DNA from: a virus
IMG/VR virus record: IMGVR_UViG_3300028920_000001
Coordinates: 250,001 to 314,000 of that record
Reading direction: 5' to 3' (one strand)
Length of the DNA stretch: 64,000 bases
Part shown: piece by piece, positions 1 through 64,000 of the stretch
Layout: every line of letters starts with the position of its first letter
Position numbering within the stretch: position 1 is the stretch's first letter
Notes under the pieces: generated by a model
Databases searched by the model: none
Told to the model about the DNA's origin: nothing
The model's input: only the letters and a program-made list of their open reading frames with translations
Position numbers and translations under genes: made by a program

Positions 1-1
1 T

Positions 2-130
2 TTATTAGATAAAGTTTCGGGTGAAGTTAAGATTAGAAATAGTCTAAAGTTAGAAGCTATTGGAAGAAATCCTCAAGAGGCTATCAAAACTGCTATAAAT
101 ACGTTCATGGAGAATATGGATAAAAAATAA
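2..130 (+). CDS. 3' end of a hypothetical protein (partial)
   Basis: An open frame enters from the left edge and ends at TAA 128-130, giving 42 residues that finish ...ENMDKK. The tail is rich in Lys, Glu and Asn and looks like an ordinary helical protein end (Q-E-A-I-K-T-A-I-N-T). The start lies outside the window and no family is recognisable. It converges with the minus-strand gene that ends at 151. Confidence 0.5.
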   Translation, partial: LLDKVSGEVKIRNSLKLEAIGRNPQEAIKTAINTFMENMDKK

Positions 131-150
131 AAACGAACTAATTATCCTGA

Positions 151-702
151 TTAGAATAGCCTCAGAGAATTTCTAGATTCTTCTTCATCATACTTTTGCT
201 GAAGCCAAAAACGAAGATGAATAAGAGTTTCTTCCAATGCTGCAATAGTGTTTCTTAATTGGTTTGGGTTACAACTACTATCCCAATCAGTTAAGTGGAT
301 ATAGAGATGTTTATGACTTTCAATAACACTCAATTTGACATCTAATGGAGGAACTCTCATCACTTGAATTCCATCATCCTCCAATTGTAGGTATTCCCAT
401 TCTTCTTTATTTGAACCATCATAAGGAAAATGACAATAAGTAACTCTTTCGAGCTTCTCAGGTTGAGATCCACGATTAATTTTATTTACCTTAGCTATAC
501 CGGAAAACGAAATCCAATCGCCGATTTGTAAGCCTGGATTTAATAAATCCTTAAGACGGTACGCTTTTTGATTTAAAGCACATTCAACAGTAACATGGTG
601 ATTTGGTCCTTTTTGAGTTTCGTAACAAATTCTTCCTGTATCTGTCACATTAATAATCTTAGGATCCATATTACTACAATACAATGAAGCAGTTATTTTC
701 AC
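151..702 (-). CDS. hypothetical protein, 183 aa
   Basis: Unrecognised protein. The N-terminal two thirds alternates beta-strand-like stretches (GDWISFSGIAKVNKI, a pattern that could be an OB-fold barrel). The C-terminus (N-T-I-A-A-L-E-E-T-L-I-H-L) is a predicted helix ending in a charged tail. The first codon used here is GTG at 702; an ATG at 669 (MDPKIINVT) is an alternative, and neither has a convincing Shine-Dalgarno. The 5' end overlaps or abuts the divergent zinc-ribbon gene. No membrane segment or catalytic motif is visible. Confidence 0.55.
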   Translation of the reverse strand: MKITASLYCSNMDPKIINVTDTGRICYETQKGPNHHVTVECALNQKAYRLKDLLNPGLQIGDWISFSGIAKVNKINRGSQPEKLERVTYCHFPYDGSNKEEWEYLQLEDDGIQVMRVPPLDVKLSVIESHKHLYIHLTDWDSSCNPNQLRNTIAALEETLIHLRFWLQQKYDEEESRNSLRLF

Positions 703-758
703 AAAAGGTTAAGTGTTCTAAGTGGTTGCGTTCTATTCGTCTATTAAGTGTAGATCAC

Positions 759-995
759 ATGGCAACTATATTATGGGAATATGAACAGGGCGTATGTAGT
801 GAATGCGGGTCCCATTCGCATTATGTGCGCAGGTATACAGACGGAAACAAACATAAGATTTTTTGTTTTGCCTGTTGGGACGCACACCAGAACGGTTGTA
901 TAGTAAGTAGTAGAGAATGGAGAGAATCGGTCTCTTACATTTTCCGTCAGAGGCACAACTTTGGAACCACACAAGCCGCTTCCTGCCTCCATTAA
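759..995 (+). CDS. small zinc-ribbon protein
   Basis: About 78 residues with two CxxC knuckles (C-S-E-C-G and C-F-A-C) separated by a basic stretch, so probably a zinc ribbon in a nucleic-acid-binding protein. The ATG at 759 avoids overlap with the divergent gene; an in-frame ATG at 684 would add 25 residues. Neither start has a clear ribosome site. The 3' end overlaps the next gene by 35 bases, which is long for this genome, so the start of the next gene or this gene could be misplaced. No family assignment is possible. Confidence 0.45.
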   Translation: MATILWEYEQGVCSECGSHSHYVRRYTDGNKHKIFCFACWDAHQNGCIVSSREWRESVSYIFRQRHNFGTTQAASCLH

Positions 996-1641
996 GAAAT
1001 ATCAACTGTCACTGCAAGATAGCCCCAAAGAATATTTTAAGAAAGCTTATGCTTTCGTAAAGAAGTTTCATCGACAAGAACTGGATTTTATTCAGTCTAC
1101 TAAATTTGAAAAAGTCGATGAAGATTTCTTTTTTAAAGAGTATATTTGGGTTGTATATGCTTCCGGGTTTTCTGCTAAAGTTGTTAGCAAGATGCATCCT
1201 CGATTAGTTGATGCCTTTGGATATTTTGATCAATTAGCACAGAAAGAATTTGATGAAATCTTTGAAAAAGTGAAGCCGATTTGTAGAAATAAACAAAAAG
1301 CGAAATCGGTTTATAATATGGCTGTTTGGATGAGTTCTGAATTGGAGAAATTGTTGTGGGTTGAATTGAAAGATCAAAAATTAAATTCACCCGAAAAATT
1401 AATGAAACTGCCCTATATCGGTAAAATTACTTGTTATCATTTAGCACGCAACATTGGTTTACTCGAATTTGTAAAGCCTGATCTGCATTTAGTTAGAATG
1501 GCAGAACACTGGGGTTATGAGGACTGTATCAAATTATGCGAAGCAGTTCGACCTAAAAATATGTCGTTGGGGGTTGTGGATTTAATATTATGGTATGCTG
1601 CTTCTACTTTCGGCACTCTTGAAATTAAGACCTCTCGTTAA
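961..1641 (+). CDS. HhH-GPD-type DNA glycosylase-like protein
   Basis: Probable base-excision DNA glycosylase of the helix-hairpin-helix superfamily (endonuclease III, MutY and AlkA/Ogg relatives). Seen: a helical N-terminal half, then the hairpin L-P-Y-I-G-K-I-T-C-Y-H-L-A around residues 149-161, followed about 14 residues later by K-P-D-L-H-L, where the Asp is at the expected catalytic position. At 226 residues it fits a minimal family member. There is no Cys cluster of the EndoIII iron-sulfur type. It starts at TTG 961 with AGAGG just upstream. Family knowledge predicts removal of damaged or modified bases; the substrate is unknown. It may act together with altered nucleotide metabolism in this phage. 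Confidence 0.65.
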   Translation: MEPHKPLPASIKKYQLSLQDSPKEYFKKAYAFVKKFHRQELDFIQSTKFEKVDEDFFFKEYIWVVYASGFSAKVVSKMHPRLVDAFGYFDQLAQKEFDEIFEKVKPICRNKQKAKSVYNMAVWMSSELEKLLWVELKDQKLNSPEKLMKLPYIGKITCYHLARNIGLLEFVKPDLHLVRMAEHWGYEDCIKLCEAVRPKNMSLGVVDLILWYAASTFGTLEIKTSR

Positions 1642-1796
1642 AATAAAGGACCGAAGGCGAAATCGAATAAAAGGATTTCAATATTTATTCTTTGTTCTGT
1701 TTCAGATTGTCGATTTAAGTCCTTTGAAATACGTTGATCTTCTTCTTTGCAGACTGTATAATATTCAGGTGGCATGCATTTATTAGATTCATTCAT
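1638..1796 (-). CDS. small acidic hypothetical protein, 52 aa
   Basis: Short charged protein (M-N-E-S-N-K-C-M-P-P-E-Y-Y...) ending in a hydrophobic stretch L-L-F-D-F-A-F-G-P-L-F. The start at 1796 is chosen because its ATG overlaps the TGA of the upstream zinc-ribbon gene (ATGA at 1796-1793), a translational-coupling arrangement. The 3' end overlaps the convergent glycosylase gene by four bases. No function recognised. Confidence 0.45.
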   Translation of the reverse strand: MNESNKCMPPEYYTVCKEEDQRISKDLNRQSETEQRINIEILLFDFAFGPLF

Positions 1797-1978
1797 AGAA
1801 GTCCCATTCCCTTGGCCCCACAGCGTTTGCATTCCGCCCATATTATTAATGGTTTTCCTGCCCCATTTTTCTTTTTTATAACTAAGTTATGGCCTATAAT
1901 ACGGCAAATCCAAAGTTTAGAAGGTTTGCCTAGATGTGATTGTTTAGCTTTGAATATGAGATTGGATTCTGCTTTCAA
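1793..1978 (-). CDS. small zinc-ribbon protein, 61 aa
   Basis: 61-residue protein with the pattern C-R-I-I-G-H-N ... C-K-R-C-G. It resembles the short phage proteins that carry a C-x4-H plus CxxC zinc site. The basic N-terminus (F-K-A-K-Q-S-H) supports nucleic-acid binding. It overlaps its upstream neighbour by ATGA and its downstream neighbour by ATGA, so it is the middle gene of a three-gene coupled minus-strand operon (2331 to 1638). Confidence 0.6.
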   Translation of the reverse strand: MKAESNLIFKAKQSHLGKPSKLWICRIIGHNLVIKKKNGAGKPLIIWAECKRCGAKGMGLL

Positions 1979-2331
1979 CTAGTACCACCATAGCTGTTAA
2001 TCAAGAAAGTTGACATTAACCAGAGACAGTTGTCACCGGACTCAGTATCTACTGCTATTGTCCAAAAGTTTTTGACATGTGGAATATCTGAAATCGGTGC
2101 TGGGTCTAAAATATCTGTAAAGTCTTCAATCAAATCAGTTTCTTTAAGAAATTCTAATCTAGGTCCAGTTCCAATATTAACATCATCTTTATTTCGAACT
2201 AAAAATACTACGATATCATCAGTTGGACCATCTTCAATTCCATTACGCCAGGCTTCAACTATTTCCTGTTCATTTTCTTTAACTAATTGTTCCAGGATCT
2301 CTTCGGATTTGCTTTCAATCGTTAAGACCAT
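1975..2331 (-). CDS. hypothetical protein, 118 aa
   Basis: Acidic protein whose central part alternates strands and helices (DDIVVFLVRNKDD, FWTIAVDTESGD). It is the first gene of the coupled minus-strand trio. Upstream of the ATG, on the minus strand, lies TGTAATAT (2344-2337), one copy of a motif repeated before several genes here. A strong hairpin at 2353-2402 separates it from the next minus-strand gene. No family is recognised. Confidence 0.55.
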   Translation of the reverse strand: MVLTIESKSEEILEQLVKENEQEIVEAWRNGIEDGPTDDIVVFLVRNKDDVNIGTGPRLEFLKETDLIEDFTDILDPAPISDIPHVKNFWTIAVDTESGDNCLWLMSTFLINSYGGTS

Positions 2332-2352
2332 AACTAATATTACATTTGAAAA

Positions 2353-2402
2353 GCTATCGCCCCCTTAGGTTGGGGATTAGGGATACCTAAGGGGGCGAAT
2401 AG
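2353..2402 (-). terminator. strong 14-bp hairpin, possible terminator
   Basis: A perfect 14-bp inverted repeat (TCGCCCCCTTAGGT at 2357-2370 with its complement at 2385-2398) encloses a 14-base loop. It is lengthened by four more pairs (GCTA) after a one-base bulge. On the minus strand it lies after the gene ending at 2453 and is followed by CTTTT, a short T tract. It therefore could end that transcript, although the T run is weak. It is the most stable-looking hairpin in this intergenic gap. Confidence 0.55.
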
Positions 2403-2452
2403 CAAAAGGCATGCCCTCTAGTTTCTGTGAATATCAAGACTTCATCACTTCA

Positions 2453-2953
2453 TCATGAATTCATAATTTTTCTTACCATCTTTAATTTGCTTTTTTCTAT
2501 TTTCTTAGCGTAGAAATGGTAATAATGAGGAAGATGAATTTCAAATTCTGACTGTTCATCTTTAATTGCGTTTTCAATTTCAAGAAAATGTAATATATTC
2601 TCTATAAACGAATTGCAAATAGTACCATTAATTTCGCCGTGATAAAGGGCTTCCAACATTTCTGCTATATAGAGTCCGACTGAACTCTCTATTTCAATTG
2701 AACGATTGTCTTGATCATTTGAAAAGATATAATTCGATAATTTGGTTTTGTTCCAATTTAGCTTCCAATTTACTCTATAATGTTGAATCGTGATTTTCCT
2801 ATTTGATAAAGTGTCTGTTTCCTCTATTTGAAAACAAATAGAGGTTATACTATTACCCCATGCTTTAATAGTTTTATATTTCAAATTGTTGGGTTTGACC
2901 ATTTTTGGTTCTGATCTCCCAACTAGATAATATGCTGATTGTTGTTCAAACAT
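2453..2953 (-). CDS. hypothetical protein, 166 aa
   Basis: Unrecognised soluble protein of mixed strands and helices (ITIQHYRVNWKLNWNK, IESSVGLYIAEMLEALYHGEI). There is no Cys cluster or catalytic motif. It follows a two-helix membrane protein gene with an eight-base overlap, so the two are probably co-translated. The strong hairpin at 2353-2402 lies just beyond its stop. Confidence 0.5.
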   Translation of the reverse strand: MFEQQSAYYLVGRSEPKMVKPNNLKYKTIKAWGNSITSICFQIEETDTLSNRKITIQHYRVNWKLNWNKTKLSNYIFSNDQDNRSIEIESSVGLYIAEMLEALYHGEINGTICNSFIENILHFLEIENAIKDEQSEFEIHLPHYYHFYAKKIEKSKLKMVRKIMNS

Positions 2954-3128
2954 TAGACTTTCGAGCCCAGCTTAGTATGTTTTGTAATGCTGGTAAATAA
3001 ATTATACATCCAACTAGAACAATGATTGAACCTACCCAACTGGTCCAAAATTTATAATAAGACATCCAGGTAAACCAAACAGAAAAAAGAAGAACACAAA
3101 TACTGAAAATAAATACCCGCCAAGTCAT
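2946..3128 (-). CDS. small membrane protein, two transmembrane helices
   Basis: 60 residues with two hydrophobic segments (V-F-I-F-S-I-C-V-L-L-F-S-V-W-F and V-G-S-I-I-V-L-V-G-C-I-I-Y-L) joined by W-M-S-Y-Y-K-F-W-T-S-W, and a basic C-terminus (W-A-R-K-S). It probably sits in the host inner membrane. Possible roles include lysis or superinfection exclusion, but nothing in the sequence decides this. It overlaps the next gene by eight bases. Confidence 0.5.
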   Translation of the reverse strand: MTWRVFIFSICVLLFSVWFTWMSYYKFWTSWVGSIIVLVGCIIYLPALQNILSWARKSNV

Positions 3129-3161
3129 ATTGAAAATGGATTTTTAAAATCTTATATAAGT

Positions 3162-3395
3162 GTGACTTTCAGACTTGATTGGATTCCAATTTGTGTGTCG
3201 AAGCCTCTTCGTATCTTTACTTTATATTATGGACAACGATACCTTGGGTGTATCACACGTCGATCTGATGAGCTTTTCTGGAAGGCCATACCATATAAGA
3301 TTGGCAGGAAGTCTAAAGTATTGTGTAAAGGTAGTTATAACCAGGTTGTTCGTGAGCTCGAGAATTGGGTAAGACTAAATCTCGATTTGGAGTAA
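3162..3395 (+). CDS. hypothetical protein, 77 aa
   Basis: Small basic protein (Y-Y-G-Q-R-Y-L-G-C-I-T-R-R, K-I-G-R-K-S-K-V) starting at GTG 3162 and ending ...W-V-R-L-N-L-D-L-E. A second open frame in the same stretch is weaker. Ten bases separate it from the next plus-strand gene, suggesting co-transcription. No family recognised. Confidence 0.45.
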   Translation: MTFRLDWIPICVSKPLRIFTLYYGQRYLGCITRRSDELFWKAIPYKIGRKSKVLCKGSYNQVVRELENWVRLNLDLE

Positions 3396-3404
3396 AGTTT
3401 AGGT

Positions 3405-3746
3405 ATGAATAATTTAGATATGGTTTGTAGTAAATGCAAAATAGCAGAATGTTGTCCTAAGAAGGGGTCCAGTCCATTAGTTATACCTGGCAAAAAACCA
3501 GAAATGTGCCAGTTAGTTAACGGGTATGGGCGAGATCCGATTTCAGATGATAAATTATCTGAAGAATCTAAACAACTTGTAGATAAACAAGGAAGATGTC
3601 TATCTATTGCTGAAATTCCTGTTTTAGATGAACATACTGGAAAAATCTATCGCGAAATAGTCAAGATCTTTCATCAGCCTATTCTTCATCCACGTGAAAA
3701 AACTAATTGGCAATTAGATATGATATACCCAAGAAGTCATCGATGA
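3405..3746 (+). CDS. Cys-rich hypothetical protein, 113 aa
   Basis: The N-terminus has a Cys cluster (C-S-K-C-K-I-A-E-C-C-P-K-K-G, with further Cys at about residues 35 and 65), so a metal site is likely. The rest is a soluble domain with K-I-Y-R-E-I-V-K-I-F-H. The 3' end overlaps the convergent ThyX-like gene by ten bases. Function unknown. Confidence 0.5.
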   Translation: MNNLDMVCSKCKIAECCPKKGSSPLVIPGKKPEMCQLVNGYGRDPISDDKLSEESKQLVDKQGRCLSIAEIPVLDEHTGKIYREIVKIFHQPILHPREKTNWQLDMIYPRSHR

Positions 3747-5089
3747 TCACCAATAGTATCAGGTTTCACTGCTCGACACCATTGCATTAATGATGGCCAC
3801 CGGTCTTTTGCTAGTTCATACATTTGATATGCAATTTTACGATATGAAATATGTCCCTGTGGTTGAGTTCGCAATTCTACAATATAATATAATTCCTTAA
3901 GATCCACTTGAAATTGAGATCTATGGAGATAACCCAATGGTATTATATATTGTATTAAATCTGTATCATAAATAACATTTTCATCTATATATTGGGCAGC
4001 TTGAATCATGATTTCATTATATTCATTATTTAATTCAGGATTTTCTGCAATATCCACTGGAGTGCAATATCCATAATTAGTAGATAATGGTTCAATATAT
4101 TGTTCACATCTTCGGTGTCTTTGTAAATCTCTGAATGCGCCATAATCCATCATGATTTCATAAGTGATTTTAATAGTTTTGAATATATCAGGAACTTCAA
4201 ACATGGATGGTCTTTGATTCATGCAATTTTTAAATTCTTCCCAACTCATATAATGCCAAGATGCAACCAAAGATTCAAATGCAGTTTGTTCTAAATCAGG
4301 ATCAGGTAATAAATATGGTCGCGAAATTTTTACATATGGAGATGGATGATCTGCAATGAATTCATCCCCTAATGATCCGAGATTTTTGATTGGAAACTGG
4401 AATTCATTTGGTTCAACATGTTTCATGAGTACAGGGACTACATTTTGTACTGCGGTCAATAATTTTTGTCCAATATGTTGGAATTCTGGATTAGTGTGAC
4501 TTAATAATTCAACAGTTAAATTTCGAATATCCCTGAGGTTTGCGACAGCTGCTAAATTAGTACCGGTTCCAGCAGGTAAAATATATCGAACATTATCAAA
4601 AGCTCGAGCTTTAACTATAGGGTCTTTTAATGTTGCAGGATCATCAGGGTCTTTCTCCATCTTTATAGCACATTCTCTTAATACTTTAGGATATAATCTA
4701 TCATAGGCATCATAAAATCTAGATACAAATTGGAGCATAGATGCAGATGCACCTGGTGGAGTAATGAATGATTCTTTGGAAAATTTTTGATATCTAGTAC
4801 TCTTTTCTGAATATCCGGGTCTTTGGAGTTTTTCAAGAATTTTAGATGCAATAATTGATACCCCTTCAAAGCAAATGGGTAAATTAGCTAATTCTGCTAC
4901 TGAGGAATGATTGTATTTAATTACCCACTTTTCATGAAATTTATCTGCCTCTTCCTTTGATAATTTAGCTAAAATCTCACGAGCTGAAAGAGGCGATCTC
5001 GAATACTTTGCTAGTACAGTTGCTTGTACGGCTGGATCAAGTAATCTACCATCTTGATCGGCCAAACAAAAGATATCAGCTGGAATCAT
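3737..5089 (-). CDS. tandem-domain ThyX-like (flavin-dependent thymidylate synthase family) protein
   Basis: ThyX family proteins methylate dUMP to dTMP with FAD and methylene-tetrahydrofolate. This protein, 450 aa from the chosen start, is about twice the normal length and appears to hold two ThyX-like halves. Residues ~28-100 have Y-S-R-S-P, Y-N-H-S-S-V-A-E-L and R-P-G-Y-S-E-K-S-T-R-Y, matching the substrate-binding Ser-Arg-Tyr stretch. Residues ~320-340 carry the flavin motif R-H-R followed by R-C-E-Q-Y-I-E-P-L-S. The motif elements are thus split between halves. The start at 5089 is preferred over 5122 because GGAG lies five bases upstream. A dTMP role is likely, but catalytic competence is not shown. 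Confidence 0.75.
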   Translation of the reverse strand: MIPADIFCLADQDGRLLDPAVQATVLAKYSRSPLSAREILAKLSKEEADKFHEKWVIKYNHSSVAELANLPICFEGVSIIASKILEKLQRPGYSEKSTRYQKFSKESFITPPGASASMLQFVSRFYDAYDRLYPKVLRECAIKMEKDPDDPATLKDPIVKARAFDNVRYILPAGTGTNLAAVANLRDIRNLTVELLSHTNPEFQHIGQKLLTAVQNVVPVLMKHVEPNEFQFPIKNLGSLGDEFIADHPSPYVKISRPYLLPDPDLEQTAFESLVASWHYMSWEEFKNCMNQRPSMFEVPDIFKTIKITYEIMMDYGAFRDLQRHRRCEQYIEPLSTNYGYCTPVDIAENPELNNEYNEIMIQAAQYIDENVIYDTDLIQYIIPLGYLHRSQFQVDLKELYYIVELRTQPQGHISYRKIAYQMYELAKDRWPSLMQWCRAVKPDTIGDHR

Positions 5090-5090
5090 C

Positions 5091-5098
5091 GGAGCTCC
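5091..5098. promoter_or_regulatory. palindromic Shine-Dalgarno serving two divergent genes
   Basis: The 10-base gap between the divergent starts at 5089 (minus, ATG) and 5100 (plus, GTG) contains GGAGCTCC, its own reverse complement. On each strand GGAG is followed by exactly five bases and then the start codon, so one palindrome can act as ribosome binding site in both directions. Confidence 0.6.
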
Positions 5099-5099
5099 T

Positions 5100-5738
5100 G
5101 TGGATATGGATGCACAATCCAAACTAAACTTACAGCAAAAAGTTTCTCAAATACAGCATTACTGGTTTGAATCACTGCATAAGCAATCTGCTAGAGTAAG
5201 CCAAGTACGAAGATATGATAAGGGCAAATCTAAGTATATCTTATTTAAAAAACCAATTAAGAAGAATATGCCTGAGGATTTCAGGCCATGGCAGAGTATG
5301 TTATCTCCATCTGCTTTATATAATTGTTCACTTAAATGCCGAAAGGCAATGGGAATCTCTACTCCTGAAGTAAAATGGGTTAGTATTAAAAGATGGGTTA
5401 CTACTACCCCGAGTGGAATTGACTTACCTGAAGGAGTATATTATTCAATCAAACGACACGAAGAATTTGATGCTTCAACAGATCCACCTAAATTCATCAA
5501 AACTCAATATATCTTATTAATGTTTCCTTATGGGAATGTATGGAGTCAAATTGAAAAAAATATACCTATTACTGAGGATTGGATGTTTACTGAACATGAG
5601 AATACGTTAATGCTTGAACATTTAATGCGTAAAGATGCTGCATATCCATTGGACGGATATTTTGGTCGTGTATATGAATATTTAATTAATAATGAAGATC
5701 AAATTGGAATCCATTTAAAGCGAAAGAAAAACAAATAA
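5100..5738 (+). CDS. hypothetical protein, 212 aa
   Basis: Unrecognised protein with a basic N-terminal half (Q-V-R-R-Y-D-K-G-K-S-K-Y, K-K-P-I-K-K-N) and a beta-rich centre (E-G-V-Y-Y-S-I-K-R, T-Q-Y-I-L-L-M-F-P-Y-G-N-V-W). It ends in a Lys-rich tail. GTG 5100 is chosen because GGAG precedes it by five bases; ATG 5106 is also possible. It is divergent from the ThyX-like gene and shares its palindromic ribosome site. Confidence 0.5.
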   Translation: MDMDAQSKLNLQQKVSQIQHYWFESLHKQSARVSQVRRYDKGKSKYILFKKPIKKNMPEDFRPWQSMLSPSALYNCSLKCRKAMGISTPEVKWVSIKRWVTTTPSGIDLPEGVYYSIKRHEEFDASTDPPKFIKTQYILLMFPYGNVWSQIEKNIPITEDWMFTEHENTLMLEHLMRKDAAYPLDGYFGRVYEYLINNEDQIGIHLKRKKNK

Positions 5739-5987
5739 TTATCTAATTTGAATCCATGAGATAGTTTTAAGAATTCTAATTTGTTCTTCTAATTTAAGTC
5801 TAATGTCTTTATCATGACTCTTAGGTAATTTAATTTTTGCCTGTGGGGCTCCATTAGATTCTATTTCAAATTCAATATTTTCAATAAACCCTATTTGTTC
5901 GGTACCAACATAGACGGTGCACCCTCGAGTGCTTATACACACTGTGAGTACACCGTCTCCGAAAACTTTAGGATTATCGAAACTCAC
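5739..5987 (-). CDS. hypothetical protein, 82 aa, coupled to purZ
   Basis: Small beta-rich protein (TVCISTRGCTVYVGTEQIGF, NIEFEIESN) with a basic helix at the end. Its GTG start overlaps the TGA of the upstream purZ-like gene, so translation is probably coupled and the product may work with it. No family is recognised. Confidence 0.5.
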   Translation of the reverse strand: MSFDNPKVFGDGVLTVCISTRGCTVYVGTEQIGFIENIEFEIESNGAPQAKIKLPKSHDKDIRLKLEEQIRILKTISWIQIR

Positions 5988-7204
5988 AGCAGGCTGATAA
6001 TATCCTCATGGTCAGCACCGGTTCCGATCAAAACAACCGGTACTTGGGCAATCTCCTCGACTTTATCGATAAATTGACGAGTTTCTGAAGAAAGCTTTTC
6101 TAAAGCCTCTTTTCCGCCACGAATTCCATGGTCTTGCCAATTGAGATACTGAACAAAATTAACTGAAATTTTAGTGACTCCGTTGGTGCGGACCGCATCT
6201 TGTAAGCCAATCCAGGAAAAAGTAGCAACACGACGAATGCGTTTAGTTACTGTCGTTCGTTCACGCTCAGCCAAAATTTTCTTTTCTTCTTCTGGCATTC
6301 CGGCTTGATCAGCTACCTGTTCCCAGGTGAGTTCTTTGCAATCAGGATAAAAATCTCCGGAGTATCCTTTTTGCTTTCCTTCTTCAATCACGTTCCCGAC
6401 TCGGATCGGCACAGTACGGAGATTCATATAGACATCTCCAATCATAGAAGGTGGTATAGCCATATGATCCATAGCTGCCTGTAAGGTGCAATTTCGAGAA
6501 GTGCAATATGGATAATGAGAACCATGATCAATGCTGAGGGCATATCCTTGGCTTCCCTCATGTAGCCAGGTATGCCCTTCGTTTATAATATTGTGAGTTA
6601 AATTACGAAATTCGAAAGCATCTACAACCTTGACTTGTTCACAAAATTCATTAGGCATCCCATCAAGCCACATACTGGTTTCTTCATCAGTATTGATCAA
6701 ATGACGGACAGCATCTAGAACAGGATCACCACCATCACTACTGCTCCTGGCTAGAATAACATCTGGCTTTCGCATGATGCGGTCAGTGATAGCTGCTGCA
6801 GTACCTTGCATAGTCGAAGCCACATGCTTGGTGGAATTGGCGCCAGATTCTTCCCTTTTCTTATGTTCATCTGTAACGATGCTAGTGCGATCATGAATGA
6901 AAATCTTTGGCCTATTTGCTTGATCCCATTCTTTGATCAATTGTTTCCAAAAGAAACCAGAACCGGGCGAGACGAAACACTTAATATCGACGCCCTTAAC
7001 CTTCTTCAAAATAGCGGCAGTAGGCAAAGCCTTGGCTACAAATTTAGTTCCATCTTGGAAAGCAGCTGTATGTCCAGCATTAGGATAGTTTGAAGAAGAA
7101 ACATTTACAATTCCAAACTTATCAGCTAACCAAGCTGAAATTTTTCCTTTTCCACTAGATCCCCATGCCTGATCGATAAGACAATTAAACTTTCCTGTTT
7201 CCAT
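5984..7204 (-). CDS. purZ: PurZ-type N6-succino-2-amino-deoxyadenylate synthetase (PurA paralog)
   Basis: PurA joins Asp to IMP; the PurZ branch joins Asp to dGMP as the committed step to 2-aminoadenine DNA. Seen: W-G-S-S-G-K-G-K at residues 14-21 in place of PurA's G-D-E-G-K-G-K, so the PurA catalytic Asp is Ser, as in known PurZ. The catalytic His is kept in P-N-A-G-H-T (~41-46). Also present are E-G-S-Q-G, Y-P-Y-C-T-S-R-N-C-T, P-I-R-V-G-N and the Asp-binding loop T-T-V-T-K-R-I-R-R-V. The 406-residue length is within the superfamily range. AAGAAAGGG precedes the ATG. No MazZ, DatZ or DpoZ partner is seen in this window. Membership of the PurZ-like branch is well supported; the product is inferred. 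Confidence 0.75.
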   Translation of the reverse strand: METGKFNCLIDQAWGSSGKGKISAWLADKFGIVNVSSSNYPNAGHTAAFQDGTKFVAKALPTAAILKKVKGVDIKCFVSPGSGFFWKQLIKEWDQANRPKIFIHDRTSIVTDEHKKREESGANSTKHVASTMQGTAAAITDRIMRKPDVILARSSSDGGDPVLDAVRHLINTDEETSMWLDGMPNEFCEQVKVVDAFEFRNLTHNIINEGHTWLHEGSQGYALSIDHGSHYPYCTSRNCTLQAAMDHMAIPPSMIGDVYMNLRTVPIRVGNVIEEGKQKGYSGDFYPDCKELTWEQVADQAGMPEEEKKILAERERTTVTKRIRRVATFSWIGLQDAVRTNGVTKISVNFVQYLNWQDHGIRGGKEALEKLSSETRQFIDKVEEIAQVPVVLIGTGADHEDIISLL

Positions 7205-7250
7205 GGCGGCCCTTTCTTAATTTATTTTACACAAGAAAAAACTTTGTAGG

Positions 7251-8021
7251 TTATTTGGGCCTGAATGTCTCAGTTTCTACTGAAGAAATTCGAACTCGGT
7301 TTTGTTTTCTAAGAATATTCTTTAAGTCTCGAGCTTCAGCATACTTGGCAATTGAATATTCAGGTTGGTCGGGCTGTCCAAGAGCTACTAATCGAGCCCC
7401 GGCTAATTCTTTTGGAGTATATTTCCTACCTTCAAGTTGAAGTTCTTTACGTCGTTTGACTCGATTAGCCCATCGCATATCAAGCATTCGTCGTACTGCT
7501 TTTTCGCTCACAAATTGAATTCGAATAGTGAGATCAAAGGGAATCTTTCGATATAAGCGTAGACTCATACGGCATGCGTAATCGCATCCCAAGGCAAAAG
7601 CATGTTGATATGAATTAGCTCGGATTAAAACATGTGACAACTTGAATTTTGGTGGAAAAATAGCCCTCCAAATTTTAATTTCAGGCGAAACTTCAGCTCC
7701 TGGACCTAATAACTTTTCCAAAGTCTCGTTTCGATAACCCGGGAAAGCTAAGCTCATGGCTGCATCATAAAGCTGATCAAATCTAGTTTTATTGGCCTTA
7801 TGAGCTGGTATAGGAATTTCTTTTAAAAGATCGAGTGGAATAGTATTATTATGAATAAAATCAACAAACATTGCTCTGAAGTAATCTCGGTCCTTTGGGC
7901 TTGAGGCTCTTTGGATATACTCTTCCAGGCGTTCCTTTGGGCTTCTCTCGCGTTTCCCGGCTTTAAAGGTCTTTTGTCCCGTCTTGGACTTAGAGGCTTT
8001 TTTCATACCTTCTCGTGTCAC
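7251..8021 (-). CDS. hypothetical basic protein, 256 aa
   Basis: Highly basic N-terminal 30 residues (K-K-A-S-K-S-K-T-G-Q-K) precede a mostly helical body with Y-Q-H-A-F-A-L-G-C-D-Y-A-C-R-M and R-W-A-N-R-V-K-R-R-K-E-L. Nucleic-acid binding is plausible but no family is recognised. The first codon is GTG 8021; ATG 8006 follows AGAAGG too closely to be an obvious start. It reads away from the structured region 8022-8386. Confidence 0.5.
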   Translation of the reverse strand: MTREGMKKASKSKTGQKTFKAGKRERSPKERLEEYIQRASSPKDRDYFRAMFVDFIHNNTIPLDLLKEIPIPAHKANKTRFDQLYDAAMSLAFPGYRNETLEKLLGPGAEVSPEIKIWRAIFPPKFKLSHVLIRANSYQHAFALGCDYACRMSLRLYRKIPFDLTIRIQFVSEKAVRRMLDMRWANRVKRRKELQLEGRKYTPKELAGARLVALGQPDQPEYSIAKYAEARDLKNILRKQNRVRISSVETETFRPK

Positions 8022-8042
8022 GAACGGGTTATATTTAAATAA

Positions 8043-8199
8043 CAGCCGTGAGAGAACTTTTGTTCAGAAGATCTCTTCGGCTGTAGAGTTATTTCGCATT
8101 GGATGGAGCGTGGGTATAAATGACAATACGAGTCATCTCCCCAATAAGGTTTAGATTTAACAGGGGTTGGATCATAGATCCGACGAGTCTGAACCTTAT
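8043..8199. promoter_or_regulatory. structured intergenic region with two nested hairpins
   Basis: This divergent gap holds two folded elements. The first pairs CAGCCG (8043-8048) with CGGCTG (8078-8083) and continues inward after a small internal loop (GAGA with TCTC). The second is a 13-pair stem with two G-U pairs (8144-8156 with 8187-8199) that encloses a 7-pair hairpin with a three-base loop (8167-8173 with 8177-8183). The remainder to 8404 includes a polypyrimidine run at about 8336-8377. It could be a 5' leader for the genes at 8405 and 8877, a small RNA, or a replication landmark. Confidence 0.45.
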
Positions 8200-8379
8200 C
8201 CGAAAGGCGCGGGCGTCGATCCTAAAGATCGTAAAGAATATGAAGATCTGGATTCAGAGCAACTCCTCTCTGAGCCTAGATTTATTCAGAGTAGCCGAGT
8301 TCGGTTTTACCGTTCGTCGTTGCCCCTCTGTTTAGAGATTTTCTTTTCTCTTCTATTCTTTCTTTCGATCCATTCCTAA
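8167..8379 (+). CDS. doubtful small ORF with C-terminal hydrophobic segment
   Basis: A 70-codon frame with a charged N-terminus (D-P-K-D-R-K-E-Y-E-D-L) and a hydrophobic end (L-P-L-C-L-E-I-F-F-S-L-L-F-F-L) that could span a membrane. Its TTG start lies inside the inner hairpin at 8167-8183 and follows AGGGG with no spacing, which weakens the case. It may be spurious, or it may be a small regulated membrane protein. Confidence 0.25.
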   Translation: MDHRSDESEPYPKGAGVDPKDRKEYEDLDSEQLLSEPRFIQSSRVRFYRSSLPLCLEIFFSLLFFLSIHS

Positions 8380-8404
8380 TGCTCTTTTGAAAAAACTCAA
8401 TACC

Positions 8405-8776
8405 ATGTATTCAAATACAGATATAAATTCAACGAGCGAAGCGAGTAAGCAGGAAGCGGAAGCGAAGGAGCATTGGGTACTAGAGGGTGAACATAAGGCG
8501 AGTGAAGGATCAGGTTTAGTCCGGACATTTATGATATTTATAGGGCTTCCGATACATATTGAGTATCAAGTAGCTCCAATGCCGATTTTAAATCCGGGCC
8601 GAGTAATCGATCTTGACCTCTCTTTAAGGCATCCGAAGGATCCGAGAAAGGTTAGGAAGATTCAGGGCCCGCACATAGTCTCGAGTTCTAAGCTCAGATA
8701 TGAATCGGACGGAAGACCTTCAAGAAAGGGTCTTTCTCAATATCTGGAAATGAAAATCTTCGAGCTTGCCACGTAA
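8405..8776 (+). CDS. hypothetical protein, 123 aa
   Basis: The N-terminal 35 residues are Ser/Glu/Lys-rich. They are followed by a hydrophobic stretch (F-M-I-F-I-G-L-P-I-H-I) and a basic C-terminal half (L-R-H-P-K-D-P-R-K-V-R-K-I). The ATG at 8405 is used; TTG 8387 in frame is an alternative. No ribosome site is clear. It sits upstream of the sigma-factor-like gene, with a 100-base gap that contains a small GACGA/TCGTC hairpin. Function unknown. Confidence 0.4.
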   Translation: MYSNTDINSTSEASKQEAEAKEHWVLEGEHKASEGSGLVRTFMIFIGLPIHIEYQVAPMPILNPGRVIDLDLSLRHPKDPRKVRKIQGPHIVSSSKLRYESDGRPSRKGLSQYLEMKIFELAT

Positions 8777-8876
8777 GCTCGGGCATGTTATTATCCAGAT
8801 TGTCTGGTGCCGTAAATACTCGGCGCGGCTCTGTAACTCCGTTAAGTCGACGAACCGGTCGTCGCAGGGAGGAAAG

Positions 8877-10265
8877 ATGAAACGCGTAAAAGTTATTATT
8901 CCGACGAACCAGTCATTTTTAAGAGACTGGTATTCGTGGACCCATGGCCGTGTGTCTCGTCACTTCAAGCGGAACAAGGAACGGGTAATTGATACCGCAC
9001 AGAACGTGCGGTTACGTCTCCTCAGCAAAGATTTCATCGGCAGGTGGTTTTTTAAACATCTGACTGAGGACTTAATCACTCGAGAACAAGCTGAGAAAAT
9101 TCTCGGTGGTATTCGAATTGCGTTTGCTGGTTCTATCCATCCGGTGGTGGGTGATCGGTCTGATCCGGAGTCTTTATGGCGCGTATCAGATATTTTGCAG
9201 TTTGCTAAATTTGATTACGATCGTTATTATTACTCAATTCAAAATCACACGATCGATAGTGATCGGATGATCCGCCTACTCGGTTATCCGGAAAAGTCGT
9301 ATGGCTTGTTACAATCATTGTATCGCCAAGGTCGAATTCGTCCTGCTGAATTTACTGAGCATGATTGCACAGGGAAAAAAGATTGTGTATCATGTGATCG
9401 AGGCCGAGCTCGTTTGCGTGGTAAAGGGATTTCTTTAGCTCATAACTGGCTAGATCCGAAAGTTGAATGTCACGTCAGCGCTTTACGTTGGAATGATTCT
9501 CAATTATCCCCATTTTTGCGTAATTGGAAGCGGATGAACTGGATCAAGTGTACTCCCGATTTCATCATGCGTCCTGAAGGCAAAAAGACGGCAACTATTA
9601 CTGCTGGCCTACTCAAGTATGCAGCTATTATTATTGATAATGAAGTTGTCAATGATTTTAAGCGGATGGGTCGCGTTGATGATTTGTCGAACGTGATTCT
9701 GAATAATGGTATGTCTCCTGAGCTTTCTAATAATGAAACTGTTGCTTATGAAGTAGATGAAAAAACTGAGGAAACAAAAGCTGTTCTATGTGATCCTCAG
9801 GCCAATGAGACTTTTGAAGAGTCTGATCGCCGTAGTGATATTACTGCACTGATCAATAGCTCAAATTTGACTGATGAGGAGTATGAAGTCATTTTGAGAA
9901 TTGATCTGCAAAATATGTCGGTTCGTGCTTTTAGTGAGGAGTATGAAATTCAGATTCAGAAAATTCACCGAATTCGAAATTCTGCACTTCGTAAAATGCG
10001 GGGGTCGAAATTAGATGAAGAGGGGATTAAGAATCTGGTCAGATCAATTTGTTTGGGTCATTCAATGACAATTGAGCAAATTTTGTCTCCGGAGCCGTTT
10101 GGCCCGTCGGTCGTTGCTCGGACTGATTTGTTTTCTACTCTTTACGATCATGGAATGAATATTGAGGCTATTTCTGGCTATTTCTTATACCCTCAACCTA
10201 AAATTGTGGCAGCCATTAATCGTAAATGTAATCAGGAAATGCGGGTTCGTAAGCCGAAGGGCTAG
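8877..10265 (+). CDS. RNA polymerase sigma-70-like factor
   Basis: Sigma factors direct host RNA polymerase to promoters. In this 462-residue protein the C-terminal ~90 residues look like region 4: L-T-D-E-E-Y-E-V-I-L-R-I-D-L-Q-N-M-S followed by a helix-turn-helix (S-E-E-Y-E-I-Q-I-Q-K-I-H-R-I-R-N-S-A-L-R-K-M-R). The N-terminal part (V-R-L-R-L-L-S-K-D-F-I-G-R-W-F) could be region 2. The middle has a Cys cluster (C-T-G-K-K-D-C-V-S-C). ATG 8877 is chosen because GGGAGGAAAG lies directly upstream; longer reading adds 37 residues with no ribosome site. It probably sets a phage-specific transcription class; the promoters it reads are unknown. Confidence 0.6.
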   Translation: MKRVKVIIPTNQSFLRDWYSWTHGRVSRHFKRNKERVIDTAQNVRLRLLSKDFIGRWFFKHLTEDLITREQAEKILGGIRIAFAGSIHPVVGDRSDPESLWRVSDILQFAKFDYDRYYYSIQNHTIDSDRMIRLLGYPEKSYGLLQSLYRQGRIRPAEFTEHDCTGKKDCVSCDRGRARLRGKGISLAHNWLDPKVECHVSALRWNDSQLSPFLRNWKRMNWIKCTPDFIMRPEGKKTATITAGLLKYAAIIIDNEVVNDFKRMGRVDDLSNVILNNGMSPELSNNETVAYEVDEKTEETKAVLCDPQANETFEESDRRSDITALINSSNLTDEEYEVILRIDLQNMSVRAFSEEYEIQIQKIHRIRNSALRKMRGSKLDEEGIKNLVRSICLGHSMTIEQILSPEPFGPSVVARTDLFSTLYDHGMNIEAISGYFLYPQPKIVAAINRKCNQEMRVRKPKG

Positions 10266-10286
10266 ATTTTTATTCTATGAGTGGTC

Positions 10287-11711
10287 ATGATGGCCACTCA
10301 AGTACACCTTGCCTCTTCAACTCGTTTGATCCTGGCTATGTTTCAACTTATAGCTGCGATTGAAGATAATTTCGGTAGGGCCTTATTTGATATTTTATCT
10401 AAGCAATATCCGGATCAAGTTGATGATATGGTAGCCAAGTTGTCCGGTTTTCCCGCAGAACAAATTGAAGCGGAGCCGGCAACTGCTAAAAGGGCTGCTT
10501 TTCGTCGACTTGGAAATCGGATGTTAGCAATAGCCCGTCGTGAGCTTCAGCATTCGCCAGATGAGGCGATTGATGTTGTTCAAGATTTTCTTACTTATAT
10601 TGCAACTGGATCAAAGACAGTTGAGGATCCTGAAACTGGTGAAAGGACTGAACGAACTGAAGCGGAGCCATGGGATTTTACCAAGGCTGATGAAAATTGG
10701 CAGGGAGCTTTAAAAAAGATTTTCCGTAATATTAAAACTACTGGGATTAGCCGATCTCAAAAGATTACTGGGATTCGTGATTCTGATAAACGTGAATTTG
10801 GAATGCTGAAATGGAAGATGGAACAAGGTGAAGAACTTGACGCACGTGAGAAGGCTGAATATAAGAAATTAGAGAAACTATTTAAGTCTAAGAAAGTTGA
10901 TCCTGATTCAATTCCGGCGTGGGATCCTGATAAGCCTTGGGGAGCTAAGGAAAAGGGGATTGAAGAAGCCTTCGGTAAGCGTGGTGAAGAAGGTGAAGAA
11001 AAGTCTGGTGGTGAAGGAGCCATTCCGACCACTGATGAAACTGCACTTGGTAAAGCTCTCGATGACAAAGCCGCTGTTCGTGAATTTATCGATTTAATTG
11101 ATCTTCATCTCCCGGATCTTAAGTCATCATTATCTGAAGATACCAGTAAGTTATTTGATTTAATTTTTGAAGATGAAATTGGTTCATTTGGTTCTGACAT
11201 TAAAGAAAATATGGGTCAAGCTTCAGCTCTTAAAGAAAAATATCCGGAACTTTATGAAGCTAATAAGAAGCGCTGGTCTGGATTTGTTGGTGATTTGCGT
11301 AAAAAGTTATTGAAAGAAATTTTCAAATATATAGATACTGAGATGTCGAAGCGTGATTATGAGCGCCTATATGAAGAATTTTTCGCGGACACGACTCCTC
11401 GAGATGTCGAAAAGAGGGAAGAGGCTAAAGTTAAAGAGAAAGAATCCTATCAACGTGGGATTGATGAACGCAAATTAGGTCGTCTTAAGTACAAAAAGGA
11501 TCAGAGTGGTAAGCTTTCCGATCGAGAGCAAAAAGAATGGGATCGTTTGGTTAAGAAACTTAATTTGTCTGAAGAAGAAATTGGAAGAATTGAAGCTGTT
11601 TCGCCTAAATCGAAGAAAGGTCCTGCAGCTGAAGCCATGGCATCTCTTAGCCCAATGGCTCGTAGATTAGCCATTAATTGGTTAATTGACCATGGATGGT
11701 TCACTATATAA
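10287..11711 (+). CDS. possible sigma-region-2-like protein with internal repeat, ~474 aa
   Basis: Residues ~70-110 (R-R-L-G-N-R-M-L-A-I-A-R-R-E-L then P-D-E-A-I-D-V-V-Q-D-F-L-T-Y-I) match the general pattern of sigma-70 region 2, where D-A-x-D-V-V-Q-D is typical. No clear region 4 is seen. The protein also contains a ~40-residue duplicated charged module: R-E-F-G-M-L-K-W-K-M-E-Q-G-E-E-L-D-A-R-E and, near the C-terminus, R-K-L-G-R-L-K-Y-K-K-D-Q-S-G-K-L-S-D-R-E. ATG 10287 or 10290 lies in the centre of an imperfect palindrome (10279-10299) that could fold over the start. The sigma link is an inference; a scaffold-like role is possible. Confidence 0.45.
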   Translation: MMATQVHLASSTRLILAMFQLIAAIEDNFGRALFDILSKQYPDQVDDMVAKLSGFPAEQIEAEPATAKRAAFRRLGNRMLAIARRELQHSPDEAIDVVQDFLTYIATGSKTVEDPETGERTERTEAEPWDFTKADENWQGALKKIFRNIKTTGISRSQKITGIRDSDKREFGMLKWKMEQGEELDAREKAEYKKLEKLFKSKKVDPDSIPAWDPDKPWGAKEKGIEEAFGKRGEEGEEKSGGEGAIPTTDETALGKALDDKAAVREFIDLIDLHLPDLKSSLSEDTSKLFDLIFEDEIGSFGSDIKENMGQASALKEKYPELYEANKKRWSGFVGDLRKKLLKEIFKYIDTEMSKRDYERLYEEFFADTTPRDVEKREEAKVKEKESYQRGIDERKLGRLKYKKDQSGKLSDREQKEWDRLVKKLNLSEEEIGRIEAVSPKSKKGPAAEAMASLSPMARRLAINWLIDHGWFTI

Positions 11712-12045
11712 TAAATTCACTGGCGAGCGTCCTAACAGACGACTTCGGCTAGTTTCATATGAGTATGCTTGTACTAAGATTCCTCGTTTGGTTTTATTAT
11801 TATTGAGGCAAGAGCAACTAAGAATCACTACCGGGAGTCATCGGGAAGGTTATGATGTAGTTACTATTTATCGGCTTACTCATCCGGAAGATTATTGGGT
11901 ATTGCTTCGGGAAGATTTTGAAAGAGTCAAAAATATAGCGTCAAATTCTACTCTTAGAATATTTGGATCCGAAACTGATCAAGATATTAAGAATCGTATT
12001 TTAGCGCTTGTAAAAGTAGAGTTTTCAGATAGGAAGGTTTTCTAG
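11692..12045 (+). CDS. hypothetical protein, 117 aa
   Basis: Small soluble protein rich in Arg (R-P-N-R-R-L-R-L-V) with a W-V-L-L-R-E-D-F-E-R-V helix and a C-terminal helical segment. The ATG at 11692 overlaps the end of the previous gene by 20 bases, so co-expression is likely. No family recognised. Confidence 0.5.
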   Translation: MDGSLYNKFTGERPNRRLRLVSYEYACTKIPRLVLLLLRQEQLRITTGSHREGYDVVTIYRLTHPEDYWVLLREDFERVKNIASNSTLRIFGSETDQDIKNRILALVKVEFSDRKVF

Positions 12046-12052
12046 GTATTAT

Positions 12053-12253
12053 ATGACTAAGAAGAAGGATCCGGGACCAATCGTTTTAGTTCCGTGTAAG
12101 CGTGGAAGAGATCAAAAGACTGCCGGGACCAGTTGTTCTAGTAAAAAAGCATATAAATTAAGTGAAGACGGGGCTAAGCTTGTGAGGTTTAAGTGCGTTG
12201 AATGTGGACACACTTGGACTATTCCGGTTGGTGGCCAATTCACTGCTGTTTGA
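12053..12253 (+). CDS. small zinc-ribbon protein, 66 aa
   Basis: A Lys-rich start is followed by C-K-R-G-R-D, C-S-S-K-K and a C-terminal C-V-E-C-G-H-T-W-T-I knuckle: four Cys in a zinc-ribbon arrangement. The shape resembles short phage proteins with a C-x-x-C-G-H-x-W ending. It follows the preceding gene by seven bases. Nucleic-acid binding is plausible. Confidence 0.55.
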   Translation: MTKKKDPGPIVLVPCKRGRDQKTAGTSCSSKKAYKLSEDGAKLVRFKCVECGHTWTIPVGGQFTAV

Positions 12254-12440
12254 TATTAGACACCGTTGGCAGTTGAAGATCGAAAATTCTCCGGCTCACG
12301 GAGGGGATAACCTGTATCAATGTCAAAATTGTGAATATAATATTTTCGCCAAGTCTCCAATGGAAGCTCAATGGCTTTCGGATAAATATGGTCACCCTTA
12401 TTGTAATTATCGCATTATATACAATATAATGGAGTCGTAG
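12231..12440 (+). CDS. small Cys-containing protein, ~69 aa (start uncertain)
   Basis: Contains C-Q-N-C-E-Y-N and a later Y-G-H-P-Y-C, suggesting a zinc site, with a helix S-P-M-E-A-Q-W-L between. Possible starts are TTG 12198, GTG 12231 and TTG 12273, and none has a clear ribosome site. The choice here limits overlap with the previous gene. The next gene begins 14 bases downstream, after a TGTAATTT motif. Confidence 0.4.
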   Translation: MANSLLFDIRHRWQLKIENSPAHGGDNLYQCQNCEYNIFAKSPMEAQWLSDKYGHPYCNYRIIYNIMES

Positions 12441-12454
12441 TTGTAATTTTCAAA

Positions 12455-13255
12455 ATGAATTGTGGAGTTGTAGGAAACATTAATGCAGTTCGTACTTTCC
12501 AAAATTTCTTTAGTAGAGAATTTAGAGTCCTAGTTTTAAATGGTCCTTCTTATATTGGGAAGTGGACTTTTGCTAGAAATTGGTTGATTGAACAAGTACA
12601 GGCTGCTGATTTTTTTGAGCCAGATACTTCAATTTCCGGAGCTCGTGAAGTAAAGGCGTTTTTTGAAACTGAACCGTTATTTAGTTCATGGAAAGTAGCC
12701 TTAATTAATGACGCTGATCGACTAAGTGAACCGGCGCAAGATGTTTATCTCAAGATTTTGGAAGAACCGCCATCTAAAGCTCGAATTGTCTTCATTACTG
12801 AAGATTGTGATGCTCTTTTGTCTGCGTTGAAATCTAGACTTCAGCATATTATCCGATGGCATATGCTTTATGGTGGTGAGATGGATGAATTCATTGAGTC
12901 TAGTGAATTCACTGAAGATAAAGAGGCTCGACGTCTTTGTGCAGGTCGTCCTGGTTTGTATAATTTCTTAGCTGGAAAATGTGAACCTTATTCTCAGCTT
13001 TACACAGCTGTAGAACAATCTATTGGTGGTGAATCCTCTTTATTTATGCCTATTCCTGAGATTATTTTGAATCTGAAAAATAAGCGTTCGATTGAGAAAG
13101 ATGCAGCAGCTCAAATAATAAGATCAGCAGCTAAACAAAAATTATCTAAGAATAATCGGAAAGTGTCGAAATTTTATGAATTTGCAGCTATTTTACTTAG
13201 ACAACCATCAGCTAGTGCAGAAATTCATTGGCAAAAAGCTATCTTAGATCTTTGA
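12455..13255 (+). CDS. holB: DNA polymerase III delta-prime-like clamp loader subunit
   Basis: Delta-prime is the rigid AAA+ stator of the clamp loader. Residues ~25-40 hold a degenerate P-loop (N-G-P-S-Y-I-G-K-W-T), as in delta-prime subunits that do not hydrolyse ATP. V-A-L-I-N-D-A-D-R-L-S-E-P-A-Q-D is the Walker-B region, followed by L-K-I-L-E-E-P-P and L-K-S-R-L-Q (the S-R-L/C sensor), all classic for this family. At 266 residues it is somewhat short. TGTAATTT lies five bases before the ATG. It adjoins the delta-like gene, with DnaX and a clamp-like protein encoded downstream, which strongly supports the call. Confidence 0.8.
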   Translation: MNCGVVGNINAVRTFQNFFSREFRVLVLNGPSYIGKWTFARNWLIEQVQAADFFEPDTSISGAREVKAFFETEPLFSSWKVALINDADRLSEPAQDVYLKILEEPPSKARIVFITEDCDALLSALKSRLQHIIRWHMLYGGEMDEFIESSEFTEDKEARRLCAGRPGLYNFLAGKCEPYSQLYTAVEQSIGGESSLFMPIPEIILNLKNKRSIEKDAAAQIIRSAAKQKLSKNNRKVSKFYEFAAILLRQPSASAEIHWQKAILDL

Positions 13256-13270
13256 ATGTAATTTTTTGTC

Positions 13271-14197
13271 TTGGCTAATTTAGTTATCATAAACGGGGAT
13301 GATGAATTCCTCAAAGAACGTGCTGCTTTAGATGAAGCGCATAATTTTTTAACGAATGATATAGACTGGTTTGATTATTCCAATCTTGATCGTTATCTAG
13401 ATGAATCTCAAATGGTTCCGTTGTCGGGGGAAGGTCGAATATTTATCATCCGAAATTCGAAAAAAGTACCAGAACTCCCATGTGGTGAAAATGATGTACT
13501 CATTCTAATATCGCATTCTCAGCTTACCGATGGTAGAGCTAAACGAATACATAGTATAAAGGCGCTGAAAACTTTCGATAATAACAATGAAATCATTAAA
13601 TGGATTTTAGTTGAGGGTAGACGATCTAATATCGATTTATCTAGAGTCGCTGGTGCTTTATATATCAATAATGGAAAACGCTTAAGGAAAATTCATTCTG
13701 AAATCCAAAAATTAATAGCATTAACTGAACCCGGTGATATTGTTTCTCCTGAAGTTGCTAGATCAGTGTTATGTTTTTCTGCTGATCTCACACCTAAACA
13801 AGTAGTGGATGCAATGATTGATGGTAATGCTAGATTAGCACTAGGTTATTACGATAAGCTACAAGAAAAAGCGGATGAGACTGGATGGATCATATCATAT
13901 ATGCAATTTCATGTGCTTCAACAACTAAGAATGGAAGAATTACATCGGAAAGGAGTGGAACATAACGATTCGGCAGCTAAACTTAGTGTTCACCCGTTTG
14001 TATACAAAAAGATGTTAGAAAAACGTTTGGGACTGTGGACTTCAGAGTCTTTATTAAACAGTGTTTCTGCGCTCTGTGATCTCGATCTCGAACATAAGCG
14101 TGGCAACAAAGCAGCTCGATTAGGGTTGGAAGCAGAAATTATTAGACTGTCTGAGGAGTCAGGGAATGTCCAAAGAGTCAGTGGCACGAAAAACTGA
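13271..14197 (+). CDS. holA: DNA polymerase III delta-like clamp loader subunit
   Basis: Delta is the wrench that opens the sliding clamp. The N-terminus I-I-N-G-D-D-E-F-L-K-E-R-A resembles the conserved opening of HolA (G-x-D-x-F-L). The later helical collar (I-S-Y-M-Q-F-H-V-L-Q-Q-L-R and L-C-D-L-D-L-E-H-K-R-G) matches the family's C-terminal domain. 308 residues is near normal. It starts at TTG 13271 after a TGTAATTT motif. It follows holB by 15 bases and overlaps nrdJ by 32, so the three are one transcription unit. Confidence 0.75.
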   Translation: MANLVIINGDDEFLKERAALDEAHNFLTNDIDWFDYSNLDRYLDESQMVPLSGEGRIFIIRNSKKVPELPCGENDVLILISHSQLTDGRAKRIHSIKALKTFDNNNEIIKWILVEGRRSNIDLSRVAGALYINNGKRLRKIHSEIQKLIALTEPGDIVSPEVARSVLCFSADLTPKQVVDAMIDGNARLALGYYDKLQEKADETGWIISYMQFHVLQQLRMEELHRKGVEHNDSAAKLSVHPFVYKKMLEKRLGLWTSESLLNSVSALCDLDLEHKRGNKAARLGLEAEIIRLSEESGNVQRVSGTKN

Positions 14198-16955
14198 TAT
14201 CGAATCTCCTGGTGTCGCGACCTTAGAAAAAGTAGTGGGGATGCCGAAAGCCGGCAAAGAAGCTGGTACTTGGGAGCGTGTTTTTACTGTAGAAGGTGTA
14301 CATCCATTTGATGAAATAGAATGGAAGACAATAAATGCTAAAATCGTAGCTGAAAATGGTGAAATTAAATACGAGCAAAAAGATGTTGAATTTCCAATTT
14401 GGTGGCATCAGACCAATATTAATGTAGTAGCTAGTAAATATTTTCGTATTATTGATGGAGTTAAAGAAAATTCACTTAAACAAATTATAACTCGAGTAGC
14501 TAACGTTATTACGGATTGGGCTACTGAGCAAGAATACTTTAACACAGAGAATGACGCTAATATTTACAAGCAAGAATTAATTTATGCTTTGGTTCATCAA
14601 TATGGAGCTTTCAATTCTCCAGTATGGTTTAACTTAGGAGTACCTGGTCGTCGTCAAACAGCTAGTGCTTGTTTTATTCAAGGAATTTATGACTCATTAG
14701 ACTCAATACAGACTTTTCAACGTTCTGAACTTAGTATTTTTGCTAGTGGTTCTGGATCAGGTGCTAATTTTAGTGATCTTCGTTCTTCATATGAGAAGCT
14801 TTCATCTGGTGCATATGTGTCTGGTCCAATTGCATGGATGCGTCCTTTAGATCAGGCAGCTGGTGCTATGAAGTCAGGAGGATCCACCCGAAATGCGGCT
14901 AAAATGGTCGTTATGGATATGGATCATCCTGATATCATGGAAACGTTAGACGGTCGTCCAGGTTTCATTCGATGCAAGGCCGTTGAAGAGCAGCGAGCTC
15001 ATGACCTAATTGAGATGGGATATGGAACAGCTTATGATGATCCAAATTCTGCGTACAAGAATGTGATGTATCAGAATGCGAATCATTCGGTGAGTGTGCC
15101 TGATAATTTTATGAAGTCTGTTGAGTCCGATGGACAATGGGAGACTAAAGAACGATTAACTAATGAAACGGTTCATACTTATAAAGCTCGTGATTTATGG
15201 GATGAAATTGCTAAAGCAGCTTGGAAATGTGGAGACCCTGGAGTTCAATTTACTGATACTATCAATAACTGGCATACTACGCCGAAATCTGGGAAAATTC
15301 GTTCGAGTAATCCATGTAGTGAATTCTTACATGTTGACAATACGGCATGTAATTTATGTGGTCTAAATCTTAGCAAGTTTTTTCTTAATGGAGCTCCACT
15401 CGATGTTAAAGCTTTTGAACATGCAGTTCGTATTTTCGTGACTGCACAAAATGCTTTTGTGAATAAGGCTGAATATCCTACACCTGAGATTACTAAGAAC
15501 TCCCATATGCTGAGGCCAATTGGTCTTAATTATGGTGATTTGGGCGCCGTTATCATGAAGCTTGGGTACGCCTATGATTCAGATGAAGGACGTGCAGTAG
15601 CAGCACGTTTAGCTAGTTTGATGACAGGCTATGCTTATCTGTATTCATCTAAATTGGCCGCCCGTACTCAGGTATTTCCTGAGTATGAACGTAATAAGCA
15701 AGATATGTTGCGAGTCATGCGCATGCATCAGAAAGCTGATGCTGACATTTTGAATCGTTGGAACTTATCAGAAGATCCATTATCTGTTAGTGATAAATCA
15801 CAATCAGTTTGGGAACGAGTTAATGCTATTGGCGAGCGTCACGGATTCGCTAATTCTCAGACTACACTTCAAGCTCCGCTTGGCACGATTTCATTTCTCA
15901 TGGGAATGGATACTACCGGTATTGAACCAGCATTTTCGTTGGTATCATATAAATCACTTGTCGGTGGTGGCTTTGAAAAATTAGTTAATCACGCGGTAGA
16001 ACAAGCACTGCTGATGCTTGAGTATTCTGATGATCAAATCACGGAAATTAGGGATTATATTAATCAAAATGATTATATAGAAAAAGCTCCACATCTAAAA
16101 GAAGATCATTTATCAGTATTTGATTGTGCAGCTAACACAGGTCCATCAAAACGTCACATTTCAGCGATGGGTCATCTTAAGATGATGGCTGCCATTCAGC
16201 CACTCATTACCTGTGCTATGAGTAAGACAGTTAATTTACCAGAAGAAACAACTCCGGAGCAAATTGCTGAAACGTATATGGATAGTTGGAAGCTCGGTCT
16301 CAAGTGTGTGGCTCTTTATCGCAATGGGTCAAAGAAATCACAACCTTTGTCGAGTAAAAAAAATAATTTCAAAGAAGAAAGACCTTCAGGAATTCAAGAA
16401 GTAATTAAAGAGATTATTAAAGAGGTCCCTGCACCACGTCGAAAGCTGCCGGAGAATATCTCTGCTAAGCGGCATAAGTTTGTGATTGATGGTTCTAAGG
16501 GTTATTTAATTATGGGTGAATATGAGGATGGAACCTTAGGTGAAATCTTCATCCGATTCGGTAAGAACGGTTCTACGTTAAATGGTCTTATGGATGCGAA
16601 TACGCAATTAGCTAGTATTGCATTACAGCATGGTGTTCCACTTGAGAAGTTGATTCGTGCATTTATTAATACTAAGTTTGAGCCGGCTGGGTTTACTCAG
16701 AATCCCGACATCAGGTTTGCTACAAGTTTACTTGATTATGTTTTCAAATATCTTGATATCAGATACTGTGGTGGTCGAGTTTCAGGTTTAGATGCTCGTC
16801 TCTCCGATCAAGATCATGATATTTCTCATCCGAGTTCTGATCGTCCTAGTATGACGCCAGATGCTCCACCTTGTGTTCATTGCGGTTCTATTACTCGCCG
16901 GAATGGTTCTTGCTATTTATGTGAGACTTGTGGTAACACTTCGGGTTGTAGTTGA
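14166..16955 (+). CDS. nrdJ: adenosylcobalamin-dependent (class II) ribonucleotide reductase
   Basis: Makes deoxynucleotides from ribonucleotides with a B12 cofactor and without oxygen. The 929-residue protein has the family's hallmarks: F-N-S-P-V-W-F-N-L-G, A-S-A-C-F-I-Q-G, the active-site loop N-P-C-S-E-F (with Cys and Glu) followed by N-L-C-G-L-N-L, and Q-A-P-L-G-T-I-S-F. A C-terminal Cys-rich tail (C-V-H-C-G ... C-Y-L-C-E-T-C-G) is the redox/zinc ribbon of large NrdJ enzymes. The insert around residues 735-760 is charged and repetitive (E-V-I-K-E-I-I-K-E-V). It overlaps holA by 32 bases. B12 use implies a cobalamin-containing host. Confidence 0.92.
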   Translation: MSKESVARKTDIESPGVATLEKVVGMPKAGKEAGTWERVFTVEGVHPFDEIEWKTINAKIVAENGEIKYEQKDVEFPIWWHQTNINVVASKYFRIIDGVKENSLKQIITRVANVITDWATEQEYFNTENDANIYKQELIYALVHQYGAFNSPVWFNLGVPGRRQTASACFIQGIYDSLDSIQTFQRSELSIFASGSGSGANFSDLRSSYEKLSSGAYVSGPIAWMRPLDQAAGAMKSGGSTRNAAKMVVMDMDHPDIMETLDGRPGFIRCKAVEEQRAHDLIEMGYGTAYDDPNSAYKNVMYQNANHSVSVPDNFMKSVESDGQWETKERLTNETVHTYKARDLWDEIAKAAWKCGDPGVQFTDTINNWHTTPKSGKIRSSNPCSEFLHVDNTACNLCGLNLSKFFLNGAPLDVKAFEHAVRIFVTAQNAFVNKAEYPTPEITKNSHMLRPIGLNYGDLGAVIMKLGYAYDSDEGRAVAARLASLMTGYAYLYSSKLAARTQVFPEYERNKQDMLRVMRMHQKADADILNRWNLSEDPLSVSDKSQSVWERVNAIGERHGFANSQTTLQAPLGTISFLMGMDTTGIEPAFSLVSYKSLVGGGFEKLVNHAVEQALLMLEYSDDQITEIRDYINQNDYIEKAPHLKEDHLSVFDCAANTGPSKRHISAMGHLKMMAAIQPLITCAMSKTVNLPEETTPEQIAETYMDSWKLGLKCVALYRNGSKKSQPLSSKKNNFKEERPSGIQEVIKEIIKEVPAPRRKLPENISAKRHKFVIDGSKGYLIMGEYEDGTLGEIFIRFGKNGSTLNGLMDANTQLASIALQHGVPLEKLIRAFINTKFEPAGFTQNPDIRFATSLLDYVFKYLDIRYCGGRVSGLDARLSDQDHDISHPSSDRPSMTPDAPPCVHCGSITRRNGSCYLCETCGNTSGCS

Positions 16956-16967
16956 GTAAAATAAAAT

Positions 16968-17219
16968 ATGAAATTTGATAATGAACGGGATCGGAATGCC
17001 TACGGATATGATGCTGGAACAATTGTAGAAGGTGAGGTTCGTTGGAGTGAGTCTCTTAATCGATATGTAATTGTAGATGACGAAGACGTTGGATTTGATC
17101 CGAACGCTGTGCTTCAGAAATTAGATGGGATGAAAGTTCGATTTACATTGGTGAGTTTCGAAGCCATCGAAAATATAGAAAAAATGTTAGCGGTTGCTCA
17201 AACAGATGGCACTAACTAA
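16968..17219 (+). CDS. hypothetical protein, 83 aa
   Basis: Small acidic protein with a strand-rich core (G-T-I-V-E-G-E-V-R-W, R-Y-V-I-V-D-D-E-D-V). It lies 12 bases after nrdJ and before the endonuclease gene. It could be an accessory of the reductase only by position; nothing in the sequence shows this. Confidence 0.5.
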   Translation: MKFDNERDRNAYGYDAGTIVEGEVRWSESLNRYVIVDDEDVGFDPNAVLQKLDGMKVRFTLVSFEAIENIEKMLAVAQTDGTN

Positions 17220-17254
17220 TATATGGAATAAAATCTTAATTCCCTATATTGAAT

Positions 17255-18049
17255 ATGGGTAAAGAGAATTACTCCAGAATTCTTGAATTATATAAATCTG
17301 GATTATCTAAAAGAGAAATAAGAGAACAAGGATTTGGTTGGAATGAAGTAAAGAAAGCTTTGATTGGGAATACTAGGAGTCTCAAAGAAGTTGGCCGAAT
17401 TTATTCTGATAGGTATTTAGAAAAGAACACCCATGAATTGAATAAAAATCAACTTGATTTGATTTACGGGTCCTTACTCGGTGATTCAAGTTTGAGCAGG
17501 TATTCATATACTTTAATGTTTTCAAATACCCATTGTGACGCTCAATATGATTATTCTTTACATATGAAGAAAATATTACCTAGTGGGAATATTTATTCTA
17601 GGATTCAAAAGAGCGGATATAAAATCGGTGTACCAGTTCATTTCTTTTCATATCGAAATAAAGGAGCATTGATAAAAATATGGGATGTTGTGATGATTAA
17701 TAATAAGAAGACAGTGAATAAAAATTGGGTGGAGAGGATCAATAAAGAAGCTCTAGCTTATTGGTTTATGGATGATGGAACATCTTGTTATACTAAGCGT
17801 GAAACTGGCGTGTCTGTCACAATTCAATTTTCTACCTATTCTTTTTCATATTGTGAAAATTGTTTATTGAAGGAAAAACTGGAAGATTTTGGTATACGAT
17901 CTAATGTAAGGAATACTAAAAATGGTCATGTACTGGGGGTATCTAAACTGGATTCTGATAAACTGATTGAATTAATAAAGCCTACAATTGAAAAAGTTCC
18001 ATGCATGCAGTACAAACTCAAATTTACTAAACGTAAACCCCTTTTGTAA
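17255..18049 (+). CDS. free-standing LAGLIDADG homing endonuclease
   Basis: 264 residues with two LAGLIDADG-type helices: L-I-Y-G-S-L-L-G-D-S-S-L near residue 70 and A-L-A-Y-W-F-M-D-D-G-T near residue 170. Each has an acidic residue at the catalytic position. The N-terminal 45 residues look like a helix-turn-helix (G-L-S-K-R-E-I-R-E-Q-G). Such enzymes cut a long recognition site and spread by repair. It is a separate gene, not inside an intron or intein that I can see. Its 3' end overlaps the minus-strand ligase N-half gene by 23 bases, placing it beside a gene whose other half lies elsewhere. Confidence 0.85.
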   Translation: MGKENYSRILELYKSGLSKREIREQGFGWNEVKKALIGNTRSLKEVGRIYSDRYLEKNTHELNKNQLDLIYGSLLGDSSLSRYSYTLMFSNTHCDAQYDYSLHMKKILPSGNIYSRIQKSGYKIGVPVHFFSYRNKGALIKIWDVVMINNKKTVNKNWVERINKEALAYWFMDDGTSCYTKRETGVSVTIQFSTYSFSYCENCLLKEKLEDFGIRSNVRNTKNGHVLGVSKLDSDKLIELIKPTIEKVPCMQYKLKFTKRKPLL

Positions 18050-19154
18050 GATTTCCTTCGCAGTACGGTATTACGTCATTCTTACGAGAAATGAGAACTT
18101 CGTCTCCTCTCGAGAGTTGAAGTTGGTTGAATATTTTAATATTATGGAGTGACACGTGAGTGATAGTTACTCCGCCAATGTGAACTGGTTCTAAGACAGC
18201 TACACCTGTGATACGTCCTGTAGGTCCAACCTGCCATTTAATATCTTTAATATTGGTGGTTCCCATTGCCGGATCAAATTTCCAAGCAATTTGTCCTCGA
18301 GGGCGCATATTGAGCTCACCGATTTCTTCTTGAGCCGGAATATTGTTGAGTCTGATTACGGTGCCGTCGATTTCGTATGGAATTTGATCTCTATTTTCAT
18401 GAATTCGGTGATGCCATTCAATCACTTTGTCTTGATCACCAACTAAATAAGGTGGGATCTCAAATTTCATTTTCTTTAAGACTTTAAATCGCTTTTCTTC
18501 TGAATCGGGTGCAGTTTCAGATATTAAGGTAAAGGCTACGAAGATTAGGTTTTTACAATCAGCTCCTTTATTTTTCTTATCCCTAACTTTGCCGGCTGCT
18601 GTATTTCGTGGATTTGCGTATTGATTCGAATAATATTGTTCAAAAGTTTTTTTGAGCATCATAATTTCACCGCGTACATGGATCCGTTCGCTAGTGATTG
18701 GGACAGACTTAGGGAGATTGGGAATTTGAATAATATTATATGTAACGTCTTCTCCTATTTTTCCATCTCCTCTAGTAACACCGCGAACTAAATTTCCTTT
18801 ATCATAAATTACTTCTAAGCTTGAACCATCTAATTTATAGGTAATTAACAATTCTTCAGGCTTAGTTTCACCATTTACTTCATTTTCAAGATCTACCACC
18901 CATTCAACGAAATCTTCTACTTCGTTGACCTTATTGAGGGATCCCATCGGGATTTCGTGTTGGATCTTCTCCCAAATTGAATGGGCTGAGGGAGTTGCCC
19001 CGATAGTAGTGACTTCAAAATCCTGTGGGGCTAATTGTCTGAGTTTATCAATTTTAGCATCATATTCTTGATCGGATAAAGTTGGAGTGAGATTATAATA
19101 GGCTTCTCGAGCTTCTTTCAGTTCTTTCTGGAGTTTTTTAATTTCTGAATCCAT
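18027..19154 (-). CDS. ligA: NAD+-dependent DNA ligase, N-terminal half (adenylation and OB domains)
   Basis: Holds domain Ia (A-Y-Y-N-L-T-P-T-L-S-D-Q-E-Y-D), which binds NMN, the adenylation domain with the active-site Y-K-L-D-G, then T-R-G-D-G-K-I-G-E-D-V-T, N-P-R-N-T-A-A-G and the OB fold ending S-R-K-N-D-V-I-P. The protein stops where the zinc finger should begin. That missing part is a separate gene at 19834-20628 on the other strand. M at 19154 (MDSEIKKLQ) starts at the family's usual boundary; the frame extends 20 residues upstream to a GTG at 19214. Some phages, such as T5, are annotated with two-gene NAD+ ligases. Together the halves should seal nicks. Confidence 0.88.
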   Translation of the reverse strand: MDSEIKKLQKELKEAREAYYNLTPTLSDQEYDAKIDKLRQLAPQDFEVTTIGATPSAHSIWEKIQHEIPMGSLNKVNEVEDFVEWVVDLENEVNGETKPEELLITYKLDGSSLEVIYDKGNLVRGVTRGDGKIGEDVTYNIIQIPNLPKSVPITSERIHVRGEIMMLKKTFEQYYSNQYANPRNTAAGKVRDKKNKGADCKNLIFVAFTLISETAPDSEEKRFKVLKKMKFEIPPYLVGDQDKVIEWHHRIHENRDQIPYEIDGTVIRLNNIPAQEEIGELNMRPRGQIAWKFDPAMGTTNIKDIKWQVGPTGRITGVAVLEPVHIGGVTITHVSLHNIKIFNQLQLSRGDEVLISRKNDVIPYCEGNLTKGVYV

Positions 19155-19187
19155 ATCTAAAGATACATTGGTCAATAGGCCTTTGGT

Positions 19188-19814
19188 ATGGATGTGGATC
19201 TGAATATGACTCACTACAATATTGCCAAAGTTGCCTCTGAAATTGCCAATGACCCTAAACTAGAGGTGGTTTCTAAGCCAACTCATCTAGCAAAGGTGGC
19301 TACAGAGGTTCAGCAGAATCTTAAAATAGCTGCATCTAAGGACCAAGATGCTGAATGGCATCGGGTAAATTCCTATATTGCTGATATTTTAAAGGATGCT
19401 CATGTTCTTTATGCCAAGTTAGCTCGTCTTCAGAGTGATTTTTCGGATGTAGAACTGGCTAAGTTAGAAAAGATTTCTGAGCGGGTTTTAGAATTAGGTG
19501 AGCAGCTATCACAATTCTCGAAAGGATTTTATGAGGGCAAAATTGAAATGGTGAAGGAATTTTCTTATTCTGGCCCTGGTGGTTCAGCTCAATTGGAAGT
19601 ATCTAAAGAAGAACCTGAATCTGCTGAAGAACCCACTGAAGCAGATCTGGATATCGAATTAGACTTAGAAGGTGAATCTGATTTCTCCGATTATGAGGAA
19701 GAAGAGTCTGAAGGAGAGCCTAAAGAAGCCAGCTCTTCTGGTGAAGGCCGTGGTGAAGGTGGAGAAGGCGGCGTAGAAGAAGAAGACGGGAAGAAGGAAG
19801 AGGAAGAAGACTGA
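19188..19814 (+). CDS. hypothetical protein with acidic Glu/Ser/Gly tail, 208 aa
   Basis: The N-terminus contains two copies of an I-A-K-V-A-S-E-I-A / L-A-K-V-A-T-E-V element, reminiscent of the leader motif shared by proteins near the capsid genes. A helical middle (Y-A-K-L-A-R-L-Q-S-D-F-S) leads to a strongly acidic tail (E-S-E-G-E-P-K-E-A, E-E-E-D-G-K-K-E-E-E-E-D). It lies between the two inverted ligase halves; its start overlaps the upstream frame of the N-half gene. Function unknown; a DNA-mimic or scaffold-like role is conceivable. Confidence 0.5.
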   Translation: MDVDLNMTHYNIAKVASEIANDPKLEVVSKPTHLAKVATEVQQNLKIAASKDQDAEWHRVNSYIADILKDAHVLYAKLARLQSDFSDVELAKLEKISERVLELGEQLSQFSKGFYEGKIEMVKEFSYSGPGGSAQLEVSKEEPESAEEPTEADLDIELDLEGESDFSDYEEEESEGEPKEASSSGEGRGEGGEGGVEEEDGKKEEEED

Positions 19815-19835
19815 TACATTGTAAATTCAATGTAT
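19814..19835 (+). promoter_or_regulatory. 8-bp hairpin over the start of the ligase C-half
   Basis: ATACATTG (19814-19821) pairs perfectly with CAATGTAT (19828-19835), leaving a six-base loop. The right arm runs into the ATG at 19834. No Shine-Dalgarno is visible in this 20-base gap, so the fold may influence initiation. Confidence 0.4.
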
Positions 19836-20628
19836 GTCAGAGTTTTTTCGTATTCCTGAGTCGTGTCCTGTATGTGGCCGTCCGACGTCTTTAGAAGGCG
19901 ATTTTCTTTTTTGTAGAAATAGGTCTTGCCCAGCCAAATTAACGGGTTCTATTCAAGTTTGGGTAAAACAATTAGGATTACTTCATTGGGGGGATGCCTT
20001 AATCGAGGCTTTAACCAATCCGGATGATCCTAAAATTGAATCTGTAGCAGATTTATATAGATTGTCTGTTGAAGATATTGCTACTTGTTGTTCTGGGATG
20101 AAGGTAGCTCAAAAATGTTATGATGTTCTGCATGCAAATAAAGAAATAGCATTGGAATTATTGCTTGCCTCTCTTAATATTCCTAATTTTGGTTTAGCTA
20201 CCGCTACTGATGTAGTTCAGGCTGGATTTAATACTGTCGACAAGATAATATCTATGACTTATAGTGATTTGCTTAAAGTACCTAATGTTGGTGAAAAGAC
20301 TGCTGAGCAAGTCATTCAGGGTCTCATGTTGAGATTGGAATTAATTAAGGATCTCGAACAGGTTTTAAATATTAAAGAACCTCAGTCGGGTGGTTCTCTT
20401 CAGGGCAAGTCATTTTGTATTACTGGTGAGCTTTCGAAGCCTCGGAAAGCTGTGGAAAAAATGATATTGGATGCAGGTGGCCTGGCTAAGAGTTCGGTTA
20501 CTAAAACATTATCATACTTGGTAACAAATGACTCTGCCACTACATCAGGTAAGATGAAGAAAGCGCAAAAATATGGAGTATCGATTATCAATGAACAGGA
20601 TTTATATAATTTATTAAATGCAAATTAA
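19834..20628 (+). CDS. ligB: NAD+-dependent DNA ligase, C-terminal half (zinc finger, HhH, BRCT)
   Basis: 264 residues starting with the four-Cys ligase zinc finger (C-P-V-C-G ... C-R-N-R-S-C-P-A-K), then helix-hairpin-helix repeats (L-L-K-V-P-N-V-G-E-K-T-A-E-Q-V) and a BRCT domain (L-Q-G-K-S-F-C-I-T-G-E-L ... A-G-G-L-A-K-S-S-V-T-K). It begins exactly where the product of the minus-strand N-half gene stops, so the pair makes a full-length LigA. It lacks the adenylation domain and cannot ligate alone. The two halves must assemble as a heterodimer. Confidence 0.9.
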   Translation: MSEFFRIPESCPVCGRPTSLEGDFLFCRNRSCPAKLTGSIQVWVKQLGLLHWGDALIEALTNPDDPKIESVADLYRLSVEDIATCCSGMKVAQKCYDVLHANKEIALELLLASLNIPNFGLATATDVVQAGFNTVDKIISMTYSDLLKVPNVGEKTAEQVIQGLMLRLELIKDLEQVLNIKEPQSGGSLQGKSFCITGELSKPRKAVEKMILDAGGLAKSSVTKTLSYLVTNDSATTSGKMKKAQKYGVSIINEQDLYNLLNAN

Positions 20629-20652
20629 TTTGTTAATGTAATTTAGTATAAC

Positions 20653-22911
20653 GTGGATGAATTAGTATGCAAGATCGATGGGGTGGTATTTTCTAATCGT
20701 GGTACTGGGTTTTTCATACTTAAAGCCAAAGATGGTTCTGGTTCAAAAGTTTCCATAAAAGGAACTTTTCCTGGATTAAATTTAAATATTGGTGTTAAAG
20801 CTAAATTTTGTGGTAATTATGAGATTCATCCTACTTATGGTAAGCAATTAATTGCTCAATCTTGTGAGCTTCTTCCTGAAAAGGGAAGAAATGGAACTAT
20901 TACTTATTTAATTAATAATGTTCCTTCAATCGGGCCTATTACTGCAGCCAAGCTTTATAGTGTCTTTGGTGATGAACTTTTGAATGTTTTAGAAAATGAA
21001 TCAGATAAAATTTTAGAGCTAGATTTTCTTACTCGAGCTCAATCCAATGCTATTTTAACAGAATGGAAGAAATCTTCTGAATTACGAACAGTTGCTATTT
21101 TTCTTACTGATTTGGGTCTTAATGCAGCTCAAGTAAGGTCGGTTTATTCTAAATTTGGGATTGATACTACTCAAAGGGTTAAGGACAATCCATATATTTT
21201 ATATGAGTGTTCTAACATTGGGTTTATGACTGCTGATTCTGCTGCCCGTACTTTAGGTATTGGCGTTGATGATATCAGACGAGTTCGGGCTATGATTCTT
21301 TATATCATGTCTGAATTGTCTTTATCAGAAGGACACATATATGTTACTTCTAAGCAAATCAACGATTATGTAAAGAAAATTTTTAATCGTACTTCACTTG
21401 ATTCTTTTTCTCATGGTGAATATATTGCTGAGTCCCATTATTATGAAGCTCTAACTGATTTAATTAAACAAGGTGATGTTGTATCTAAACAGAATCGTCT
21501 ATACCTTGCTCCTCATTGGGTTTATGAAAGTATGTCTGCTGAGTATCTTAGTGGTATGATAACCAAAACTCCTCGAGTATTTGGAAATTTTCAGAAATTT
21601 TTATCAGATTTCGAAAAGAATCGAAATTTGACTTTATCGGATGAGCAAAAAGAAGCTTTCTTTGCTTTAGAACACTCCCAGGTTTGTGTTGTTTCTGGTT
21701 TTCCTGGTACCGGAAAGACTCTTCTTACTTCTGCTTTTGTTCACTTATTTGAGGAAGCGCGATTACATTATGTATTAATGTCACCTACCGGTATCGCTGC
21801 TAAGCGGCTGTCACAGGTTACAGGTAAGCCTGCTTTTACCATTCACCGTGCTTTAGGATATGGTCGTGATGGGACTTGGGAATTTTCAGCTTCTAACCGA
21901 TTTTATTCAGATGCGATTATTGTTGATGAGATGTCGATGGTAGATAGTTCTACTTTTTACCATTTAATTTCTGCTTTAGATCCGTCTACTATTCTTGTTT
22001 TAATCGGTGATGTTGCTCAGTTGCCATCAGTTGGCGCAGGCTATGTTTTAAATAATCTTATGAATTGTGAAGACGTACCCTGTGTTTCATTAACTAAAAT
22101 CTTTAGACAAGAGAAACAATCTGACATTGTCACTGTTGCTCATTCTATTCTAGCTGGTGAGCCTGTTGATACAACTTTTAAGCCTGAATCAGAGTTTCTT
22201 TTCTTGCCATTTGAACAAGATAAAATTTTAGGTGAAGTTTGTAAAATCACCTCTAGAATGAAGGAAAAAAGCACAAATTTCCAGGTGATTGCTCCTACTT
22301 ACAATGGAGACTTGGGAGTTGATAATTTGAATAAGGAGCTTCGTACAGTCCTGAATTCAAGATTCGCAAAAAGTAAAGCTAATAAATTAAAGTTACGTTT
22401 AGGTGAAAATTCCTCGAAGGAAATATACGAGGGCGATCGTGTGATGGTAGTGAGAAATGACTATGATCGAATGATATTTAATGGGGACGTAGGAAAAGTT
22501 GAGCGGATTTCTCTTAGAGACGACGAAGTTCAGGTCAGGATTTTTGAATGGTTTAATCAAGATATTATCAATCCGACTTATGAAGATAAGATTTTCAAAT
22601 TCACAGTTGAAGAAGCGATGCATGTTTTAAGAGTGGCTTTTGCCTGCACTACTCATAAAGTTCAAGGTCAGGAATTTGATTATGTAATCATGCCTATGAC
22701 TATGAAGTACGGCATCATGCTGTATCGAAATCTAATTTATACTGCTCTTACTCGAGCCAAGAAAAAGGCATTTATATTTGGTGATCCATCAGCATTCCAA
22801 TTTGCAATTGGTAATAATAGAGAAACTATTCGAAATTCAGCATTGTCTGAATTAATCCATTCCCATATTGAATCTCAGGATGAGAGTATGAATAAATGTT
22901 CTTCAATGTAA
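20653..22911 (+). CDS. recD2: RecD2-like superfamily 1 DNA helicase
   Basis: 5'-3' DNA helicase of the RecD/TraA group. Order: an N-terminal OB-like domain, HhH repeats (N-N-V-P-S-I-G-P-I-T-A-A-K-L), a winged region, then the motor: Walker A G-F-P-G-T-G-K-T, Walker B V-D-E-M-S-M-V-D, G-D-V-A-Q-L-P-S-V-G (motif III), and C-terminal T-T-H-K-V-Q-G-Q-E-F-D with T-A-L-T-R-A-K (motifs V and VI). 752 residues is normal for RecD2. It starts at GTG 20653 after a TGTAATTT motif at 20637. It stands with SbcD-like and PD-(D/E)XK nucleases, implying a recombination or end-processing job. Confidence 0.9.
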   Translation: MDELVCKIDGVVFSNRGTGFFILKAKDGSGSKVSIKGTFPGLNLNIGVKAKFCGNYEIHPTYGKQLIAQSCELLPEKGRNGTITYLINNVPSIGPITAAKLYSVFGDELLNVLENESDKILELDFLTRAQSNAILTEWKKSSELRTVAIFLTDLGLNAAQVRSVYSKFGIDTTQRVKDNPYILYECSNIGFMTADSAARTLGIGVDDIRRVRAMILYIMSELSLSEGHIYVTSKQINDYVKKIFNRTSLDSFSHGEYIAESHYYEALTDLIKQGDVVSKQNRLYLAPHWVYESMSAEYLSGMITKTPRVFGNFQKFLSDFEKNRNLTLSDEQKEAFFALEHSQVCVVSGFPGTGKTLLTSAFVHLFEEARLHYVLMSPTGIAAKRLSQVTGKPAFTIHRALGYGRDGTWEFSASNRFYSDAIIVDEMSMVDSSTFYHLISALDPSTILVLIGDVAQLPSVGAGYVLNNLMNCEDVPCVSLTKIFRQEKQSDIVTVAHSILAGEPVDTTFKPESEFLFLPFEQDKILGEVCKITSRMKEKSTNFQVIAPTYNGDLGVDNLNKELRTVLNSRFAKSKANKLKLRLGENSSKEIYEGDRVMVVRNDYDRMIFNGDVGKVERISLRDDEVQVRIFEWFNQDIINPTYEDKIFKFTVEEAMHVLRVAFACTTHKVQGQEFDYVIMPMTMKYGIMLYRNLIYTALTRAKKKAFIFGDPSAFQFAIGNNRETIRNSALSELIHSHIESQDESMNKCSSM

Positions 22912-22930
22912 AAATATATAGGAGAACATA

Positions 22931-23929
22931 TTGTCTGAGTTTAGATTTGTTACTTCATCCGATGAACATCTTGCTGATCTAAGTCCTGGATTCAGGAAGG
23001 ATGGATATCGGAATGCCATATTTCGAAAATTAGAGTGGCAAGGTAAGTTCGCTAAAAAATTCGGGGCTGATGCTCTTTTACGAGGTGGGGACTTTTTCCA
23101 CGTTCGGGCGGCTAATAAGACCACTATGGCCACCTTGGCCGAAGCTGCTAGAATACATCGTCGATACCCCTGTCGCACTTATGCTTTGGCTGGTAACCAT
23201 GATATGTGTTATGGTGACCCTGATACTATAGCGAAGCAACCACTTGGAGTGATGATTGAATCTAAATCTTTCTGGCCTCTTCGAGATGAATATTTTATCC
23301 ATGGATCAATGAGGGTCAGAGTTATCGGTGTTGAATACACTCCTGATTTGGATTATGATGGATTAGCTAGTATGATCCGAAAGAAGGATGGGGATACTTA
23401 TACTATTGCTGTTGTTCACGCTTTAGCTGCTAATTCACCTGAGAAGAAAATGGAGGCATTTTTCGGTGAGAGAATATTTGATTATCGGGATTTAGTATTT
23501 CAGGGGTGTCCTGATGTCTATATCTTTGGTCATTATCACAAAGACCAAGGAATTCAAGAACATTTAGGTGTTCAGTTTGTGAATTTAGGTGCTATTTCAC
23601 GTGGTGCTTTGACTTTTGAAAATTTGAGTCGCGTTCCCAAGATATCATCGATTATATGTAGTTCTCAAGGAATTTCAATTGAGGAGCACATAGTTCCTCA
23701 TGATGACGCCTCGGAAGTTTTTGACTTAGAGCGAAAACAACAATTGGATAAAGAAAGGCGGTCTTTTGATAGTTTCTTAGAGAAATTAAAGACGAATGCT
23801 CAGTTGTCTTCTGATGGAGGTGTTAAGGAGTATTTAGCTAAATTTCAAGAATCTGATTATCCTGCCGACTTGAAACGTGTTGTGGTTGAAACCTTAGAAG
23901 CTGCTGAAGCTGGTGTCTTAGAAGAATGA
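22931..23929 (+). CDS. sbcD: SbcD/Mre11-like metallophosphoesterase nuclease
   Basis: Calcineurin-like nuclease with the two-metal motifs in order: S-S-D-E-H-L (D-x-H), L-R-G-G-D-F-F-H (G-D), L-A-G-N-H-D, V-V-H-A and F-G-H-Y-H. 332 residues suits the SbcD family. The TTG start at 22931 is preceded by AGGAG. It normally works with the ABC ATPase SbcC/Rad50; here only a C-lobe ATPase is seen further down (26214). It overlaps the PD-(D/E)XK gene by ATGA. Confidence 0.85.
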   Translation: MSEFRFVTSSDEHLADLSPGFRKDGYRNAIFRKLEWQGKFAKKFGADALLRGGDFFHVRAANKTTMATLAEAARIHRRYPCRTYALAGNHDMCYGDPDTIAKQPLGVMIESKSFWPLRDEYFIHGSMRVRVIGVEYTPDLDYDGLASMIRKKDGDTYTIAVVHALAANSPEKKMEAFFGERIFDYRDLVFQGCPDVYIFGHYHKDQGIQEHLGVQFVNLGAISRGALTFENLSRVPKISSIICSSQGISIEEHIVPHDDASEVFDLERKQQLDKERRSFDSFLEKLKTNAQLSSDGGVKEYLAKFQESDYPADLKRVVVETLEAAEAGVLEE

Positions 23930-24774
23930 TGTCTGGATACGATCTTTATCTTAGTTACTCCGGGCGTCGGGCTTATTTAATTTGTCCGAAGAAGTATTAT
24001 AATCAATACGTAAAGAAAATTCCTCCAGAATATGACCCTCGTACTCATATGTTCGGATCTGCTATAGGGAAAGTGTTTGAATGGTTTTATAATAATAGAG
24101 TTTGGTCTCATCCTAATCCTGAACGAGAAACACTTAATTTAATAGTTCCTGCTATCAATCAAATTTTCAAGGAAGAAAAATTTAGTAAAGATACTGATAA
24201 GGGGTATACAGCTCAGCTTCTTGATGACATGAAACAATATGTTTCAGCCGGTATTGAAGTAATCAGGGATTATAAACTTGTCACTCCACGCAGTATAGCG
24301 GAGCAAGATTTAACTTTAAATTGTACTAATAGTGATTTTGGAATTACAATTCGGATTGGTGGGAAGGCTGATTTTTTACACGGGTATGATGATAAAATTT
24401 GGTTAATCGATGGTAAGGGTTCTAAATATAGAGATCAATACACTGATCCTGAACAATTAATCTGGTATGCTTTACAGCATTATTTAAAATATCATATAGC
24501 TCCATCTAGGATCGGATTTTTATTTTGGAGGTTTCCAGACGATCCTTTACAGTGGATTGAATATAATGAACAATCATTAAAGAATAGTCTGAATCTTACT
24601 TTTGAAGTAGCTCAAAACATCAGGTCTGGTTCGTTTAATACTAAGCCTTCCAAAAATTGTAATCTTTGCGATTATAAGAAGACTTGCACAGATGGCCAAG
24701 AATATTTGGAGGCAATGAATGTCGATAGTAAGGATACTGTTGATGATTCAGTATTCGATATCGAATTTGTTTAA
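23926..24774 (+). CDS. PD-(D/E)XK nuclease, RecB/Cas4-like
   Basis: The catalytic core is visible as G-K-A-D-F-L-H-G-Y-D-D-K-I-W-L-I-D-G-K-G-S-K, with the first Asp, then D-G-K, and a downstream Q-L-I-W-Y-A-L (motif Q-x3-Y). The C-terminal C-N-L-C-D-Y-K-K-T-C with an earlier Cys in the N-terminal region (L-I-C-P-K-K-Y-Y) is typical of RecB-like nucleases that may hold an iron-sulfur cluster. It is coupled by ATGA to sbcD and by TAATG to the coiled-coil gene. It is likely used in recombination or processing of replicative DNA. Nothing suggests a CRISPR context. Confidence 0.75.
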   Translation: MMSGYDLYLSYSGRRAYLICPKKYYNQYVKKIPPEYDPRTHMFGSAIGKVFEWFYNNRVWSHPNPERETLNLIVPAINQIFKEEKFSKDTDKGYTAQLLDDMKQYVSAGIEVIRDYKLVTPRSIAEQDLTLNCTNSDFGITIRIGGKADFLHGYDDKIWLIDGKGSKYRDQYTDPEQLIWYALQHYLKYHIAPSRIGFLFWRFPDDPLQWIEYNEQSLKNSLNLTFEVAQNIRSGSFNTKPSKNCNLCDYKKTCTDGQEYLEAMNVDSKDTVDDSVFDIEFV

Positions 24775-25094
24775 TGGCGGAGGTTGTGATGGACCAAGAA
24801 TCTATATCTAACCAAATTGATGATTTGGTTAAGTTACATAGAGAATTAACCGAGAGAAAAGATAAACTAGTTCAAGATAAGAACAAGATCGAAGCAGAAC
24901 TTAAAGTGAATAAACGAGCGTTAGAACAAACTATGAATGAAGCTCGAGAAGAAGGATTTAATCCAAACAATTTAAAAGAAGAATTACAAAAGGAAGCTGA
25001 AGCTGTTCAAATTAAACTCAATGTTTTGAAGGGTGATATTGAAGCTGGGGAAAAGATTGTTGAGCCCATTTTGAGGGAAATCGATAATGCCTAA
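24774..25094 (+). CDS. coiled-coil protein, 106 aa
   Basis: Nearly the whole sequence is a heptad-like charged helix (D-D-L-V-K-L-H-R-E-L-T-E-R-K-D-K-L) with a possible turn at E-G-F-N-P-N-N. It sits between a nuclease and the clamp-like gene, overlapping both (TAATG and eight bases). It may be a detached coiled-coil part of an SbcC-like complex or a partner of the clamp. Confidence 0.55.
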   Translation: MAEVVMDQESISNQIDDLVKLHRELTERKDKLVQDKNKIEAELKVNKRALEQTMNEAREEGFNPNNLKEELQKEAEAVQIKLNVLKGDIEAGEKIVEPILREIDNA

Positions 25095-26217
25095 GTTTCA
25101 CTTCAAATCTGATGTTTTGAAGATGGGATTAGCTTTGGCTAGGTTAGTAAAGCCAGAATCTGGAAGTGGTATAAAAGGAGATTATTGTTTTAAATTTTTA
25201 CCGAATTCTTTGGTTATTTTTTCTTATGATAAACGTCGGTTTGTAAGAGCTTCTATTGCATGTGAAGCAGAGATCGATGAGCAATTTGAATCTGATGAAT
25301 TTTATTTATTACCAGATCGAACGGCATTATTTGATGTTGACCTGGAGAATATAACGGCTACATTAAATGCTAAATCTCTTTCAATTAAAGTATATGGCGA
25401 TGGTAAATCACGTCAAGCTAATCTCAAGAGACGTTCTGCGCAGTCTCGTCGTCCATCAGTTCCGGGATTTCCTGATTCTGAATATATTTCTGTTAATCGG
25501 ATAAACTTAGAATCAGCTTTACACCAAGTATCATGTTCTGCTTTGGTAAAAGAAACCAAAACTGAAGAAGATATGAGGATTAATCAGGTTCATTTCTATC
25601 CGGAACATAATTGTATTGTTTCTAGTACTAGATATTATGGTTCTGTTGTTCAACTTAATGAGCCTATTGGATTGGATGTTTCTATTGTAAGTGCTGACAT
25701 TCCTGCTATTCGTGGATTCTTGAACAAGATAAAATCTGATTGTGTGCAAATTTGTCAGGATGACAGGAATTTTAGCGTAATTGATCCTAATACTGAATCT
25801 TATTTATCAGTTGGGAAAGTTGCAACCAATAAGCCTAAATTTGATGTTTTAGATAAGGATAGATTTCAAACTTGTCTTCAGTTAGATTTAAAAACTCTAT
25901 CAAAGAATCTTGAATGGGCTTCTTTAGCAATTGAGGGTACTCAAAGGTTGGGGTTTCAGGCAGAACGAGAATCGGTTAAATTATTCAATGCTAAAGAAGA
26001 ATTAGCTGAAATTCCTGTTCAGTTTGTGCGTGGAGATAAACTAATTGCTGATTTTCCGGTTAGGTATTTACATATGATGGTGAAGCATCTCAGCAAAGAT
26101 CCTATACTTTATTATGATCATGAACGGGCCCCTAATATTCTTGGAGTTTCTCAGATTGATGATGAGGATCAACAAATTGATTTCATACATTTCTTACCAA
26201 GTATGAGGATGAGATGA
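25087..26217 (+). CDS. dnaN: DNA polymerase III beta sliding-clamp-like protein
   Basis: At 376 residues it has the length of bacterial beta clamps. Three repeated beta-alpha domains are suggested by spaced segments (I-S-V-N-R-I-N-L-E-S-A-L; V-S-A-D-I-P-A-I-R-G-F-L-N-K-I; D-F-P-V-R-Y-L-H-M-M-V-K-H-L). The end, F-L-P-S-M-R-M-R, resembles the closing M-P-M-R-L of DnaN. The clamp-loader subunits encoded in this window give it its expected partners. Sequence similarity is weak by eye, so the call rests on length, pattern and context. Confidence 0.6.
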   Translation: MPKFHFKSDVLKMGLALARLVKPESGSGIKGDYCFKFLPNSLVIFSYDKRRFVRASIACEAEIDEQFESDEFYLLPDRTALFDVDLENITATLNAKSLSIKVYGDGKSRQANLKRRSAQSRRPSVPGFPDSEYISVNRINLESALHQVSCSALVKETKTEEDMRINQVHFYPEHNCIVSSTRYYGSVVQLNEPIGLDVSIVSADIPAIRGFLNKIKSDCVQICQDDRNFSVIDPNTESYLSVGKVATNKPKFDVLDKDRFQTCLQLDLKTLSKNLEWASLAIEGTQRLGFQAERESVKLFNAKEELAEIPVQFVRGDKLIADFPVRYLHMMVKHLSKDPILYYDHERAPNILGVSQIDDEDQQIDFIHFLPSMRMR

Positions 26218-26870
26218 CTGACTTAGGAACTCTTCCTAATCAATTAGCATCTTTTAAACAGAAAATACTCAAGGTTAAAGCCTACCGTAGTTTAATTCGT
26301 ACACAAATTAAATCTGAAGAGGAAAAGGTATTAAAATTAAAATACGATGCTGATCTAAATCAAAGGAGTTCAGAAATAATTAAATCGTGGCTAGAGGAAC
26401 TATTGAAGGCTAATATTGATTCAGTGGCAGATTTAGTAACTAATGGATTTAATCACATAATTGATGATCAGAATTTGCAGTTTCGTATCAAACAGGATAT
26501 CAAATATAATCGTCTATCTATTAGTTTTGCAATTTCTGAAGATGGTATTGAAGGTGATCCACTAACTTCATTTGGTGGTGGTGCTGTCTTAGTGGCTTCA
26601 CTGATTTTGAGATTAAGCGTAATGGCTCGTATGAATATGGCTAATTTATTGTTGTTAGACGAATCGATGTCAGCATTAGCCAATAGATATGTACCAGCAG
26701 CTGCAGAATTTATGAAACAAATTTCTGAAAAAACTGGTGTGAATATTTTGATGGTAACACATAACGAAGAATTTATGTCTAATGCTCATATTGCATATGA
26801 AGGTATTTTAATCCCTGCCGGGAAAGATAGGCCAAAGGCTCTCCAACTTAAACGCAGATTCGTACAGTAG
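26214..26870 (+). CDS. ABC ATPase C-lobe protein (SbcC/Rad50-like), no Walker A
   Basis: 218 residues: an N-terminal coiled coil, then the C-terminal half of an SMC/Rad50-type ATPase with signature T-S-F-G-G-G, Walker B L-L-L-L-D-E-S-M-S-A-L and H-loop V-T-H-N-E. The Walker A lobe that should precede the coiled coil is absent and I find none in nearby genes. It cannot bind ATP alone; it must pair with an N-lobe protein elsewhere or be regulatory. Coupled by ATGA to the clamp-like gene. Confidence 0.75.
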   Translation: MTDLGTLPNQLASFKQKILKVKAYRSLIRTQIKSEEEKVLKLKYDADLNQRSSEIIKSWLEELLKANIDSVADLVTNGFNHIIDDQNLQFRIKQDIKYNRLSISFAISEDGIEGDPLTSFGGGAVLVASLILRLSVMARMNMANLLLLDESMSALANRYVPAAAEFMKQISEKTGVNILMVTHNEEFMSNAHIAYEGILIPAGKDRPKALQLKRRFVQ

Positions 26871-26874
26871 ACTT

Positions 26875-27453
26875 GTGAAATCTAAAAGGCAAATTTACTT
26901 GAGGCTGAAGAAGCTTTATTTCCGCTATCTGAAGAAGTATGTTAAAAGTACTCAAAAAAGGGCTTGTGCTAATTGTAGATATTGTGAAAATCATGTTATC
27001 AGGTCATTATCTTATGATCGTAAGCCGATTGCGCAGTACGAACTTTATCCGACTCATGTGTCAACGACTTTATTAATTGAACCTGAGCCAGGACCAATTT
27101 CACTTTGTATGTATGGAGCGGAGAATCCTGCAAAGTGGAATGGTAACACGTGTAATGATGAGATAGCTAAAGGTTGTAATCTTTTCATTCCGTCCGTTTC
27201 GAGACAAGAAGCGCAAAATAATTTCGATGAATTAATGAATGACGATGATTGGGTGCTTGAACATTATAATGATATAGCTGTACTACAGTGGATATTAGAC
27301 GATCGCATTGTTAGTCATTTATCTTGGTGGGATCGTTTGTTAATTTGGATTAGGTCTAAATTAACAAAGCCTGATCCACTTGTTCCTCAGTTACCGCCAC
27401 CTGACATTCCAGAGGATTTTTGGGATGATTTTACTTCGAATTCTGGAACATGA
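26875..27453 (+). CDS. Cys-containing hypothetical protein, 192 aa
   Basis: A basic N-terminus (K-R-Q-I-Y-L-R-L-K-K-L-Y-F-R-Y-L-K-K) leads to Cys residues at C-A-N-C-R-Y-C, L-C-M-Y and N-T-C-N-D-E-I-A-K-G-C, which could bind metal. The C-terminus has an amphipathic W-W-D-R-L-L-I-W-I-R-S-K-L and a Pro-rich acidic end. GTG 26875 start. It lies within the replication operon but no role can be read from it. Confidence 0.5.
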   Translation: MKSKRQIYLRLKKLYFRYLKKYVKSTQKRACANCRYCENHVIRSLSYDRKPIAQYELYPTHVSTTLLIEPEPGPISLCMYGAENPAKWNGNTCNDEIAKGCNLFIPSVSRQEAQNNFDELMNDDDWVLEHYNDIAVLQWILDDRIVSHLSWWDRLLIWIRSKLTKPDPLVPQLPPPDIPEDFWDDFTSNSGT

Positions 27454-28024
27454 TTTACATCGATCTCGAGATGCAAATTCTGTTCCATTAATGATTTCTA
27501 CCCCTGTTCCTCCTAAATCAGTGCCTGCTATCGTTAGTGATACTCGAGGGCGGTTCATTGCAATTAGAAAAATGAGGCAAGAAGGGAATTTTATTGCTTC
27601 TGGTGTATTTGAATATGATTCAGATAGAGTAGATGATGTAGTATCTGATTTGTTTGATGCAGCTTATGTTTTATCCTGCGAAGATAAACTAGGTAACACA
27701 TTTTCGGGCAAAGATGCTCCTAAGCGTGCTTTCAATTACATAAAGAGAAGTTCTGGGATCCCAGGTCAGCCTCATGTTTGTTTAGTTCCTGAATCCTGGA
27801 AAGAAACAAAGATTAAACAATTTTTTGGGGTTAAGAATCTTGAAAATGTAAGAAAGTATCAAAAATTCTGTCGAATTGTTTCGACTAAGGTTTCAATCCC
27901 GGTTTTTTGTTCTAGACCTGACATGGTTGGGATGTATACTCAATTTTTAGGCGGCAAAACTAGTATAATTCTACATAATGTAAAATTAGGGTTGGCTTTT
28001 GTGGTCCCGACTGGCGGATCCTAA
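27425..28024 (+). CDS. hypothetical protein, ~199 aa
   Basis: Unrecognised soluble protein with strand-rich segments (F-I-A-I-R-K-M-R-Q-E-G, A-Y-V-L-S-C-E-D-K, T-S-I-I-L-H-N-V-K-L-G-L-A-F-V-V). The start is uncertain: TTG 27380, ATG 27425 (AGAGG upstream) or ATG 27491. Its stop overlaps the ATG of the primase-like gene (TAATG), so a replication-related role is plausible by position only. Confidence 0.45.
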   Translation: MILLRILEHDLHRSRDANSVPLMISTPVPPKSVPAIVSDTRGRFIAIRKMRQEGNFIASGVFEYDSDRVDDVVSDLFDAAYVLSCEDKLGNTFSGKDAPKRAFNYIKRSSGIPGQPHVCLVPESWKETKIKQFFGVKNLENVRKYQKFCRIVSTKVSIPVFCSRPDMVGMYTQFLGGKTSIILHNVKLGLAFVVPTGGS

Positions 28025-28812
28025 TGTCATTTTTGAACCCGTTTTTAGATTGGGCTAATAGTTGCCTGGATGAAGAAGAGGATGCTCAAGAATATTTACT
28101 AAGTCGTGGTATTTCTGAAGAACAATGGAAACGACATCGGATTGGTTATATTAACGGTGCATATGAAGTTGATCCGTCTGTTGATCCAGCTCATAATGAA
28201 AATTGTGGGGATAAACATCAAAAACATTTATGGTGTGATATTTGTCGTTATCAGTGGTGGTCTTCAACTTGGGAAGGAGAAGAGGATAGACCTAAACAAC
28301 GATTTATCGGGAAGAGGCTGATTGGAAATATAGTGTTTCCATTAACTGCTTACACTGGTGCAGTGATAGGATTTCAGGTTAGATCAATAATAGAGAAATC
28401 ATATGATACATTTGCCATAAAACGCAGACCTGAGGGTTATTTTTTCGGTACTCAGGCTGCTATTAATTCAATTTGGTCTACTAAAGAAGTTACTTTAGTG
28501 GAGGGAGGGCCTGATCATTTGGTGTGGGAGCGTTTAATTTCTCCTAATGTATTGGCTTTAACTACTAGTGCTGTCGGCAAGGCTCAATTTCGATTTTTGA
28601 GGAGATTTGTAAAGACTGTAAATATGTGTCTTGATATGGATGGTCCTGGTCGTCAAGGTGTATTATCTTTTATCGAATATAATGCAGATTATTTTAATAT
28701 TCGGAACATCAAATATCCATCTCTTAGAAAGGGAGATAAGGATCTTGGTGATCTGTGGAAACGGTGGGGAGACGAAAAATTCAGGAGATACTTCTTGAAT
28801 AATTGGAGATAA
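28024..28812 (+). CDS. Toprim-domain DNA primase-like protein
   Basis: DnaG-type primases make RNA primers. Seen: G-N-I-V-F-P-L ... G-A-V-I-G-F-Q-V-R, the pre-Toprim core pattern, then V-T-L-V-E-G-G-P-D-H (Toprim Glu and D) and M-C-L-D-M-D-G-P-G-R-Q-G (D-x-D). The N-terminal half has C-G-D-K-H ... W-C-D-I-C, a possible zinc site not in the standard first-domain position. 262 residues is shorter than DnaG (~580), lacking the helicase-binding end. Coupled by TAATG. Confidence 0.7.
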   Translation: MSFLNPFLDWANSCLDEEEDAQEYLLSRGISEEQWKRHRIGYINGAYEVDPSVDPAHNENCGDKHQKHLWCDICRYQWWSSTWEGEEDRPKQRFIGKRLIGNIVFPLTAYTGAVIGFQVRSIIEKSYDTFAIKRRPEGYFFGTQAAINSIWSTKEVTLVEGGPDHLVWERLISPNVLALTTSAVGKAQFRFLRRFVKTVNMCLDMDGPGRQGVLSFIEYNADYFNIRNIKYPSLRKGDKDLGDLWKRWGDEKFRRYFLNNWR

Positions 28813-28814
28813 TT

Positions 28815-29276
28815 ATGGCTGGAAAAGAAAAAAAGCCAAACCTTGCGCAAATGCCACTTATATTTAGCGGTTTTGAAGCCGCCGAGGAAATAGCTATTAA
28901 ATTAATCAGGAAACATCATCCTGATTTAGCTTCTGCGAGAATTAAGTATATTTGTCGAAATAAAGCAAAGAAACGTAGTGGTAATCCTGTTCCTGGTCAT
29001 GTTTACAAAATGTCTCCAATGTATTCGTTTTTAACTGATTTTGACTATGTTGTAGAAATTGCTCTTGATGTATGGAATTATTTTAATCCTCATCAACGGA
29101 ATGCTGTTATTGATCATCTTCTTACTCGTTGCTATGGAGAAGAAAATGAACATACCGGAGATATGAGATGGAAGATTCGTCCTCCAGAAATACAAGAATT
29201 TACTGAAGTAGCCGAACGTTATGGTCAGTGGCACGAAGGATTAGTGGAGATGGAGAAGTGTCTCCGGAAGAGGTAA
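28815..29276 (+). CDS. putative phage metallopeptidase-family protein, degenerate active site
   Basis: Resembles the phage metallopeptidase-domain proteins that read ...ALIDHELCH..., with Q-R-N-A-V-I-D-H-L-L-T-R-C-Y-G-E-E-N-E here. The expected H-E-x-x-H is H-L-L-T-R, so both the Glu and second His are missing and the protein is likely non-catalytic. The N-terminus is basic. ATG 28815 is chosen for GGAG six bases upstream. It sits between primase-like and dnaX genes. Confidence 0.5.
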   Translation: MAGKEKKPNLAQMPLIFSGFEAAEEIAIKLIRKHHPDLASARIKYICRNKAKKRSGNPVPGHVYKMSPMYSFLTDFDYVVEIALDVWNYFNPHQRNAVIDHLLTRCYGEENEHTGDMRWKIRPPEIQEFTEVAERYGQWHEGLVEMEKCLRKR

Positions 29277-29277
29277 A

Positions 29278-30738
29278 GTGTCAGCTAAGCTTGACCTGAA
29301 ATATCGTCCTCAAAAGTTCGCTGAAGTTTTAGGTAATGAAGGAGTTAAGCAACTTCTTCTAGTTCGAAGTAAAAAAGGCGAATTTACTAACCAATCAATG
29401 ATGTTTAGTGGCCCAAAAGGCTGTGGGAAAACATCATTAGCCAGATTAGTAGCTCGTTCGATTGTATGCACTGCGCGGGTGGAAGGCGAACCGTGTAATG
29501 AATGCATGGCTTGTAAGTCTGTACTGGAAGAGACTTCAACTAGTGTGGAGGAGCTTGATGCTGCATCTCAAGGAACAGTAGACAAAATTCGATCTATGGT
29601 AAGAGATATTGAATACGAGCCTTTGGATGGAGCTGAAACTAGTATTTATATAGTAGACGAAGCTCAGCGATTATCTAAAGCTGCACAGGACGCTTTTCTT
29701 AGAGCCATTGAGAATCGACAATTTATAGTCATATTTTGTACCACTGAACCGCATAAAATTCAAGGTCCGATTAGAGACAGACTCGAGGAGTACCCGATTC
29801 GTCCTCCAACTGAAGACGAATTAGTTCACCGAATGACTGAGATTTGTCAAAAGGAACAAATTCAAGCTTCAGATGAGGTTTTACACTTAATAGCTCAAAT
29901 TCATGGTAATACTCCGCGTTCGAGTTTTTTAGCTATTGACTCTCTTTCAGATCTTGGTGAAATTACTGTCGAAAATGCCAAAAAGCTGTTCAGATTTGAC
30001 AGTTACAAATTAACGGATTTAGTGCTTACTTTAGTAGATTCCGATCCAGTTAAAGCATTTGAGTATCTCGATATGTTATCTAATCTTGAAAGTTCTACTT
30101 GGATTCGTGACGCTATCGTATTGGCAGTTTCTAGTGCATTTCGTGAGAGTATTGGAGCTAAATCTACGTATTTAGTCCCTACTCATTTTTTCTCTATTCG
30201 ACAACGAAATTGGATTAAATTAGCTCAGAAGATTGGTGGGATAGATCGACCTTCCATAGCTGACATCGAAGCAGCGTTATTGGTGGATAGTCAGGCTGTT
30301 CCTGAATCTGAGTTTAATACTGAACTTTTTTCAAATCCTAAAATGTCGTCGGCCAAATCTGTTGACGGTCAGGCGTTGGAAGTCGAAATGACAACAGTGT
30401 CTGAGTCTGCTGATCATCCTTTACGAAATTCTCTTTCTGAACTTCAAGAAGCACGTACTGAAAACTTGTCAAATTATATGAACAAGCCTGTTCTGAATTT
30501 GCCTCCGATAGAATCAACATCAACCGAACCGAAGTCTAAGGAAGCTAAACCTGTAAAATCGATAGAAGTGGAGGGAGTTAGATTTTCATCTACTGAGAGT
30601 TTAACTTCTTTGGATGATAAAATAGAAAAGTCGGAATTGAAGAAAGATATTAAACGTGATTTACTTGAGGTAGAGTTAGATAAATCACGTGTCCCAGTTA
30701 CCTCCAAAGAGTTCTCCAAACTCCTCAAAGATATTTAA
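29278..30738 (+). CDS. dnaX: DNA polymerase III gamma/tau-like clamp loader ATPase
   Basis: AAA+ motor that loads the sliding clamp. L-K-Y-R-P-Q-K-F-A-E-V-L-G is the family start; Walker A G-P-K-G-C-G-K-T at residues 45-52; zinc site at C64, C73, C76, C79; Walker B Y-I-V-D-E-A-Q-R-L; sensor I-F-C-T-T-E-P-H-K-I. The usual S-R-C is I-R-D-R-L-E. Residues ~340-486 form a charged tail that could bind polymerase, as tau does. GTG 29278 start. Its end overlaps the NusG-like gene by 50 bases. With holB, holA and the clamp-like gene it completes a clamp loader set. Confidence 0.9.
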   Translation: MSAKLDLKYRPQKFAEVLGNEGVKQLLLVRSKKGEFTNQSMMFSGPKGCGKTSLARLVARSIVCTARVEGEPCNECMACKSVLEETSTSVEELDAASQGTVDKIRSMVRDIEYEPLDGAETSIYIVDEAQRLSKAAQDAFLRAIENRQFIVIFCTTEPHKIQGPIRDRLEEYPIRPPTEDELVHRMTEICQKEQIQASDEVLHLIAQIHGNTPRSSFLAIDSLSDLGEITVENAKKLFRFDSYKLTDLVLTLVDSDPVKAFEYLDMLSNLESSTWIRDAIVLAVSSAFRESIGAKSTYLVPTHFFSIRQRNWIKLAQKIGGIDRPSIADIEAALLVDSQAVPESEFNTELFSNPKMSSAKSVDGQALEVEMTTVSESADHPLRNSLSELQEARTENLSNYMNKPVLNLPPIESTSTEPKSKEAKPVKSIEVEGVRFSSTESLTSLDDKIEKSELKKDIKRDLLEVELDKSRVPVTSKEFSKLLKDI

Positions 30739-31243
30739 GTGGGTAATAGTAGAATTAACTTCAACTGGAGAAAAGGAAGAAAATATTCAAAGTATTATTC
30801 AATCTGCTCATAAATTATTGAAAAAACCTGACTTGGCAGTATTTGTTCCTGCTATTTCCCAGACAGTTCGTGATGATTCTCAAACAATGTTTTATATGAA
30901 TGGATATGTATTTATAGAATACATGCTAGGTGTGAATTATCTAAGATTGAGAGAGACTACTTATTTTAGGGATGTTCTTTGTTCTTCTTATAATAATAAC
31001 GAACCTCAATATTCTTTGCTTGATGATTCGGAATTAGATTCTATTCGAAGGGGAATGGATGATCTTAAAGTAGGGGAGTATAAGGAGGGGGACGCAGTTT
31101 TAGTAAAAGAGGGATGTTATCGTAATCTTCCTGGTGTAGTTTCTTTAGTATATGAAGATAAACAAAATATCCAAGTAGCGGTGAATCTCTTGTCTAAGAG
31201 GATGCTGATCGATTTTCCAGTTACTTACGTAGAGAAGGTATGA
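30689..31243 (+). CDS. nusG: NusG-like transcription elongation factor
   Basis: NusG proteins bind RNA polymerase and alter pausing or termination. The N-terminal ~120 residues look like an NGN domain: W-V-I-V-E-L-T-S-T-G-E-K, D-L-A-V-F-V-P, M-N-G-Y-V-F-I-E-Y and R-E-T-T-Y-F-R-D-V-L. The end has a KOW-type segment: K-E-G-D-A-V-L-V-K-E-G-C-Y-R-N-L-P-G-V-V. 184 residues matches NusG. GTG 30689 is the only usable start in frame before the NGN domain and overlaps dnaX by 50 bases. It may act as an antiterminator for late genes. Confidence 0.65.
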   Translation: MSQLPPKSSPNSSKIFKWVIVELTSTGEKEENIQSIIQSAHKLLKKPDLAVFVPAISQTVRDDSQTMFYMNGYVFIEYMLGVNYLRLRETTYFRDVLCSSYNNNEPQYSLLDDSELDSIRRGMDDLKVGEYKEGDAVLVKEGCYRNLPGVVSLVYEDKQNIQVAVNLLSKRMLIDFPVTYVEKV

Positions 31244-32220
31244 TAAATAGGAATATTTTGATTGACGGCAACAATTTATTGCATCGCATTTATTATGCTT
31301 TGGTCAAAGATAAAGAACCACTTACTTCTCATTCCGGTTATCCCACTGGTCTCATTTTTGGTGTTTTTCATACTATTTCTGACTGGATCGGGGATATATC
31401 AGATCCAACTCGGATGGAATTCTTTTTAGATGGTGTTCCAAAACGCCGATTGGATATCGATCCTCAGTATAAATTCAAAGAAGATTCCATTCAACCTGGT
31501 AAAGATCCATGTCCTATTAAGTTATCTGATGGATTTGAAGCAAAAAATGAAGTCGAAGTTATTGCTCATTTGTTTCAATTATTAGGAGCTGATCTTTACT
31601 ATCATAAAGAGGAAGAAGCGGATGATTTAATTGCATCTTACATTAAACGACATGAGAATGATGTTAATATCATAATATCTAATGATAAAGATTTTTATCA
31701 GCTATTAGCTGATAATCCAAGAGTTATTATTTATAAACCAGGTGTTAGTGGGGATCGATTTTTTGATGCTGAGCGGGCGGAAGAAGATCTGTTTAAAAAA
31801 TTCAAAGTGAGAATACCTCCGGCTAATGTCAGAATGTTTAAGGCTTTGACTGGAGACCCGTCTGATAATATTACAGGAATTCCTAGGCTTAGGAAAAGGG
31901 TAGCTGCTCCATTATGCGAATGTAAAAGCGTAGATGAACTGTATGAGACTGGCCTTCCAGGGCTGTCTAAAGCTGAACGTGAAAAGGCTATTTCACTTAA
32001 GGAAAAAATTGCAACTAATTTTGAATTAGTTGCATTGCATGATGATCTAGATATTGAAATTATACGTAATCGAATTGAGTCTGATTTTGAAATGGCATCT
32101 AAGATTTTCAAGGAAGATTTAAATATTAATTCCGTTTATCCTTATACATTTGAATTTAAATCGAAGGGAACATTCCGAACGTCTTTTTGTGGCGTTGCTG
32201 ATTTCCTTCAGGATATTTAA
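31240..32220 (+). CDS. 5'-3' exonuclease (FEN / PolA N-terminal type)
   Basis: Removes RNA primers and flaps. The metal-binding acidic residues lie in the expected order: I-L-I-D-G-N-N-L-L-H-R, E-E-E-A-D-D-L-I-A, I-I-S-N-D-K-D-F-Y-Q-L and T-G-D-P-S-D-N-I-T-G-I (helix-hairpin-helix). 326 residues is typical for phage and bacterial stand-alone enzymes. Coupled by ATGA to the NusG-like gene. With the ligase and primase it can finish lagging strands. Confidence 0.88.
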   Translation: MINRNILIDGNNLLHRIYYALVKDKEPLTSHSGYPTGLIFGVFHTISDWIGDISDPTRMEFFLDGVPKRRLDIDPQYKFKEDSIQPGKDPCPIKLSDGFEAKNEVEVIAHLFQLLGADLYYHKEEEADDLIASYIKRHENDVNIIISNDKDFYQLLADNPRVIIYKPGVSGDRFFDAERAEEDLFKKFKVRIPPANVRMFKALTGDPSDNITGIPRLRKRVAAPLCECKSVDELYETGLPGLSKAEREKAISLKEKIATNFELVALHDDLDIEIIRNRIESDFEMASKIFKEDLNINSVYPYTFEFKSKGTFRTSFCGVADFLQDI

Positions 32221-32257
32221 AAACTTTCAACATTGCTATTATCGGTAAAGTATTTAT

Positions 32258-32366
32258 GGTTGCTTATGCAACCTCGGTCGATATCATACCTAATATAAAA
32301 CAGACCTCGATATTATAATGATACCTACACAACCACGACACATATTGTGTCCGACCGAGGTTGCCA
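32258..32366 (+). promoter_or_regulatory. switch-like 5' leader with two mutually exclusive stems
   Basis: GCAACC (32268-32273) can pair with GGTTGC just upstream (32258-32263, four-base loop). Alternatively, as part of a 13-base arm (32268-32280), it pairs perfectly with 32352-32364. That second arm contains GAGG (32357-32360), the ribosome site six bases before ATG 32367. The first fold frees the ribosome site and the second hides it. Inside the loop lie TATCAT/ATGATA (32282-32287 with 32318-32323) and a GACACA/TGTGTC hairpin. This is the architecture of a riboswitch or thermosensor, but no known class is recognised. Confidence 0.6.
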
Positions 32367-33146
32367 ATGACGTCTTCTCATGTTTTGATCCAAGATCCGA
32401 ATGATATTTCTGCACGATATAGTAATGATGATAGATTAGGTTTTGATGGGGAAGATGATTTTGATGATTTTGATGGTTTAGATGAACATATTGAAGATCA
32501 GTTAGCTCCAGCAATCCCTGATGAAGTTTCTACTAAGAAATTAGCTTTTGAGGCGATTGAGCGATTTTTATACAGGATTCCGCCTCGAGAAGCGGATTTA
32601 ATTACTTTATATTATAAGAATCATTTAAAGCAAGAACAAATAGCTAAATTATTCAATATTACTCAGGCTGCAGTTTCCTATCGTCTTCATCGTGGAATTA
32701 AGAGAATTCAATTCCTTCGAACAATTCCTGAATTAGAGCGTGATACTTTTGAGCTCGAGCTCGGACCTAAGTTTTCTGATCAAGATCGGGAAATTTTGTG
32801 GCGGATGTATAAAACGACATGTCAGTCTGCAATAGCTAAGCAGATGGGACTAACCCAAGGTCGCGTTCGTCATCGTTTCTTTAGGTCATTGAGTCGAATT
32901 AAGGAATTGATTGCTGATGAAGCCAAAGAAACTCAGATTGGTCTTAGAATGGAACAAAGAAAGGGAGTTAACATTACAGATGAAGAGATTCAAATAGAGG
33001 TGAATGAAACTATTAATAATTGTAAATATTCTAAATATTGGACTGTTTTTTTTGCAATTTCAGACAAATACTTCAATATCTTACATGAAGTTAGCCTACC
33101 GCAATTTCAAAATAGGGGCGACGCTCAGATTTTATCGGGTGGATAG
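32367..33146 (+). CDS. sigma-region-4-like transcription regulator with two HTH domains
   Basis: The N-terminus is acidic (D-G-E-D-D-F-D-D-F-D-G). Two copies of a sigma-70 region-4-type helix-turn-helix follow: I-P-P-R-E-A-D-L-I-T-L-Y-Y ... I-T-Q-A-A-V-S-Y-R-L-H-R-G-I and F-S-D-Q-D-R-E-I-L-W-R-M-Y ... L-T-Q-G-R-V-R-H-R-F-F-R-S-L. Region 2 is not seen, so it may be an accessory factor rather than a full sigma. It has an elaborate switch-like leader, suggesting timed expression. ATG 32367 is preferred over TTG 32361 by spacing from GAGG. Confidence 0.65.
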   Translation: MTSSHVLIQDPNDISARYSNDDRLGFDGEDDFDDFDGLDEHIEDQLAPAIPDEVSTKKLAFEAIERFLYRIPPREADLITLYYKNHLKQEQIAKLFNITQAAVSYRLHRGIKRIQFLRTIPELERDTFELELGPKFSDQDREILWRMYKTTCQSAIAKQMGLTQGRVRHRFFRSLSRIKELIADEAKETQIGLRMEQRKGVNITDEEIQIEVNETINNCKYSKYWTVFFAISDKYFNILHEVSLPQFQNRGDAQILSGG

Positions 33147-33180
33147 GTGTTAAGGTATTTATCAAATGTAATGTGTAATT

Positions 33181-34827
33181 GTGGATATCTTACAAAATTT
33201 GTTGGATCGAGGTATTGAGTCTAGTAATCTTAATACTGAAAAGACTTTAAAACATTTAGTCAAATTCGGACTAAACTCTAAGTCCGAAGTATATGCTGTT
33301 TGTAAATGTGGTAACGAAAGATTAATTAAATTAGCTTCTATTTTGAGAGTTATTAAACGAACTGGTTCATATCAATGTAATTCATGTGCTGTCAAAAATA
33401 AATGGGATGACCCATCTTATGCTCAGAGGCATAAGGACGGTGTTTCCAATTCATGGACAAAATCTAAAAGACAGAAACAATCTGTTATTTCCAGAGATTT
33501 ATGGTCCGATAGTAAATTTCGGGAGAAACAGCGGACTCTATCTATTGAATTATGGGACGATAAAGATAAAAGAGAAGAAGCTTCGAAATTTGCTAAGAAT
33601 TTATGGAGGAATTTAGAATATAGAAAACGTCATGAAGAAGTATGGGCTGATTCTAAATATAAAGCTGATAATTCTGAAAGAATAAAGAAAGTCTGGCAAA
33701 GGTCTGATTACAAAGAAAAATTTGAAAAACTGTGGGCTGATTCAGATTTCAAAAAGAAATTGTCTAAATGTGCTAAGCTTCTTTGGGAAAGTGAGGAGTA
33801 TAGACAGAAAGTAGTTATTGCACAGCGTAGACTTTGGGAGAATCAAAAATATAGAGAAAGGATGGCTAATATTAGAGCATCTCATTCTGGGAAAGATTCG
33901 ATTCTAGAACGAGTTACTCAGCAATTACTTAATCTTTTGAATGTGGAATATAATAAACATTATGTGATTGGTCCTTATGAATTTGATCTATTTGTTCAGT
34001 CTTATGATTTGCTGATTGAGTGTCAAGGAGAGTATTGGCATTCTCTAGATAAAGCAAAGAAAAATGATGCTGTAAAATCTACATATATAGATGAATATTT
34101 TCCTCAATTACAATTACTTTATCTATATGAAAGGGATTTTCTTAATCCTGAGATTGTTAAACAAAAGTTAGCTAAGGCTATTTATGGAGAAAATACTGAG
34201 GTTACTGAAATTGATTTCTTATTTTCCGATATTCAGATTCAAAAATTAGATATGAAGAAAAAGTTAAAGGATTCTTTTTATTCAGAGCCTGAAGAATTTC
34301 TTCAATCATTTCATTATGCGGGCTTTGGAAGATCAGCTAAAGTAATTTACGGGGCTTATTTAGGTGATAAGTTAACTGCGATTTGCAAGTTTGCAGGAGT
34401 GGTAAGAAAAGAAGTAGCTACGTCTATGAAATTAAAGCCATCAGAGGTCTTAGAATTAGATAGGTTTTGCATTCATCCCGAATATCAAAAGAAGAATTTC
34501 GCCTCTTGGTTTATTTCTCGTTGTTCTAAATTAGTATTTGAGGAATTTTCGAAGTTAAAGTATTTAGTTTCTTTTGCTGATACTACCTACGAACATTTTG
34601 GAACGATTTATAAAGCTGCTAATTGGCAAGAATTCCATAGAACTAGACCTAGTTATCATTATATGTCTGATGATGGTTTCATCATGCATAAGAAGACATT
34701 ATATGGACATGCTCGTTCAATGAAAAAGACTGAAAGAGAATACGCCAAAGAATTTGGATATACCAGGATCTATGGGAAGGAAAAAATTAAATTTATTTAT
34801 CCTAAGCTAATTTCAGCTTCTTGTTAA
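33181..34827 (+). CDS. chimeric homing-endonuclease-like protein: DNA-binding repeats, Vsr-like nuclease, GNAT-like domain
   Basis: Residues ~45-75 have two CxxC pairs. Residues ~75-240 are about ten imperfect repeats of W-x3-x-[Y/F]-[R/K]-x-[K/R] (for example L-W-S-D-S-K-F-R-E-K, V-W-A-D-S-K-Y-K-A-D), like NUMOD-type DNA-binding units. Residues ~240-320 resemble a Vsr/EDxHD nuclease (Y-E-F-D-L-F-V, I-E-C-Q-G-E-Y-W-H-S). The last ~200 residues look like a GNAT or Mom-like acyltransferase (V-L-E-L-D-R-F-C-I-H-P-E-Y-Q-K-K-N). GTG 33181 directly follows TGTAATT. Probably a mobile element; the acyltransferase role is unknown. Confidence 0.65.
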   Translation: MDILQNLLDRGIESSNLNTEKTLKHLVKFGLNSKSEVYAVCKCGNERLIKLASILRVIKRTGSYQCNSCAVKNKWDDPSYAQRHKDGVSNSWTKSKRQKQSVISRDLWSDSKFREKQRTLSIELWDDKDKREEASKFAKNLWRNLEYRKRHEEVWADSKYKADNSERIKKVWQRSDYKEKFEKLWADSDFKKKLSKCAKLLWESEEYRQKVVIAQRRLWENQKYRERMANIRASHSGKDSILERVTQQLLNLLNVEYNKHYVIGPYEFDLFVQSYDLLIECQGEYWHSLDKAKKNDAVKSTYIDEYFPQLQLLYLYERDFLNPEIVKQKLAKAIYGENTEVTEIDFLFSDIQIQKLDMKKKLKDSFYSEPEEFLQSFHYAGFGRSAKVIYGAYLGDKLTAICKFAGVVRKEVATSMKLKPSEVLELDRFCIHPEYQKKNFASWFISRCSKLVFEEFSKLKYLVSFADTTYEHFGTIYKAANWQEFHRTRPSYHYMSDDGFIMHKKTLYGHARSMKKTEREYAKEFGYTRIYGKEKIKFIYPKLISASC

Positions 34828-34842
34828 CTTTCAAAATCGAAT

Positions 34843-35754
34843 ATGGCTAATCCTGTTGTTGCCGGCGGCTGCTATGGGTTCAATATTGAATCTATAGGCG
34901 GAACTTGGAGTTGGAATGTTCATGCTGATAACACTCAGGGTCTAGGTCAGTTATTTAAGGTTCAGGATATCAATACCCCATATGGATCTCTTTATACTGC
35001 CATGATCCCTATTCCTGGGGACGTTGTTTTAGCAATGGCAGATTCGTTATCCGATGTTCAAGATCAGTTAGCTCCAATGTTGTCTTTAACGCAAGGAAGC
35101 GTTTCGTCTTTCAATATTGTAATTACTGAAGGCGATTCAAATGTTGACATCGGAACTATCGGTATTCAAAATGTGGGTGCTTTCGGTTCATTTATGGTAG
35201 CCACGGCTACTCCTACAGTTTCCTGGCTTCAGACCAATCCTAGTTACATAAGCGATTTAGGTAAGAATGGTACTGGCAATTTTGGTTTTACGTTATTGAC
35301 TGGTGCACTTTTAAATGCTAATTCTCCTTATACGGGAATAGTGAATTTGCAGGACAATCGAAATGTCCCAACTACTATTCCAATTAGTTTTACGGTTACT
35401 GTAAATCCGCGTCCGGTAATTTCAGCAGTGCCGTTGTCATTGGCCTTTACCCATAGTTTATCACTGAACACTTCGAGTGGTGCTCAGCAAGTTGAAATTG
35501 AGAATGTAGGACCGGCATCTTCTGTATTAAATGTTAGTTTGGTCCGAGTAAATAACAACTCGAGTTGGATTGATTTCACTCCGACTGCTGCTGGACCTTT
35601 AAATTCTGGAGATTCTACTCTTATTACTTTTAGTGTTGTTAAAGCTAATGTTCCATTATCTCCTGGAGTTTATCAAGATACTATTCGGATTTCTTCTCCT
35701 AATGCCGCTAACTCGCCAGTTGATGTCACAGTAACATTGACCGTTAGTGCATAA
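34843..35754 (+). CDS. virion protein with BACON/Ig-like domains
   Basis: 303 residues, strand-rich and poor in charged residues. Two repeat-like domains can be traced, each ending V-T-V-N or V-T-L-T-V: S-W-L-Q-T-N-P ... T-I-P-I-S-F-T-V-T-V and S-S-W-I-D-F-T-P ... S-P-V-D-V-T-V-T-L-T-V. This pattern fits viral BACON or Ig-like surface domains. It is the first gene of the head region and probably decorates the particle or a fibre. Confidence 0.6.
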   Translation: MANPVVAGGCYGFNIESIGGTWSWNVHADNTQGLGQLFKVQDINTPYGSLYTAMIPIPGDVVLAMADSLSDVQDQLAPMLSLTQGSVSSFNIVITEGDSNVDIGTIGIQNVGAFGSFMVATATPTVSWLQTNPSYISDLGKNGTGNFGFTLLTGALLNANSPYTGIVNLQDNRNVPTTIPISFTVTVNPRPVISAVPLSLAFTHSLSLNTSSGAQQVEIENVGPASSVLNVSLVRVNNNSSWIDFTPTAAGPLNSGDSTLITFSVVKANVPLSPGVYQDTIRISSPNAANSPVDVTVTLTVSA

Positions 35755-35787
35755 ACTTGTTGTTAAATTTTCTCAGGGAGGACAAAT

Positions 35788-36060
35788 ATGAGTAAATTTA
35801 ATATCGAGGATCTTCGGTTTTCTTCCAGTTCAATTGATGATTTTTTCAAGAGTCCTGAACCCAGGGTTCATACTTCTTCGACGGTTGGGAAGGTCCGGGT
35901 TTCAGGACTTCATGAATTAGCCGGATTTAGTTTTATAGCTGAAGATAAACTGGTTAGGACTAGTAAACAAGACTTTTGGCAATTAGGTCAAGATGATGAT
36001 GGGTATTTCATCGAACGTTTGGTCAGTGACGATGATGGGCCGATCAAGGAAGAAGAATAA
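35788..36060 (+). CDS. hypothetical acidic protein, 90 aa
   Basis: Ser-rich N-terminus (L-R-F-S-S-S-S-I-D-D-F-F) and acidic tail. AGGGAGGACAAAT before the ATG is one of the best ribosome sites in the region. It overlaps the next gene (TAATG). Likely a minor virion or assembly protein by position. Confidence 0.5.
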   Translation: MSKFNIEDLRFSSSSIDDFFKSPEPRVHTSSTVGKVRVSGLHELAGFSFIAEDKLVRTSKQDFWQLGQDDDGYFIERLVSDDDGPIKEEE

Positions 36061-37184
36061 TGGACCTAGATAAGATTGCCCGTCGGATTAGTTCTTCTGG
36101 TCGCATTCGTACGGCTGGACGAATTGAATTCGTCCGTGATCAAGGTCCTCTTCGTCGTGATTTGCGTGCCAAGGGGTTTTCATTTAGCTCCGATACCTTA
36201 AAGGATTTAGCTAAAGTATTATGGGCTGCTGAACGAGCTCATAGTTATGGAATGGCTGCTCTAAGATTATTTTCTAAGACCCCTGCCTCTGAGATCAGTC
36301 CTGATGGATTATTGGGTGGCCGTGGGTATATTCAGCAAATTAAAGAGATGCGTTCTAATCTTTCTCAAGCTGTTGAAGTTCTATCTGCATTTTCAGATAC
36401 TATGCATGATGAAGTAAATGCAGATCATTGGGCTGGTGCTAGTGAATCAGAACCTGAAATTGAAGAGATTGTAGAACAAGCTGATGCTGTGAAAGCTGCC
36501 CCCGAGCAGTACGTTGAGGAGCAATTTGAACAGCAAGTTCCGGAAGCATCTGAAGATTTTAATCAGTTAACAAATCCTTCTCCGGAAGAAATGAATCCGG
36601 TAGTAGAAAATTCTGGCCCTCCGGATTGGGATTGGGGTCAAGAAGAGACTCAGATTCAGTCTTCGGAGAAAGCAATCCACCGCCCAAAAGATCCAAAGGA
36701 CTCTGATTTAAGAGTCCTGAAGGGCCAAATATCGAGCTCATCAATTCCAGTAGAGACTTTGCCTGGTCCCAGAGTGAAGCATATTGGGCCGGGTGAGGGT
36801 GATCAGGAATTCGGATATTATGCCGATGATGATGAGCGGCCAAGTGATGATCCTATCGGAGAAGGATTTCGTTTTCTAGAAGAAGTATATCAGGATTGGG
36901 ACATTGGAAAGGGTGGGGTGACTGGTTATGATAATCCCACCGATGGTGATACATCAAAATTTAAGCAATCTGCTCTTAAATTGGCAAATTATTCATGGCT
37001 TCCTGGTTCTCGAAATGAAAAATTAATGCCATACTATGATCCTAATGCTACTGATGAAGATGTTGAATGGATGAGAGCTCATGATCAGCCTGAGCCTCCG
37101 AAAAGCTTAGCGCCTCCTCCTGAAAATATGTTGCCTGATAAATTATGGGAGGCTCGACGTAATGCCGACATCTCTTCCGACTGA
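36060..37184 (+). CDS. virion-associated protein with leader motif, 374 aa
   Basis: Begins M-D-L-D-K-I-A-R-R-I-S-S-S-G-R, a copy of the N-terminal motif shared by proteins near the capsid genes. A helical domain (D-L-A-K-V-L-W-A-A-E-R-A-H) follows, then a long acidic, Pro- and Asp-rich region predicted to be disordered. It overlaps its neighbours (TAATG in front, 23 bases behind). Function unknown; internal virion protein is the working guess. Confidence 0.55.
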   Translation: MDLDKIARRISSSGRIRTAGRIEFVRDQGPLRRDLRAKGFSFSSDTLKDLAKVLWAAERAHSYGMAALRLFSKTPASEISPDGLLGGRGYIQQIKEMRSNLSQAVEVLSAFSDTMHDEVNADHWAGASESEPEIEEIVEQADAVKAAPEQYVEEQFEQQVPEASEDFNQLTNPSPEEMNPVVENSGPPDWDWGQEETQIQSSEKAIHRPKDPKDSDLRVLKGQISSSSIPVETLPGPRVKHIGPGEGDQEFGYYADDDERPSDDPIGEGFRFLEEVYQDWDIGKGGVTGYDNPTDGDTSKFKQSALKLANYSWLPGSRNEKLMPYYDPNATDEDVEWMRAHDQPEPPKSLAPPPENMLPDKLWEARRNADISSD

Positions 37185-38289
37185 AGATGCGGCTGATAAG
37201 GCTGTTAAAGATTTTGGAATTGGAACATATGATTCCGAATCAGATGATACTAGTGTAAAAGGCGAAGATACTGAAGGTAAAACTAAAAAAGGGAAGTCTC
37301 TTCCGGATGGAGGCGGATCTTTAGCTCCGGATCCAGAGGAGTGGCTTAGTTATCCTTATCCGGTATTAGATTATAGTAAATCATATTCTGCAAATACTCT
37401 TCCCGGGGATCTAGATCGTCCTCCGCGTGGACGGAGGCCAGCGGATGATACTAAAAATGTAGTTGCTGATGAATGGGATATTGAAGATTATGATGAGCCG
37501 GAAGAAGCTCTCCCAGAGGGAGATACTGGGAATAGGCATTCTGAATTACCAAGTGATAAGAGTAATCCATCATCCCGTGCTGACTATTATGATAAATTAA
37601 CCATCGGAAAGGCTATTAAGGATATTTGGCCAAGTGAAGATTCTGGGGCCTATGTAAGTCAAGATAAGGATGAATCTGAAACTGAAAAAGATGAAGAATC
37701 CCTTCCTACACCAGCTAAAAATGAAGTTTGTATGGATGATTTTTTAGGAGCCTTAGGAAATATTTGGTCTGGATTTGTAATGGATGATTTATCCAATCCT
37801 ACAGGGTTCCCATCAGAAGATTTTAGTGAAGAAGTGGATTATATGGATACTGATTCCGGCGGAAGTCTTCAACCATTTGGATATGGACCAATGGCTAGCA
37901 ATAATTTAAATGTGAGAATATCAACTGATTTGGAGTTAGTTGGAGAATTGACTAAAGAATTCTTGAGCAAACATGGGAAGAAGAACATTACGCGTCGTAA
38001 TGTTCTTGCTTTTTTGCAAGAAAAATCTCTACCTCAATATTTGGCATCTGATATTGTTCGGTGTATGAAGCTACGTCATAAAGTTCATATCCCTGATGTC
38101 ATGGACACTTTTCCGGTTAAGACTGCATCATCGGAAGAAATGAGTTTATATCGAATTCGTGATCAACTTGTTGGATATGAGATTCAAAATATGACCGATC
38201 CAACAACGGCCGCTAAATTTCGTCGATGTGCTGCCGATTTATCTCAAATCATAGCGCATCTAGAGAAGCTCGAGGATAGAAATGGCTGA
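37162..38289 (+). CDS. hypothetical head-region protein, 375 aa
   Basis: The N-terminal ~220 residues are acidic and low-complexity (E-D-Y-D-E-P-E-E-A-L). The C-terminal ~130 form a helical domain (L-V-G-E-L-T-K-E-F-L-S-K-H-G-K-K-N-I-T-R-R-N-V). GGGAGG lies ten bases before ATG 37162. It overlaps the next gene by eight bases. Probably structural. Confidence 0.5.
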   Translation: MPTSLPTEDAADKAVKDFGIGTYDSESDDTSVKGEDTEGKTKKGKSLPDGGGSLAPDPEEWLSYPYPVLDYSKSYSANTLPGDLDRPPRGRRPADDTKNVVADEWDIEDYDEPEEALPEGDTGNRHSELPSDKSNPSSRADYYDKLTIGKAIKDIWPSEDSGAYVSQDKDESETEKDEESLPTPAKNEVCMDDFLGALGNIWSGFVMDDLSNPTGFPSEDFSEEVDYMDTDSGGSLQPFGYGPMASNNLNVRISTDLELVGELTKEFLSKHGKKNITRRNVLAFLQEKSLPQYLASDIVRCMKLRHKVHIPDVMDTFPVKTASSEEMSLYRIRDQLVGYEIQNMTDPTTAAKFRRCAADLSQIIAHLEKLEDRNG

Positions 38290-40210
38290 TAAGAAGCTTC
38301 CGGATCTTCAGGATAGAGGTTTGGGTGACCTCACCCATCTTATGCACAATCAGAGTGTATCTGATCTCTCTTGGCTTGATATTGATCCTGAAGAATACCG
38401 TAGACAAGAGGCCCTGCCGAAGCAAAATCTGGATATGATTCCGGAGTTGGCACAGGCTTTAAGTCAAGAAGAAGATGGAGTCCCTCAAATGATTCCTCTT
38501 CGTCCTCAGACTATTGTAAATACGAATCCGCTTGAATACACAGATCCGGTTTCGCCCAGGAGTGGTCTTGGTGTAGATCCGAGAAAAGTTGAAATTCAAC
38601 TTGCTCATCACATTATGGCTGGCCTTTCAGATTCTTTAATTGAGAAGAATCTGAAATCTGAGTTTAGTTCTTCTCAAATTCGATCTGCATCAGTTAATGC
38701 ACGTCAACTTCTTGGTGAGCGTCATTTGTTAGGGAAAGTGTATATTAATGCTTCTCATTTTCCTCGATGCGCTCAGCGTGGTTCTCATAAGGATTTTGTA
38801 CGAAAGCACGCTAGCAAGGCTCTTTACGTTTTAGCTAAAGATGAATGTAATGGATGCGTCCATAATAATTGTGGGAATTGTTCGGTATTCAAGAAGCGAA
38901 TTGTTAGTTCTGTTCCTTATGATGAGTATACTTTTGCTCATTACTTAACTGGATTAGTTGCTGAAAAGCGTCTTATTCCGGAGGAAACTGCTAATATTCC
39001 GACCGATTCTGAGGGACGTAAGAAGCTGTTGGAATTAGGATTTAGTCGCTCTCCTGCGTTTGCTCGTAGCGTTCAGACCATTCAATACCAAAATACTGAA
39101 AAAAAGACAGATGCTGTAACTATGGATGACATTCGTGGTTACATGGCTAGGCAAGCATCTCGGGGTCCAGACCCTATGCCTAGTTCTATATATTTAGTAG
39201 CAGCTAAAAAACTTCAACATGGTGTTATTAGCTCAGACTCATTAGCTGCATCCTCTAATCCTGAAATTCGGAAATTAGCATCTGAATACGGGATTATTGG
39301 TCATACTTATCTAGATGCAGATGCATTGGGTGGATGTGCTGCAGCTTTAGATTTTATTAACAAAAAAAGGGTTCGTCCAAGTTTTGTGCTTTTGCGTTCG
39401 ACGGATGCGGAAGTATCTAGCAAGCCTTTTACGGAATTGGCTCAAATCACTAAGGTAACTGCTAATTATCCCAAATTAGGGAAAGAGCATTTAATTAATG
39501 CATTGGAATTGGCAGTGACTCAAAATCGAATTAGTGCTAAAAATGCTCAAAGTGTTTTGAAGAAGGCTTCTGACGATATTGATTGGCCTAGCTTAATTGC
39601 TCAAGTTAACTTATTTACTCCGGAGCCAAGAACAAAAACGCCTCAGTATCAGGGTCCGAAGATTAGAGGATATCATGGTGGCACTGTCATAGCTGAACAT
39701 GATGCTGAGTCGGTTCGGTTAGATATTGCTCGAATGATGAATGCTGGTCTTTCCGGTAAGGATTTGAAGAAGGCCATTCTGAGTCGATATAGCGTTGAGA
39801 GTCTTCGTCCTCTTCGTTCAATTATTGAACGGGCTGCTGCTGATGATGGAGTTCAGGGTCACTATTTTGTTGATCCTTCTGTTTACCCGGACTATGGTAA
39901 AGGTTGTAGGAATGGATCTAAGTCTTCTAATAGACGTGCATCTTATATTCTAGCTGGATCATCTTGTACTGGATGTACGCTTCAGACTTATCCGGGATAT
40001 TGTTCTAAATATTGTAAGCAGATGATTAGATCTGTGCCACAGGCGGTTCGAATTGCGGCGGCAGAACGAAGATCTGCCCGGGTGGCTAATAATGCTCCAA
40101 TTAATGATCCTGCCGAACAGTTTGGACTCGAGAAGCCTGAAATTGAAATTGAACCCGATCCTAAAGTCAAATCAGTTGATATTTCGATTTCCGGGCCGAC
40201 TATTGATTAA
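38282..40210 (+). CDS. large protein with repeated Cys-rich modules, 642 aa
   Basis: Three related segments can be seen: G-K-V-Y-I-N-A-S-H-F-P-R-C (~residue 148), G-H-T-Y-L-D-A-D-A-L-G-G-C (~340) and G-H-Y-F-V-D-P-S-V-Y-P-D-Y (~522). The first and third are each followed by a four-Cys cluster (C-N-G-C-V-H-N-N-C-G-N-C; C-T-G-C ... C-S-K-Y-C), probably metal sites. The middle copy has lost it. Helical linkers (A-L-Y-V-L-A, A-S-Y-I-L-A) sit before the clusters. No enzyme family recognised. It lies in the head region upstream of the terminase. Confidence 0.55.
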   Translation: MADKKLPDLQDRGLGDLTHLMHNQSVSDLSWLDIDPEEYRRQEALPKQNLDMIPELAQALSQEEDGVPQMIPLRPQTIVNTNPLEYTDPVSPRSGLGVDPRKVEIQLAHHIMAGLSDSLIEKNLKSEFSSSQIRSASVNARQLLGERHLLGKVYINASHFPRCAQRGSHKDFVRKHASKALYVLAKDECNGCVHNNCGNCSVFKKRIVSSVPYDEYTFAHYLTGLVAEKRLIPEETANIPTDSEGRKKLLELGFSRSPAFARSVQTIQYQNTEKKTDAVTMDDIRGYMARQASRGPDPMPSSIYLVAAKKLQHGVISSDSLAASSNPEIRKLASEYGIIGHTYLDADALGGCAAALDFINKKRVRPSFVLLRSTDAEVSSKPFTELAQITKVTANYPKLGKEHLINALELAVTQNRISAKNAQSVLKKASDDIDWPSLIAQVNLFTPEPRTKTPQYQGPKIRGYHGGTVIAEHDAESVRLDIARMMNAGLSGKDLKKAILSRYSVESLRPLRSIIERAAADDGVQGHYFVDPSVYPDYGKGCRNGSKSSNRRASYILAGSSCTGCTLQTYPGYCSKYCKQMIRSVPQAVRIAAAERRSARVANNAPINDPAEQFGLEKPEIEIEPDPKVKSVDISISGPTID

Positions 40211-40247
40211 TTAAATATTAATTAAATATTTTAGGTAGGGTTAGAGT

Positions 40248-40853
40248 ATGGATGATGGCCCTACCGATGATCAGGATAAGGGTAACGGCGACGGCAAAGG
40301 GAAATTAATAACTTTCCCTGGTGGTAAGAAAGTTGACCCTGAAGAAGTTGGCCTGGATAGTATAGTAGGCCAAACTGGGGATATTCCTACTCCAGATATT
40401 TTAGATCCAGTGTACTTAGATAAAGAATTGCGGGAGCGAGTTGAATATGTAAAGAAACAGGCTCTAGTTCAGGCTATCACTGAAAAAAAGAGTACTATTG
40501 ACACTATCGATGCTGTTTTGGTTGAAATAGCGGAAGAATTAGCTCATCTTAAATTTGAAAGAAGAAAAGCTGCTAAAGAAGGTAAAAATACTGCGAGCTA
40601 TACCATTGGTAGAATAGGTTCTCTGACTAAATTAGCTGATTTATTATTGAAGAAGAAAGAATCTATGATGCAAGAGGAACTGGACCTGAAATCGTCCAGA
40701 TTCCAGGCAGTTTTTAGAGTTTGGATGGAATTTTTCCATGATTCGATGGAAAAATCTGGTATTTCTCCAGAAGTAATTGATGTTATATTTCAACAGATGA
40801 AAGCTGATATGGTTGATTGGGAAAGAAAAATGTCTACTGCCGGTATTGAATAA
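40248..40853 (+). CDS. hypothetical protein, possible terminase small subunit, 201 aa
   Basis: A Gly/Asp-rich N-terminus precedes a long helical region (I-D-T-I-D-A-V-L-V-E-I-A-E-E-L-A-H-L and L-T-K-L-A-D-L-L-L-K-K-K). The position directly upstream of the large terminase, with a TAATG overlap, is where small subunits often sit, but no DNA-binding motif is visible. Treat the role as inference. Confidence 0.45.
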   Translation: MDDGPTDDQDKGNGDGKGKLITFPGGKKVDPEEVGLDSIVGQTGDIPTPDILDPVYLDKELRERVEYVKKQALVQAITEKKSTIDTIDAVLVEIAEELAHLKFERRKAAKEGKNTASYTIGRIGSLTKLADLLLKKKESMMQEELDLKSSRFQAVFRVWMEFFHDSMEKSGISPEVIDVIFQQMKADMVDWERKMSTAGIE

Positions 40854-42799
40854 TGCCTAGTATTGAGAAACAAGAAAAAAGTAAATTAACTGGACTTGTT
40901 GACGATTTTCTAATTAAAAGAAAGAAAATTAGTTCTGGAAATGATAGTGATGATAGTACTACATTTCTTACTATTATTGATTTTATCGAACGATTTAAAT
41001 TACTTCCATATGGTTTATTTCCAGTTCAAAAGTTCATATTGAAATTATATTATAATATTCCATTAGATGATAAGTTACCTGGAGACGAGCGGGATAGAAT
41101 CTATGTAACTCCGAATTTTAGATCCAATAAACGGGTCTATATGACGGAAGTTAAATACCTCGAATATTTATATAGTCAAGGTCGCTGCAATATAAAAGAG
41201 CAGGGTGATATTCGATATGAATTAATTTTAGTATTGGGACGACGAAGTGGGAAAAGTGCACTAGCTTCTTTAATCGCAGCTTATGAACTTTATAAATTAT
41301 TAGCTCGTGATTGTCCTCAGAAATTCTATGGGATGCCAGTTTCCAGTGAAATTCGAGTATTAGATGTTGCAAATGACAAAGACCAAGCTGAGATTGTTTA
41401 CCAAGATATTGCTGGATACGTAGAAAGTGTTGATTATTTTAGAACGTCGTTGGCTAATCATACGACACAATTTATGAAATTCAAAACTCCCCATGATAAA
41501 AGAAAATTTGGTGACGAAGGGCGCTCAACATTAACAGCTACATTCAAGAGCTCAATTGCTAAAGGTCTTCGTGGTCGTGGTGTTATTTGTTTTATTCTGG
41601 ATGAATTTGCATTCTTCTTAAATGAAAGCGGTAAGTCTAATGCGCGTGAAGTTTACCGAGCTATTACTCCATCGCTTAAGCAATTTACTCCAAAAGATTC
41701 TAAAGACAAACGAAAAGCTATCGCAAAATCTGAAGGTAGAACTGTTGTTATTTCTTCCCCTGATGCAAAAGATGGATTCTTTTATCATCTTTACCAACTT
41801 TCTTTGACTAAGGATGTTGCTGCGTCGAATATGCTAATGATTCAGGCTCCGACGTGGGAAGTTAATCCTACATTGAGCCAGCAAGATTATGAAATTGAAT
41901 ATGCTAAAGATCCTCGGGCATTTATTACCGAGTATGGAGCTCAATTTTCTGATCGAGTTCGTGGTTGGATAGAAGATGCGAAGGACTTACAAGATTGCAT
42001 TATTGATGATTTAAAGCCATTGGTACGTGGTAATCCTCGAGAGCCCTTCTGGGCCGGGTTGGACTTCGGAATTTCGAAGGATGGTACTGCTGTTGCTCTA
42101 ACTCATTTGTTGAATGGAAGGATTACTCTTGGTTATCATGAAGCTTGGTATGCTGGAAAAAACTGGAAAGAGACTAATCCTCATCTTACTAATCCCTTAG
42201 TTCCGTATGCGCGAACTCTTCAAGACGTTAAACGACTCGATATTGATGAGATAGCTAACTGGTTATTTGTCTTATCTAAACGATTTTATATTTTGAAAGG
42301 AGTATTTGACCAATGGGCCGGTCCAGTATTTGAACAAAAATTACATAAAACTGGACTTCAGCAATTTGAAATGCGTCATTTCAGTACTGCCGATAGTTCT
42401 AAAGTATACCAAAACGCCAAGATGTTCATGTACACCACTCAGTTGGCATTTTATGATTATCCGATTCCTAAGCAAGTTATTCAGGAAGATGGCCTAGTTC
42501 TACACTCTCCTTTAATTGCTGAAATGTTAGAACTTCAAGCTACTTCAGCGGGGAAAAATTTAATCTCTGTAGAGGCTCCAAACATTCCAGGAAAGCATGA
42601 TGATAATTCCGATGCTGTGATGAGAAGTATTTATCTAGCTGCTGAGTATATTTCTGAAAATCCTGGAATTTTGGATATTAGTCATATTGAAGTAATGCCG
42701 ATGGCTCGCAAAAATTATGGTTATCGGCATTTCCATCGGGCTCGAACCAGGCTCCATGGCCCTCCTCCGCCTGAAAGGCGTGTCTTTAGGCGGGGATAA
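40853..42799 (+). CDS. terL: terminase large subunit (packaging ATPase/nuclease)
   Basis: Pumps DNA into the prohead and cuts it. Walker A L-V-L-G-R-R-S-G-K-S at residues 127-136; Walker B I-C-F-I-L-D-E at 245-251; coupling motif V-V-I-S-S-P. The C-terminal RNase-H-like nuclease shows G-L-D-F-G-I-S-K-D-G-T, F-D-Q-W-A-G and H-D-D-N-S-D-A with the metal-binding acidic residues. 648 residues is typical. It probably interacts with the portal (43496-45319). Confidence 0.9.
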   Translation: MPSIEKQEKSKLTGLVDDFLIKRKKISSGNDSDDSTTFLTIIDFIERFKLLPYGLFPVQKFILKLYYNIPLDDKLPGDERDRIYVTPNFRSNKRVYMTEVKYLEYLYSQGRCNIKEQGDIRYELILVLGRRSGKSALASLIAAYELYKLLARDCPQKFYGMPVSSEIRVLDVANDKDQAEIVYQDIAGYVESVDYFRTSLANHTTQFMKFKTPHDKRKFGDEGRSTLTATFKSSIAKGLRGRGVICFILDEFAFFLNESGKSNAREVYRAITPSLKQFTPKDSKDKRKAIAKSEGRTVVISSPDAKDGFFYHLYQLSLTKDVAASNMLMIQAPTWEVNPTLSQQDYEIEYAKDPRAFITEYGAQFSDRVRGWIEDAKDLQDCIIDDLKPLVRGNPREPFWAGLDFGISKDGTAVALTHLLNGRITLGYHEAWYAGKNWKETNPHLTNPLVPYARTLQDVKRLDIDEIANWLFVLSKRFYILKGVFDQWAGPVFEQKLHKTGLQQFEMRHFSTADSSKVYQNAKMFMYTTQLAFYDYPIPKQVIQEDGLVLHSPLIAEMLELQATSAGKNLISVEAPNIPGKHDDNSDAVMRSIYLAAEYISENPGILDISHIEVMPMARKNYGYRHFHRARTRLHGPPPPERRVFRRG

Positions 42800-42824
42800 G
42801 CCTGTTATATTGTCATCAATTTAA

Positions 42825-43088
42825 ATGCCCACGAAAGCCGGTATTACTAATACTGCTGCCTATCGAGTTATTAGGGAAGTTATGGATCATGTGTTTGATC
42901 CGGATACTGAACTTGAAGAAGATGATGTAATTGGGATCTGTGATATTTTTAGGGATTTGAATGGATCTTGGGAGTCGGTCATGAGTGGGGATATGGATGA
43001 ATATCAGAAATTGGAGAATGCTATTGAATCTAGATTAAGTCTAAATCAAATGGCCAGACAGCTCGCCTCACAGTCTTTTAAAAGGTAA
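42825..43088 (+). CDS. hypothetical protein, 87 aa
   Basis: Small acidic helical protein (V-I-R-E-V-M-D-H-V-F-D-P-D-T-E) between terminase and portal. It could be an adaptor or assembly factor; no family is evident. Confidence 0.5.
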   Translation: MPTKAGITNTAAYRVIREVMDHVFDPDTELEEDDVIGICDIFRDLNGSWESVMSGDMDEYQKLENAIESRLSLNQMARQLASQSFKR

Positions 43089-43097
43089 GGTTTAACA

Positions 43098-43490
43098 GTG
43101 GAGAACCAAGTCGAATCCAACTTTGAAGCTCAGGAGCGGGAGCGGGAAGTTAAGAGGAGAAAGGCTCGGTTGGCTCGAGCTCGGGAGGATCGAATTCGGA
43201 ATCTGGATTCTTTCTTTGCTATTTATAACCAAATCCAAACTAAAACTGATAAAATCGTTATTTCACTTAAGGAGGTTATGAATTTAACATTATCCTTAAA
43301 TCAAAAGATGACTTCCGGTAATTATAGGGAAATGAATTTGGTGAGGCGGTTAAAGATGCAATTGATGCTGCAAACTTTTAGTGCAGCCATTAATCAGTTA
43401 TCTAGAGTAAGTAAGCTTTCTAAAATATTGTCTCCAGCGGTGAAGGAGGAAGCTATTCACCAAATTGAATCTCCTCCTACATTTGAGTAA
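43098..43490 (+). CDS. hypothetical helical protein, 130 aa
   Basis: Starts at GTG 43098 with a highly charged coiled-coil-like segment (E-R-E-R-E-V-K-R-R-K-A-R-L-A-R-A-R), then amphipathic helices. It ends five bases before the portal gene. Likely a small head-assembly protein by context. Confidence 0.5.
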   Translation: MENQVESNFEAQEREREVKRRKARLARAREDRIRNLDSFFAIYNQIQTKTDKIVISLKEVMNLTLSLNQKMTSGNYREMNLVRRLKMQLMLQTFSAAINQLSRVSKLSKILSPAVKEEAIHQIESPPTFE

Positions 43491-43495
43491 AAACC

Positions 43496-45319
43496 ATGGC
43501 AGCTAAGAAGAACGGGAATGGACGAGTTAGAACCGGTCAAATTCCGGTTCAGCACGTTAATATCCAGAAGGTTCCTTCCAAAAAGCTAACTAAATTAGAA
43601 AGGCAAGCCCGGAGAGAAGCTGCTCAATCTATTCGTGTGGCTGCTACCTGTGGTCCAATTGGTGGATCTGGATTAGGAAGCGGGGGTTTTGGTGGTTATG
43701 GGAATGCCGATATTGGATTAGCTAATTCCAATTTTTACAGTCCTCAGTTATCAACTGACTTTTTAGAGTTACCTCAATCTGAGCGTGAAAAACGCGAGTT
43801 ATTTAGATTTTGGTATACAACTCATCCAATCGTTGGGGCATCAATTGATTTTCATACTGATGTCCCGATGTCAAAAATTCGGTTGTCTCTGCCGAAGGGG
43901 AAAGATCACAAAAGAAATAAGCAGATCTTGCATTACTATCAAGAAATGTGCAGGCGACTGCGGCTTTTCCAAGTTCTCTACGATGCCACTCATGAATATT
44001 GGTTACATGGAAATGTGTTTATTTTCTGTGAAGACCAAGATATGGCACCAGAACTTCCTGATTCTATCTTCGTGAAAGAAGTGGAAGAAGAAATTGGTGA
44101 AGTTGATGCATTAGGAAACCCGACGGTTCGTAAAGAAAAGAAACAAGTAGAGAAATCTGAAAAAGAAAGAATGGATGCCATTCACGAATATGTGGCTGAT
44201 AAATATCAGGGATGGCAGCGTCTTCAAATTTTGCCGCCAGAGCAAGTTAAACTAGAAGTTTTTCAGTATACTAATAAAGTTAATATGGAACTTATCCCGA
44301 GCGAAAAAGATCGTTTGGTGGTATTGAGAGCTGAAGATCAAGGGGATCCGGAAGCTAGAAGAATTGCTGATGATATTCCAGAACAAATTAAAGAGAATTT
44401 ACTTAACGGTCAGCCTATTCCATTAAATACTAGTCCTTACGAAGATTATATTTGTTCTTCGTTTTGTTATCATTTATCGCACAAAAAATCATCTTATGAT
44501 GATCGTGGAATTTCAATTTTAGAGCGTTGTCTTCGTACTCTTCTCTATCAAGATAAACTTCGTCAAGCCCAGACTTCGATTGCCTCCCGTGCAATGACAC
44601 CAAAGCGCATTGTGTGGGCAGACAAAATGTCTCAAACAGATGTGGAAGATCTGCGAGATCAGGTTGATCAAGCTCTGATTGATCCGGATTTCACTATTAT
44701 TACTAATTTTGAGCTTCATTGGGATGAGATTGGAGCTCGAGATCGTCTTTTAGATTTAGGTACTGAATACGAGATTACAAATAAATTATTGTTTATCGGC
44801 CTTCGAATTACTGAGGCTATGTTAACAGGAGAAAGTACCTATTCCGGGGAGCGTATTCATCTGGACGTGATGAATACAATGTATTTGCTTTACCGTGAGA
44901 CAATAGCGGAATTCGTTGAGGAGCAGATTTTTGCACCGGTAGCCGAAAAGAAAGGTTTTTGGGAAATTGATGAATATGGGAATCGGGTTCTTCTTTATCC
45001 GAAGCTTCAGTTTACCCGACTGGCTCTTCGAGATAATGCTGAACTTCAGGATTTCATGTTTAATTTATATCAAAAAGGCTCATTGCCTATTTCATATATT
45101 TATGAACTTTTGAACATTGATGTTGATGACGCCCATTCGGAACTTCAGAAGGATGTATTTACTCTGAAGGATTCTCAGATGAATGAATTGGTCAGGAACC
45201 TTCTAGGTGCGGCCGGGGAAAAGCTTTTGGATGAGACCGATGTGATTGATAAGATAGTAAAAAGTCTTGGTCTTAAACATGAAAAGAAAGAAGGAGATCG
45301 TTTTGGTAAGGAAGAATAA
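43496..45319 (+). CDS. portal protein
   Basis: Forms the dodecameric DNA gate. 607 residues with the typical order: a disordered basic/Gly-rich start, P-I-V-G-A-S-I-D-F-H-T-D, the wing region with Y-W-L-H-G-N-V-F-I, an insert (residues ~190-235) rich in Glu/Lys, a clip-like section with R-G-I-S-I-L-E-R-C-L-R-T-L, and a stem-crown-like helical end (F-V-E-E-Q-I-F-A-P-V-A). Placement between terminase and the later protease and capsid genes fits exactly. Confidence 0.8.
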   Translation: MAAKKNGNGRVRTGQIPVQHVNIQKVPSKKLTKLERQARREAAQSIRVAATCGPIGGSGLGSGGFGGYGNADIGLANSNFYSPQLSTDFLELPQSEREKRELFRFWYTTHPIVGASIDFHTDVPMSKIRLSLPKGKDHKRNKQILHYYQEMCRRLRLFQVLYDATHEYWLHGNVFIFCEDQDMAPELPDSIFVKEVEEEIGEVDALGNPTVRKEKKQVEKSEKERMDAIHEYVADKYQGWQRLQILPPEQVKLEVFQYTNKVNMELIPSEKDRLVVLRAEDQGDPEARRIADDIPEQIKENLLNGQPIPLNTSPYEDYICSSFCYHLSHKKSSYDDRGISILERCLRTLLYQDKLRQAQTSIASRAMTPKRIVWADKMSQTDVEDLRDQVDQALIDPDFTIITNFELHWDEIGARDRLLDLGTEYEITNKLLFIGLRITEAMLTGESTYSGERIHLDVMNTMYLLYRETIAEFVEEQIFAPVAEKKGFWEIDEYGNRVLLYPKLQFTRLALRDNAELQDFMFNLYQKGSLPISYIYELLNIDVDDAHSELQKDVFTLKDSQMNELVRNLLGAAGEKLLDETDVIDKIVKSLGLKHEKKEGDRFGKEE

Positions 45320-45347
45320 TAAACCTTAATTTAAATATCTAAATCGA

Positions 45348-47582
45348 ATGTTGCATCAAGGTGACAGCTCTTTGAGTCCTGCTGAAAAGGAGGATCAAGA
45401 GATTGAACATCGAATGAAGAGTATTAAGGAACGTCCTCATTCTAGAAAGTACAGATCTCGGCGTCCTGATCGTAGTAAACGTAGACAAAGGATGAAAATT
45501 GAAGATTCAGATATCCAAGCTCCTGTAAAGGCGGATCCAGATTTGTCAAAGATGGCTGCACGTATAGCAGTTGAACCCTTTGAAGATATTAGAGAACTCT
45601 TTAATAAGCGTGCTCAGTCGATTTTCAGGGCTTTATCTGAACTTTCTACTCCTTTAGCTGATGCATTTCATTCTGAAATGCATGAAAAATTCATAGATGT
45701 TTGGGATAATACTAAGAAACAACAACTACTATTACAGGAAATGGGAGAATTTAAAGATAAAATTAAGGGTGAAGTAAAAAAATACGGTAGGATATTAGGA
45801 AAAGCTGAACCGGCAGCTGTGGCAAGAATTATTGCTGATAATTGGCCTGATAAATCAGATTGGCAAACTCGAGCGGCCATAATTGGTGGAATAAGAAAAG
45901 CAGCAGACGATTCTAAGCTTCCTGAAGCTATTAAAGTCCCTTTTCTACGTCAAGACATTCCTAATGTATTAGCAGACAATAAAGCAATAAAGGCAATTCT
46001 TAAATCTAATGTGAAAAAATCCGGGGCTGATGAAAATGATTTATTCAGATTTGCTCAGTTAGTGGCTGCTTATCAAGTTTTATCTAAAAATCCGGATAAA
46101 ATTTCTACTGATCAATTAATGGCAGATGTTAAAAAATTGGCAGGATCATTAGACGAGCAGGTTTCTGAAGTTGTTGATCTTAATAACATTATGAATATTT
46201 GGACTAGTGCTTTAGGTCAGATTAAAGCCAAAGATACGAATATAGATTATAAACCAAATGATTATGATAAATTGTTGAAAAATCTGAGCAGTTTTTTTGA
46301 TCAAAGTAAATATGTGAATCCTGAACCTACCATGAAGGAGATGGAAAAACTATTGAAAGAAGAATTTAAAGATATTCCACCTGAAATGGAAGCAATGTTT
46401 AAGGGGTTCAAACGTGCAGCAACTTCTAATGAAACTCCAAGGATTAGGATAATGGCTAAAAAAGTCGTTGACTATGCTAAAGTGGCCGGTCGGGTTGCTA
46501 CCTATCATGGAATAATTGATCAAAGGGGCAATCCTACAGATCCTATTAATACCGGGTGGAAATCGTACGATAAAAGATATTTCGGTGAAGATAATTATAA
46601 ATCAATTGTTAAATATGCCAAAGAATTGCTAACTCAAGATTGGTTTAAATATGGATGGGGAGAGAAAAAGAGCGATGCTAGCCTTAGAGCCGCTCTTGAT
46701 GTAGCTATCTATGTGGGAGATTCCACACTTCATCAATCTAAGATTGATTCAGAGACATATAATATGCTCTTGAATCGATTGGCGGGTTGGGGATATGATT
46801 CATTTTCGGAGACTATTGTCTTTGAATCCGGAAAAGGCACCAAGAGGAGCGCTTCAATGAAGGCAGAAATCCAAAATTTAGTTCGGATTGCTAATGATAT
46901 CCGTCAGACTAATCCTACGGTGGCCTTTGAGATGTTAAAGAACATCAGAGGACTTACTGCTGGGCTTGGTATTGAGCCTGAGCTTGAGCCTGAGCCCCCT
47001 ACTACTTCTGGTGCTAAAGAAGATATTTCTAAGGCAATTGAAGAAACCATTTCTGAAATGTCCGGAGAGGAACCTGACAAGGTAGCTCAGGCTATTGCTG
47101 ATATTCTCGAAAAAGGCTTCGAGAAGATGCGTCCCAAGTCCCCTGAAGACCTTCAAACAGGCCTGGAAGAGCTCGTTGAAGCTGCTGGAGAGGTTATGGG
47201 CGGTCAGGCAGCAGTCGGATCTACTCTTGGGTACTTGGTTAGGGTGGCCTATAAAGCCCCTTCTCTTCGTCCCTTAATTCTGCCGGTGGTCGCGGCAGCT
47301 AAAAAAGGTAAGGGTAAAGGTAAAGCCCAGCCTAAGGGTAAAGGTAAAGCCCAGCCTAAGGGTAAAGGTAAGGCCCAGCCTAAGGGTAAAGGTAAAGCCC
47401 AGCCTAAGGGTAAAGGTAAAGCCCCACCATTTGGTGGTAAGAAGGCCCCACCATTTGGTGGTAAGAAGGCCCCACCATTTGGTAAGAAGGACGAAGAGGA
47501 AAAGAAGACCGCTAAAGGTAAAAAGACTTCTAAAGGTAAGAAGCGTCGGTCTTCTATTACCGCCACAGATCTGGAATGGTGA
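45348..47582 (+). CDS. large virion-associated protein with Lys/Gly-rich repeat tail
   Basis: 744 residues. A basic N-terminus (S-R-R-P-D-R-S-K-R-R-Q-R-M-K) is followed at residue ~65 by D-L-S-K-M-A-A-R-I-A, an internal copy of the leader motif. A long helical body leads to a C-terminal tail of G-K-G-K-A-Q-P-K (four copies) and A-P-P-F-G-G-K-K (about three copies). It ends in more Lys-rich sequence. The tail is histone-H1-like in composition and may bind DNA. An ejected or internal head protein is a reasonable guess. Confidence 0.6.
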   Translation: MLHQGDSSLSPAEKEDQEIEHRMKSIKERPHSRKYRSRRPDRSKRRQRMKIEDSDIQAPVKADPDLSKMAARIAVEPFEDIRELFNKRAQSIFRALSELSTPLADAFHSEMHEKFIDVWDNTKKQQLLLQEMGEFKDKIKGEVKKYGRILGKAEPAAVARIIADNWPDKSDWQTRAAIIGGIRKAADDSKLPEAIKVPFLRQDIPNVLADNKAIKAILKSNVKKSGADENDLFRFAQLVAAYQVLSKNPDKISTDQLMADVKKLAGSLDEQVSEVVDLNNIMNIWTSALGQIKAKDTNIDYKPNDYDKLLKNLSSFFDQSKYVNPEPTMKEMEKLLKEEFKDIPPEMEAMFKGFKRAATSNETPRIRIMAKKVVDYAKVAGRVATYHGIIDQRGNPTDPINTGWKSYDKRYFGEDNYKSIVKYAKELLTQDWFKYGWGEKKSDASLRAALDVAIYVGDSTLHQSKIDSETYNMLLNRLAGWGYDSFSETIVFESGKGTKRSASMKAEIQNLVRIANDIRQTNPTVAFEMLKNIRGLTAGLGIEPELEPEPPTTSGAKEDISKAIEETISEMSGEEPDKVAQAIADILEKGFEKMRPKSPEDLQTGLEELVEAAGEVMGGQAAVGSTLGYLVRVAYKAPSLRPLILPVVAAAKKGKGKGKAQPKGKGKAQPKGKGKAQPKGKGKAQPKGKGKAPPFGGKKAPPFGGKKAPPFGKKDEEEKKTAKGKKTSKGKKRRSSITATDLEW
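47310..47480 (+). repeat. tandem 24-bp repeats encoding the Lys/Gly tail
   Basis: Four near-identical 24-bp units (AAGGGTAAAGGTAAAGCCCA...) from 47310 to 47405 are followed by a different 24-bp unit (GCCCCACCATTTGGTGGTAA...) repeated about three times, the last truncated. Units differ by single bases such as AAA/AAG. The array is in frame and will expand or contract by eight residues at a time. Confidence 0.85.
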
Positions 47583-47624
47583 TACGATTTCTATATCGTT
47601 GATCTAGTCAGGAGACTCCACACC

Positions 47625-48110
47625 ATGAAGAAGCAAGTTGCCAATTTAGTTCTTTCCAAGCTTGACAGTACTGCCAGCACAATTGAGACCCTTGCCAAAG
47701 AGGGTAAAATTGAGCGACAGGCGGCGAGTCAGCTAATTAAGAATCTGGACTCGTTTGCTGATAAGTTTGAAGTAGCAGCATTCGGAGAAAAGAATCTTAA
47801 GGCCCGTCAAGCTAAGGTTATTCAGCAGGATAATGATGAGCCGTATATGAAGACCTTTGACAATGTCAATGAGGTTCATCAGTCTGATGCTGACGAGCCT
47901 TATATGCATAAGTCTCCTCCGTCGTTCAATTCCAAGGGAATTGATAACTACGACCAGGATGCTAGCTCGACGGTTTCTACTCGTGATGAATATCAGGTTC
48001 GCGATTTGAGCGAGCATGCTGACGGCACCAAGCCGCAGCCGTCCTGGCCGAATGGCTCGGCCGGTAAGAGCACTCGTCAGGGTACTGCAAAGCCGAAGTC
48101 TTGGGCCTAA
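47625..48110 (+). CDS. hypothetical head-region protein, 161 aa
   Basis: Helical N-terminus (V-A-N-L-V-L-S-K-L-D) then two D-E-P-Y-M elements (D-N-D-E-P-Y-M-K and D-A-D-E-P-Y-M-H), followed by a polar disordered end. The upstream gap has a small ACGAT/ATCGT hairpin and AGGAG before the ATG. Likely a structural or assembly protein. Confidence 0.5.
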   Translation: MKKQVANLVLSKLDSTASTIETLAKEGKIERQAASQLIKNLDSFADKFEVAAFGEKNLKARQAKVIQQDNDEPYMKTFDNVNEVHQSDADEPYMHKSPPSFNSKGIDNYDQDASSTVSTRDEYQVRDLSEHADGTKPQPSWPNGSAGKSTRQGTAKPKSWA

Positions 48111-48148
48111 TCTTCAACTAGGCTTTTAACCCTAGATTGGAGTAAGGC

Positions 48149-48901
48149 ATGCGGAGCAGAGTTGCGTTTGTAGACGATCAAGTTATGGCGAAGGACTATG
48201 CCACGGGTGACATCGTGCGCAAAGTCAATTTCCGTGACTATTTTCAAACTCCGTATGCCGGTCGTGTCATTTATTCTAACCCGAAGACTGGAAAAGTCCA
48301 GGTTCAATGGCCTTGGGGAGCTGAACAGGAGTCTCCAACCGAATTGATTCGGGAAATCAATCCGAAGTTTGTTCCTCCGATCGCCTTGAATCAATGGTAT
48401 TCTACTTGGGAGGGTTCTCGTCTAATCAATGACAAGGACCTTCTCAAGGAAGAAGATAAATGGCGTAAGTCCCTTACTGCTTCTACCGTTCAAATTATTA
48501 CCAAGCATGAACAAAATACCATGCCGGTGTGGCGGCATGCTTGTAAGGCTTGGCATAATGGTTTAGATGAGGTTGAAGCTTTCCGGATTCTTTCTTTCCA
48601 ATTTGGAGAGGAATTCGGTGACGAAACAATCAGATTAACTATTTCTAATCTCTATAATCTCGGACGTCGAACTAAACTAGCGATTTATTGGAAAGATAAT
48701 ACTCGTCGATATAAAGTTACGAAGAAAGAAAAAGAAACTGGGAAATTAAAGTGTCCGCGTTGCAGTGGAACTCGGATGAAGCCGCGAGTTTATCGACAAG
48801 GCAAAAAATTGATTCAGTGTCGTGATTGTGGTTTTTCAATTTCTCCGAAAGATTTGATTTGGCCCTCTGAGACAATTACTGATATTGAAGATGATGAATA
48901 A
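48149..48901 (+). CDS. protein with C-terminal zinc ribbon, 250 aa
   Basis: The N-terminal domain has an SH3-like pattern (A-G-R-V-I-Y-S-N-P-K-T-G-K-V-Q-V-Q-W-P-W-G), suited to binding. A helical middle is followed by a four-Cys ribbon (C-P-R-C-S-G-T-R-M-K ... C-R-D-C-G-F). TTGGAGTAAGG precedes ATG 48149. It probably binds nucleic acid or another virion protein. Confidence 0.5.
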   Translation: MRSRVAFVDDQVMAKDYATGDIVRKVNFRDYFQTPYAGRVIYSNPKTGKVQVQWPWGAEQESPTELIREINPKFVPPIALNQWYSTWEGSRLINDKDLLKEEDKWRKSLTASTVQIITKHEQNTMPVWRHACKAWHNGLDEVEAFRILSFQFGEEFGDETIRLTISNLYNLGRRTKLAIYWKDNTRRYKVTKKEKETGKLKCPRCSGTRMKPRVYRQGKKLIQCRDCGFSISPKDLIWPSETITDIEDDE

Positions 48902-48903
48902 AT

Positions 48904-49413
48904 TTAAGATTCCATAATCATTTGGACATCCATCAGTTCCTGAGCTGCACAAATCACTCCATCCCATTCCCATTGATTATGCCAATGGGTAGTGATTTTT
49001 CTTGAGATCGGCCTATTTTCTATAGGTCCTTTATCAATATTATGCTGTCCAAACTGTCGACAGGCAAATTGAGTAGCCGCAGCTATAATTATACGAGTTC
49101 TGAACATTTCGAATGACCAGTGTTGGTTATAATTTTTGAGATTAAAATACATAGTATTTTTATCTTCGGATTTGAGATCCATACTGAAGACTAATACTAT
49201 TTGATTATAATAACCCATCCGATCTAAGGTCTCAAACTGTTTTTCTTCAAATTTATGAACTTTTAACTGAATGTTTTCTAAATTTGGAACTGGTTGAATT
49301 TGTCCTTTGCTATCTTGGATTTCAATATATTTCTTCACTTTCTTTTTAGACCGTTCCCATCTTCCTCCGATGGTACTTCGGCGGTCTGGATGAGCTCCTC
49401 GGATTCGAGGCAT
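48904..49413 (-). CDS. hypothetical protein on the opposite strand of the late region, 169 aa
   Basis: The only minus-strand gene between 34.8 and 58.6 kb. Basic N-terminus (R-R-S-T-I-G-G-R-W-E-R-S-K-K-K-V-K-K) and a strand-helix body (Y-N-Q-I-V-L-V-F-S-M-D-L, I-I-I-A-A-A-T-Q-F-A). TGTAATAT (49426-49419) lies directly upstream, so it may have its own promoter. No family recognised; an inserted accessory gene is likely. Confidence 0.5.
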   Translation of the reverse strand: MPRIRGAHPDRRSTIGGRWERSKKKVKKYIEIQDSKGQIQPVPNLENIQLKVHKFEEKQFETLDRMGYYNQIVLVFSMDLKSEDKNTMYFNLKNYNQHWSFEMFRTRIIIAAATQFACRQFGQHNIDKGPIENRPISRKITTHWHNQWEWDGVICAAQELMDVQMIMES

Positions 49414-49464
49414 GGATAATATTACATCTCAGAATTTTGATAATGAATCATATGCAGGGAATTT

Positions 49465-52224
49465 ATGGCCTTCAAGCGTAAAGCAAATGCTATAGTTTCA
49501 AAATCTGACATCCATTTCGAAGAATGGATGGATGAAATTCGTAAAAATAATGAAGGGGCCGTTCCTAAGGATTACGTAGGACGAGTTGCTAAAGACGTTC
49601 TTCGTAAATGTGACCCGAATAAATATTTACTGTCTCATGCCACTATAGTCGCATCAGTTGATGTGTATGCCCCTCAGGGCGTCAAGACTGGCAAGATGAC
49701 AGATAATCGGGGAATGGAAATTGAGGTTAAGTGGCCTGAATATCGAATTAAGCCTGAATGTCAAGAATTGATCAATAATAATGGAGATGCTTGGGAAAGA
49801 TCTTTACTGTTATCGACATATCGGACCTTTATTGGGGCTCCGAACTATTTAGAGCATATACAAATCCCAGAATTATCCAAGGGATTTATTGTTGATGCGA
49901 TTGCTCGAGACCTTGGTAATACTTGTTATATTGATATTCTGGTTGGTACTGATCGCAAACATAATGTACTTATTCAGGATATTTTATCTAACAAGTTAAA
50001 TGCGATGAGTATGGGGTGCTTTGTTGCTGGTACTAAAGTTACTTTAGCAGATGGCTCCATGATTTCTATTGAAGATATTAGACCTGACATGCATGTTTTC
50101 TCTCAAAAGGGGAATGCTTGTCGAGTAAAGAATTTACAAATCCGAGAAAATCGATGGGGGATGTGTGAAATTAAGACAACTGGTCATTTTAAGTTGTCTT
50201 GCACTGATAATCATAAATGGTATGCAGTTCCTAGAGAAGAGGTTGAATATCGATCTACTTATAGGAAGAATCAAGTTCCGATAAATAAAGACTATGGATT
50301 TGAATATCGTGAAGCTGGTGATTTGAAAGTTGGTGATATAGTCGCTTTCCCGATTCCTCAAAAGGTTGTTGAGACTGATATATCAGAATCTGATGCTAGG
50401 TTAATCGGTATTTTTGCTGCTGATGGGTGGAAGTTTGAAAATACTCATGATTCTACTATTGGTTTAGGTTTTTGTTTGAATAGATTTGAATCTCAAACGA
50501 TTAATGACGTTGTTAATAAGATAGAACAAATCATGTGGTTGTCTGGGGAAAACCGGATGACTGCAAATGGGCATTCTTGTAATCGTTCGGTTAATTCTTC
50601 GATTCGGAGAAATGCTTGTTATTTAACATCAACTAGTCGTAAAGCTAGAAATCTGATTGATGAATTTGTGCATGGCAGAACAGCCAAGACTAAGATTTTT
50701 GATGAAGCGGTTTTGTGCTGGCCTAAGAATTTACAAAAGGCTCTTTTATCAGGTTATGTTGATGGGGATGGATCGGTTTCAACGGCTAAAAGGAAAACTA
50801 AGAATCTTCATATTAGTAGCAGAAATCCTGATTTGATTAATCAACTGAGGTTAATTGCAGCCCGTTGTGGATTGATTACTACTATAAGCAAAGCGAAAAG
50901 AAAAGGTACTAAATTAGTTCCCGGTGGAGCTGGGGTTGACTATCAGCTTCGATTTATGAATAATGGTGTTAATCAAATCAATGCTAATAAACTAAATGAT
51001 ATTGAAATTAAAGAAAGTCTAGTTGGTTTAAATAAACGATGGATCACTGATAAATATATTTATACTACTGTTGAATCAATTCGAAGATTTGATTATGATG
51101 GATTTGTATATGATATGGAGGTTGAGGGAGACCATTCATATACAGTGAATGGTATCGGGGTGTCTAATTGTGTGTCGTTATTTACGATTTGCACCCATTG
51201 TGGCAATGTAGCTATTGATGATACTCAATTTTGTAGTCATGTTGCATATGATGGAAAGAACTCTGAATTTATCGATGAGAATGGCCAGAAGCATCGACTA
51301 GCAGAATTGATTGGTCACACTACAGTTCCTAATAGTAATCAATTTATCGAGGCTTCTTGGGTTCGAGCTCCAGCATTTTCTGGTGCCCAGCGTAGGAATG
51401 TGTTAAACGCTGAGATGCCAACTATCGCTACTAAGATTGAAGCTGCCGGTAAGATTTATGAAATTAAGTGCAGCCAGGATGAATTGGAAGGTATTTTAAG
51501 AGCCGCGTCGATTGATCCGAAGTTAAATGTGTTGCATACAGCCCAAGATGAAGAGGATGATGCAGCCGGATCTGCTTTAGATGAGCTTATGGGTGGTGGG
51601 GACGAAGAAGCAAAGCCGGAAGATAAAGATGAAGAGGTTAAAGCTGAGGCTGAAAAAGATAAAGCTGAAGCTGAAACTGAAGGTGGGGAAGAAACTCCGG
51701 CAGAACCGGCTAAGCCCAAGATTGATAAATTGGTAGAAAAAGCTCAGGAACAGCTATTACAGACGATTGTTAATGATTTGAGTGAACGTTTAGCTCCTAA
51801 ACCTGAAGATGTTGGGGTTGCAATTCCCGGTATTGAGGAAGCTAGTTATAATGATAATCTAGTTCGAGCATCTCAATTTGATAAGAGGCTCCAATCTATA
51901 TTTAAGGATTATCCCAAGATTGTCAAATGGGCATCTCGGGTTAATAGATTGATTCATCTCGGTGGTCGAGATGCTATCAAGAGAGCAGGATATACTCCTT
52001 CAGATCTGATAGTTTTTTCATGGATAAATGATACTGTTAGATCTAAGGTTTATCCACCGGGTCTATATAAACTTGCCATGAAGATTGGTCCAATCAATTC
52101 TTTCCCTAGCGAAACTTCTTATTTCGCTGCGTGTCAAATTGATTTGAACCGTCCTCTGGTCCCTGGCGAGAAGAGATTCCTTCGGCAGAAGGGTCGAATC
52201 GCGTCGCTGTCCACCAAATTTTAA
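49465..52224 (+). CDS. prohead-protease-like protein carrying an intein
   Basis: The extein (535 aa without the intein) resembles head maturation proteases of large phages. A-P-N-Y-L-E-H131 would carry the catalytic His, and I-L-V-G-T-D-R-K-H is followed by A-M-S182-M-G, the catalytic Ser context. After the intein come C-V-S-L-F-T-I-C-T-H-C-G and F-C-S-H, a Cys/His site. An acidic linker (residues ~690-750) and a helical end follow, which may act as fused scaffold. The intein is at residues 185-568. The role is to cut scaffold and target peptides in the prohead (family knowledge); the family call is by eye. Confidence 0.6.
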   Translation: MAFKRKANAIVSKSDIHFEEWMDEIRKNNEGAVPKDYVGRVAKDVLRKCDPNKYLLSHATIVASVDVYAPQGVKTGKMTDNRGMEIEVKWPEYRIKPECQELINNNGDAWERSLLLSTYRTFIGAPNYLEHIQIPELSKGFIVDAIARDLGNTCYIDILVGTDRKHNVLIQDILSNKLNAMSMGCFVAGTKVTLADGSMISIEDIRPDMHVFSQKGNACRVKNLQIRENRWGMCEIKTTGHFKLSCTDNHKWYAVPREEVEYRSTYRKNQVPINKDYGFEYREAGDLKVGDIVAFPIPQKVVETDISESDARLIGIFAADGWKFENTHDSTIGLGFCLNRFESQTINDVVNKIEQIMWLSGENRMTANGHSCNRSVNSSIRRNACYLTSTSRKARNLIDEFVHGRTAKTKIFDEAVLCWPKNLQKALLSGYVDGDGSVSTAKRKTKNLHISSRNPDLINQLRLIAARCGLITTISKAKRKGTKLVPGGAGVDYQLRFMNNGVNQINANKLNDIEIKESLVGLNKRWITDKYIYTTVESIRRFDYDGFVYDMEVEGDHSYTVNGIGVSNCVSLFTICTHCGNVAIDDTQFCSHVAYDGKNSEFIDENGQKHRLAELIGHTTVPNSNQFIEASWVRAPAFSGAQRRNVLNAEMPTIATKIEAAGKIYEIKCSQDELEGILRAASIDPKLNVLHTAQDEEDDAAGSALDELMGGGDEEAKPEDKDEEVKAEAEKDKAEAETEGGEETPAEPAKPKIDKLVEKAQEQLLQTIVNDLSERLAPKPEDVGVAIPGIEEASYNDNLVRASQFDKRLQSIFKDYPKIVKWASRVNRLIHLGGRDAIKRAGYTPSDLIVFSWINDTVRSKVYPPGLYKLAMKIGPINSFPSETSYFAACQIDLNRPLVPGEKRFLRQKGRIASLSTKF
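50017..51168 (+). mobile_element. intein with LAGLIDADG endonuclease, 384 aa
   Basis: Splice junctions: Cys185 opens with C-F-V-A-G-T-K-V-T-L-A-D-G (block A), block B is C-T-D-N-H-K-W-Y, and the end is V-Y-D-M-E-V-E-G-D-H-S-Y-T-V-N-G-I-G-V-S-N followed by Cys +1. The penultimate residue is Ser where His is usual. Two endonuclease helices are present: A-R-L-I-G-I-F-A-A-D-G-W and A-L-L-S-G-Y-V-D-G-D-G. It is inserted straight after the S-M-G motif of the host protein. Confidence 0.92.
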
Positions 52225-52266
52225 GGCATTGATAAGCGGATATCCTAATAGGAGGCATTTGTAACA

Positions 52267-53535
52267 ATGACTCGTCGTCGAAGCACTTGGCAGCAGCCGA
52301 AACCCACTTCTCATCAGGCAGCCACAAGTCGTAAAGCAGAAGATATTTACGACATGAATCAGGAGCATCCGCAACCCTCCGCAACGGAGTATGAGAGCGG
52401 AAGCCCCGATAGTTGGGCTGAAACTCCTACCACCAATAAGAACGTGGAAGGTGATTACGATGGTGATCACGTGAAGCGTAATGAGGTTGGCTTAGGTGAA
52501 CTCCGGGATGATACCTGGAGTCACAAAGATGCCGATCGGTGGAATGGTGGCGGCAAATATGACAATCAGGGTAAGTTAGCGGCCAAAAAGGCTTCGTTAG
52601 CTGAGCGGATTGCTCATGCCACGCTTCGAACCGATAATAAGGATCTGGTCACTCAGCAGGCGGCAGATTTAATGAATCTGCCAATTAAGGTCCTGGCTGC
52701 TACCGCTGAGCGGATGAATAAGGTATCCCCGGATGCCTTGGACAAAGAGCGGAAGTATCGTCGGGCTTTGGCTTGCTGCAAGCTGAGCGCCAACATTCTC
52801 GGTGAGACGGCCACTGAGGAGCAAGTTGAGCGGTTAGCACAGACCATCATGACGATCGATGATCCTACTCTCAAGTCGATTTTGAAGATATCGGCTGAGG
52901 TTCGGACAGCCGAGTGCAATTGTCCTCCTGGTGAGTGCACTTGTGACGACAAGACTGCTGGTGAGTTAAAGCCTCCGATGGGAGAAGGTGAAGAAGAATC
53001 CGAAGAGGAGACTGCAGCTGCTAAGTGCATGGGTGCTGACGACGAGAAGAAGCTCGAGGAAATGCTTCCTGAGCAAAGAGAAGAGACAGGATGTCTGGTT
53101 CCGGTCGCACCTGCTCCAGCACCTGCTTTGACCGAGATGTTTGAAGAGGCTCCGGCCCCAGCCGCACCGGTCATGTCTCCTCCAGTTCCGGCGGGACCTG
53201 TTGCCCCCGCGACTGCTACTGATTCTCCGGAAATCACTTTCGATGATGAATCGGACATCACCTTTGATGAGCCGGAGGAGCCTTCCGCCATGACTGCTAC
53301 TGATCAGCAGGAATTGTCGGCTCTCTTTGATGATGACGAAGAGGTTCAGGCCCAGCGTCAAATTCAGGCATCTGAGCAAGAGCAGAAAGCTCGTGAGCTC
53401 GGTAACTATGGTCCACACCCGGCTGCACGTACTGCCTCTGATGGTGCCAAGAAGCTTGGTGCTGTGACTCGCACTGCGTCCAATAAGGATGAAGACGAAC
53501 TTGCGGCTCTTTGGGCCGGAAACGAACTCGCATAA
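52267..53535 (+). CDS. acidic scaffold-like or internal head protein, 422 aa
   Basis: Rich in Glu, Ala and Pro. The middle has helices (S-L-A-E-R-I-A-H-A-T-L-R) and a Cys group (C-N-C-P-P-G-E-C-T-C) with Pro/Ala spacers (V-A-P-A-P-A-P-A). The C-terminus ends L-W-A-G-N-E-L-A. AGGAGGC precedes the ATG. Being just upstream of the capsid genes and strongly acidic, it suits a scaffold, cleaved by the protease encoded before it. This is inferred from context. Confidence 0.5.
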   Translation: MTRRRSTWQQPKPTSHQAATSRKAEDIYDMNQEHPQPSATEYESGSPDSWAETPTTNKNVEGDYDGDHVKRNEVGLGELRDDTWSHKDADRWNGGGKYDNQGKLAAKKASLAERIAHATLRTDNKDLVTQQAADLMNLPIKVLAATAERMNKVSPDALDKERKYRRALACCKLSANILGETATEEQVERLAQTIMTIDDPTLKSILKISAEVRTAECNCPPGECTCDDKTAGELKPPMGEGEEESEEETAAAKCMGADDEKKLEEMLPEQREETGCLVPVAPAPAPALTEMFEEAPAPAAPVMSPPVPAGPVAPATATDSPEITFDDESDITFDEPEEPSAMTATDQQELSALFDDDEEVQAQRQIQASEQEQKARELGNYGPHPAARTASDGAKKLGAVTRTASNKDEDELAALWAGNELA

Positions 53536-53633
53536 TGACTACGGTTCTACCTAACGGGGAACCACCACAAATACCAGAGCAAATATATAAACTGGGTTCA
53601 GTAACCGGAGGTTTTGGGTCAGATTTGATTTGA
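53535..53633 (+). CDS. very small coupled ORF, 32 aa
   Basis: The ATG at 53535 overlaps the preceding TAA (TAATG), and the frame runs 32 codons to TGA 53633 (MTTVLPNGEPPQ...). The coupling and clean frame argue that it may be translated. It occupies the leader of the decoration and capsid genes, so it might be a leader peptide. The rest of the gap to 53748 holds small hairpins (TCTC/GAGA near 53688) but nothing decisive. Confidence 0.4.
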   Translation: MTTVLPNGEPPQIPEQIYKLGSVTGGFGSDLI

Positions 53634-53748
53634 TGATATTGGAAGGAGAGACGATTTCGCGGTTCGCCGGACTTGAAATTATCTCCTGAAGAGATTCGAA
53701 GAATACAGATTTGATTCTAAACTCAACGAAACTGGAGAATTATTAATC

Positions 53749-54423
53749 ATGGGATCCATCGGCGGACAGAGCTCGGGTGACTTTACGCTCACCCAGGGTG
53801 CGCTGCGTATCCTGTACTCGGTCATTAAGGGAGACACCATTCCCGATTTGGCTGAGGACGCGTTCACGCAGAACAACCCAAATGTCATAACGACCGCCAT
53901 TGCTGTCTCAACCACTCTTCCCACGAATGTGAAGAAGGGCGTGTTGGGTGGCTCGGTGGCGTTTGTTCGCCCGGACATCGGTGAGAATACCGTCGGTGGC
54001 GCGGTCCAAGTTGCTGCGGCTTATGTCGCAAAGACCCGCCCTCTCGGTTTGTTCCTCAATGATGCTCTGGGTAACGCAAATGAAAACACCCCCGGTGTGG
54101 GGTCTGGCAAGGGACCGTTCCTTCGCGGTGGCGCAGCTGGCGTGAAGATCTACGAGACCCAACTGCAAACCACGGTCAGTGGTGGTGCGGTTGGTGATCC
54201 GATCACTTACGCGGTGGGCGATCGCCTTTATGCCAGTGTCAACGGCCTGCTTACGAACGTGTGGCAGGATTCGTACGAGACGCAGTGGATTACGACAGCT
54301 ACCACCGGTTCCGGTGTTGCTGGCGCCGCCATTGAGCCGGACGTCACCTGCATGGGTGTGGTCCTTTCACCTCCAGATTCTGCTTCGGCAGAGATCTTCT
54401 TCGAAGTTGCTTTCCTCCCGTGA
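53749..54423 (+). CDS. probable capsid decoration/structural protein, 224 aa
   Basis: Glycine-, Ala- and Thr-rich, strand-heavy protein (T-T-A-I-A-V-S-T-T-L-P, G-D-R-L-Y-A-S-V-N-G-L-L) with few charges. Codon use is strongly shifted to G/C-ending codons, as in the capsid gene 34 bases downstream, which marks it as made in large amounts. Head decoration is the best fit. Confidence 0.6.
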   Translation: MGSIGGQSSGDFTLTQGALRILYSVIKGDTIPDLAEDAFTQNNPNVITTAIAVSTTLPTNVKKGVLGGSVAFVRPDIGENTVGGAVQVAAAYVAKTRPLGLFLNDALGNANENTPGVGSGKGPFLRGGAAGVKIYETQLQTTVSGGAVGDPITYAVGDRLYASVNGLLTNVWQDSYETQWITTATTGSGVAGAAIEPDVTCMGVVLSPPDSASAEIFFEVAFLP

Positions 54424-54456
54424 GGGCGCTAGAAGGAATGAAAGGGCAAATTAGTC

Positions 54457-55350
54457 ATGGCTAACCCTTACGGCGTTCAGGTTGTTGACAACACGATCAA
54501 GGAGAGGATCGCTGAGAAGTGGATCAGCACGTCTCCTGGTCGCAAGCGCATTGCCGCTTCAATGATCCAACCGCTCCGCGAGCGGAGGGATTACTCATCT
54601 GTTGGACGTAAGACCTTCTTGGTCGAGCAGATTCCTGATGGAGCTCTCGCGATTTACGACAAGGATCCGGACGTTACGGCGTACGTGATCGGTGAAGAGG
54701 GTAACAGCATCACGGCCGTAATGAAGCCGCGTCGCGTTATCTTCCCGTTGTTCGAGATTGCGGCTCTCCCCAAGGCTCCTCTGACTCAGATCAAGGAGCG
54801 TCGGTACGACCTGCTCAAGCGTATGCAGGACCTCGGTAAGGCTCAGGTCCAGGCTGCTGAGGACGATCGCGTTTTCAGCATCATGGATGCGATTGCCATT
54901 AACGGGTTCGATTCGCTTGCGGGTCAGACCAACCCGGATATTCCGGTGGTGGCGCCGATTTCGCCGGCCATCCTTGCGGATGCGTTCGCCGAGATCGAGT
55001 TCCACGATCTGCGTGTTGCTCGCGTTTACATGAACGCGAAGGATTACGCAGACATCCGGAAGTTCGGCCGCGACGTGCTCGACATCGAGAGTCAGGCCGT
55101 CCTGTGGAAGACTGGAATGATGGCTACTGGTTGGAACGCCCAGTTCATCGTTTCCCGTCTCGTGCCGCAGGGTGTGGTCTACTGTTGCTGTGAGCCCGAG
55201 ATGTTCGGACGGATTCCGGTTCGTACCGAGCTCACGGTTCTGAGCGCGGATAACCCTGAGGAACGTACCATTGGTTTCTCGATGTTCGAGAATCTGGGCA
55301 TCGGCGCCTATAATCCTAGGGGTCTGGTGCGCCTCATTGTGACGCGGTAA
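54457..55350 (+). CDS. major capsid protein
   Basis: 297 residues with an HK97-like order: an N-terminal helix (I-K-E-R-I-A-E-K-W-I), a long E-loop-like section (D-Y-S-S-V-G-R-K-T-F-L-V-E-Q-I-P-D-G-A), a spine-type helix (L-L-K-R-M-Q-D-L-G-K-A-Q-V-Q-A-A-E-D) and the P/A-domain end (R-T-I-G-F-S-M-F-E-N-L-G-I-G). Codon use is the most G/C-biased of the window. A terminator hairpin follows its stop. The short length suggests that any scaffold domain is a separate gene. Confidence 0.75.
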   Translation: MANPYGVQVVDNTIKERIAEKWISTSPGRKRIAASMIQPLRERRDYSSVGRKTFLVEQIPDGALAIYDKDPDVTAYVIGEEGNSITAVMKPRRVIFPLFEIAALPKAPLTQIKERRYDLLKRMQDLGKAQVQAAEDDRVFSIMDAIAINGFDSLAGQTNPDIPVVAPISPAILADAFAEIEFHDLRVARVYMNAKDYADIRKFGRDVLDIESQAVLWKTGMMATGWNAQFIVSRLVPQGVVYCCCEPEMFGRIPVRTELTVLSADNPEERTIGFSMFENLGIGAYNPRGLVRLIVTR

Positions 55351-55368
55351 CGCACTTCCAACGTCCTT

Positions 55369-55406
55369 TTCGGCCCGGTTGGCTATTTCAGGCCTTCCGG
55401 GCCGAA
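55369..55406 (+). terminator. hairpin terminator after the capsid gene
   Basis: TTCGGCCCGG (55369-55378) pairs perfectly with CCGGGCCGAA (55397-55406), leaving an 18-base loop. It starts 19 bases after the capsid stop. The following bases lack a long T run, so termination may be partial or Rho-like. Confidence 0.6.
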
Positions 55407-55445
55407 GAGTGTTTGGGAATGTAAAGAAAAGCCGTAAGAAAATAC

Positions 55446-55475
55446 TTGACTTTTGTTATTAATGTTTGTTATACT
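55446..55475 (+). promoter_or_regulatory. sigma-70-like promoter with a flanking direct repeat
   Basis: TTGACT (55446-55451), 18 bases, TATACT (55470-55475). A 14-bp direct repeat, TTATTAATGTTTGT, occurs at 55456-55469 and 55475-55488, one copy in the spacer and one just past the -10, as expected of a repressor or activator site. It would initiate the leader-motif operon downstream of the capsid terminator. Confidence 0.6.
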
Positions 55476-55480
55476 TATTA

Positions 55481-55630
55481 ATGTTTGTGATTGAAGAAAC
55501 TAAAATATGCTATCAATGCGGAGGTGAATTTCCGATATCTGTAGATGAGATTGATCCGGAAACTCAGACATCTACGGCTGAGCATATGGAACAAGGTGAT
55601 GACATTTTATCTATGATTCAAGAAGCCTAA
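55481..55630 (+). CDS. small CxxC protein, 49 aa
   Basis: Begins M-F-V-I-E-E-T-K-I-C-Y-Q-C-G-G-E-F with a single C-x-x-C, then an acidic helical end. The ATG is only six bases after the -10 element, so the mRNA could be leaderless; GTG 55487 is an alternative start. The first gene after the promoter. A dimeric zinc site or redox role is possible. Confidence 0.5.
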   Translation: MFVIEETKICYQCGGEFPISVDEIDPETQTSTAEHMEQGDDILSMIQEA

Positions 55631-55722
55631 CTTTGGAATTTTTTCATATTGTATAATTCGTTGTGTATACCCCTGGGTAAAATTAGTCCCTCAAGATGCT
55701 TGGTCGAAGCACTAGGCTTTGA

Positions 55723-55751
55723 ATCCTCCATTTAATTAGATTTCGGAGGAT
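55723..55751 (+). promoter_or_regulatory. hairpin covering the ribosome site of the next gene
   Basis: ATCCTCC (55723-55729) pairs perfectly with GGAGGAT (55745-55751) across a 15-base loop. GGAGG is the ribosome site for ATG 55757. Upstream in the same gap, TACCC/GGGTA and GCTT/AAGC form further small hairpins, so the 5' leader (55631-55756) looks structured. Confidence 0.5.
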
Positions 55752-55756
55752 CTATC

Positions 55757-56302
55757 ATGAAAGTTGGGGAATTAATTTCTGAGCTTCAAAAATTTGATTC
55801 TGAAGCTGAAGTAGGTTGTGGTCTTTCCAAGCTTTCAGGATGGGCTCAGAAAATTGATGATGTTTTAATGTCTGAAGAGGGCATTGTTTTTATTAATATG
55901 GGGCGTGAAACTATTGGTGAAAATGAATTAACGCTTGCGTCTACCAAAGTAAATCTTTCTAAAATTGCTTCGAGAATTGCCGCTGTTGAAGGATTGGAAG
56001 ATCCTTGGACTGATATTTCAGAAGAAGTTAAGCGGATTCTTGAAAGTAAAGGCGCAGATCTTGAAGAAGATCAACGTGCTGCAGAACAATTTGTTGATCT
56101 AATTTTGAATTATGCTGATATGAGTCTTGGTCCTCATTCTTCAGAGGATATGGCCCCCATTGAAGCATTTGAGGCCGGGCTGCGTATGAAGCAGCCTGTG
56201 TATCATACAGTAGATCCATTTAATCCTGAAGATGAGCATTATTATTTTGAGGAAGCTTCCAAGGATGCATTTTTAAGGGCTCTTCAGGGAGAAGCTGAGT
56301 GA
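55757..56302 (+). CDS. protein with internal leader motif, 181 aa
   Basis: The first ~64 residues form a small domain (V-G-E-L-I-S-E-L-Q-K-F-D-S-E-A-E-V). They are followed by V-N-L-S-K-I-A-S-R-I-A-A-V-E at ~65-78, the leader motif found at the N-terminus of the next six proteins, and then an acidic helical domain (E-E-V-K-R-I-L-E-S-K-G-A). This looks like a fusion of a small gene with a leader-motif gene. Its TGA overlaps the next ATG (TGATG). Confidence 0.6.
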   Translation: MKVGELISELQKFDSEAEVGCGLSKLSGWAQKIDDVLMSEEGIVFINMGRETIGENELTLASTKVNLSKIASRIAAVEGLEDPWTDISEEVKRILESKGADLEEDQRAAEQFVDLILNYADMSLGPHSSEDMAPIEAFEAGLRMKQPVYHTVDPFNPEDEHYYFEEASKDAFLRALQGEAE

Positions 56303-56619
56303 TGAATCTCTCCAAGATTGCCTCGAGAATCGCTGCGGCTAATACTGCATACCGAGTTATTACTGATGAGCCGGTAGGCATTACTATCGGATTTGAACCT
56401 AAAGGTTTTGAATATGATGAATTTCAAATTCAATCTGATGATGGTGGAGATAATGTTTATATTCAAGAAGATGGAGAAACTTTAATCATTTCTAAGGACC
56501 CTAATCTTAATGGTGAATTTCCTGAACCTGATTTATTAATCTGGCGCACTCCAGATGAATTTAAGAGTTGGATTGCAGAGATGGATGAAGAGGAAGAGAT
56601 GGATGAAAAGGAAGAATAA
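56302..56619 (+). CDS. leader-motif protein 1, 105 aa
   Basis: Starts M-N-L-S-K-I-A-S-R-I-A-A-A-N, then an acidic strand-rich domain (P-V-G-I-T-I-G-F-E-P, E-T-L-I-I-S-K-D-P) and a Glu/Asp tail. Coupled through TGATG to the gene before and TAATG to the gene after. The mature domain resembles none of its leader-bearing neighbours. Confidence 0.6.
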   Translation: MNLSKIASRIAAANTAYRVITDEPVGITIGFEPKGFEYDEFQIQSDDGGDNVYIQEDGETLIISKDPNLNGEFPEPDLLIWRTPDEFKSWIAEMDEEEEMDEKEE

Positions 56620-57305
56620 TGAATCTTTTTAGGATTGCCTCTCGAATAGCCAATATTACTAATTTTAAATCATTTAAATATGATATTGGTGATGAACGAG
56701 CTTTTGGACGGTTAGAATTTGAAGCTGATACCCCTAAGGGTGCTCTTAAGTATGAAGCTAACATAAATACTGATGGTGAGATGGAAGACGAAAAAGCAAT
56801 TTTAGACGGCGAACCTGTTGAATTGGATTTGGGTATTAATCTTCCTCATTATTATAAAATTGACCCTGAGTTTTGGACTTACACGGAGGAAGAGGCGGAA
56901 GAACATAGGGAAGAACAGCCTTCGGATGAAGAAGCTAAACAAATTGTGACCGAAGCTATAGATTATTGGATTAGCTCAGGGGCTGAGACTGGTAAGCCCT
57001 ATCAAGAAGGGGATGAACCTAGGTTGCCTCATAAAGTTTCTGAATCACAAATGAATGCTTGGAATGAGATGAGGAGTCAAATCAATAAAGCTCTTAGATC
57101 TGTTCAAAAGGATGATATCGAAAGTGGAATTGAGTCGCTGGAGGCGGCTAAAGAAAAAGCTTCATCGAATATGATTAAAAAAATTGATCAAGCGATTGAG
57201 ATGGTAAAATCAGATTCTGAAAAATCAAAAGCAGTGATATATAATTTATGGAATCGAGGAGTTGGTGGTTCCATTACAGATTGGATTTCTGAATCTATCG
57301 TATAA
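56619..57305 (+). CDS. leader-motif protein 2, 228 aa
   Basis: Starts M-N-L-F-R-I-A-S-R-I-A-N-I-T. The rest is an acidic protein with a strand-rich front (G-A-L-K-Y-E-A-N-I-N-T-D-G-E) and a helical end (N-K-A-L-R-S-V-Q-K-D-D-I-E-S-G-I-E). The largest family member in the cluster. Coupled by TAATG. Confidence 0.6.
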   Translation: MNLFRIASRIANITNFKSFKYDIGDERAFGRLEFEADTPKGALKYEANINTDGEMEDEKAILDGEPVELDLGINLPHYYKIDPEFWTYTEEEAEEHREEQPSDEEAKQIVTEAIDYWISSGAETGKPYQEGDEPRLPHKVSESQMNAWNEMRSQINKALRSVQKDDIESGIESLEAAKEKASSNMIKKIDQAIEMVKSDSEKSKAVIYNLWNRGVGGSITDWISESIV

Positions 57306-57316
57306 TTGGAGGAATG

Positions 57317-57559
57317 ATGGACTTTAATAGAATCGCTTCTCGAGTTGCTGCCAATACCAATCAATGGCTTTGGATTAGTGAGTCATGGGAAGGTGGTAGA
57401 ATAATTCAAGCTGCTGATGATGGGGCAGCTTATGAAATCGCTATTCAAAGTAGAATGGATGATTCAAATCAATCTCGGGAAGAAGCGGAAGAATGGTTTG
57501 AAAAGAATGATCAATTGGTTCCAATCCTAAATTTACCTCCATTAACTGGAGCTGAGTAA
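57317..57559 (+). CDS. leader-motif protein 3, 80 aa
   Basis: Starts M-D-F-N-R-I-A-S-R-V-A-A-N-T, then a short domain (W-L-W-I-S-E-S-W-E-G-G-R-I-I-Q). GGAGG stands four bases before ATG 57317; ATG 57314 is too close to it. Its TAA overlaps the next ATG. Confidence 0.6.
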   Translation: MDFNRIASRVAANTNQWLWISESWEGGRIIQAADDGAAYEIAIQSRMDDSNQSREEAEEWFEKNDQLVPILNLPPLTGAE

Positions 57560-57912
57560 TGAATTTTTCTAAGATTGCTTCCCGAATTGCAGCTGATAAA
57601 TCTCAACATACTATTATGTTTGAATTTGCAGAGCCGGATGAAGAAACAATAGTCTATACTGCTGATTTATCAAATGAAGAATTAAATCAACTTAAACAAT
57701 TATTTACGGAGTTACAAGAAAAAGCTGGTGATAATTGGGGAGACACTTTAGCTGCTTGGTCAATTGATTCTGCTGATTCTGCTGAAGCTGTTGAGCATTT
57801 CACTAATTTTCCAGATTTATTAAATGATATCGCTTTAAATTCTCGTTATAATGAAACTGACACTCCTGGTGAATTTTATGGTGGTTCAATCGCTTTATTG
57901 GAAGGAAGATGA
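57559..57912 (+). CDS. leader-motif protein 4, 117 aa
   Basis: Starts M-N-F-S-K-I-A-S-R-I-A-A-D-K, followed by an acidic domain with E-E-L-N-Q-L-K-Q-L-F-T-E-L-Q helix and a C-terminal G-E-F-Y-G-G-S-I-A-L. Coupled on both sides (TAATG, TGATG). Confidence 0.6.
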   Translation: MNFSKIASRIAADKSQHTIMFEFAEPDEETIVYTADLSNEELNQLKQLFTELQEKAGDNWGDTLAAWSIDSADSAEAVEHFTNFPDLLNDIALNSRYNETDTPGEFYGGSIALLEGR

Positions 57913-58229
57913 TGAATTTTTCTAGAATCGCCTCCCGTATTGCTGCCACTGAAGATGAGATAACTCTCCTCAGTAAGCAAGATGTGATTAATCTAGTATC
58001 TCGGACTTTAGAAGTGGAGCCAGCCTCCATCGAATTTAAGACTTTTGAATTTACGGTTCATGGCGGTTCCTATGGCGGCCCAACTTCAATTGGGGCTCGA
58101 GGCGGTGGTGAAGTTGACGGCCGCGATTTTTATTTCTCAATTCAGGGTCATGTTTGGGCCGATAAAGAAGGCGTGAAATACGATCCGAATCCTGACAATA
58201 ATCCTATGGAAATTATGTGGGAGGATTGA
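57912..58229 (+). CDS. leader-motif protein 5, 105 aa
   Basis: Starts M-N-F-S-R-I-A-S-R-I-A-A-T-E. The body has strand-forming, glycine-rich stretches (V-H-G-G-S-Y-G-G-P-T-S-I-G-A-R-G-G-G) and a D-F-Y-F-S-I-Q-G-H-V-W-A element. ATG 57912 is chosen over 57909 for spacing to AGGA. Coupled by TGATG. Confidence 0.6.
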   Translation: MNFSRIASRIAATEDEITLLSKQDVINLVSRTLEVEPASIEFKTFEFTVHGGSYGGPTSIGARGGGEVDGRDFYFSIQGHVWADKEGVKYDPNPDNNPMEIMWED

Positions 58230-58591
58230 TGGACTTTAATAAAATTGCTTCCCGGATTGCTGCAAGGGAGGTAAATATCCAATATGATCTTGATTTTGAT
58301 TGGGATGAAGAGTTATCTTCTGCTCGTCAAAGTGGAACAGTTAGTATTTCTCTTGGTCCAACTGATGAAGAAATTATAGATTACTTAGAAAGTGATGAAG
58401 GTGATTCTATTTTGAATAATCTATCTTCTGATCCAAATGGATATGTTTCATTAGTTCCTCAGACTATCAATGGTCAGTCTGCTGATATTTCCGGTAATGA
58501 TTATTTATCATTCACTAGCAGGGCTATTATAAATTATCTTCAGTCTAATCCTGGAGTTCGGGAATTTAAAGTTACGGGTCTGATTGAGTAG
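58229..58591 (+). CDS. leader-motif protein 6, 120 aa
   Basis: Starts M-D-F-N-K-I-A-S-R-I-A-A-R-E, then an acidic domain (Y-D-L-D-F-D-W-D-E-E-L) with a repeating S-x-x-x-D-E pattern and a strand-rich end. GGGAGG precedes the ATG by four bases. Last of the coupled run; the next gene converges from the other strand. Confidence 0.6.
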   Translation: MDFNKIASRIAAREVNIQYDLDFDWDEELSSARQSGTVSISLGPTDEEIIDYLESDEGDSILNNLSSDPNGYVSLVPQTINGQSADISGNDYLSFTSRAIINYLQSNPGVREFKVTGLIE

Positions 58592-58600
58592 CAAGCATGA

Positions 58601-59257
58601 TTAACGATATCGGCGCATAGTGATTCGGGCTGAAGGTTTATTTATTGCTACTTCTCCGTAAGTAAATTTACGATCTAAAAATTCTTTAAAAATTTCTTTC
58701 ATGCTATGATGTTTAAAGAAGGACATATCAAATCCTTCGCCTAATTTATACTGAACATGACCTACTTGGTTACCTAAGTATCCGGCGACTTCTACAAATC
58801 TATCCCCATCTTCTTTATAGGTGGTGAATTTCCAGCGGGGATACATGAAATTGTTGAATACTAACCGGGCGCCTGGAGGCATGATTGCCTCCATAGTGGC
58901 CGCCAATTTAGCCATATCCAAATAGCCAAGTGCTTGTCGAATGACGCAAAGTGAAGGTTTTGGGGATGGTGGGTAAATTTCAGGATTTTGAACATCTCCG
59001 GTAATACAAACTATTTCCGGATTTGGACAACGTGGATTGAGGTCGATTAGTACAGGCTGATGTTCAGCTCCTCTTTTCAGCGCTTCTAAAGCTACAACTC
59101 CAGTTCCACCACAGAGATCATATAGAACATCGGTTTTGGGATTGTAGCGACCAAAATCAAGTAGGGAGCCGGGATTTTTTAACCATCGGATATAAAGACG
59201 GTCATACTTGTCGGTGGTACATTTAAACATAGACATTATGAATGTGTCCGTTTTCAT
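58601..59257 (-). CDS. class I SAM-dependent methyltransferase
   Basis: Rossmann-type methyltransferase: D-L-C-G-G-T-G-V-V-A-L-E-A-L-K-R-G-A (motif I), V-L-I-D-L-N-P (acidic end of strand 2), I-T-G-D-V-Q-N and a later N-N-F-M-Y-P-R. The substrate is unknown. It directly follows the CoaB/aldolase-like gene with a 35-base overlap, or 14 if the start is M8 (59236). The pair probably works on one pathway. Confidence 0.75.
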   Translation of the reverse strand: MKTDTFIMSMFKCTTDKYDRLYIRWLKNPGSLLDFGRYNPKTDVLYDLCGGTGVVALEALKRGAEHQPVLIDLNPRCPNPEIVCITGDVQNPEIYPPSPKPSLCVIRQALGYLDMAKLAATMEAIMPPGARLVFNNFMYPRWKFTTYKEDGDRFVEVAGYLGNQVGHVQYKLGEGFDMSFFKHHSMKEIFKEFLDRKFTYGEVAINKPSARITMRRYR

Positions 59258-60287
59258 TCACGCCTGCTACAAATCCATGACTTTCAATATTGAAAGCAGG
59301 TTGTAGAATAGCGCGTTGACTATCACGCACAGTTCCAGGAGGGGCATATGGGAATTCTGGGACTCCTATATCTAAGAATTGATGTAAATGTACAACTCCA
59401 GGATACTTAGGATGTGCATCGAAAAATTGATGAAGCAATGGGGCATTCATTGTCGCTTTGACTCCATCCGTTTCGACTAATAATTTTTGATGGTTAACTC
59501 TCACCATCACACATTCTCGAACTCGAATATAGGGATGCTTGTGGCGGGGAGTCACTAGCATGGTTCCATCGTTACCACGTACAGCCAGACACCCGAATTG
59601 TTTGTCTTCACCAGCATAAGTGCTATGAAAACTATCACGATATCGGTCTAACAATTTCTGCATTAAGGGTTCGCATTGTGCGCGATAGGCAGCAAGCTTT
59701 AGATTTTGGACACTGTGATAATGCTTATCTTCAATAATCTGTCGGATTTCTTCATTCAGGGCTCTGAATTCATTATTATAATAGAGGACAGCTCCGTCAG
59801 GGAAACAGAGCATTTTCTTTTTTAAATTGGTTTTATCGTTAGCAACCACGGCGTGGCAGCGAGCTCGAGCCATGAGTTGTTGAGCTTTGACAATAGTATC
59901 TTCAGGTTGTTCTCGGGAAGTAAGTTTGCAACCGATGAGGGTAAGATTTGGATTTTGTTTCCTCATTTCATCGATAACATATGGGGCTCGAGTGAGAATA
60001 AGATTAATCTCATCGAGGTTGGTGGGCATCTTTCCTTCATAGGGATCGGTGCAGATATAGTTAATGACGGCCGCCGTCATCACAGCGGCATTTACTTTAG
60101 GAGCGGCTTCAATACAATAATCTCGATAGTGTTTATATTCTGAATTGATTACCATGGTAATGGAATGACCATGATTTTGAAGATGCTCTCCTAGGCGAGT
60201 AGCCCAGGTCCCTCGAGCATGATTGGTCAAGATCTTATTGTCGTCGATATGGGTATAAACGGGACCGCCAGTAATCAGAATATCCAT
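59223..60287 (-). CDS. CoaB-like (phosphopantothenoylcysteine synthetase fold) fused to class II aldolase-like domain
   Basis: Residues ~1-200 follow the CoaB pattern: I-L-I-T-G-G-P-V-Y-T, then K-I-L-T-N-H-A-R-G, then A-A-V-M-T-A-A-V-I-N-Y, E-G-K-M-P-T-N and C-H-A-V-V-A-N-D. The last ~150 residues resemble a class II aldolase/adducin domain: F-G-C-L-A-V-R-G-N-D-G-T-M-L-V-T-P, H-P-K-Y-P-G-V-V-H-L-H-Q. Known CoaB ligates Cys to phosphopantothenate; here the substrate may differ. The fusion and its coupling to a methyltransferase point to an unknown small-molecule or base-modification route. Confidence 0.6.
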   Translation of the reverse strand: MDILITGGPVYTHIDDNKILTNHARGTWATRLGEHLQNHGHSITMVINSEYKHYRDYCIEAAPKVNAAVMTAAVINYICTDPYEGKMPTNLDEINLILTRAPYVIDEMRKQNPNLTLIGCKLTSREQPEDTIVKAQQLMARARCHAVVANDKTNLKKKMLCFPDGAVLYYNNEFRALNEEIRQIIEDKHYHSVQNLKLAAYRAQCEPLMQKLLDRYRDSFHSTYAGEDKQFGCLAVRGNDGTMLVTPRHKHPYIRVRECVMVRVNHQKLLVETDGVKATMNAPLLHQFFDAHPKYPGVVHLHQFLDIGVPEFPYAPPGTVRDSQRAILQPAFNIESHGFVAGVNENGHIHNVYV

Positions 60288-60316
60288 ATTTAGATATACA
60301 ACGGATATCTAAATAT

Positions 60317-60877
60317 TTACGCGGCTTCCATTAAGGTTACTACTCTTTGAATTGAGTTCTGAAGCTCACCGGCTTTGCTAGCTGCTTCTTCCAAAGCTTT
60401 GACTATTTCCTTTCGGTTGTTACTTTTATCCCTTGGAAGTCTATATTCAAAAGGTTTTAGTTCGGGAGCTCGTTCCAGTTCTTGATGCTCATAAAGATGA
60501 GTAAGACGACGTCGAACGTTGTCTTTATCAATTTTATTCTTTGCTTTGAGTTTTTTACAAATTTCGATTGAGGATAATTGGGTGCTGGGTCCGAAGAGTC
60601 CCTTTATTTTGGTATCTAGATCTTGGCTACTTAGGCCAACTTGGCCGTTTTTATACCACCAATAACGACCTTTTCGATCTAAGTGTCCTTTATCTCTGGC
60701 ATACATTAGTGATCTTCGGGTTGAGTTAATGGAGAGGGGTCTTCCTTGACTGTTAATCCATTTTTGGCATTCTTCAGTGGTTTTTTTCTGGTCGTTGCCT
60801 AACAACTTCTTTAGCCAATGAACCAACATCATGGCGTCATTAATTAGTTGCTTAGTGGTACGGAGCTTATTGGCCAT
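60317..60877 (-). CDS. DNA-binding-like protein with winged-helix patterns, 186 aa
   Basis: Basic helical protein with two winged-helix-like stretches (T-T-E-E-C-Q-K-W-I-N-S-Q-G-R-P-L-S and L-S-S-I-E-I-C-K-K-L-K-A-K-N-K-I). GAAGGAG precedes the ATG and TGTAATGT (60903-60896) lies upstream. Likely a regulator; the target is unknown. Confidence 0.55.
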   Translation of the reverse strand: MANKLRTTKQLINDAMMLVHWLKKLLGNDQKKTTEECQKWINSQGRPLSINSTRRSLMYARDKGHLDRKGRYWWYKNGQVGLSSQDLDTKIKGLFGPSTQLSSIEICKKLKAKNKIDKDNVRRRLTHLYEHQELERAPELKPFEYRLPRDKSNNRKEIVKALEEAASKAGELQNSIQRVVTLMEAA

Positions 60878-60891
60878 TGTGATCTCCTTCA

Positions 60892-61029
60892 GGATACATT
60901 ACACTCTGGAGGATCGAGTTTGCTACTGAGGATCTCGGTTCTCTTGATGAGCTCGCTTCTCTTCATAACCTTACCGCTCTGAATCGGCGATTAAAACTCC
61001 AAAAGAGCGCCGCTATTCAGGACCATTGA
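60892..61029 (+). other. 45-codon frame without a standard start codon
   Basis: From 60892 (GGA) to TGA 61029 a clean frame reads G-Y-I-T-L-W-R-I-E-F-A-T-E-D-L-G and continues with a helical, plausible protein (L-D-E-L-A-S-L-H-N-L-T-A-L-N-R-R). No NTG codon opens it near the front. GGAGG (60907-60911) is followed directly by ATC and there is an ATT upstream. It may use a rare start, be a remnant, or be chance. Confidence 0.25.
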
Positions 61030-61052
61030 TTGAAACTGTAATTTAAATAATA

Positions 61053-61274
61053 ATGCAGATATTCAGCTTCACGATTGTTTTGGATGAAATTAATATTTCT
61101 GATGAGATGGCTAATGATCTATACGGTGGGGGGTGTGATGATGCTCTCTTAGCACGTCAAGGAGGAGAGGTTACCCTGGATTTTGATCGTGAAGCTGAAG
61201 ACGAGCAGTCAGCTATTGATTCGGCGATTGAGGATGTCCGCAAGGCAGGATATAAAGTCAGATTTGTTCGTTAG
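61053..61274 (+). CDS. conserved-type small protein, 73 aa
   Basis: Resembles, from memory, a family of bacterial small proteins with the pattern D-E-M-A-N-D-L-Y-G-G-G-C-D-D-A and V-T-L-D-F-D-R-E-A, some of which lie next to toxin genes. There is no toxin partner here. TGTAATTT at 61037 precedes the ATG. Function unknown. Confidence 0.55.
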   Translation: MQIFSFTIVLDEINISDEMANDLYGGGCDDALLARQGGEVTLDFDREAEDEQSAIDSAIEDVRKAGYKVRFVR

Positions 61275-61326
61275 GCTTTCAATCTGACTTCACAATTAGG
61301 TTTCCAAGACCTCAAGGAGTTGATTC

Positions 61327-61512
61327 ATGGTTAAGCCTAGTGATGTTGCAAATCGTCTTCGTCAGATCGCAGCCGCGATTGATAATTCGAAATCTCCGAA
61401 ACGGGAACTAGTTGCTGAGGATTTGCAGGAAGTTCTTAGCGTTCTTGAGAATGCGGAGCCCCCGGCAGCAGAGCCCCCGGCAGCAGAGCCCCCGGCACCC
61501 CCGGCCGAATAA
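61327..61512 (+). CDS. small protein with Pro-rich tail and leader-like helix, 61 aa
   Basis: Begins D-V-A-N-R-L-R-Q-I-A-A-A-I-D, similar in style to the leader motif, then a helix (E-D-L-Q-E-V-L-S-V-L) and a tail of three E-P-P-A-A-type units. CAAGGAG precedes ATG 61327. It opens a short run of leader-motif genes. Confidence 0.5.
   Translation: MVKPSDVANRLRQIAAAIDNSKSPKRELVAEDLQEVLSVLENAEPPAAEPPAAEPPAPPAE
61456..61503 (+). repeat. 15-bp tandem repeat encoding a Pro/Ala tail
   Basis: The unit GAGCCCCCGGCAGCA occurs twice, followed by a third unit that diverges at its end and a partial CCCCCGG. It is in frame and encodes E-P-P-A-A. The run is unusually GC-rich for this region. Confidence 0.7.
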
Positions 61513-61519
61513 GTCCTGC

Positions 61520-61843
61520 ATGGACTTGGCCAGGATTGCCAGGCGATTGGTCATCGCCAGGCAAATCGCGTATGGCGATGAAGGGACTGGTCTAACTTGG
61601 CAGGCGGATTTCCCTGCGACAACTCCTTGTGAGCACTGCGGGGCAGATGCTCGTCTTGCTTTCACCCTATTGGAAGAGGGTGAGGATGACGAATATATTT
61701 GTAATTTACATGATAATGATCACGAAGAAGGTGGGGAAGGTTTTTGGCTTCATGATGCCGGAGCTTTTGCCTTGTATATTTGTACTGATATAGATTGTGT
61801 AACTAAAACGGGTGGCACTACTACACTTTGGAATCAAGCCTGA
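61520..61843 (+). CDS. leader-motif protein with zinc-ribbon features, 107 aa
   Basis: Starts M-D-L-A-R-I-A-R-R-L-V-I-A-R, a variant of the leader motif. The body has C-E-H-C-G-A-D, a Cys/His stretch (Y-I-C-N-L-H-D-N-D-H) and a late Y-I-C-T-D-I-D-C, suggesting metal binding. ATG 61520 is used because the frame upstream is low-complexity Arg/Pro. TGATG links it to the next gene. Confidence 0.55.
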   Translation: MDLARIARRLVIARQIAYGDEGTGLTWQADFPATTPCEHCGADARLAFTLLEEGEDDEYICNLHDNDHEEGGEGFWLHDAGAFALYICTDIDCVTKTGGTTTLWNQA

Positions 61844-62214
61844 TGGATTTTATTAAGATGGCCGCTCGAATTTCAGGGTTAGCTCCTGAATGGTACTCGA
61901 GCGGACGTGAATTTTTAAATAATCAAACACCAATAGATTCTGGTAAAACTCCGGCTGAGGAAAAAGCTGGTACTTCTCTTCCCGGGGATAATCCTGAAGG
62001 CGTCAATCAATACGTAGGAACCAGTCCTCAAAAATTATTAGCTAAACTTCGGACTGAGGACTTGACTTTCGAACAAATAGCCGAAATCGAACATGCTCTT
62101 CAAATTCATTCGGCTTGCACTGGTGATTTTATCGGTACTAAGGCCGAACAAGCATTGGGTTTGAAGCCGCCTAAGCCGCCGGCTCCTAAGCCGCCTCCAT
62201 TTAAACTAACATAA
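61843..62214 (+). CDS. leader-motif protein, 123 aa
   Basis: Starts M-D-F-I-K-M-A-A-R-I-S-G-L-A. A polar body is followed by a helix (T-F-E-Q-I-A-E-I-E-H-A-L) and a Pro/Lys tail (K-P-P-K-P-P-A-P-K-P-P-P). The tail style recalls the 61327 protein. Coupled by TGATG. Confidence 0.55.
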   Translation: MDFIKMAARISGLAPEWYSSGREFLNNQTPIDSGKTPAEEKAGTSLPGDNPEGVNQYVGTSPQKLLAKLRTEDLTFEQIAEIEHALQIHSACTGDFIGTKAEQALGLKPPKPPAPKPPPFKLT

Positions 62215-62283
62215 CTTTTCCGGGGTCATACTCGTCCTCTAGACGTAAGACGTTAGTTGTACCCCAGATCTGACACCTGAGCA

Positions 62284-62312
62284 TTCTCGAACATGTTTTT
62301 AATGTTCGAGAA
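62284..62312 (+). promoter_or_regulatory. 11-bp perfect hairpin before the 62318 gene
   Basis: TTCTCGAACAT (62284-62294) pairs with ATGTTCGAGAA (62302-62312) around a seven-base loop. The ATG at 62318 lies five bases beyond, and the only purine-rich ribosome-site candidate (GAGAAA) is within the right arm. It may regulate start access, or end the upstream transcript. Confidence 0.5.
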
Positions 62313-62317
62313 ATAAT

Positions 62318-62989
62318 ATGAAAGGTATTCGAGTATGTCGAAGCTGTGGTCTCCCTAAGGATATAGACCGAGAATACCTTGTTCGGGCCTCTGGTTACGT
62401 TTCTCTGGACTGCGCTGCCTGTGAGCGGGGTAAGGCCCGCCGGAGGCGGAGAGCGCGTTACGGGACCGAAGAAGGGCGACGGAAGATACTTGAAGCCAAT
62501 GCTAAATATCATAAATCTTATTCGAGGAAGGGTCGAATGGCCGGATTGCGTTTAACGGGATTAATTCAGAAATATGCAAATGGTCGAAGAATACTAGACC
62601 CTTATATGAATAATCATTTGGCTAATTTGCTTTGTTCTGGGCTCGAGCTCGTAGGTTGCAGTTTAGATTCAAAGATTGTGAAACTGGTGGAGCAATTATC
62701 TCCTCTCTGTAGCTCTAAGACTGAATTTTATGAAATGGATGGTCTAGAATTTCTAGGTCAAGATGAGCGTAAATATGGATTAATATTTGTTTCTTTACCG
62801 CCATCTGAAGAAGATGGTTGGGCAGACAATTTCGGCTTTCCATTTATTGAACGATGTCAATCACATTTAGAATCGGACGGCCACATCTTATTTTATCTTA
62901 GGAATATATCGGTCTATCAGCCCATTCTTAAGACTAACGGATTTAAGCGACTAGAGCGTCAAGCGGAGATCCATACTTACGGATTGTAG
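62318..62989 (+). CDS. zinc-finger plus methyltransferase-like protein, 223 aa
   Basis: The N-terminal 35 residues carry C-R-S-C-G-L-P-K-D and C-A-A-C (HNH-associated-style zinc finger), then an Arg/Lys-rich stretch (R-R-R-R-R-A-R-Y). The C-terminal ~150 residues look like a divergent methyltransferase: R-I-L-D-P-Y-M-N, C-S-L-D-S-K-I-V, and a Y-G-L-I-F-V-S-L-P-P where DNA N6-methylases have D/N-P-P-Y/F. Activity is doubtful by motif. A DNA-targeted role is likely. Confidence 0.55.
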   Translation: MKGIRVCRSCGLPKDIDREYLVRASGYVSLDCAACERGKARRRRRARYGTEEGRRKILEANAKYHKSYSRKGRMAGLRLTGLIQKYANGRRILDPYMNNHLANLLCSGLELVGCSLDSKIVKLVEQLSPLCSSKTEFYEMDGLEFLGQDERKYGLIFVSLPPSEEDGWADNFGFPFIERCQSHLESDGHILFYLRNISVYQPILKTNGFKRLERQAEIHTYGL

Positions 62990-62997
62990 ATCTAAAT

Positions 62998-63222
62998 ATG
63001 TCATTCATGATCGATACTCATTGGAAGACTAAAGATGGTCGAATTATTGCCATTAAAGATATGGTTACCCCTCATTTGATCAATGTTTATTGTATGTGTC
63101 GTCTACAAAATGACGATCATAATTTTCCTGAGGAAGTTGCCATTACTGCTGAAATTGAGAAACGGGGACTCAAAAATGAGGTCGATGAATATTTTAAAGT
63201 GTATCGTGTGATGAGATCATGA
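62998..63222 (+). CDS. hypothetical protein, 74 aa
   Basis: Small protein with a strand-rich front (T-K-D-G-R-I-I-A-I-K-D) and charged helical end. It overlaps the next gene by four bases (ATGA), starting a coupled trio 62998-63625. No family recognised. Confidence 0.5.
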   Translation: MSFMIDTHWKTKDGRIIAIKDMVTPHLINVYCMCRLQNDDHNFPEEVAITAEIEKRGLKNEVDEYFKVYRVMRS

Positions 63223-63422
63223 AACACGACTGGAAGCGCATTCCGAATCAAATTAAAGGAGGAGGAGTCTATGAATGTTCAGGATGTGGAGAACGGATGA
63301 TTCGTCCCTATCCTATGTCCTATCGGACAGGTAAGCAGATGTCTATGAAGACTTATTTTGATAAACTTGAGATTTCGACTAATTGCACACTTCAAAAAAT
63401 TAAACAAGTGATGAAATCGTGA
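63219..63422 (+). CDS. small zinc-ribbon-like protein, 67 aa
   Basis: Begins M-K-H-D-W-K-R and has Y-E-C-S-G-C-G-E-R-M; a further Cys (N-C-T-L) may complete a site. Coupled on both sides by four-base overlaps. The start M-K-H-D-W-x-R followed by Y-x-C-x-x-C-G is common in small phage proteins. Confidence 0.55.
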   Translation: MKHDWKRIPNQIKGGGVYECSGCGERMIRPYPMSYRTGKQMSMKTYFDKLEISTNCTLQKIKQVMKS

Positions 63423-63625
63423 GTGGAGCAGTTTTAGGAACTCGTGTATTAGTTCCTATGTTTGAATTAACTAGTTGTGCTAAGATTAATCTATCAGTGA
63501 TTAAAAATCGTAGATATTCAAATTATGTTTGTCCTATTTGTGAAGAATTAGTCCCTGATCTTTTGGAGCATGCCGAAAAGATCGGTGATTTTCTTCATGG
63601 TTGGTTAACGATTATGGAGTCATGA
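63419..63625 (+). CDS. small Cys-containing protein, 68 aa
   Basis: Contains V-C-P-I-C-E-E-L and L-L-E-H-A-E-K-I, a C-x-x-C plus His pattern. It starts at GTG 63419 within the previous stop (GTGA) and ends next to a convergent gene. Function unknown. Confidence 0.5.
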   Translation: MSGAVLGTRVLVPMFELTSCAKINLSVIKNRRYSNYVCPICEELVPDLLEHAEKIGDFLHGWLTIMES

Positions 63626-64000
63626 TTACCATTTCCCGTTTGTTACTTGCTTACTACTAATTACTTTAATTTGATTTTGGGGGACGTTTACTGACTGATT
63701 TTCAGGCAGAATTTTGCCTTTGCCTTCTTTTTGAAGTGCGGCTACGCTCTTTACGCCTTTGAGTTTTTCAGTTCCGCTGAGGGCTGGATCATCGTTGTAG
63801 TAATCAAACCAGGGCATGCCATGGGAGGTGTAATCATTGGCAGTAAGTGGTGTAGTTGGTGGGGCTTCTCCAGTAAGAGTTCGCCAAACCATGGAATTAC
63901 AGAGATGAATGAAACAACGCTGTTTGATTTTCTTAGCCCAGACATCAAAGTCATGAGGGTCTTCAAAAATTTGCTGTTTCATTCGTCCACCAGCGGCTAA
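63626..64000 (-). CDS. partial hypothetical phage protein
   Basis: The frame stays open to the right edge (L-A-A-G-G-R before M-K-Q-Q-I-F), so the true start probably lies outside. Segments such as D-V-W-A-K-K-I-K-Q-R-C-F-I-H-L-C-N-S and Y-T-S-H-G-M-P-W-F-D-Y-Y resemble, from memory, a widespread phage or bacterial family of unknown function. An internal ATG at 63982 is possible but lacks a clear ribosome site. Confidence 0.5.
   Translation of the reverse strand, partial: LAAGGRMKQQIFEDPHDFDVWAKKIKQRCFIHLCNSMVWRTLTGEAPPTTPLTANDYTSHGMPWFDYYNDDPALSGTEKLKGVKSVAALQKEGKGKILPENQSVNVPQNQIKVISSKQVTNGKW

What the first reader, a model, noticed from the sequence alone, without database searches (positions are those of the whole stretch)
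5984..7204. PurZ-type enzyme suggests 2-aminoadenine or other modified DNA
The PurA catalytic Asp is Ser in W-G-S-S-G-K-G-K, and N-A-G-H-T, Y-P-Y-C-T-S-R and T-T-V-T-K-R-I-R-R match the PurZ branch. Known Z-genome phages pair PurZ with DatZ or MazZ and usually a PolA-family DpoZ. Here it occurs with polymerase III-type accessory proteins and no such partner in the window. Either a new replication context for Z DNA or a repurposed PurZ is implied.
Basis: partly seen in the sequence, partly recalled or inferred. Interest (0 to 1): 0.75.

Follow-up and report, generated by a model that had tools for sequence, protein, structure and literature searches.

The report
PurZ sister enzyme in huge phages
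A 427-kb bacterial virus carries a new sister branch of PurZ, the enzyme small phages use to replace adenine in their DNA with 2-aminoadenine, together with a separate two-gene nucleotide-clearing cassette elsewhere in its genome, so very large phages may also make this modified DNA, though no DNA chemistry has been measured.

Summary
The ORF is real (406 aa, 5984-7204, minus strand) and the motifs are as described. It is not IMP-type PurA: it falls in the phage PurZ branch (support 100/95), as a sister clade (99/94) of the S-2L/phiVC8 enzymes. Its model (pLDDT 92) matches S-2L and phiVC8 PurZ best.

The window is part of a 427-kb phage record that also encodes a PolA-family polymerase and a YfbR/DatZ-like HD phosphohydrolase whose gene overlaps a MazG-fold gene. 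This HD-MazG cassette is conserved. All six records over 300 kb that carry it also carry this purZ.

None of the three is the classical partner. The HD protein has Ser/Thr where DatZ has Ile22. The MazG-like protein is outside the known MazZ groups. The polymerase keeps the Tyr that is Phe in DpoZ. Pol III alpha is absent here but present in six sister jumbo records with purZ.

Best reading: a huge-phage lineage that makes dZTP with a split, divergent Z-type gene set. Enzyme function is likely (about 0.8). Z in virion DNA is plausible (about 0.55) and untested. Ser at the Asp13 position is not diagnostic, because many bacterial PurA paralogues have it too.

The parts
5984..7204 (-). purZ-branch gene, 406 aa; predicted to join dGMP and aspartate (ATP-dependent) to N6-succino-2-amino-dAMP
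5739..5987 (-). 82-aa ORF whose GTG start overlaps the purZ stop by 4 bp; conserved downstream of purZ in 7 syntenic relatives; no family
7251..8021 (-). 256-aa protein directly upstream of purZ (46-bp gap, same strand), conserved in 11 syntenic relatives at 48-62%; no family, no match in the phage collection, weak model without a fold match
3737..5122 (-). 461-aa ThyX-like protein, same strand, conserved near purZ in 11 relatives; role in the pathway not established
5100..5738 (+). 212-aa conserved protein of unknown function on the opposite strand between the purZ cluster and the ThyX-like gene; context only
12455..13255 (+). clamp-loader delta-prime-like protein (Pol III-type accessory protein)
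13271..14197 (+). clamp-loader delta-like protein (C-terminal domain)

Best explanation
The gene encodes an enzyme of the phage PurZ branch, in a clade of its own found in large-genome phages. It most likely condenses dGMP with aspartate, using ATP, to N6-succino-2-amino-dAMP, which host enzymes turn into dZTP. In this phage the supporting functions are not next to purZ. They lie about 207 kb away, near the phage's PolA polymerase, as two overlapping genes: an HD phosphohydrolase related to YfbR/DatZ, and a MazG-fold NTP pyrophosphohydrolase. By analogy with DatZ and MazZ these would lower competing dATP and make dGMP from dGTP. The phage polymerase would then put Z into at least part of the genome. 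Shown here: gene, clade, conserved residues, fold, conserved HD-MazG pair, and its co-occurrence with purZ in all six records over 300 kb that carry it. Inferred: the substrate, the roles of the HD and MazG-like proteins, and the presence of Z in DNA.
For: Tree: D-type PurA versus Ser-type 100/100; this clade plus small-phage PurZ 100/95; jumbo clade 99/94 (same picture with 120 rows). Functionally characterised PurZ and PurZ0 (PMC12884076) lie on both sides of it. Residues: Ser16, T131, R145, Q219, TTVTK, R325 and NF at the ATP-base site are kept across the jumbo clade. Model pLDDT 92.4 with best PDB matches S-2L PurZ 7odx (2.8e-29) and phiVC8 DgsS 6fko, ahead of all PurA. Conservation: 12 syntenic relatives at 55-66% identity in the tblastn matches. 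Partners: HD protein PF12917 1.3e-19. MazG-fold neighbour: PF12643 in 3 of 4 members (best 5.7e-5), hhalign to MazZ-1 E 4.9e-4, best PDB sequence matches 2q5z/2q73, invariant ExxE...ExxD. The genes overlap by 4 bp. All 11 full-length MazG-like relatives have an HD gene within 2 kb, 10 of them directly adjacent. PurZ is in 6 of 6 records over 300 kb with the cassette. PolA is in all 5 window-lineage records of 270 kb or more that were searched.
Against: The NCBIfam PurZ model scores 195.5 bits, below its cut-off of 300. The HD protein has Ser/Thr at the DatZ Ile22 position that excludes the 2-amino group, and Glu at DatZ Gln29, as in YfbR (PMC8065100). The MazG-like protein is outside MazZ-1 and MazZ-2, and the window phage's own copy misses PF12643. 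The polymerase keeps Tyr in motif B and groups with a PolA from a 485-kb phage without purZ. G004 has no AGTACT site where 35 are expected, and G000 is short of AGGCCT (9 against 47); avoidance of A-containing sites would not be needed if all A were Z. HD proteins of the YfbR family serve other chemistries, such as dTMP hydrolysis in a dU-DNA phage.
Confidence: 0.58

Rival explanations
1. Repurposed PurZ: the enzyme makes 2-amino-adenylosuccinate or a related nucleotide, but as a minor pool metabolite, a decoy or an intermediate for another modification, and the genome keeps normal adenine.
For: No classical DatZ, MazZ-1/2, DUF5664, dUTPase or DpoZ in the window lineage. The HD residues do not look able to spare dZTP. 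A few A-containing palindromes are avoided. Uncharacterised conserved neighbours and a ThyX-like protein sit with purZ.
Against: The HD-MazG cassette is strictly conserved and co-occurs with purZ in 6 of 6 large records. PurZ residues are kept across a wide clade. S-2L also lacks DpoZ and still has Z-DNA (PMC8065100).
Confidence: 0.27
2. Ordinary purine synthesis: a diverged PurA that works on IMP to supply adenine nucleotides.
For: Same superfamily; many bacteria carry Ser-type PurA paralogues of unknown function next to a normal PurA.
Against: D-type PurA splits off at 100/100, and this protein lies inside the phage PurZ branch. The catalytic Asp is lost in all jumbo copies. The best structural matches are PurZ.
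Confidence: 0.07
3. The HD-MazG pair is a general nucleotide-pool or DNA-turnover module unrelated to purZ, and co-occurs only because all these phages share one ancestor. (This concerns the partners only and can be true together with either reading of purZ.)
For: All carriers come from one related phage group; no control set of huge phages without purZ was tested for the pair.
Against: The pair resembles the mazZ-datZ half of the S-2L cluster in content and overlap, and the two genes stay together in all 11 carriers.
Confidence: 0.35

Closest known systems
PurZ of cyanophage S-2L and vibriophage phiVC8 (PDB 7odx, 6fko)
   Same: Same branch of the tree, Ser for Asp13, same fold, same substrate-site residues including N-F at the ATP-base site
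   Different: 30-36% identity; separate clade; huge instead of small genomes; partner genes not adjacent and not of the classical clades
PurZ0 of Arthrobacter phage Wayne relatives (PDB 7vf6)
   Same: Ser-type synthetase accepted as 2-aminoadenylosuccinate synthetase in the literature (PMC12884076)
   Different: 26-27% identity; groups with bacterial and archaeal Ser-type paralogues rather than with this protein; its DutZ, DmtZ and DUF5664 partners are absent here
DatZ (dATP triphosphohydrolase, HD family)
   Same: HD fold, catalytic metal and phosphate residues kept; overlaps a MazG-fold gene
   Different: Ile22 to Ser/Thr, Trp20 to Tyr/Phe, Gln29 to Glu; not next to purZ
MazZ (dGTP pyrophosphohydrolase, MazG fold)
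   Same: MazG fold with ExxE...ExxD, overlapping the HD gene
   Different: Not recovered by MazZ-1 or MazZ-2 profiles at significant E-values; extended N-terminus
DpoZ (Z-selective PolA polymerase)
   Same: PolA family with 3'-5' exonuclease motifs
   Different: Tyr instead of Phe in motif B; separate clade

Membership tests
PurZ (2-aminoadenylosuccinate synthetase) | Ser in place of the PurA catalytic Asp13 | tested here: met
   Ser16; Ser in 31 of 31 jumbo copies. Not specific: also in 77 of 80 chromosomal loci
PurZ (2-aminoadenylosuccinate synthetase) | Position in the phage PurZ branch, apart from IMP-type PurA | tested here: met
   100/95 with small-phage PurZ; 100/100 apart from D-type PurA
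PurZ (2-aminoadenylosuccinate synthetase) | NCBIfam NF038379 curated cut-off (300 bits) | tested here: not met
   195.5 bits; hence called a sister clade of the PurZ branch, not a member of that curated family
PurZ (2-aminoadenylosuccinate synthetase) | Condensation of dGMP with aspartate | not testable with these tools
   needs enzyme assay
DatZ | HD fold with both metal sites | tested here: met
   H34, H66, D67, E70, D75, D119 equivalents kept
DatZ | Bulky hydrophobic residue at Ile22 excluding the 2-amino group, and Gln29 | tested here: not met
   Ser/Thr at 22 and Glu at 29 in all the paired HD proteins
MazZ | MazG-type all-alpha NTP pyrophosphohydrolase with ExxE...ExxD | tested here: met
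   E97, E100, E125, D128 invariant; PF12643 in 3 of 4
MazZ | Membership of the MazZ-1 or MazZ-2 group | tested here: not met
   MazZ profiles that find the known proteins give no G000 hit; relatives reach only 0.03-0.07
DpoZ | Phe for Tyr in motif B, shared by both DpoZ clades | tested here: not met
   Tyr in G000, G004, G007, G012, G014
Z-genome phage | Adenine replaced by 2-aminoadenine in virion DNA | not testable with these tools
   restriction-site avoidance was inconclusive

The most novel reading that the evidence does not exclude
Phages with genomes of 300-436 kb make 2-aminoadenine DNA. They do it with a purZ clade of their own, a separately located HD-MazG cassette in place of datZ-mazZ, and polymerases that are not DpoZ: a canonical-Tyr PolA in the window lineage, and DNA polymerase III alpha in sister lineages.
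Probability: 0.48. Interest if true: 0.78.

Novelty: new variant of a known kind. Interest (0 to 1): 0.62.

Why it matters
The Z-DNA phages met here and in the papers read are small (about 38-81 kb). If huge phages also use Z, the modification reaches genomes about ten times larger, a replication machinery with clamp loader and, in sister lineages, Pol III, and a third independent set of pool-control enzymes. It would also show that Z-DNA needs neither the DpoZ polymerase type nor the purZ-mazZ-datZ linkage, so surveys that rely on those features will miss cases. The predictions are direct: three proteins and one LC-MS run.

Tried and rejected
PF03819 was uninformative for MazZ because it also misses the S-2L and phiVC8 proteins. 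DutZ/DmtZ, DUF5664 and DUF1599 searches found nothing in the window lineage. The 82-aa ORF after purZ was considered as a MazZ-2 by size and position, but it has no ExxE...ExxD motif and no family. The 256-aa neighbour was modelled: pLDDT 64, no PDB match with E below 0.001. Restriction-site avoidance as a sequence readout of Z was inconclusive: the window lineage avoids few A-containing 6-mers (3 of 221, against 8 of 53 in LR745208 and 8 of 23 in T7), but lambda shows the same GC-only bias and phiVC8, a Z phage, avoids GATC.

Full report
Setting. The window is G000:250001-314000 of a 426,960-bp IMG/VR virus record. It holds a phage-type major head protein, a B12-dependent ribonucleotide reductase, a RecD2 helicase and clamp-loader proteins. 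No DNA polymerase was recognised in the window; the PolA found later lies outside it.

The protein. It matches PF00709 (3.6e-34). Its best PHROG is the 2-aminooxy adenylosuccinate synthetase family (7.6e-58), and the NCBIfam PurZ model scores 195.5 bits, above all PurA models but below its own cut-off of 300. The best PDB sequence match is phiVC8 PurZ (4.5e-37). No phage in GenBank has a close relative: 209 records match, all below 35% identity in the rows listed.

A clade of its own. A profile search of IMG/VR found relatives at 37-66% identity, mostly in contigs of 100-436 kb. Twelve of them share parts of the gene neighbourhood: the 256-aa gene upstream, the 212-aa gene, the ThyX-like gene, the clamp loader and the reductase. 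More distant members sit in other contexts; in L053 and L064 a dUTPase fused to a DUF1599-like stretch follows purZ. Trees with 120 and 71 rows agree. IMP-type PurA with Asp separates at 100/100. The jumbo clade (99/94) is sister to the small-phage PurZ clade (100/94), joined at 100/95. Bacillus phage vB_BpsS-140 branches just outside (99/93). PurZ0 groups with Ser-type paralogues of bacteria and archaea.

A caution on the diagnostic residue. Ser at the Asp13 position also occurs in 77 of 80 chromosomal loci pulled from bacteria and archaea. The loci were found with a pattern that favours Ser, so this is not a frequency, but it shows that Ser alone does not mean Z-DNA. Most of the genomes checked keep a normal PurA as well; two Nanoarchaeota genomes had only the Ser type.

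Structure. The AlphaFold2 model from 27 window and IMG/VR sequences has pLDDT 92.4 and pTM 0.92. Foldseek ranks S-2L PurZ first (2.8e-29) and phiVC8 DgsS next, before archaeal and bacterial PurA.

Partners outside the window. Profiles from known Z phages found a PolA-family polymerase at G000:38885-41731 and a YfbR/DatZ-like HD protein at 48366-49049. PolA is present in all window-lineage records of 270 kb or more that were searched: G000, G004, G007, G012, G014. The HD protein is in G000, G004, G007 and G012. A later comparison showed that the gene overlapping the HD gene by 4 bp (47857-48369) is conserved with it at 45-52% identity and weakly matched by MazZ profiles. It has invariant ExxE and ExxD, matches PF12643 MazG-like in three of four members (the window phage's own copy is the exception), aligns to MazZ-1 at E 4.9e-4, and finds 2q5z/2q73, which I recall as integron-encoded MazG structures, as best PDB hits. 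In IMG/VR, 11 full-length relatives exist. All have an HD gene within 2 kb, 10 of them directly adjacent. Every record over 300 kb with this pair also carries purZ (G000, G004, G007, G012, G042, G047); the records without purZ are 242 kb or shorter and probably fragments. The purZ gene and the cassette are about 207 kb apart in G000.

Why these are not simply datZ, mazZ and dpoZ. In S-2L DatZ, Ile22 sterically excludes the 2-amino group, and the I22A change lets the enzyme attack dZTP (PMC8065100). All paired HD proteins have Ser or Thr there, and Glu instead of Gln29, as in E. coli YfbR. MazZ-1 and MazZ-2 profiles that recover their own families give no G000 hit. Both DpoZ clades have Phe for the motif-B Tyr (PMC8599892); the jumbo PolA keeps Tyr and groups with the PolA of LR745208, a 485-kb phage in which a purZ search with positive controls found nothing. 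That does not exclude Z: S-2L uses a non-selective PrimPol plus DatZ, and several other purZ contigs have a PolA with Tyr, Thr or Asn at that place.

Sister lineages. DNA polymerase III alpha is absent from the window lineage but present in six other jumbo purZ records (G015, G017, G018, G019, G020, G022) and in Bacillus phage vB_BpsS-140. Five of these seven (G017, G019, G020, G022 and the Bacillus phage) also have a dUTPase, the family that does the DatZ/MazZ work in PurZ0 phages (PMC12884076).

Sequence readout. If A is Z, most restriction sites with A should be protected and need not be avoided. The window lineage avoids very few A-containing 6-bp palindromes (1/56, 1/56, 1/56, 0/53). However, G004 lacks AGTACT altogether (35 expected), lambda also avoids GC-only sites more than A-containing ones, and phiVC8, a Z phage, avoids GATC. 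No conclusion is drawn.

Verdict. A PurZ-branch enzyme in a clade of huge phages: firmly supported. A split, divergent set of supporting enzymes: supported by synteny and co-occurrence, with function inferred. Z in the DNA: plausible, untested. The papers found do not describe purZ in jumbo phages, but the library holds only open-licence papers.

Noticed in passing
L146-L225 (bacterial and archaeal genome contigs): Ser-type PurA paralogues are widespread on bacterial and archaeal chromosomes (Pseudomonas, Burkholderia, Terriglobus, Sorangium, Nanoarchaeota). In most genomes checked they sit beside a normal PurA, often in longer open frames (540-650 aa); two Nanoarchaeota genomes had only the Ser type. 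Function unknown.
   Followed up: partly
L053:11119 on, L064:11065 on: In sister jumbo lineages a dUTPase with an N-terminal DUF1599-like (MazG-type) stretch follows purZ directly, a possible one-protein substitute for MazZ plus DutZ.
   Followed up: partly
L067-L109, e.g. L086:7577-8197: In many mid-size IMG/VR purZ contigs a P-loop NMP-kinase-like gene lies close to purZ; it could be a dZMP kinase.
   Followed up: no
window 18027-19214 (-) and 19834-20628 (+): NAD-dependent DNA ligase split into two ORFs on opposite strands with a 208-aa ORF between them.
   Followed up: no
window 3737-5122 (-): 461-aa ThyX-like protein with YSEKSTRY in one half and RHRRC in the other; looks like a double or divergent ThyX.
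   Followed up: no
G000:125069-126268 (L009:5069-6268) and 127317-128558: The phage encodes an EF-Tu homologue and, close to it, an RtcB RNA ligase.
   Followed up: no
L006:7955-9142 and L007:9747-10871: Saccharopine-dehydrogenase-like and PLP-decarboxylase-like genes, which together suggest polyamine synthesis.
   Followed up: no
G004 (L308-L327) and G012 (L288-L307): Very specific loss of single 6-bp sites: AGTACT 0 of 35 expected in G004 and 8 of 38 in G012; GCCGGC 0 of 36 in G012.
   Followed up: partly
L283:3001-6189: The PolA of LR745208 lies in one 1763-aa open frame, perhaps with an intein.
   Followed up: no

What the first reader, a model, noticed from the sequence alone, without database searches (positions are those of the whole stretch)
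36060..62214. A shared N-terminal helix on many unrelated proteins: candidate virion-sorting signal
The motif M-[N/D]-[F/L]-x-[K/R]-[I/M]-A-x-R-[I/V/L] then usually A or S opens proteins at 36060, 56302, 56619, 57317, 57559, 57912, 58229, 61520 and 61843, and appears internally at ~45540 and ~55949. The proteins differ entirely after it. The codons of the motif vary at third positions between copies, so selection acts on the peptide, not the DNA. The helix is amphipathic, with Lys/Arg on one face and Ile/Leu on the other. The genes cluster after the capsid gene and the window encodes a prohead protease, so I suggest a capsid-targeting peptide, analogous in idea to T4's internal-protein targeting sequence but unlike it in sequence. 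The carried proteins would then be co-injected host-takeover factors. A membrane or subcellular sorting signal is the alternative.
Basis: partly seen in the sequence, partly recalled or inferred. Interest (0 to 1): 0.82.

Follow-up and report, generated by a model that had tools for sequence, protein, structure and literature searches.

The report
Shared docking tag on huge-phage proteins
A very large bacterial virus, and its relatives, put the same short helix on the end of many otherwise unrelated proteins, including one encoded among the genes that build the virus head, so it probably acts as an address label for packing proteins into the virus particle, though nobody has tested this.

Summary
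All nine listed genes open with M[ND][FL]x[KR][IM]AxR[IVL]; internal copies sit at 45540 and 55952. The window lies in a 427-kb virus record where a degenerate ATG-anchored pattern has 14 sites against 1 for the backward pattern. Synonymous codons are saturated (38.4% identical, 41.3% expected) and bodies show no convincing similarity, so the peptide is what is kept.

There is more to it. The tag is the N-terminus of a head-cluster protein family (window 36060; 80 relatives fetched). It also decorates DUF5661 proteins, a phosphatase, a restriction-enzyme-like protein and weak kinase-like proteins. In sister lineages a core RVAxR[YF]L sits at the N- or the extreme C-terminus, also within the 36060 family. 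In one 619-kb relative DUF5661 is fused to the 36060 protein. AlphaFold2 shows the tag as a separate helix on a low-confidence linker.

Best reading: a prohead-docking (capsid-loading) peptide, about 0.6. It works like T4's capsid-targeting sequence; membership is not established (cleavage inconclusive; C-terminal use in relatives). No virion proteomics was available to me for these phages.

The parts
36060..37184 (+). 374-aa head-cluster protein; tag MDLDKIARRI, then linker with conserved RTAG, then helical domain
   Evidence: 80 IMG/VR relatives fetched
45348..47582 (+). 744-aa protein between portal and protease genes; internal tag-like PDLSKMAARIA (45537-45569), weaker match at 46470, and near its C-terminus (residues 630-648, 47235-47291) a copy of the LR module of sister phages
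55757..56302 (+). 181-aa protein: short N-terminal domain (phrog_22847/5861) joined to an internal tag VNLSKIASRIAA (55949-55984) and a further body; looks like a fusion of two genes
56302..56619 (+). tagged protein MNLSKIASRIAA, 105 aa, body of unknown family
56619..57305 (+). tagged protein MNLFRIASRIAN, 228 aa; no relative found in IMG/VR
57317..57559 (+). tagged protein MDFNRIASRVAA, 80 aa
57559..57912 (+). tagged protein MNFSKIASRIAA, 117 aa
57912..58229 (+). tagged protein MNFSRIASRIAA, 105 aa; no relative found in IMG/VR
58229..58591 (+). tagged protein MDFNKIASRIAA, 120 aa
61520..61843 (+). tagged protein MDLARIARRLV, 107 aa (start uncertain)
61843..62214 (+). tagged protein MDFIKMAARIS, 123 aa (start uncertain)
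49465..52224 (+). head maturation protease, interrupted by an intein-like insertion; C-terminus ...KGRIASLSTKF resembles the tag core (suggestive only)
43496..45319 (+). portal protein (context)
   Evidence: phrog_16240 E 2.4e-28
40853..42799 (+). terminase large subunit (context)
   Evidence: phrog_2 E 1.2e-24
54457..55350 (+). major capsid protein, relative of Bacillus phage G gp27 (context)
61327..61512 (+). 61-aa protein made largely of a second shared N-terminal module (MVKPSDVANRLRQIAAAIDNSKSPKRELVA)

Best explanation
The shared helix is a terminal docking peptide that loads proteins into the assembling head (prohead). SHOWN: a roughly 10-residue amphipathic helix, kept at the peptide level, sits at the ends of many unrelated proteins of this phage and of relatives; it is the N-terminus of a head-cluster protein family (36060); it is modelled there as a separate helix before a low-confidence linker; and in sister lineages a like core is used at N- or C-termini. 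INFERRED: the helix binds a component of the prohead core or shell (scaffold, portal-proximal protein or the inner face of the capsid protein), so any protein carrying it is enclosed, remains in the virion and enters the next host with the DNA. The 36060 protein and perhaps the protease C-terminus would use the same site.
For: Start-codon anchoring and genome-wide excess (16 vs 0 control hits in 16 relatives). Codon saturation and unrelated bodies. Tag core upstream of the conserved [RK]TAG in 42 of 69 fetched 36060-family loci that have that motif (11 of 80 lack it), 33 of 56 distinct, by a fixed regex; many misses are near-matches by eye. Tag inside the head-cluster 744-aa protein, which also carries the LR module of sister phages. 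Fusion: DUF5661 was found in 5 of 24 records; tagged and stand-alone in three (G000, G001, G004), untagged in G008, and joined to the C-terminus of the 36060 protein in G014. Either-end use: of 30 loci holding core RVAxR[YF]L, 12 N-terminal, 8 within 18 residues of the stop, 10 neither or not credible genes (my sorting; two of the 8 are 36060-family members, and L286/L292 are related); in the 36060 family itself 8 of 20 distinct non-clade-A rows printed end in a tag-like core, 4 of them strict RVAxRYL (by eye; 21 further non-clade-A loci were not printed). Helix 3-12, linker 13-43, domain 44-160. Tagged domains suit delivered factors: NIF/HAD phosphatase E 1.4e-8, SinI-like endonuclease E 4.6e-5, just over cut-off, kinase-like APH E about 1e-3, below cut-off. 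Protease C-termini parallel the lineage's tag: KG[KR][IV]AS in 15 of 18 clade-A sequences; LIRLAS in LR745208 and MIRLAS in G013 against the tag's LIRLAH.
Against: No virion proteomics to hand; phage G's data are cited to a paper that is not held. The virion role of the 36060 protein is inferred from position only, and its model matched nothing at E below 0.001. The spelling is not universal: clade-A relatives G005, G006 and G012 and seven of the eight clade-B relatives gave 0 hits to the ATG pattern, as did LR745208, Tunturi_5 and phage G. Near the clade-A capsid gene the broad core is barely denser at N-termini than inside (0.29 vs 0.22 per 1000 aa; 0.27 vs 0.10 with the narrower core). The de novo pairwise test showed no large overall N-terminal excess (G000 164 of 39,060 vs 83 of 24,310 pairs; phage G 147 of 45,150 vs 80 of 27,966), although tagged proteins top the G000 list. 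One of five DUF5661 records has it untagged. Tagged genes also lie far from head genes. Protease similarity rests on about two lineages.
Confidence: 0.6

Rival explanations
1. Membrane or subcellular targeting: the amphipathic helix docks tagged proteins on the host inner membrane or on an intracellular phage compartment during infection.
For: Amphipathic, net charge 0 to +2; small accessory proteins; tagged genes scattered over the record.
Against: Mean hydrophobicity is near 0, with only a few bulky hydrophobic residues; the tag is the N-terminus of a head-cluster family and lies inside another head-cluster protein; for phage nuclei a review says import does not rely on terminal signals (PMC13282480, passages).
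Confidence: 0.15
2. Assembly into a non-head complex: the tag recruits proteins to one phage-encoded hub (for instance a tail, replication or transcription assembly) that happens to be encoded near the head genes.
For: A docking helix on a linker fits any hub; the hub is not identified here.
Against: The families that carry it most widely lie among terminase, portal, protease and capsid genes.
Confidence: 0.15
3. Descent: the clustered small genes are old tandem duplicates whose bodies diverged beyond recognition while the N-terminus stayed for folding or translation reasons.
For: Six tagged genes stand in tandem at 56302-58591; tandem tagged kinase-like paralogues occur in G003.
Against: No convincing body similarity; different domain families carry it elsewhere; C-terminal copies in sister lineages; codons saturated, so the peptide itself is under selection.
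Confidence: 0.06
4. DNA-level or translation-initiation element (recombination hot spot, downstream box).
For: Most copies begin at the start codon.
Against: Third positions are as random as codon usage predicts; C-terminal copies in relatives.
Confidence: 0.02

Closest known systems
T4 capsid-targeting sequence (CTS) of internal proteins and Alt
   Same: Short N-terminal peptide on several different proteins that directs them into the prohead (PMC5694885, passages); the phage here also encodes a prohead protease.
   Different: Different sequence; no common fixed cleavage site seen; many more proteins, and both termini used in relatives; carried by a head-cluster family.
N-terminal propeptides of SPN3US / phiKZ head proteins
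   Same: Giant phages loading many proteins into the head, with N-terminal targeting segments proposed (PMC5694885, passages).
   Different: Several of those exceed 100 residues and are protease-cleaved; here about 10 residues and one shared motif.
Encapsulation or cargo-loading peptides of bacterial microcompartments and encapsulins (recalled, not tested)
   Same: Short helix or peptide on a flexible linker at the N- or C-terminus of unrelated cargo; HK97-fold shell in encapsulins.
   Different: Phage prohead, not an organelle; no sequence link tested.
Bacillus phage G and huge phage LR745208
   Same: Homologous capsid proteins (36% and 73.5%); LR745208 has its own N-terminal module, MTTLRSKLIRLAHxxPxLRPxLLPLLKEA-like, at 11 places.
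   Different: Neither has the ATG-anchored window motif; phage G shows only a suggestive MKRLIKK[AS] opening.

Membership tests
T4-type capsid-targeting sequence | Short segment at the N-terminus of several different proteins | tested here: met
   for this genome
T4-type capsid-targeting sequence | Followed by a prohead-protease site and removed on maturation | tested here: inconclusive
   17 copies, residues 11-40: T4-type [LI]xE in 4 of 17 (11.8 vs 15.4 per 1000 aa in bodies); phiKZ-type [ASG]xE in 15 of 17 (43.1 vs 23.1) at no fixed place, partly because tags end in Ala. Consensus classes recalled. Some LR modules of sister phages end LLKE[AG]. Removal itself not testable
T4-type capsid-targeting sequence | Exclusively N-terminal | tested here: not met
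   In this genome N-terminal plus internal copies; in sister lineages also extreme C-terminal
T4-type capsid-targeting sequence | Tagged proteins are inside virions | not testable with these tools
   No proteomics held; phage G paper not held
Encapsulation peptide (works like) | Separate amphipathic helix joined to cargo by a flexible linker | tested here: met
   (one protein modelled; block pLDDT 75 over residues 1-10, 57-63 over 11-40); for amphipathicity of 16 tags
Encapsulation peptide (works like) | Binds a shell or core protein | not testable with these tools
   no complex prediction offered
Phage-nucleus import signal | Phage encodes a chimallin shell | not tested
   no chimallin search was run
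Cleavable secretion signal / membrane anchor | Unbroken hydrophobic core of 7 or more residues | tested here: not met
   Lys or Arg at residues 5 and 9 breaks the stretch in 16 of 16 tags; mean hydrophobicity -0.39 to 0.18

The most novel reading that the evidence does not exclude
The phage G-like huge phages share a position-independent prohead-loading code: a short helix with core [KR][IV]AxR[IVYFW], usable at either end of a protein, read by a head component that also recruits the 36060 protein and the protease. Lineages use different dialects (KIASRIA, RVASRYL, the LR module), and each phage grafts its dialect on a fast-changing set of effector enzymes that are carried in the virion and delivered with the genome.
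Probability: 0.4. Interest if true: 0.87.

Novelty: new variant of a known kind. Interest (0 to 1): 0.76.

Why it matters
If right, it lets anyone list candidate delivered proteins of uncultured huge phages from sequence alone, by the tag at either end, where bodies have no known relatives. It would also give a programmable loading tag for very large phage heads, and a handle on how giant capsids recruit internal proteins. The prediction is direct: tagged proteins should be in virions.

Tried and rejected
Pfam and PHROGs on the ten tagged window proteins gave no family over a Pfam cut-off; in PHROGs only 55757's first domain matched below E 0.001, to families of unknown function. Foldseek of the 36060 model against viral structures: nothing below E 0.001. 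Relatives of the bodies at 56619 and 57912 in IMG/VR: none. A cleavage site after the tag: TAGE in sister 36060 proteins is followed by conserved sequence and becomes mostly TAG[KR]IE in this clade; a site count over the 17 copies was inconclusive, so I do not claim cleavage. [KR]TA[GSAE] is denser in head-cluster than other window proteins (6 in 6,474 aa vs 1 in 14,098) but unexplained. A phage G tag (MKRLIKK[AS], gp17, gp38, gp126) came from a loose after-the-fact regex (29 of 308 frames) and the pair test showed no excess: kept as a lead only. Literature: nine searches (others were about phage G and Tunturi phages) gave no listing whose title or shown abstract describes a common terminal motif of this kind; papers were seen as listings, and passages only of PMC5694885, PMC11924767, PMC8570332, PMC5646251, PMC13282480 and PMC10052503. 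Most subscription papers are outside that library.

Dropped rows: L202 and L219 were left out of alignment A3 because their translated stretches held a stop; A3 holds the window protein and 38 of the 80 fetched relatives. Of the 48 RVAxR[YF]L hits only the 30 that became loci were inspected.
Full report
WHAT WAS CHECKED. The nine N-terminal motif copies and the internal ones exist at the stated places. The window is bases 250,001-314,000 of a 426,960-base virus record. A degenerate DNA pattern for the first ten residues, starting at ATG, finds 14 sites in the record against 1 for the same pattern read backwards; five sites lie outside the window, two of those on the other strand. In 164 kb of the record a looser regex finds 20 sites, 16 of them straight after a start codon.

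PEPTIDE, NOT DNA. Over 17 copies of the tag in this record, identity at codon positions 1, 2 and 3 is 0.62, 0.77 and 0.41. When two copies have the same residue they share the codon 285 of 743 times (38.4%), as expected from codon usage alone (41.3%). The copies are therefore old or independently kept, and the peptide is what selection sees. Bodies show no convincing mutual similarity (best E 0.006) and no family over a Pfam cut-off. The 11-residue helix is amphipathic, its mean hydrophobicity near zero.

WHICH PHAGE. The capsid protein at 54457 is 73.5% identical to that of the 485-kb metagenomic phage LR745208, 45% to Tunturi_5 and 36% to Bacillus phage G gp27. Eighty IMG/VR relatives were kept of at least 576: 39 with 85-100% capsid identity (clade A) and 41 near 75% (clade B) (grouping mine). 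Gene order in the window: 36060, terminase 40853, portal 43496, 45348, 47625, protease 49465, 52267, 53749, capsid 54457.

THE TAG BELONGS TO A HEAD-CLUSTER FAMILY. The 36060 protein has relatives across both clades (140 confirmed, the best 80 kept). Their N-termini often read [DP][LP]x[KR][IV]AxR[IVY], then a short stretch, then [RK]TAG[EKR][IV]xF. By a fixed regex, 42 of the 69 with the TAG motif have the core upstream; 11 of 80 lack the motif. AlphaFold2 on 39 sequences gives helix 3-12, a low-confidence linker to residue 43, a confident helical domain 44-160, and mostly low confidence after that (mean pLDDT 69, pTM 0.43). No viral structure matched below E 0.001.

WHAT CARRIES IT. Inside the window: small proteins of unknown kind. 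Elsewhere: DUF5661 (E 2.4e-12 in this record at about 119.8 kb, 1.6e-10 in G004), a NIF/HAD phosphatase (1.4e-8), a SinI-like endonuclease (4.6e-5, just over cut-off), kinase-like proteins (APH about 1e-3, below cut-off). By eye, with no family search run, RVAxR[YF]L-tagged proteins in sister phages include two with HExxH-type metalloprotease motifs, a tRNA-nucleotidyltransferase-like protein and a 2H-phosphoesterase-like protein. DUF5661 occurs in 5 of 24 records searched: tagged and stand-alone in G000, G001 and G004, without this tag in G008, and in G014 as the C-terminal part of a 36060-family protein, right after a tag-like SRIAQKWA. This fusion ties DUF5661 to the head-cluster protein.

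SISTER DIALECTS AND EITHER END. LR745208, G013 and G015 use another module, MxxLRxxLIRLAxxxPxLRxxLLPLL, on many different proteins (15 hits in 3 of 17 records, control 0; sequences; 11 places in LR745208 by tblastn). A copy of that module lies near the C-terminus of the window's 45348 protein, which also has an internal KMAARIA. The body of one LR-tagged protein matches an 88-position PHROG family, starting after the tag (E 5.1e-8), and cyanophage proteins (E about 1e-3), so the tag looks like an added part. The loose pattern for RVAxR[YF]L gives 48 hits in 14 of 23 records, against 7 for the control. Of the 30 read, 12 are N-terminal, 8 lie within 18 residues of the stop, and 10 are neither or not credible genes (my sorting). 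The 36060 family itself shows the move: L263 lacks the N-terminal core and ends VSRVASRYLGEDE. Density in this record is 1.18, 0.09 and 0.13 per 1000 residues for N-terminal, middle and C-terminal zones (11, 3 and 1 hits; one of the 11 is in the capsid protein); reversed core 0, 0 and 1 hits. So the sampled part of this genome shows no C-terminal use.

CLEAVAGE. In residues 11-40 behind 17 tags, T4-type [LI]xE occurs in 4 and phiKZ-type [ASG]xE in 15 (43.1 against 23.1 per 1000 aa in bodies), at no fixed place and helped by the Ala residues at the tag's end (motif classes recalled). That neither shows nor excludes removal by the protease.

THE PROTEASE. Protease C-termini were read from 33 distinct sequences. 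In clade A 15 of 18 have KG[KR][IV]AS close to the end; LR745208 has LIRLAS, G013 MIRLAS, G016-like ones EKGRLYALG. The parallel with each lineage's tag is striking but rests on about two independent lineages and may be chance.

READING. The simplest account is a docking peptide that brings proteins to the assembling head. It is shown that the peptide is kept, modular, terminal, and native to a head-cluster family, and it is modelled as a separate helix. It is inferred that the partner is a prohead component and that tagged proteins travel in the virion. Rival sites (membrane, another hub) are not excluded. T4's capsid-targeting sequence is the nearest known thing (PMC5694885, passages). This differs by sequence and by either-end use in relatives. 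In SPN3US 42 head proteins are reported as not cleaved (PMC10052503, passages), so a lack of cleavage would not speak against a head location.

LIMITS. No experiment, no virion proteomics. Several regexes were shaped after seeing data. Three clade-A relatives (G005, G006, G012) have no hit to the ATG pattern, the broad core is hardly enriched around the clade-A capsid locus (0.29 vs 0.22 per 1000 aa), and the de novo pair test shows little overall N-terminal excess. I found no description of this motif in the listings of nine literature searches of one open-access library, three of which were about other points.

Noticed in passing
window 49465-52224: The head maturation protease gene holds a long insertion that reads, by eye, as an intein (CFVAGTKVTLADGSMI ... 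HSYTVNGIGVSNC) with LAGLIDADG-like motifs; several relatives have similarly long protease frames (about 900-970 aa against about 480-590), not examined.
   Followed up: partly
window 61327-61512; L182, L183, L024: A second shared N-terminal module (about 36 aa, MxPxxLxxxLRxIAxKIDxSxxPSRELVAxDL) opens three different proteins of G001 and two of G003 and makes up much of a 61-aa protein here.
   Followed up: partly
L024 complement of 3822 (G003): A 53-aa frame begins MNFSRIASRIASRIASRIASRIASRIAS, a tandem expansion of the tag.
   Followed up: no
window 52267-53535: 422-aa protein between protease and capsid genes has four [KR]TA[GSAE] sites; a like short motif is conserved in the 36060 family and denser in head-cluster than other window proteins.
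   Followed up: partly
window 33181-34827: Protein matching Mom-like DNA modification (residues 369-534) and HNH/homing endonuclease PHROGs, close to the head cluster.
   Followed up: no
L039 31884-33017 (phage G gp53): Weak PARP-domain match (E 2.5e-4, below cut-off) behind an MKRLVK opening; possible delivered ADP-ribosyltransferase.
   Followed up: no
L154/L155 (G000 about 333-336 kb): Repetitive frames (LQAPKVLKDHLELQ...) that look like the wrong frame of a repeat gene.
   Followed up: no
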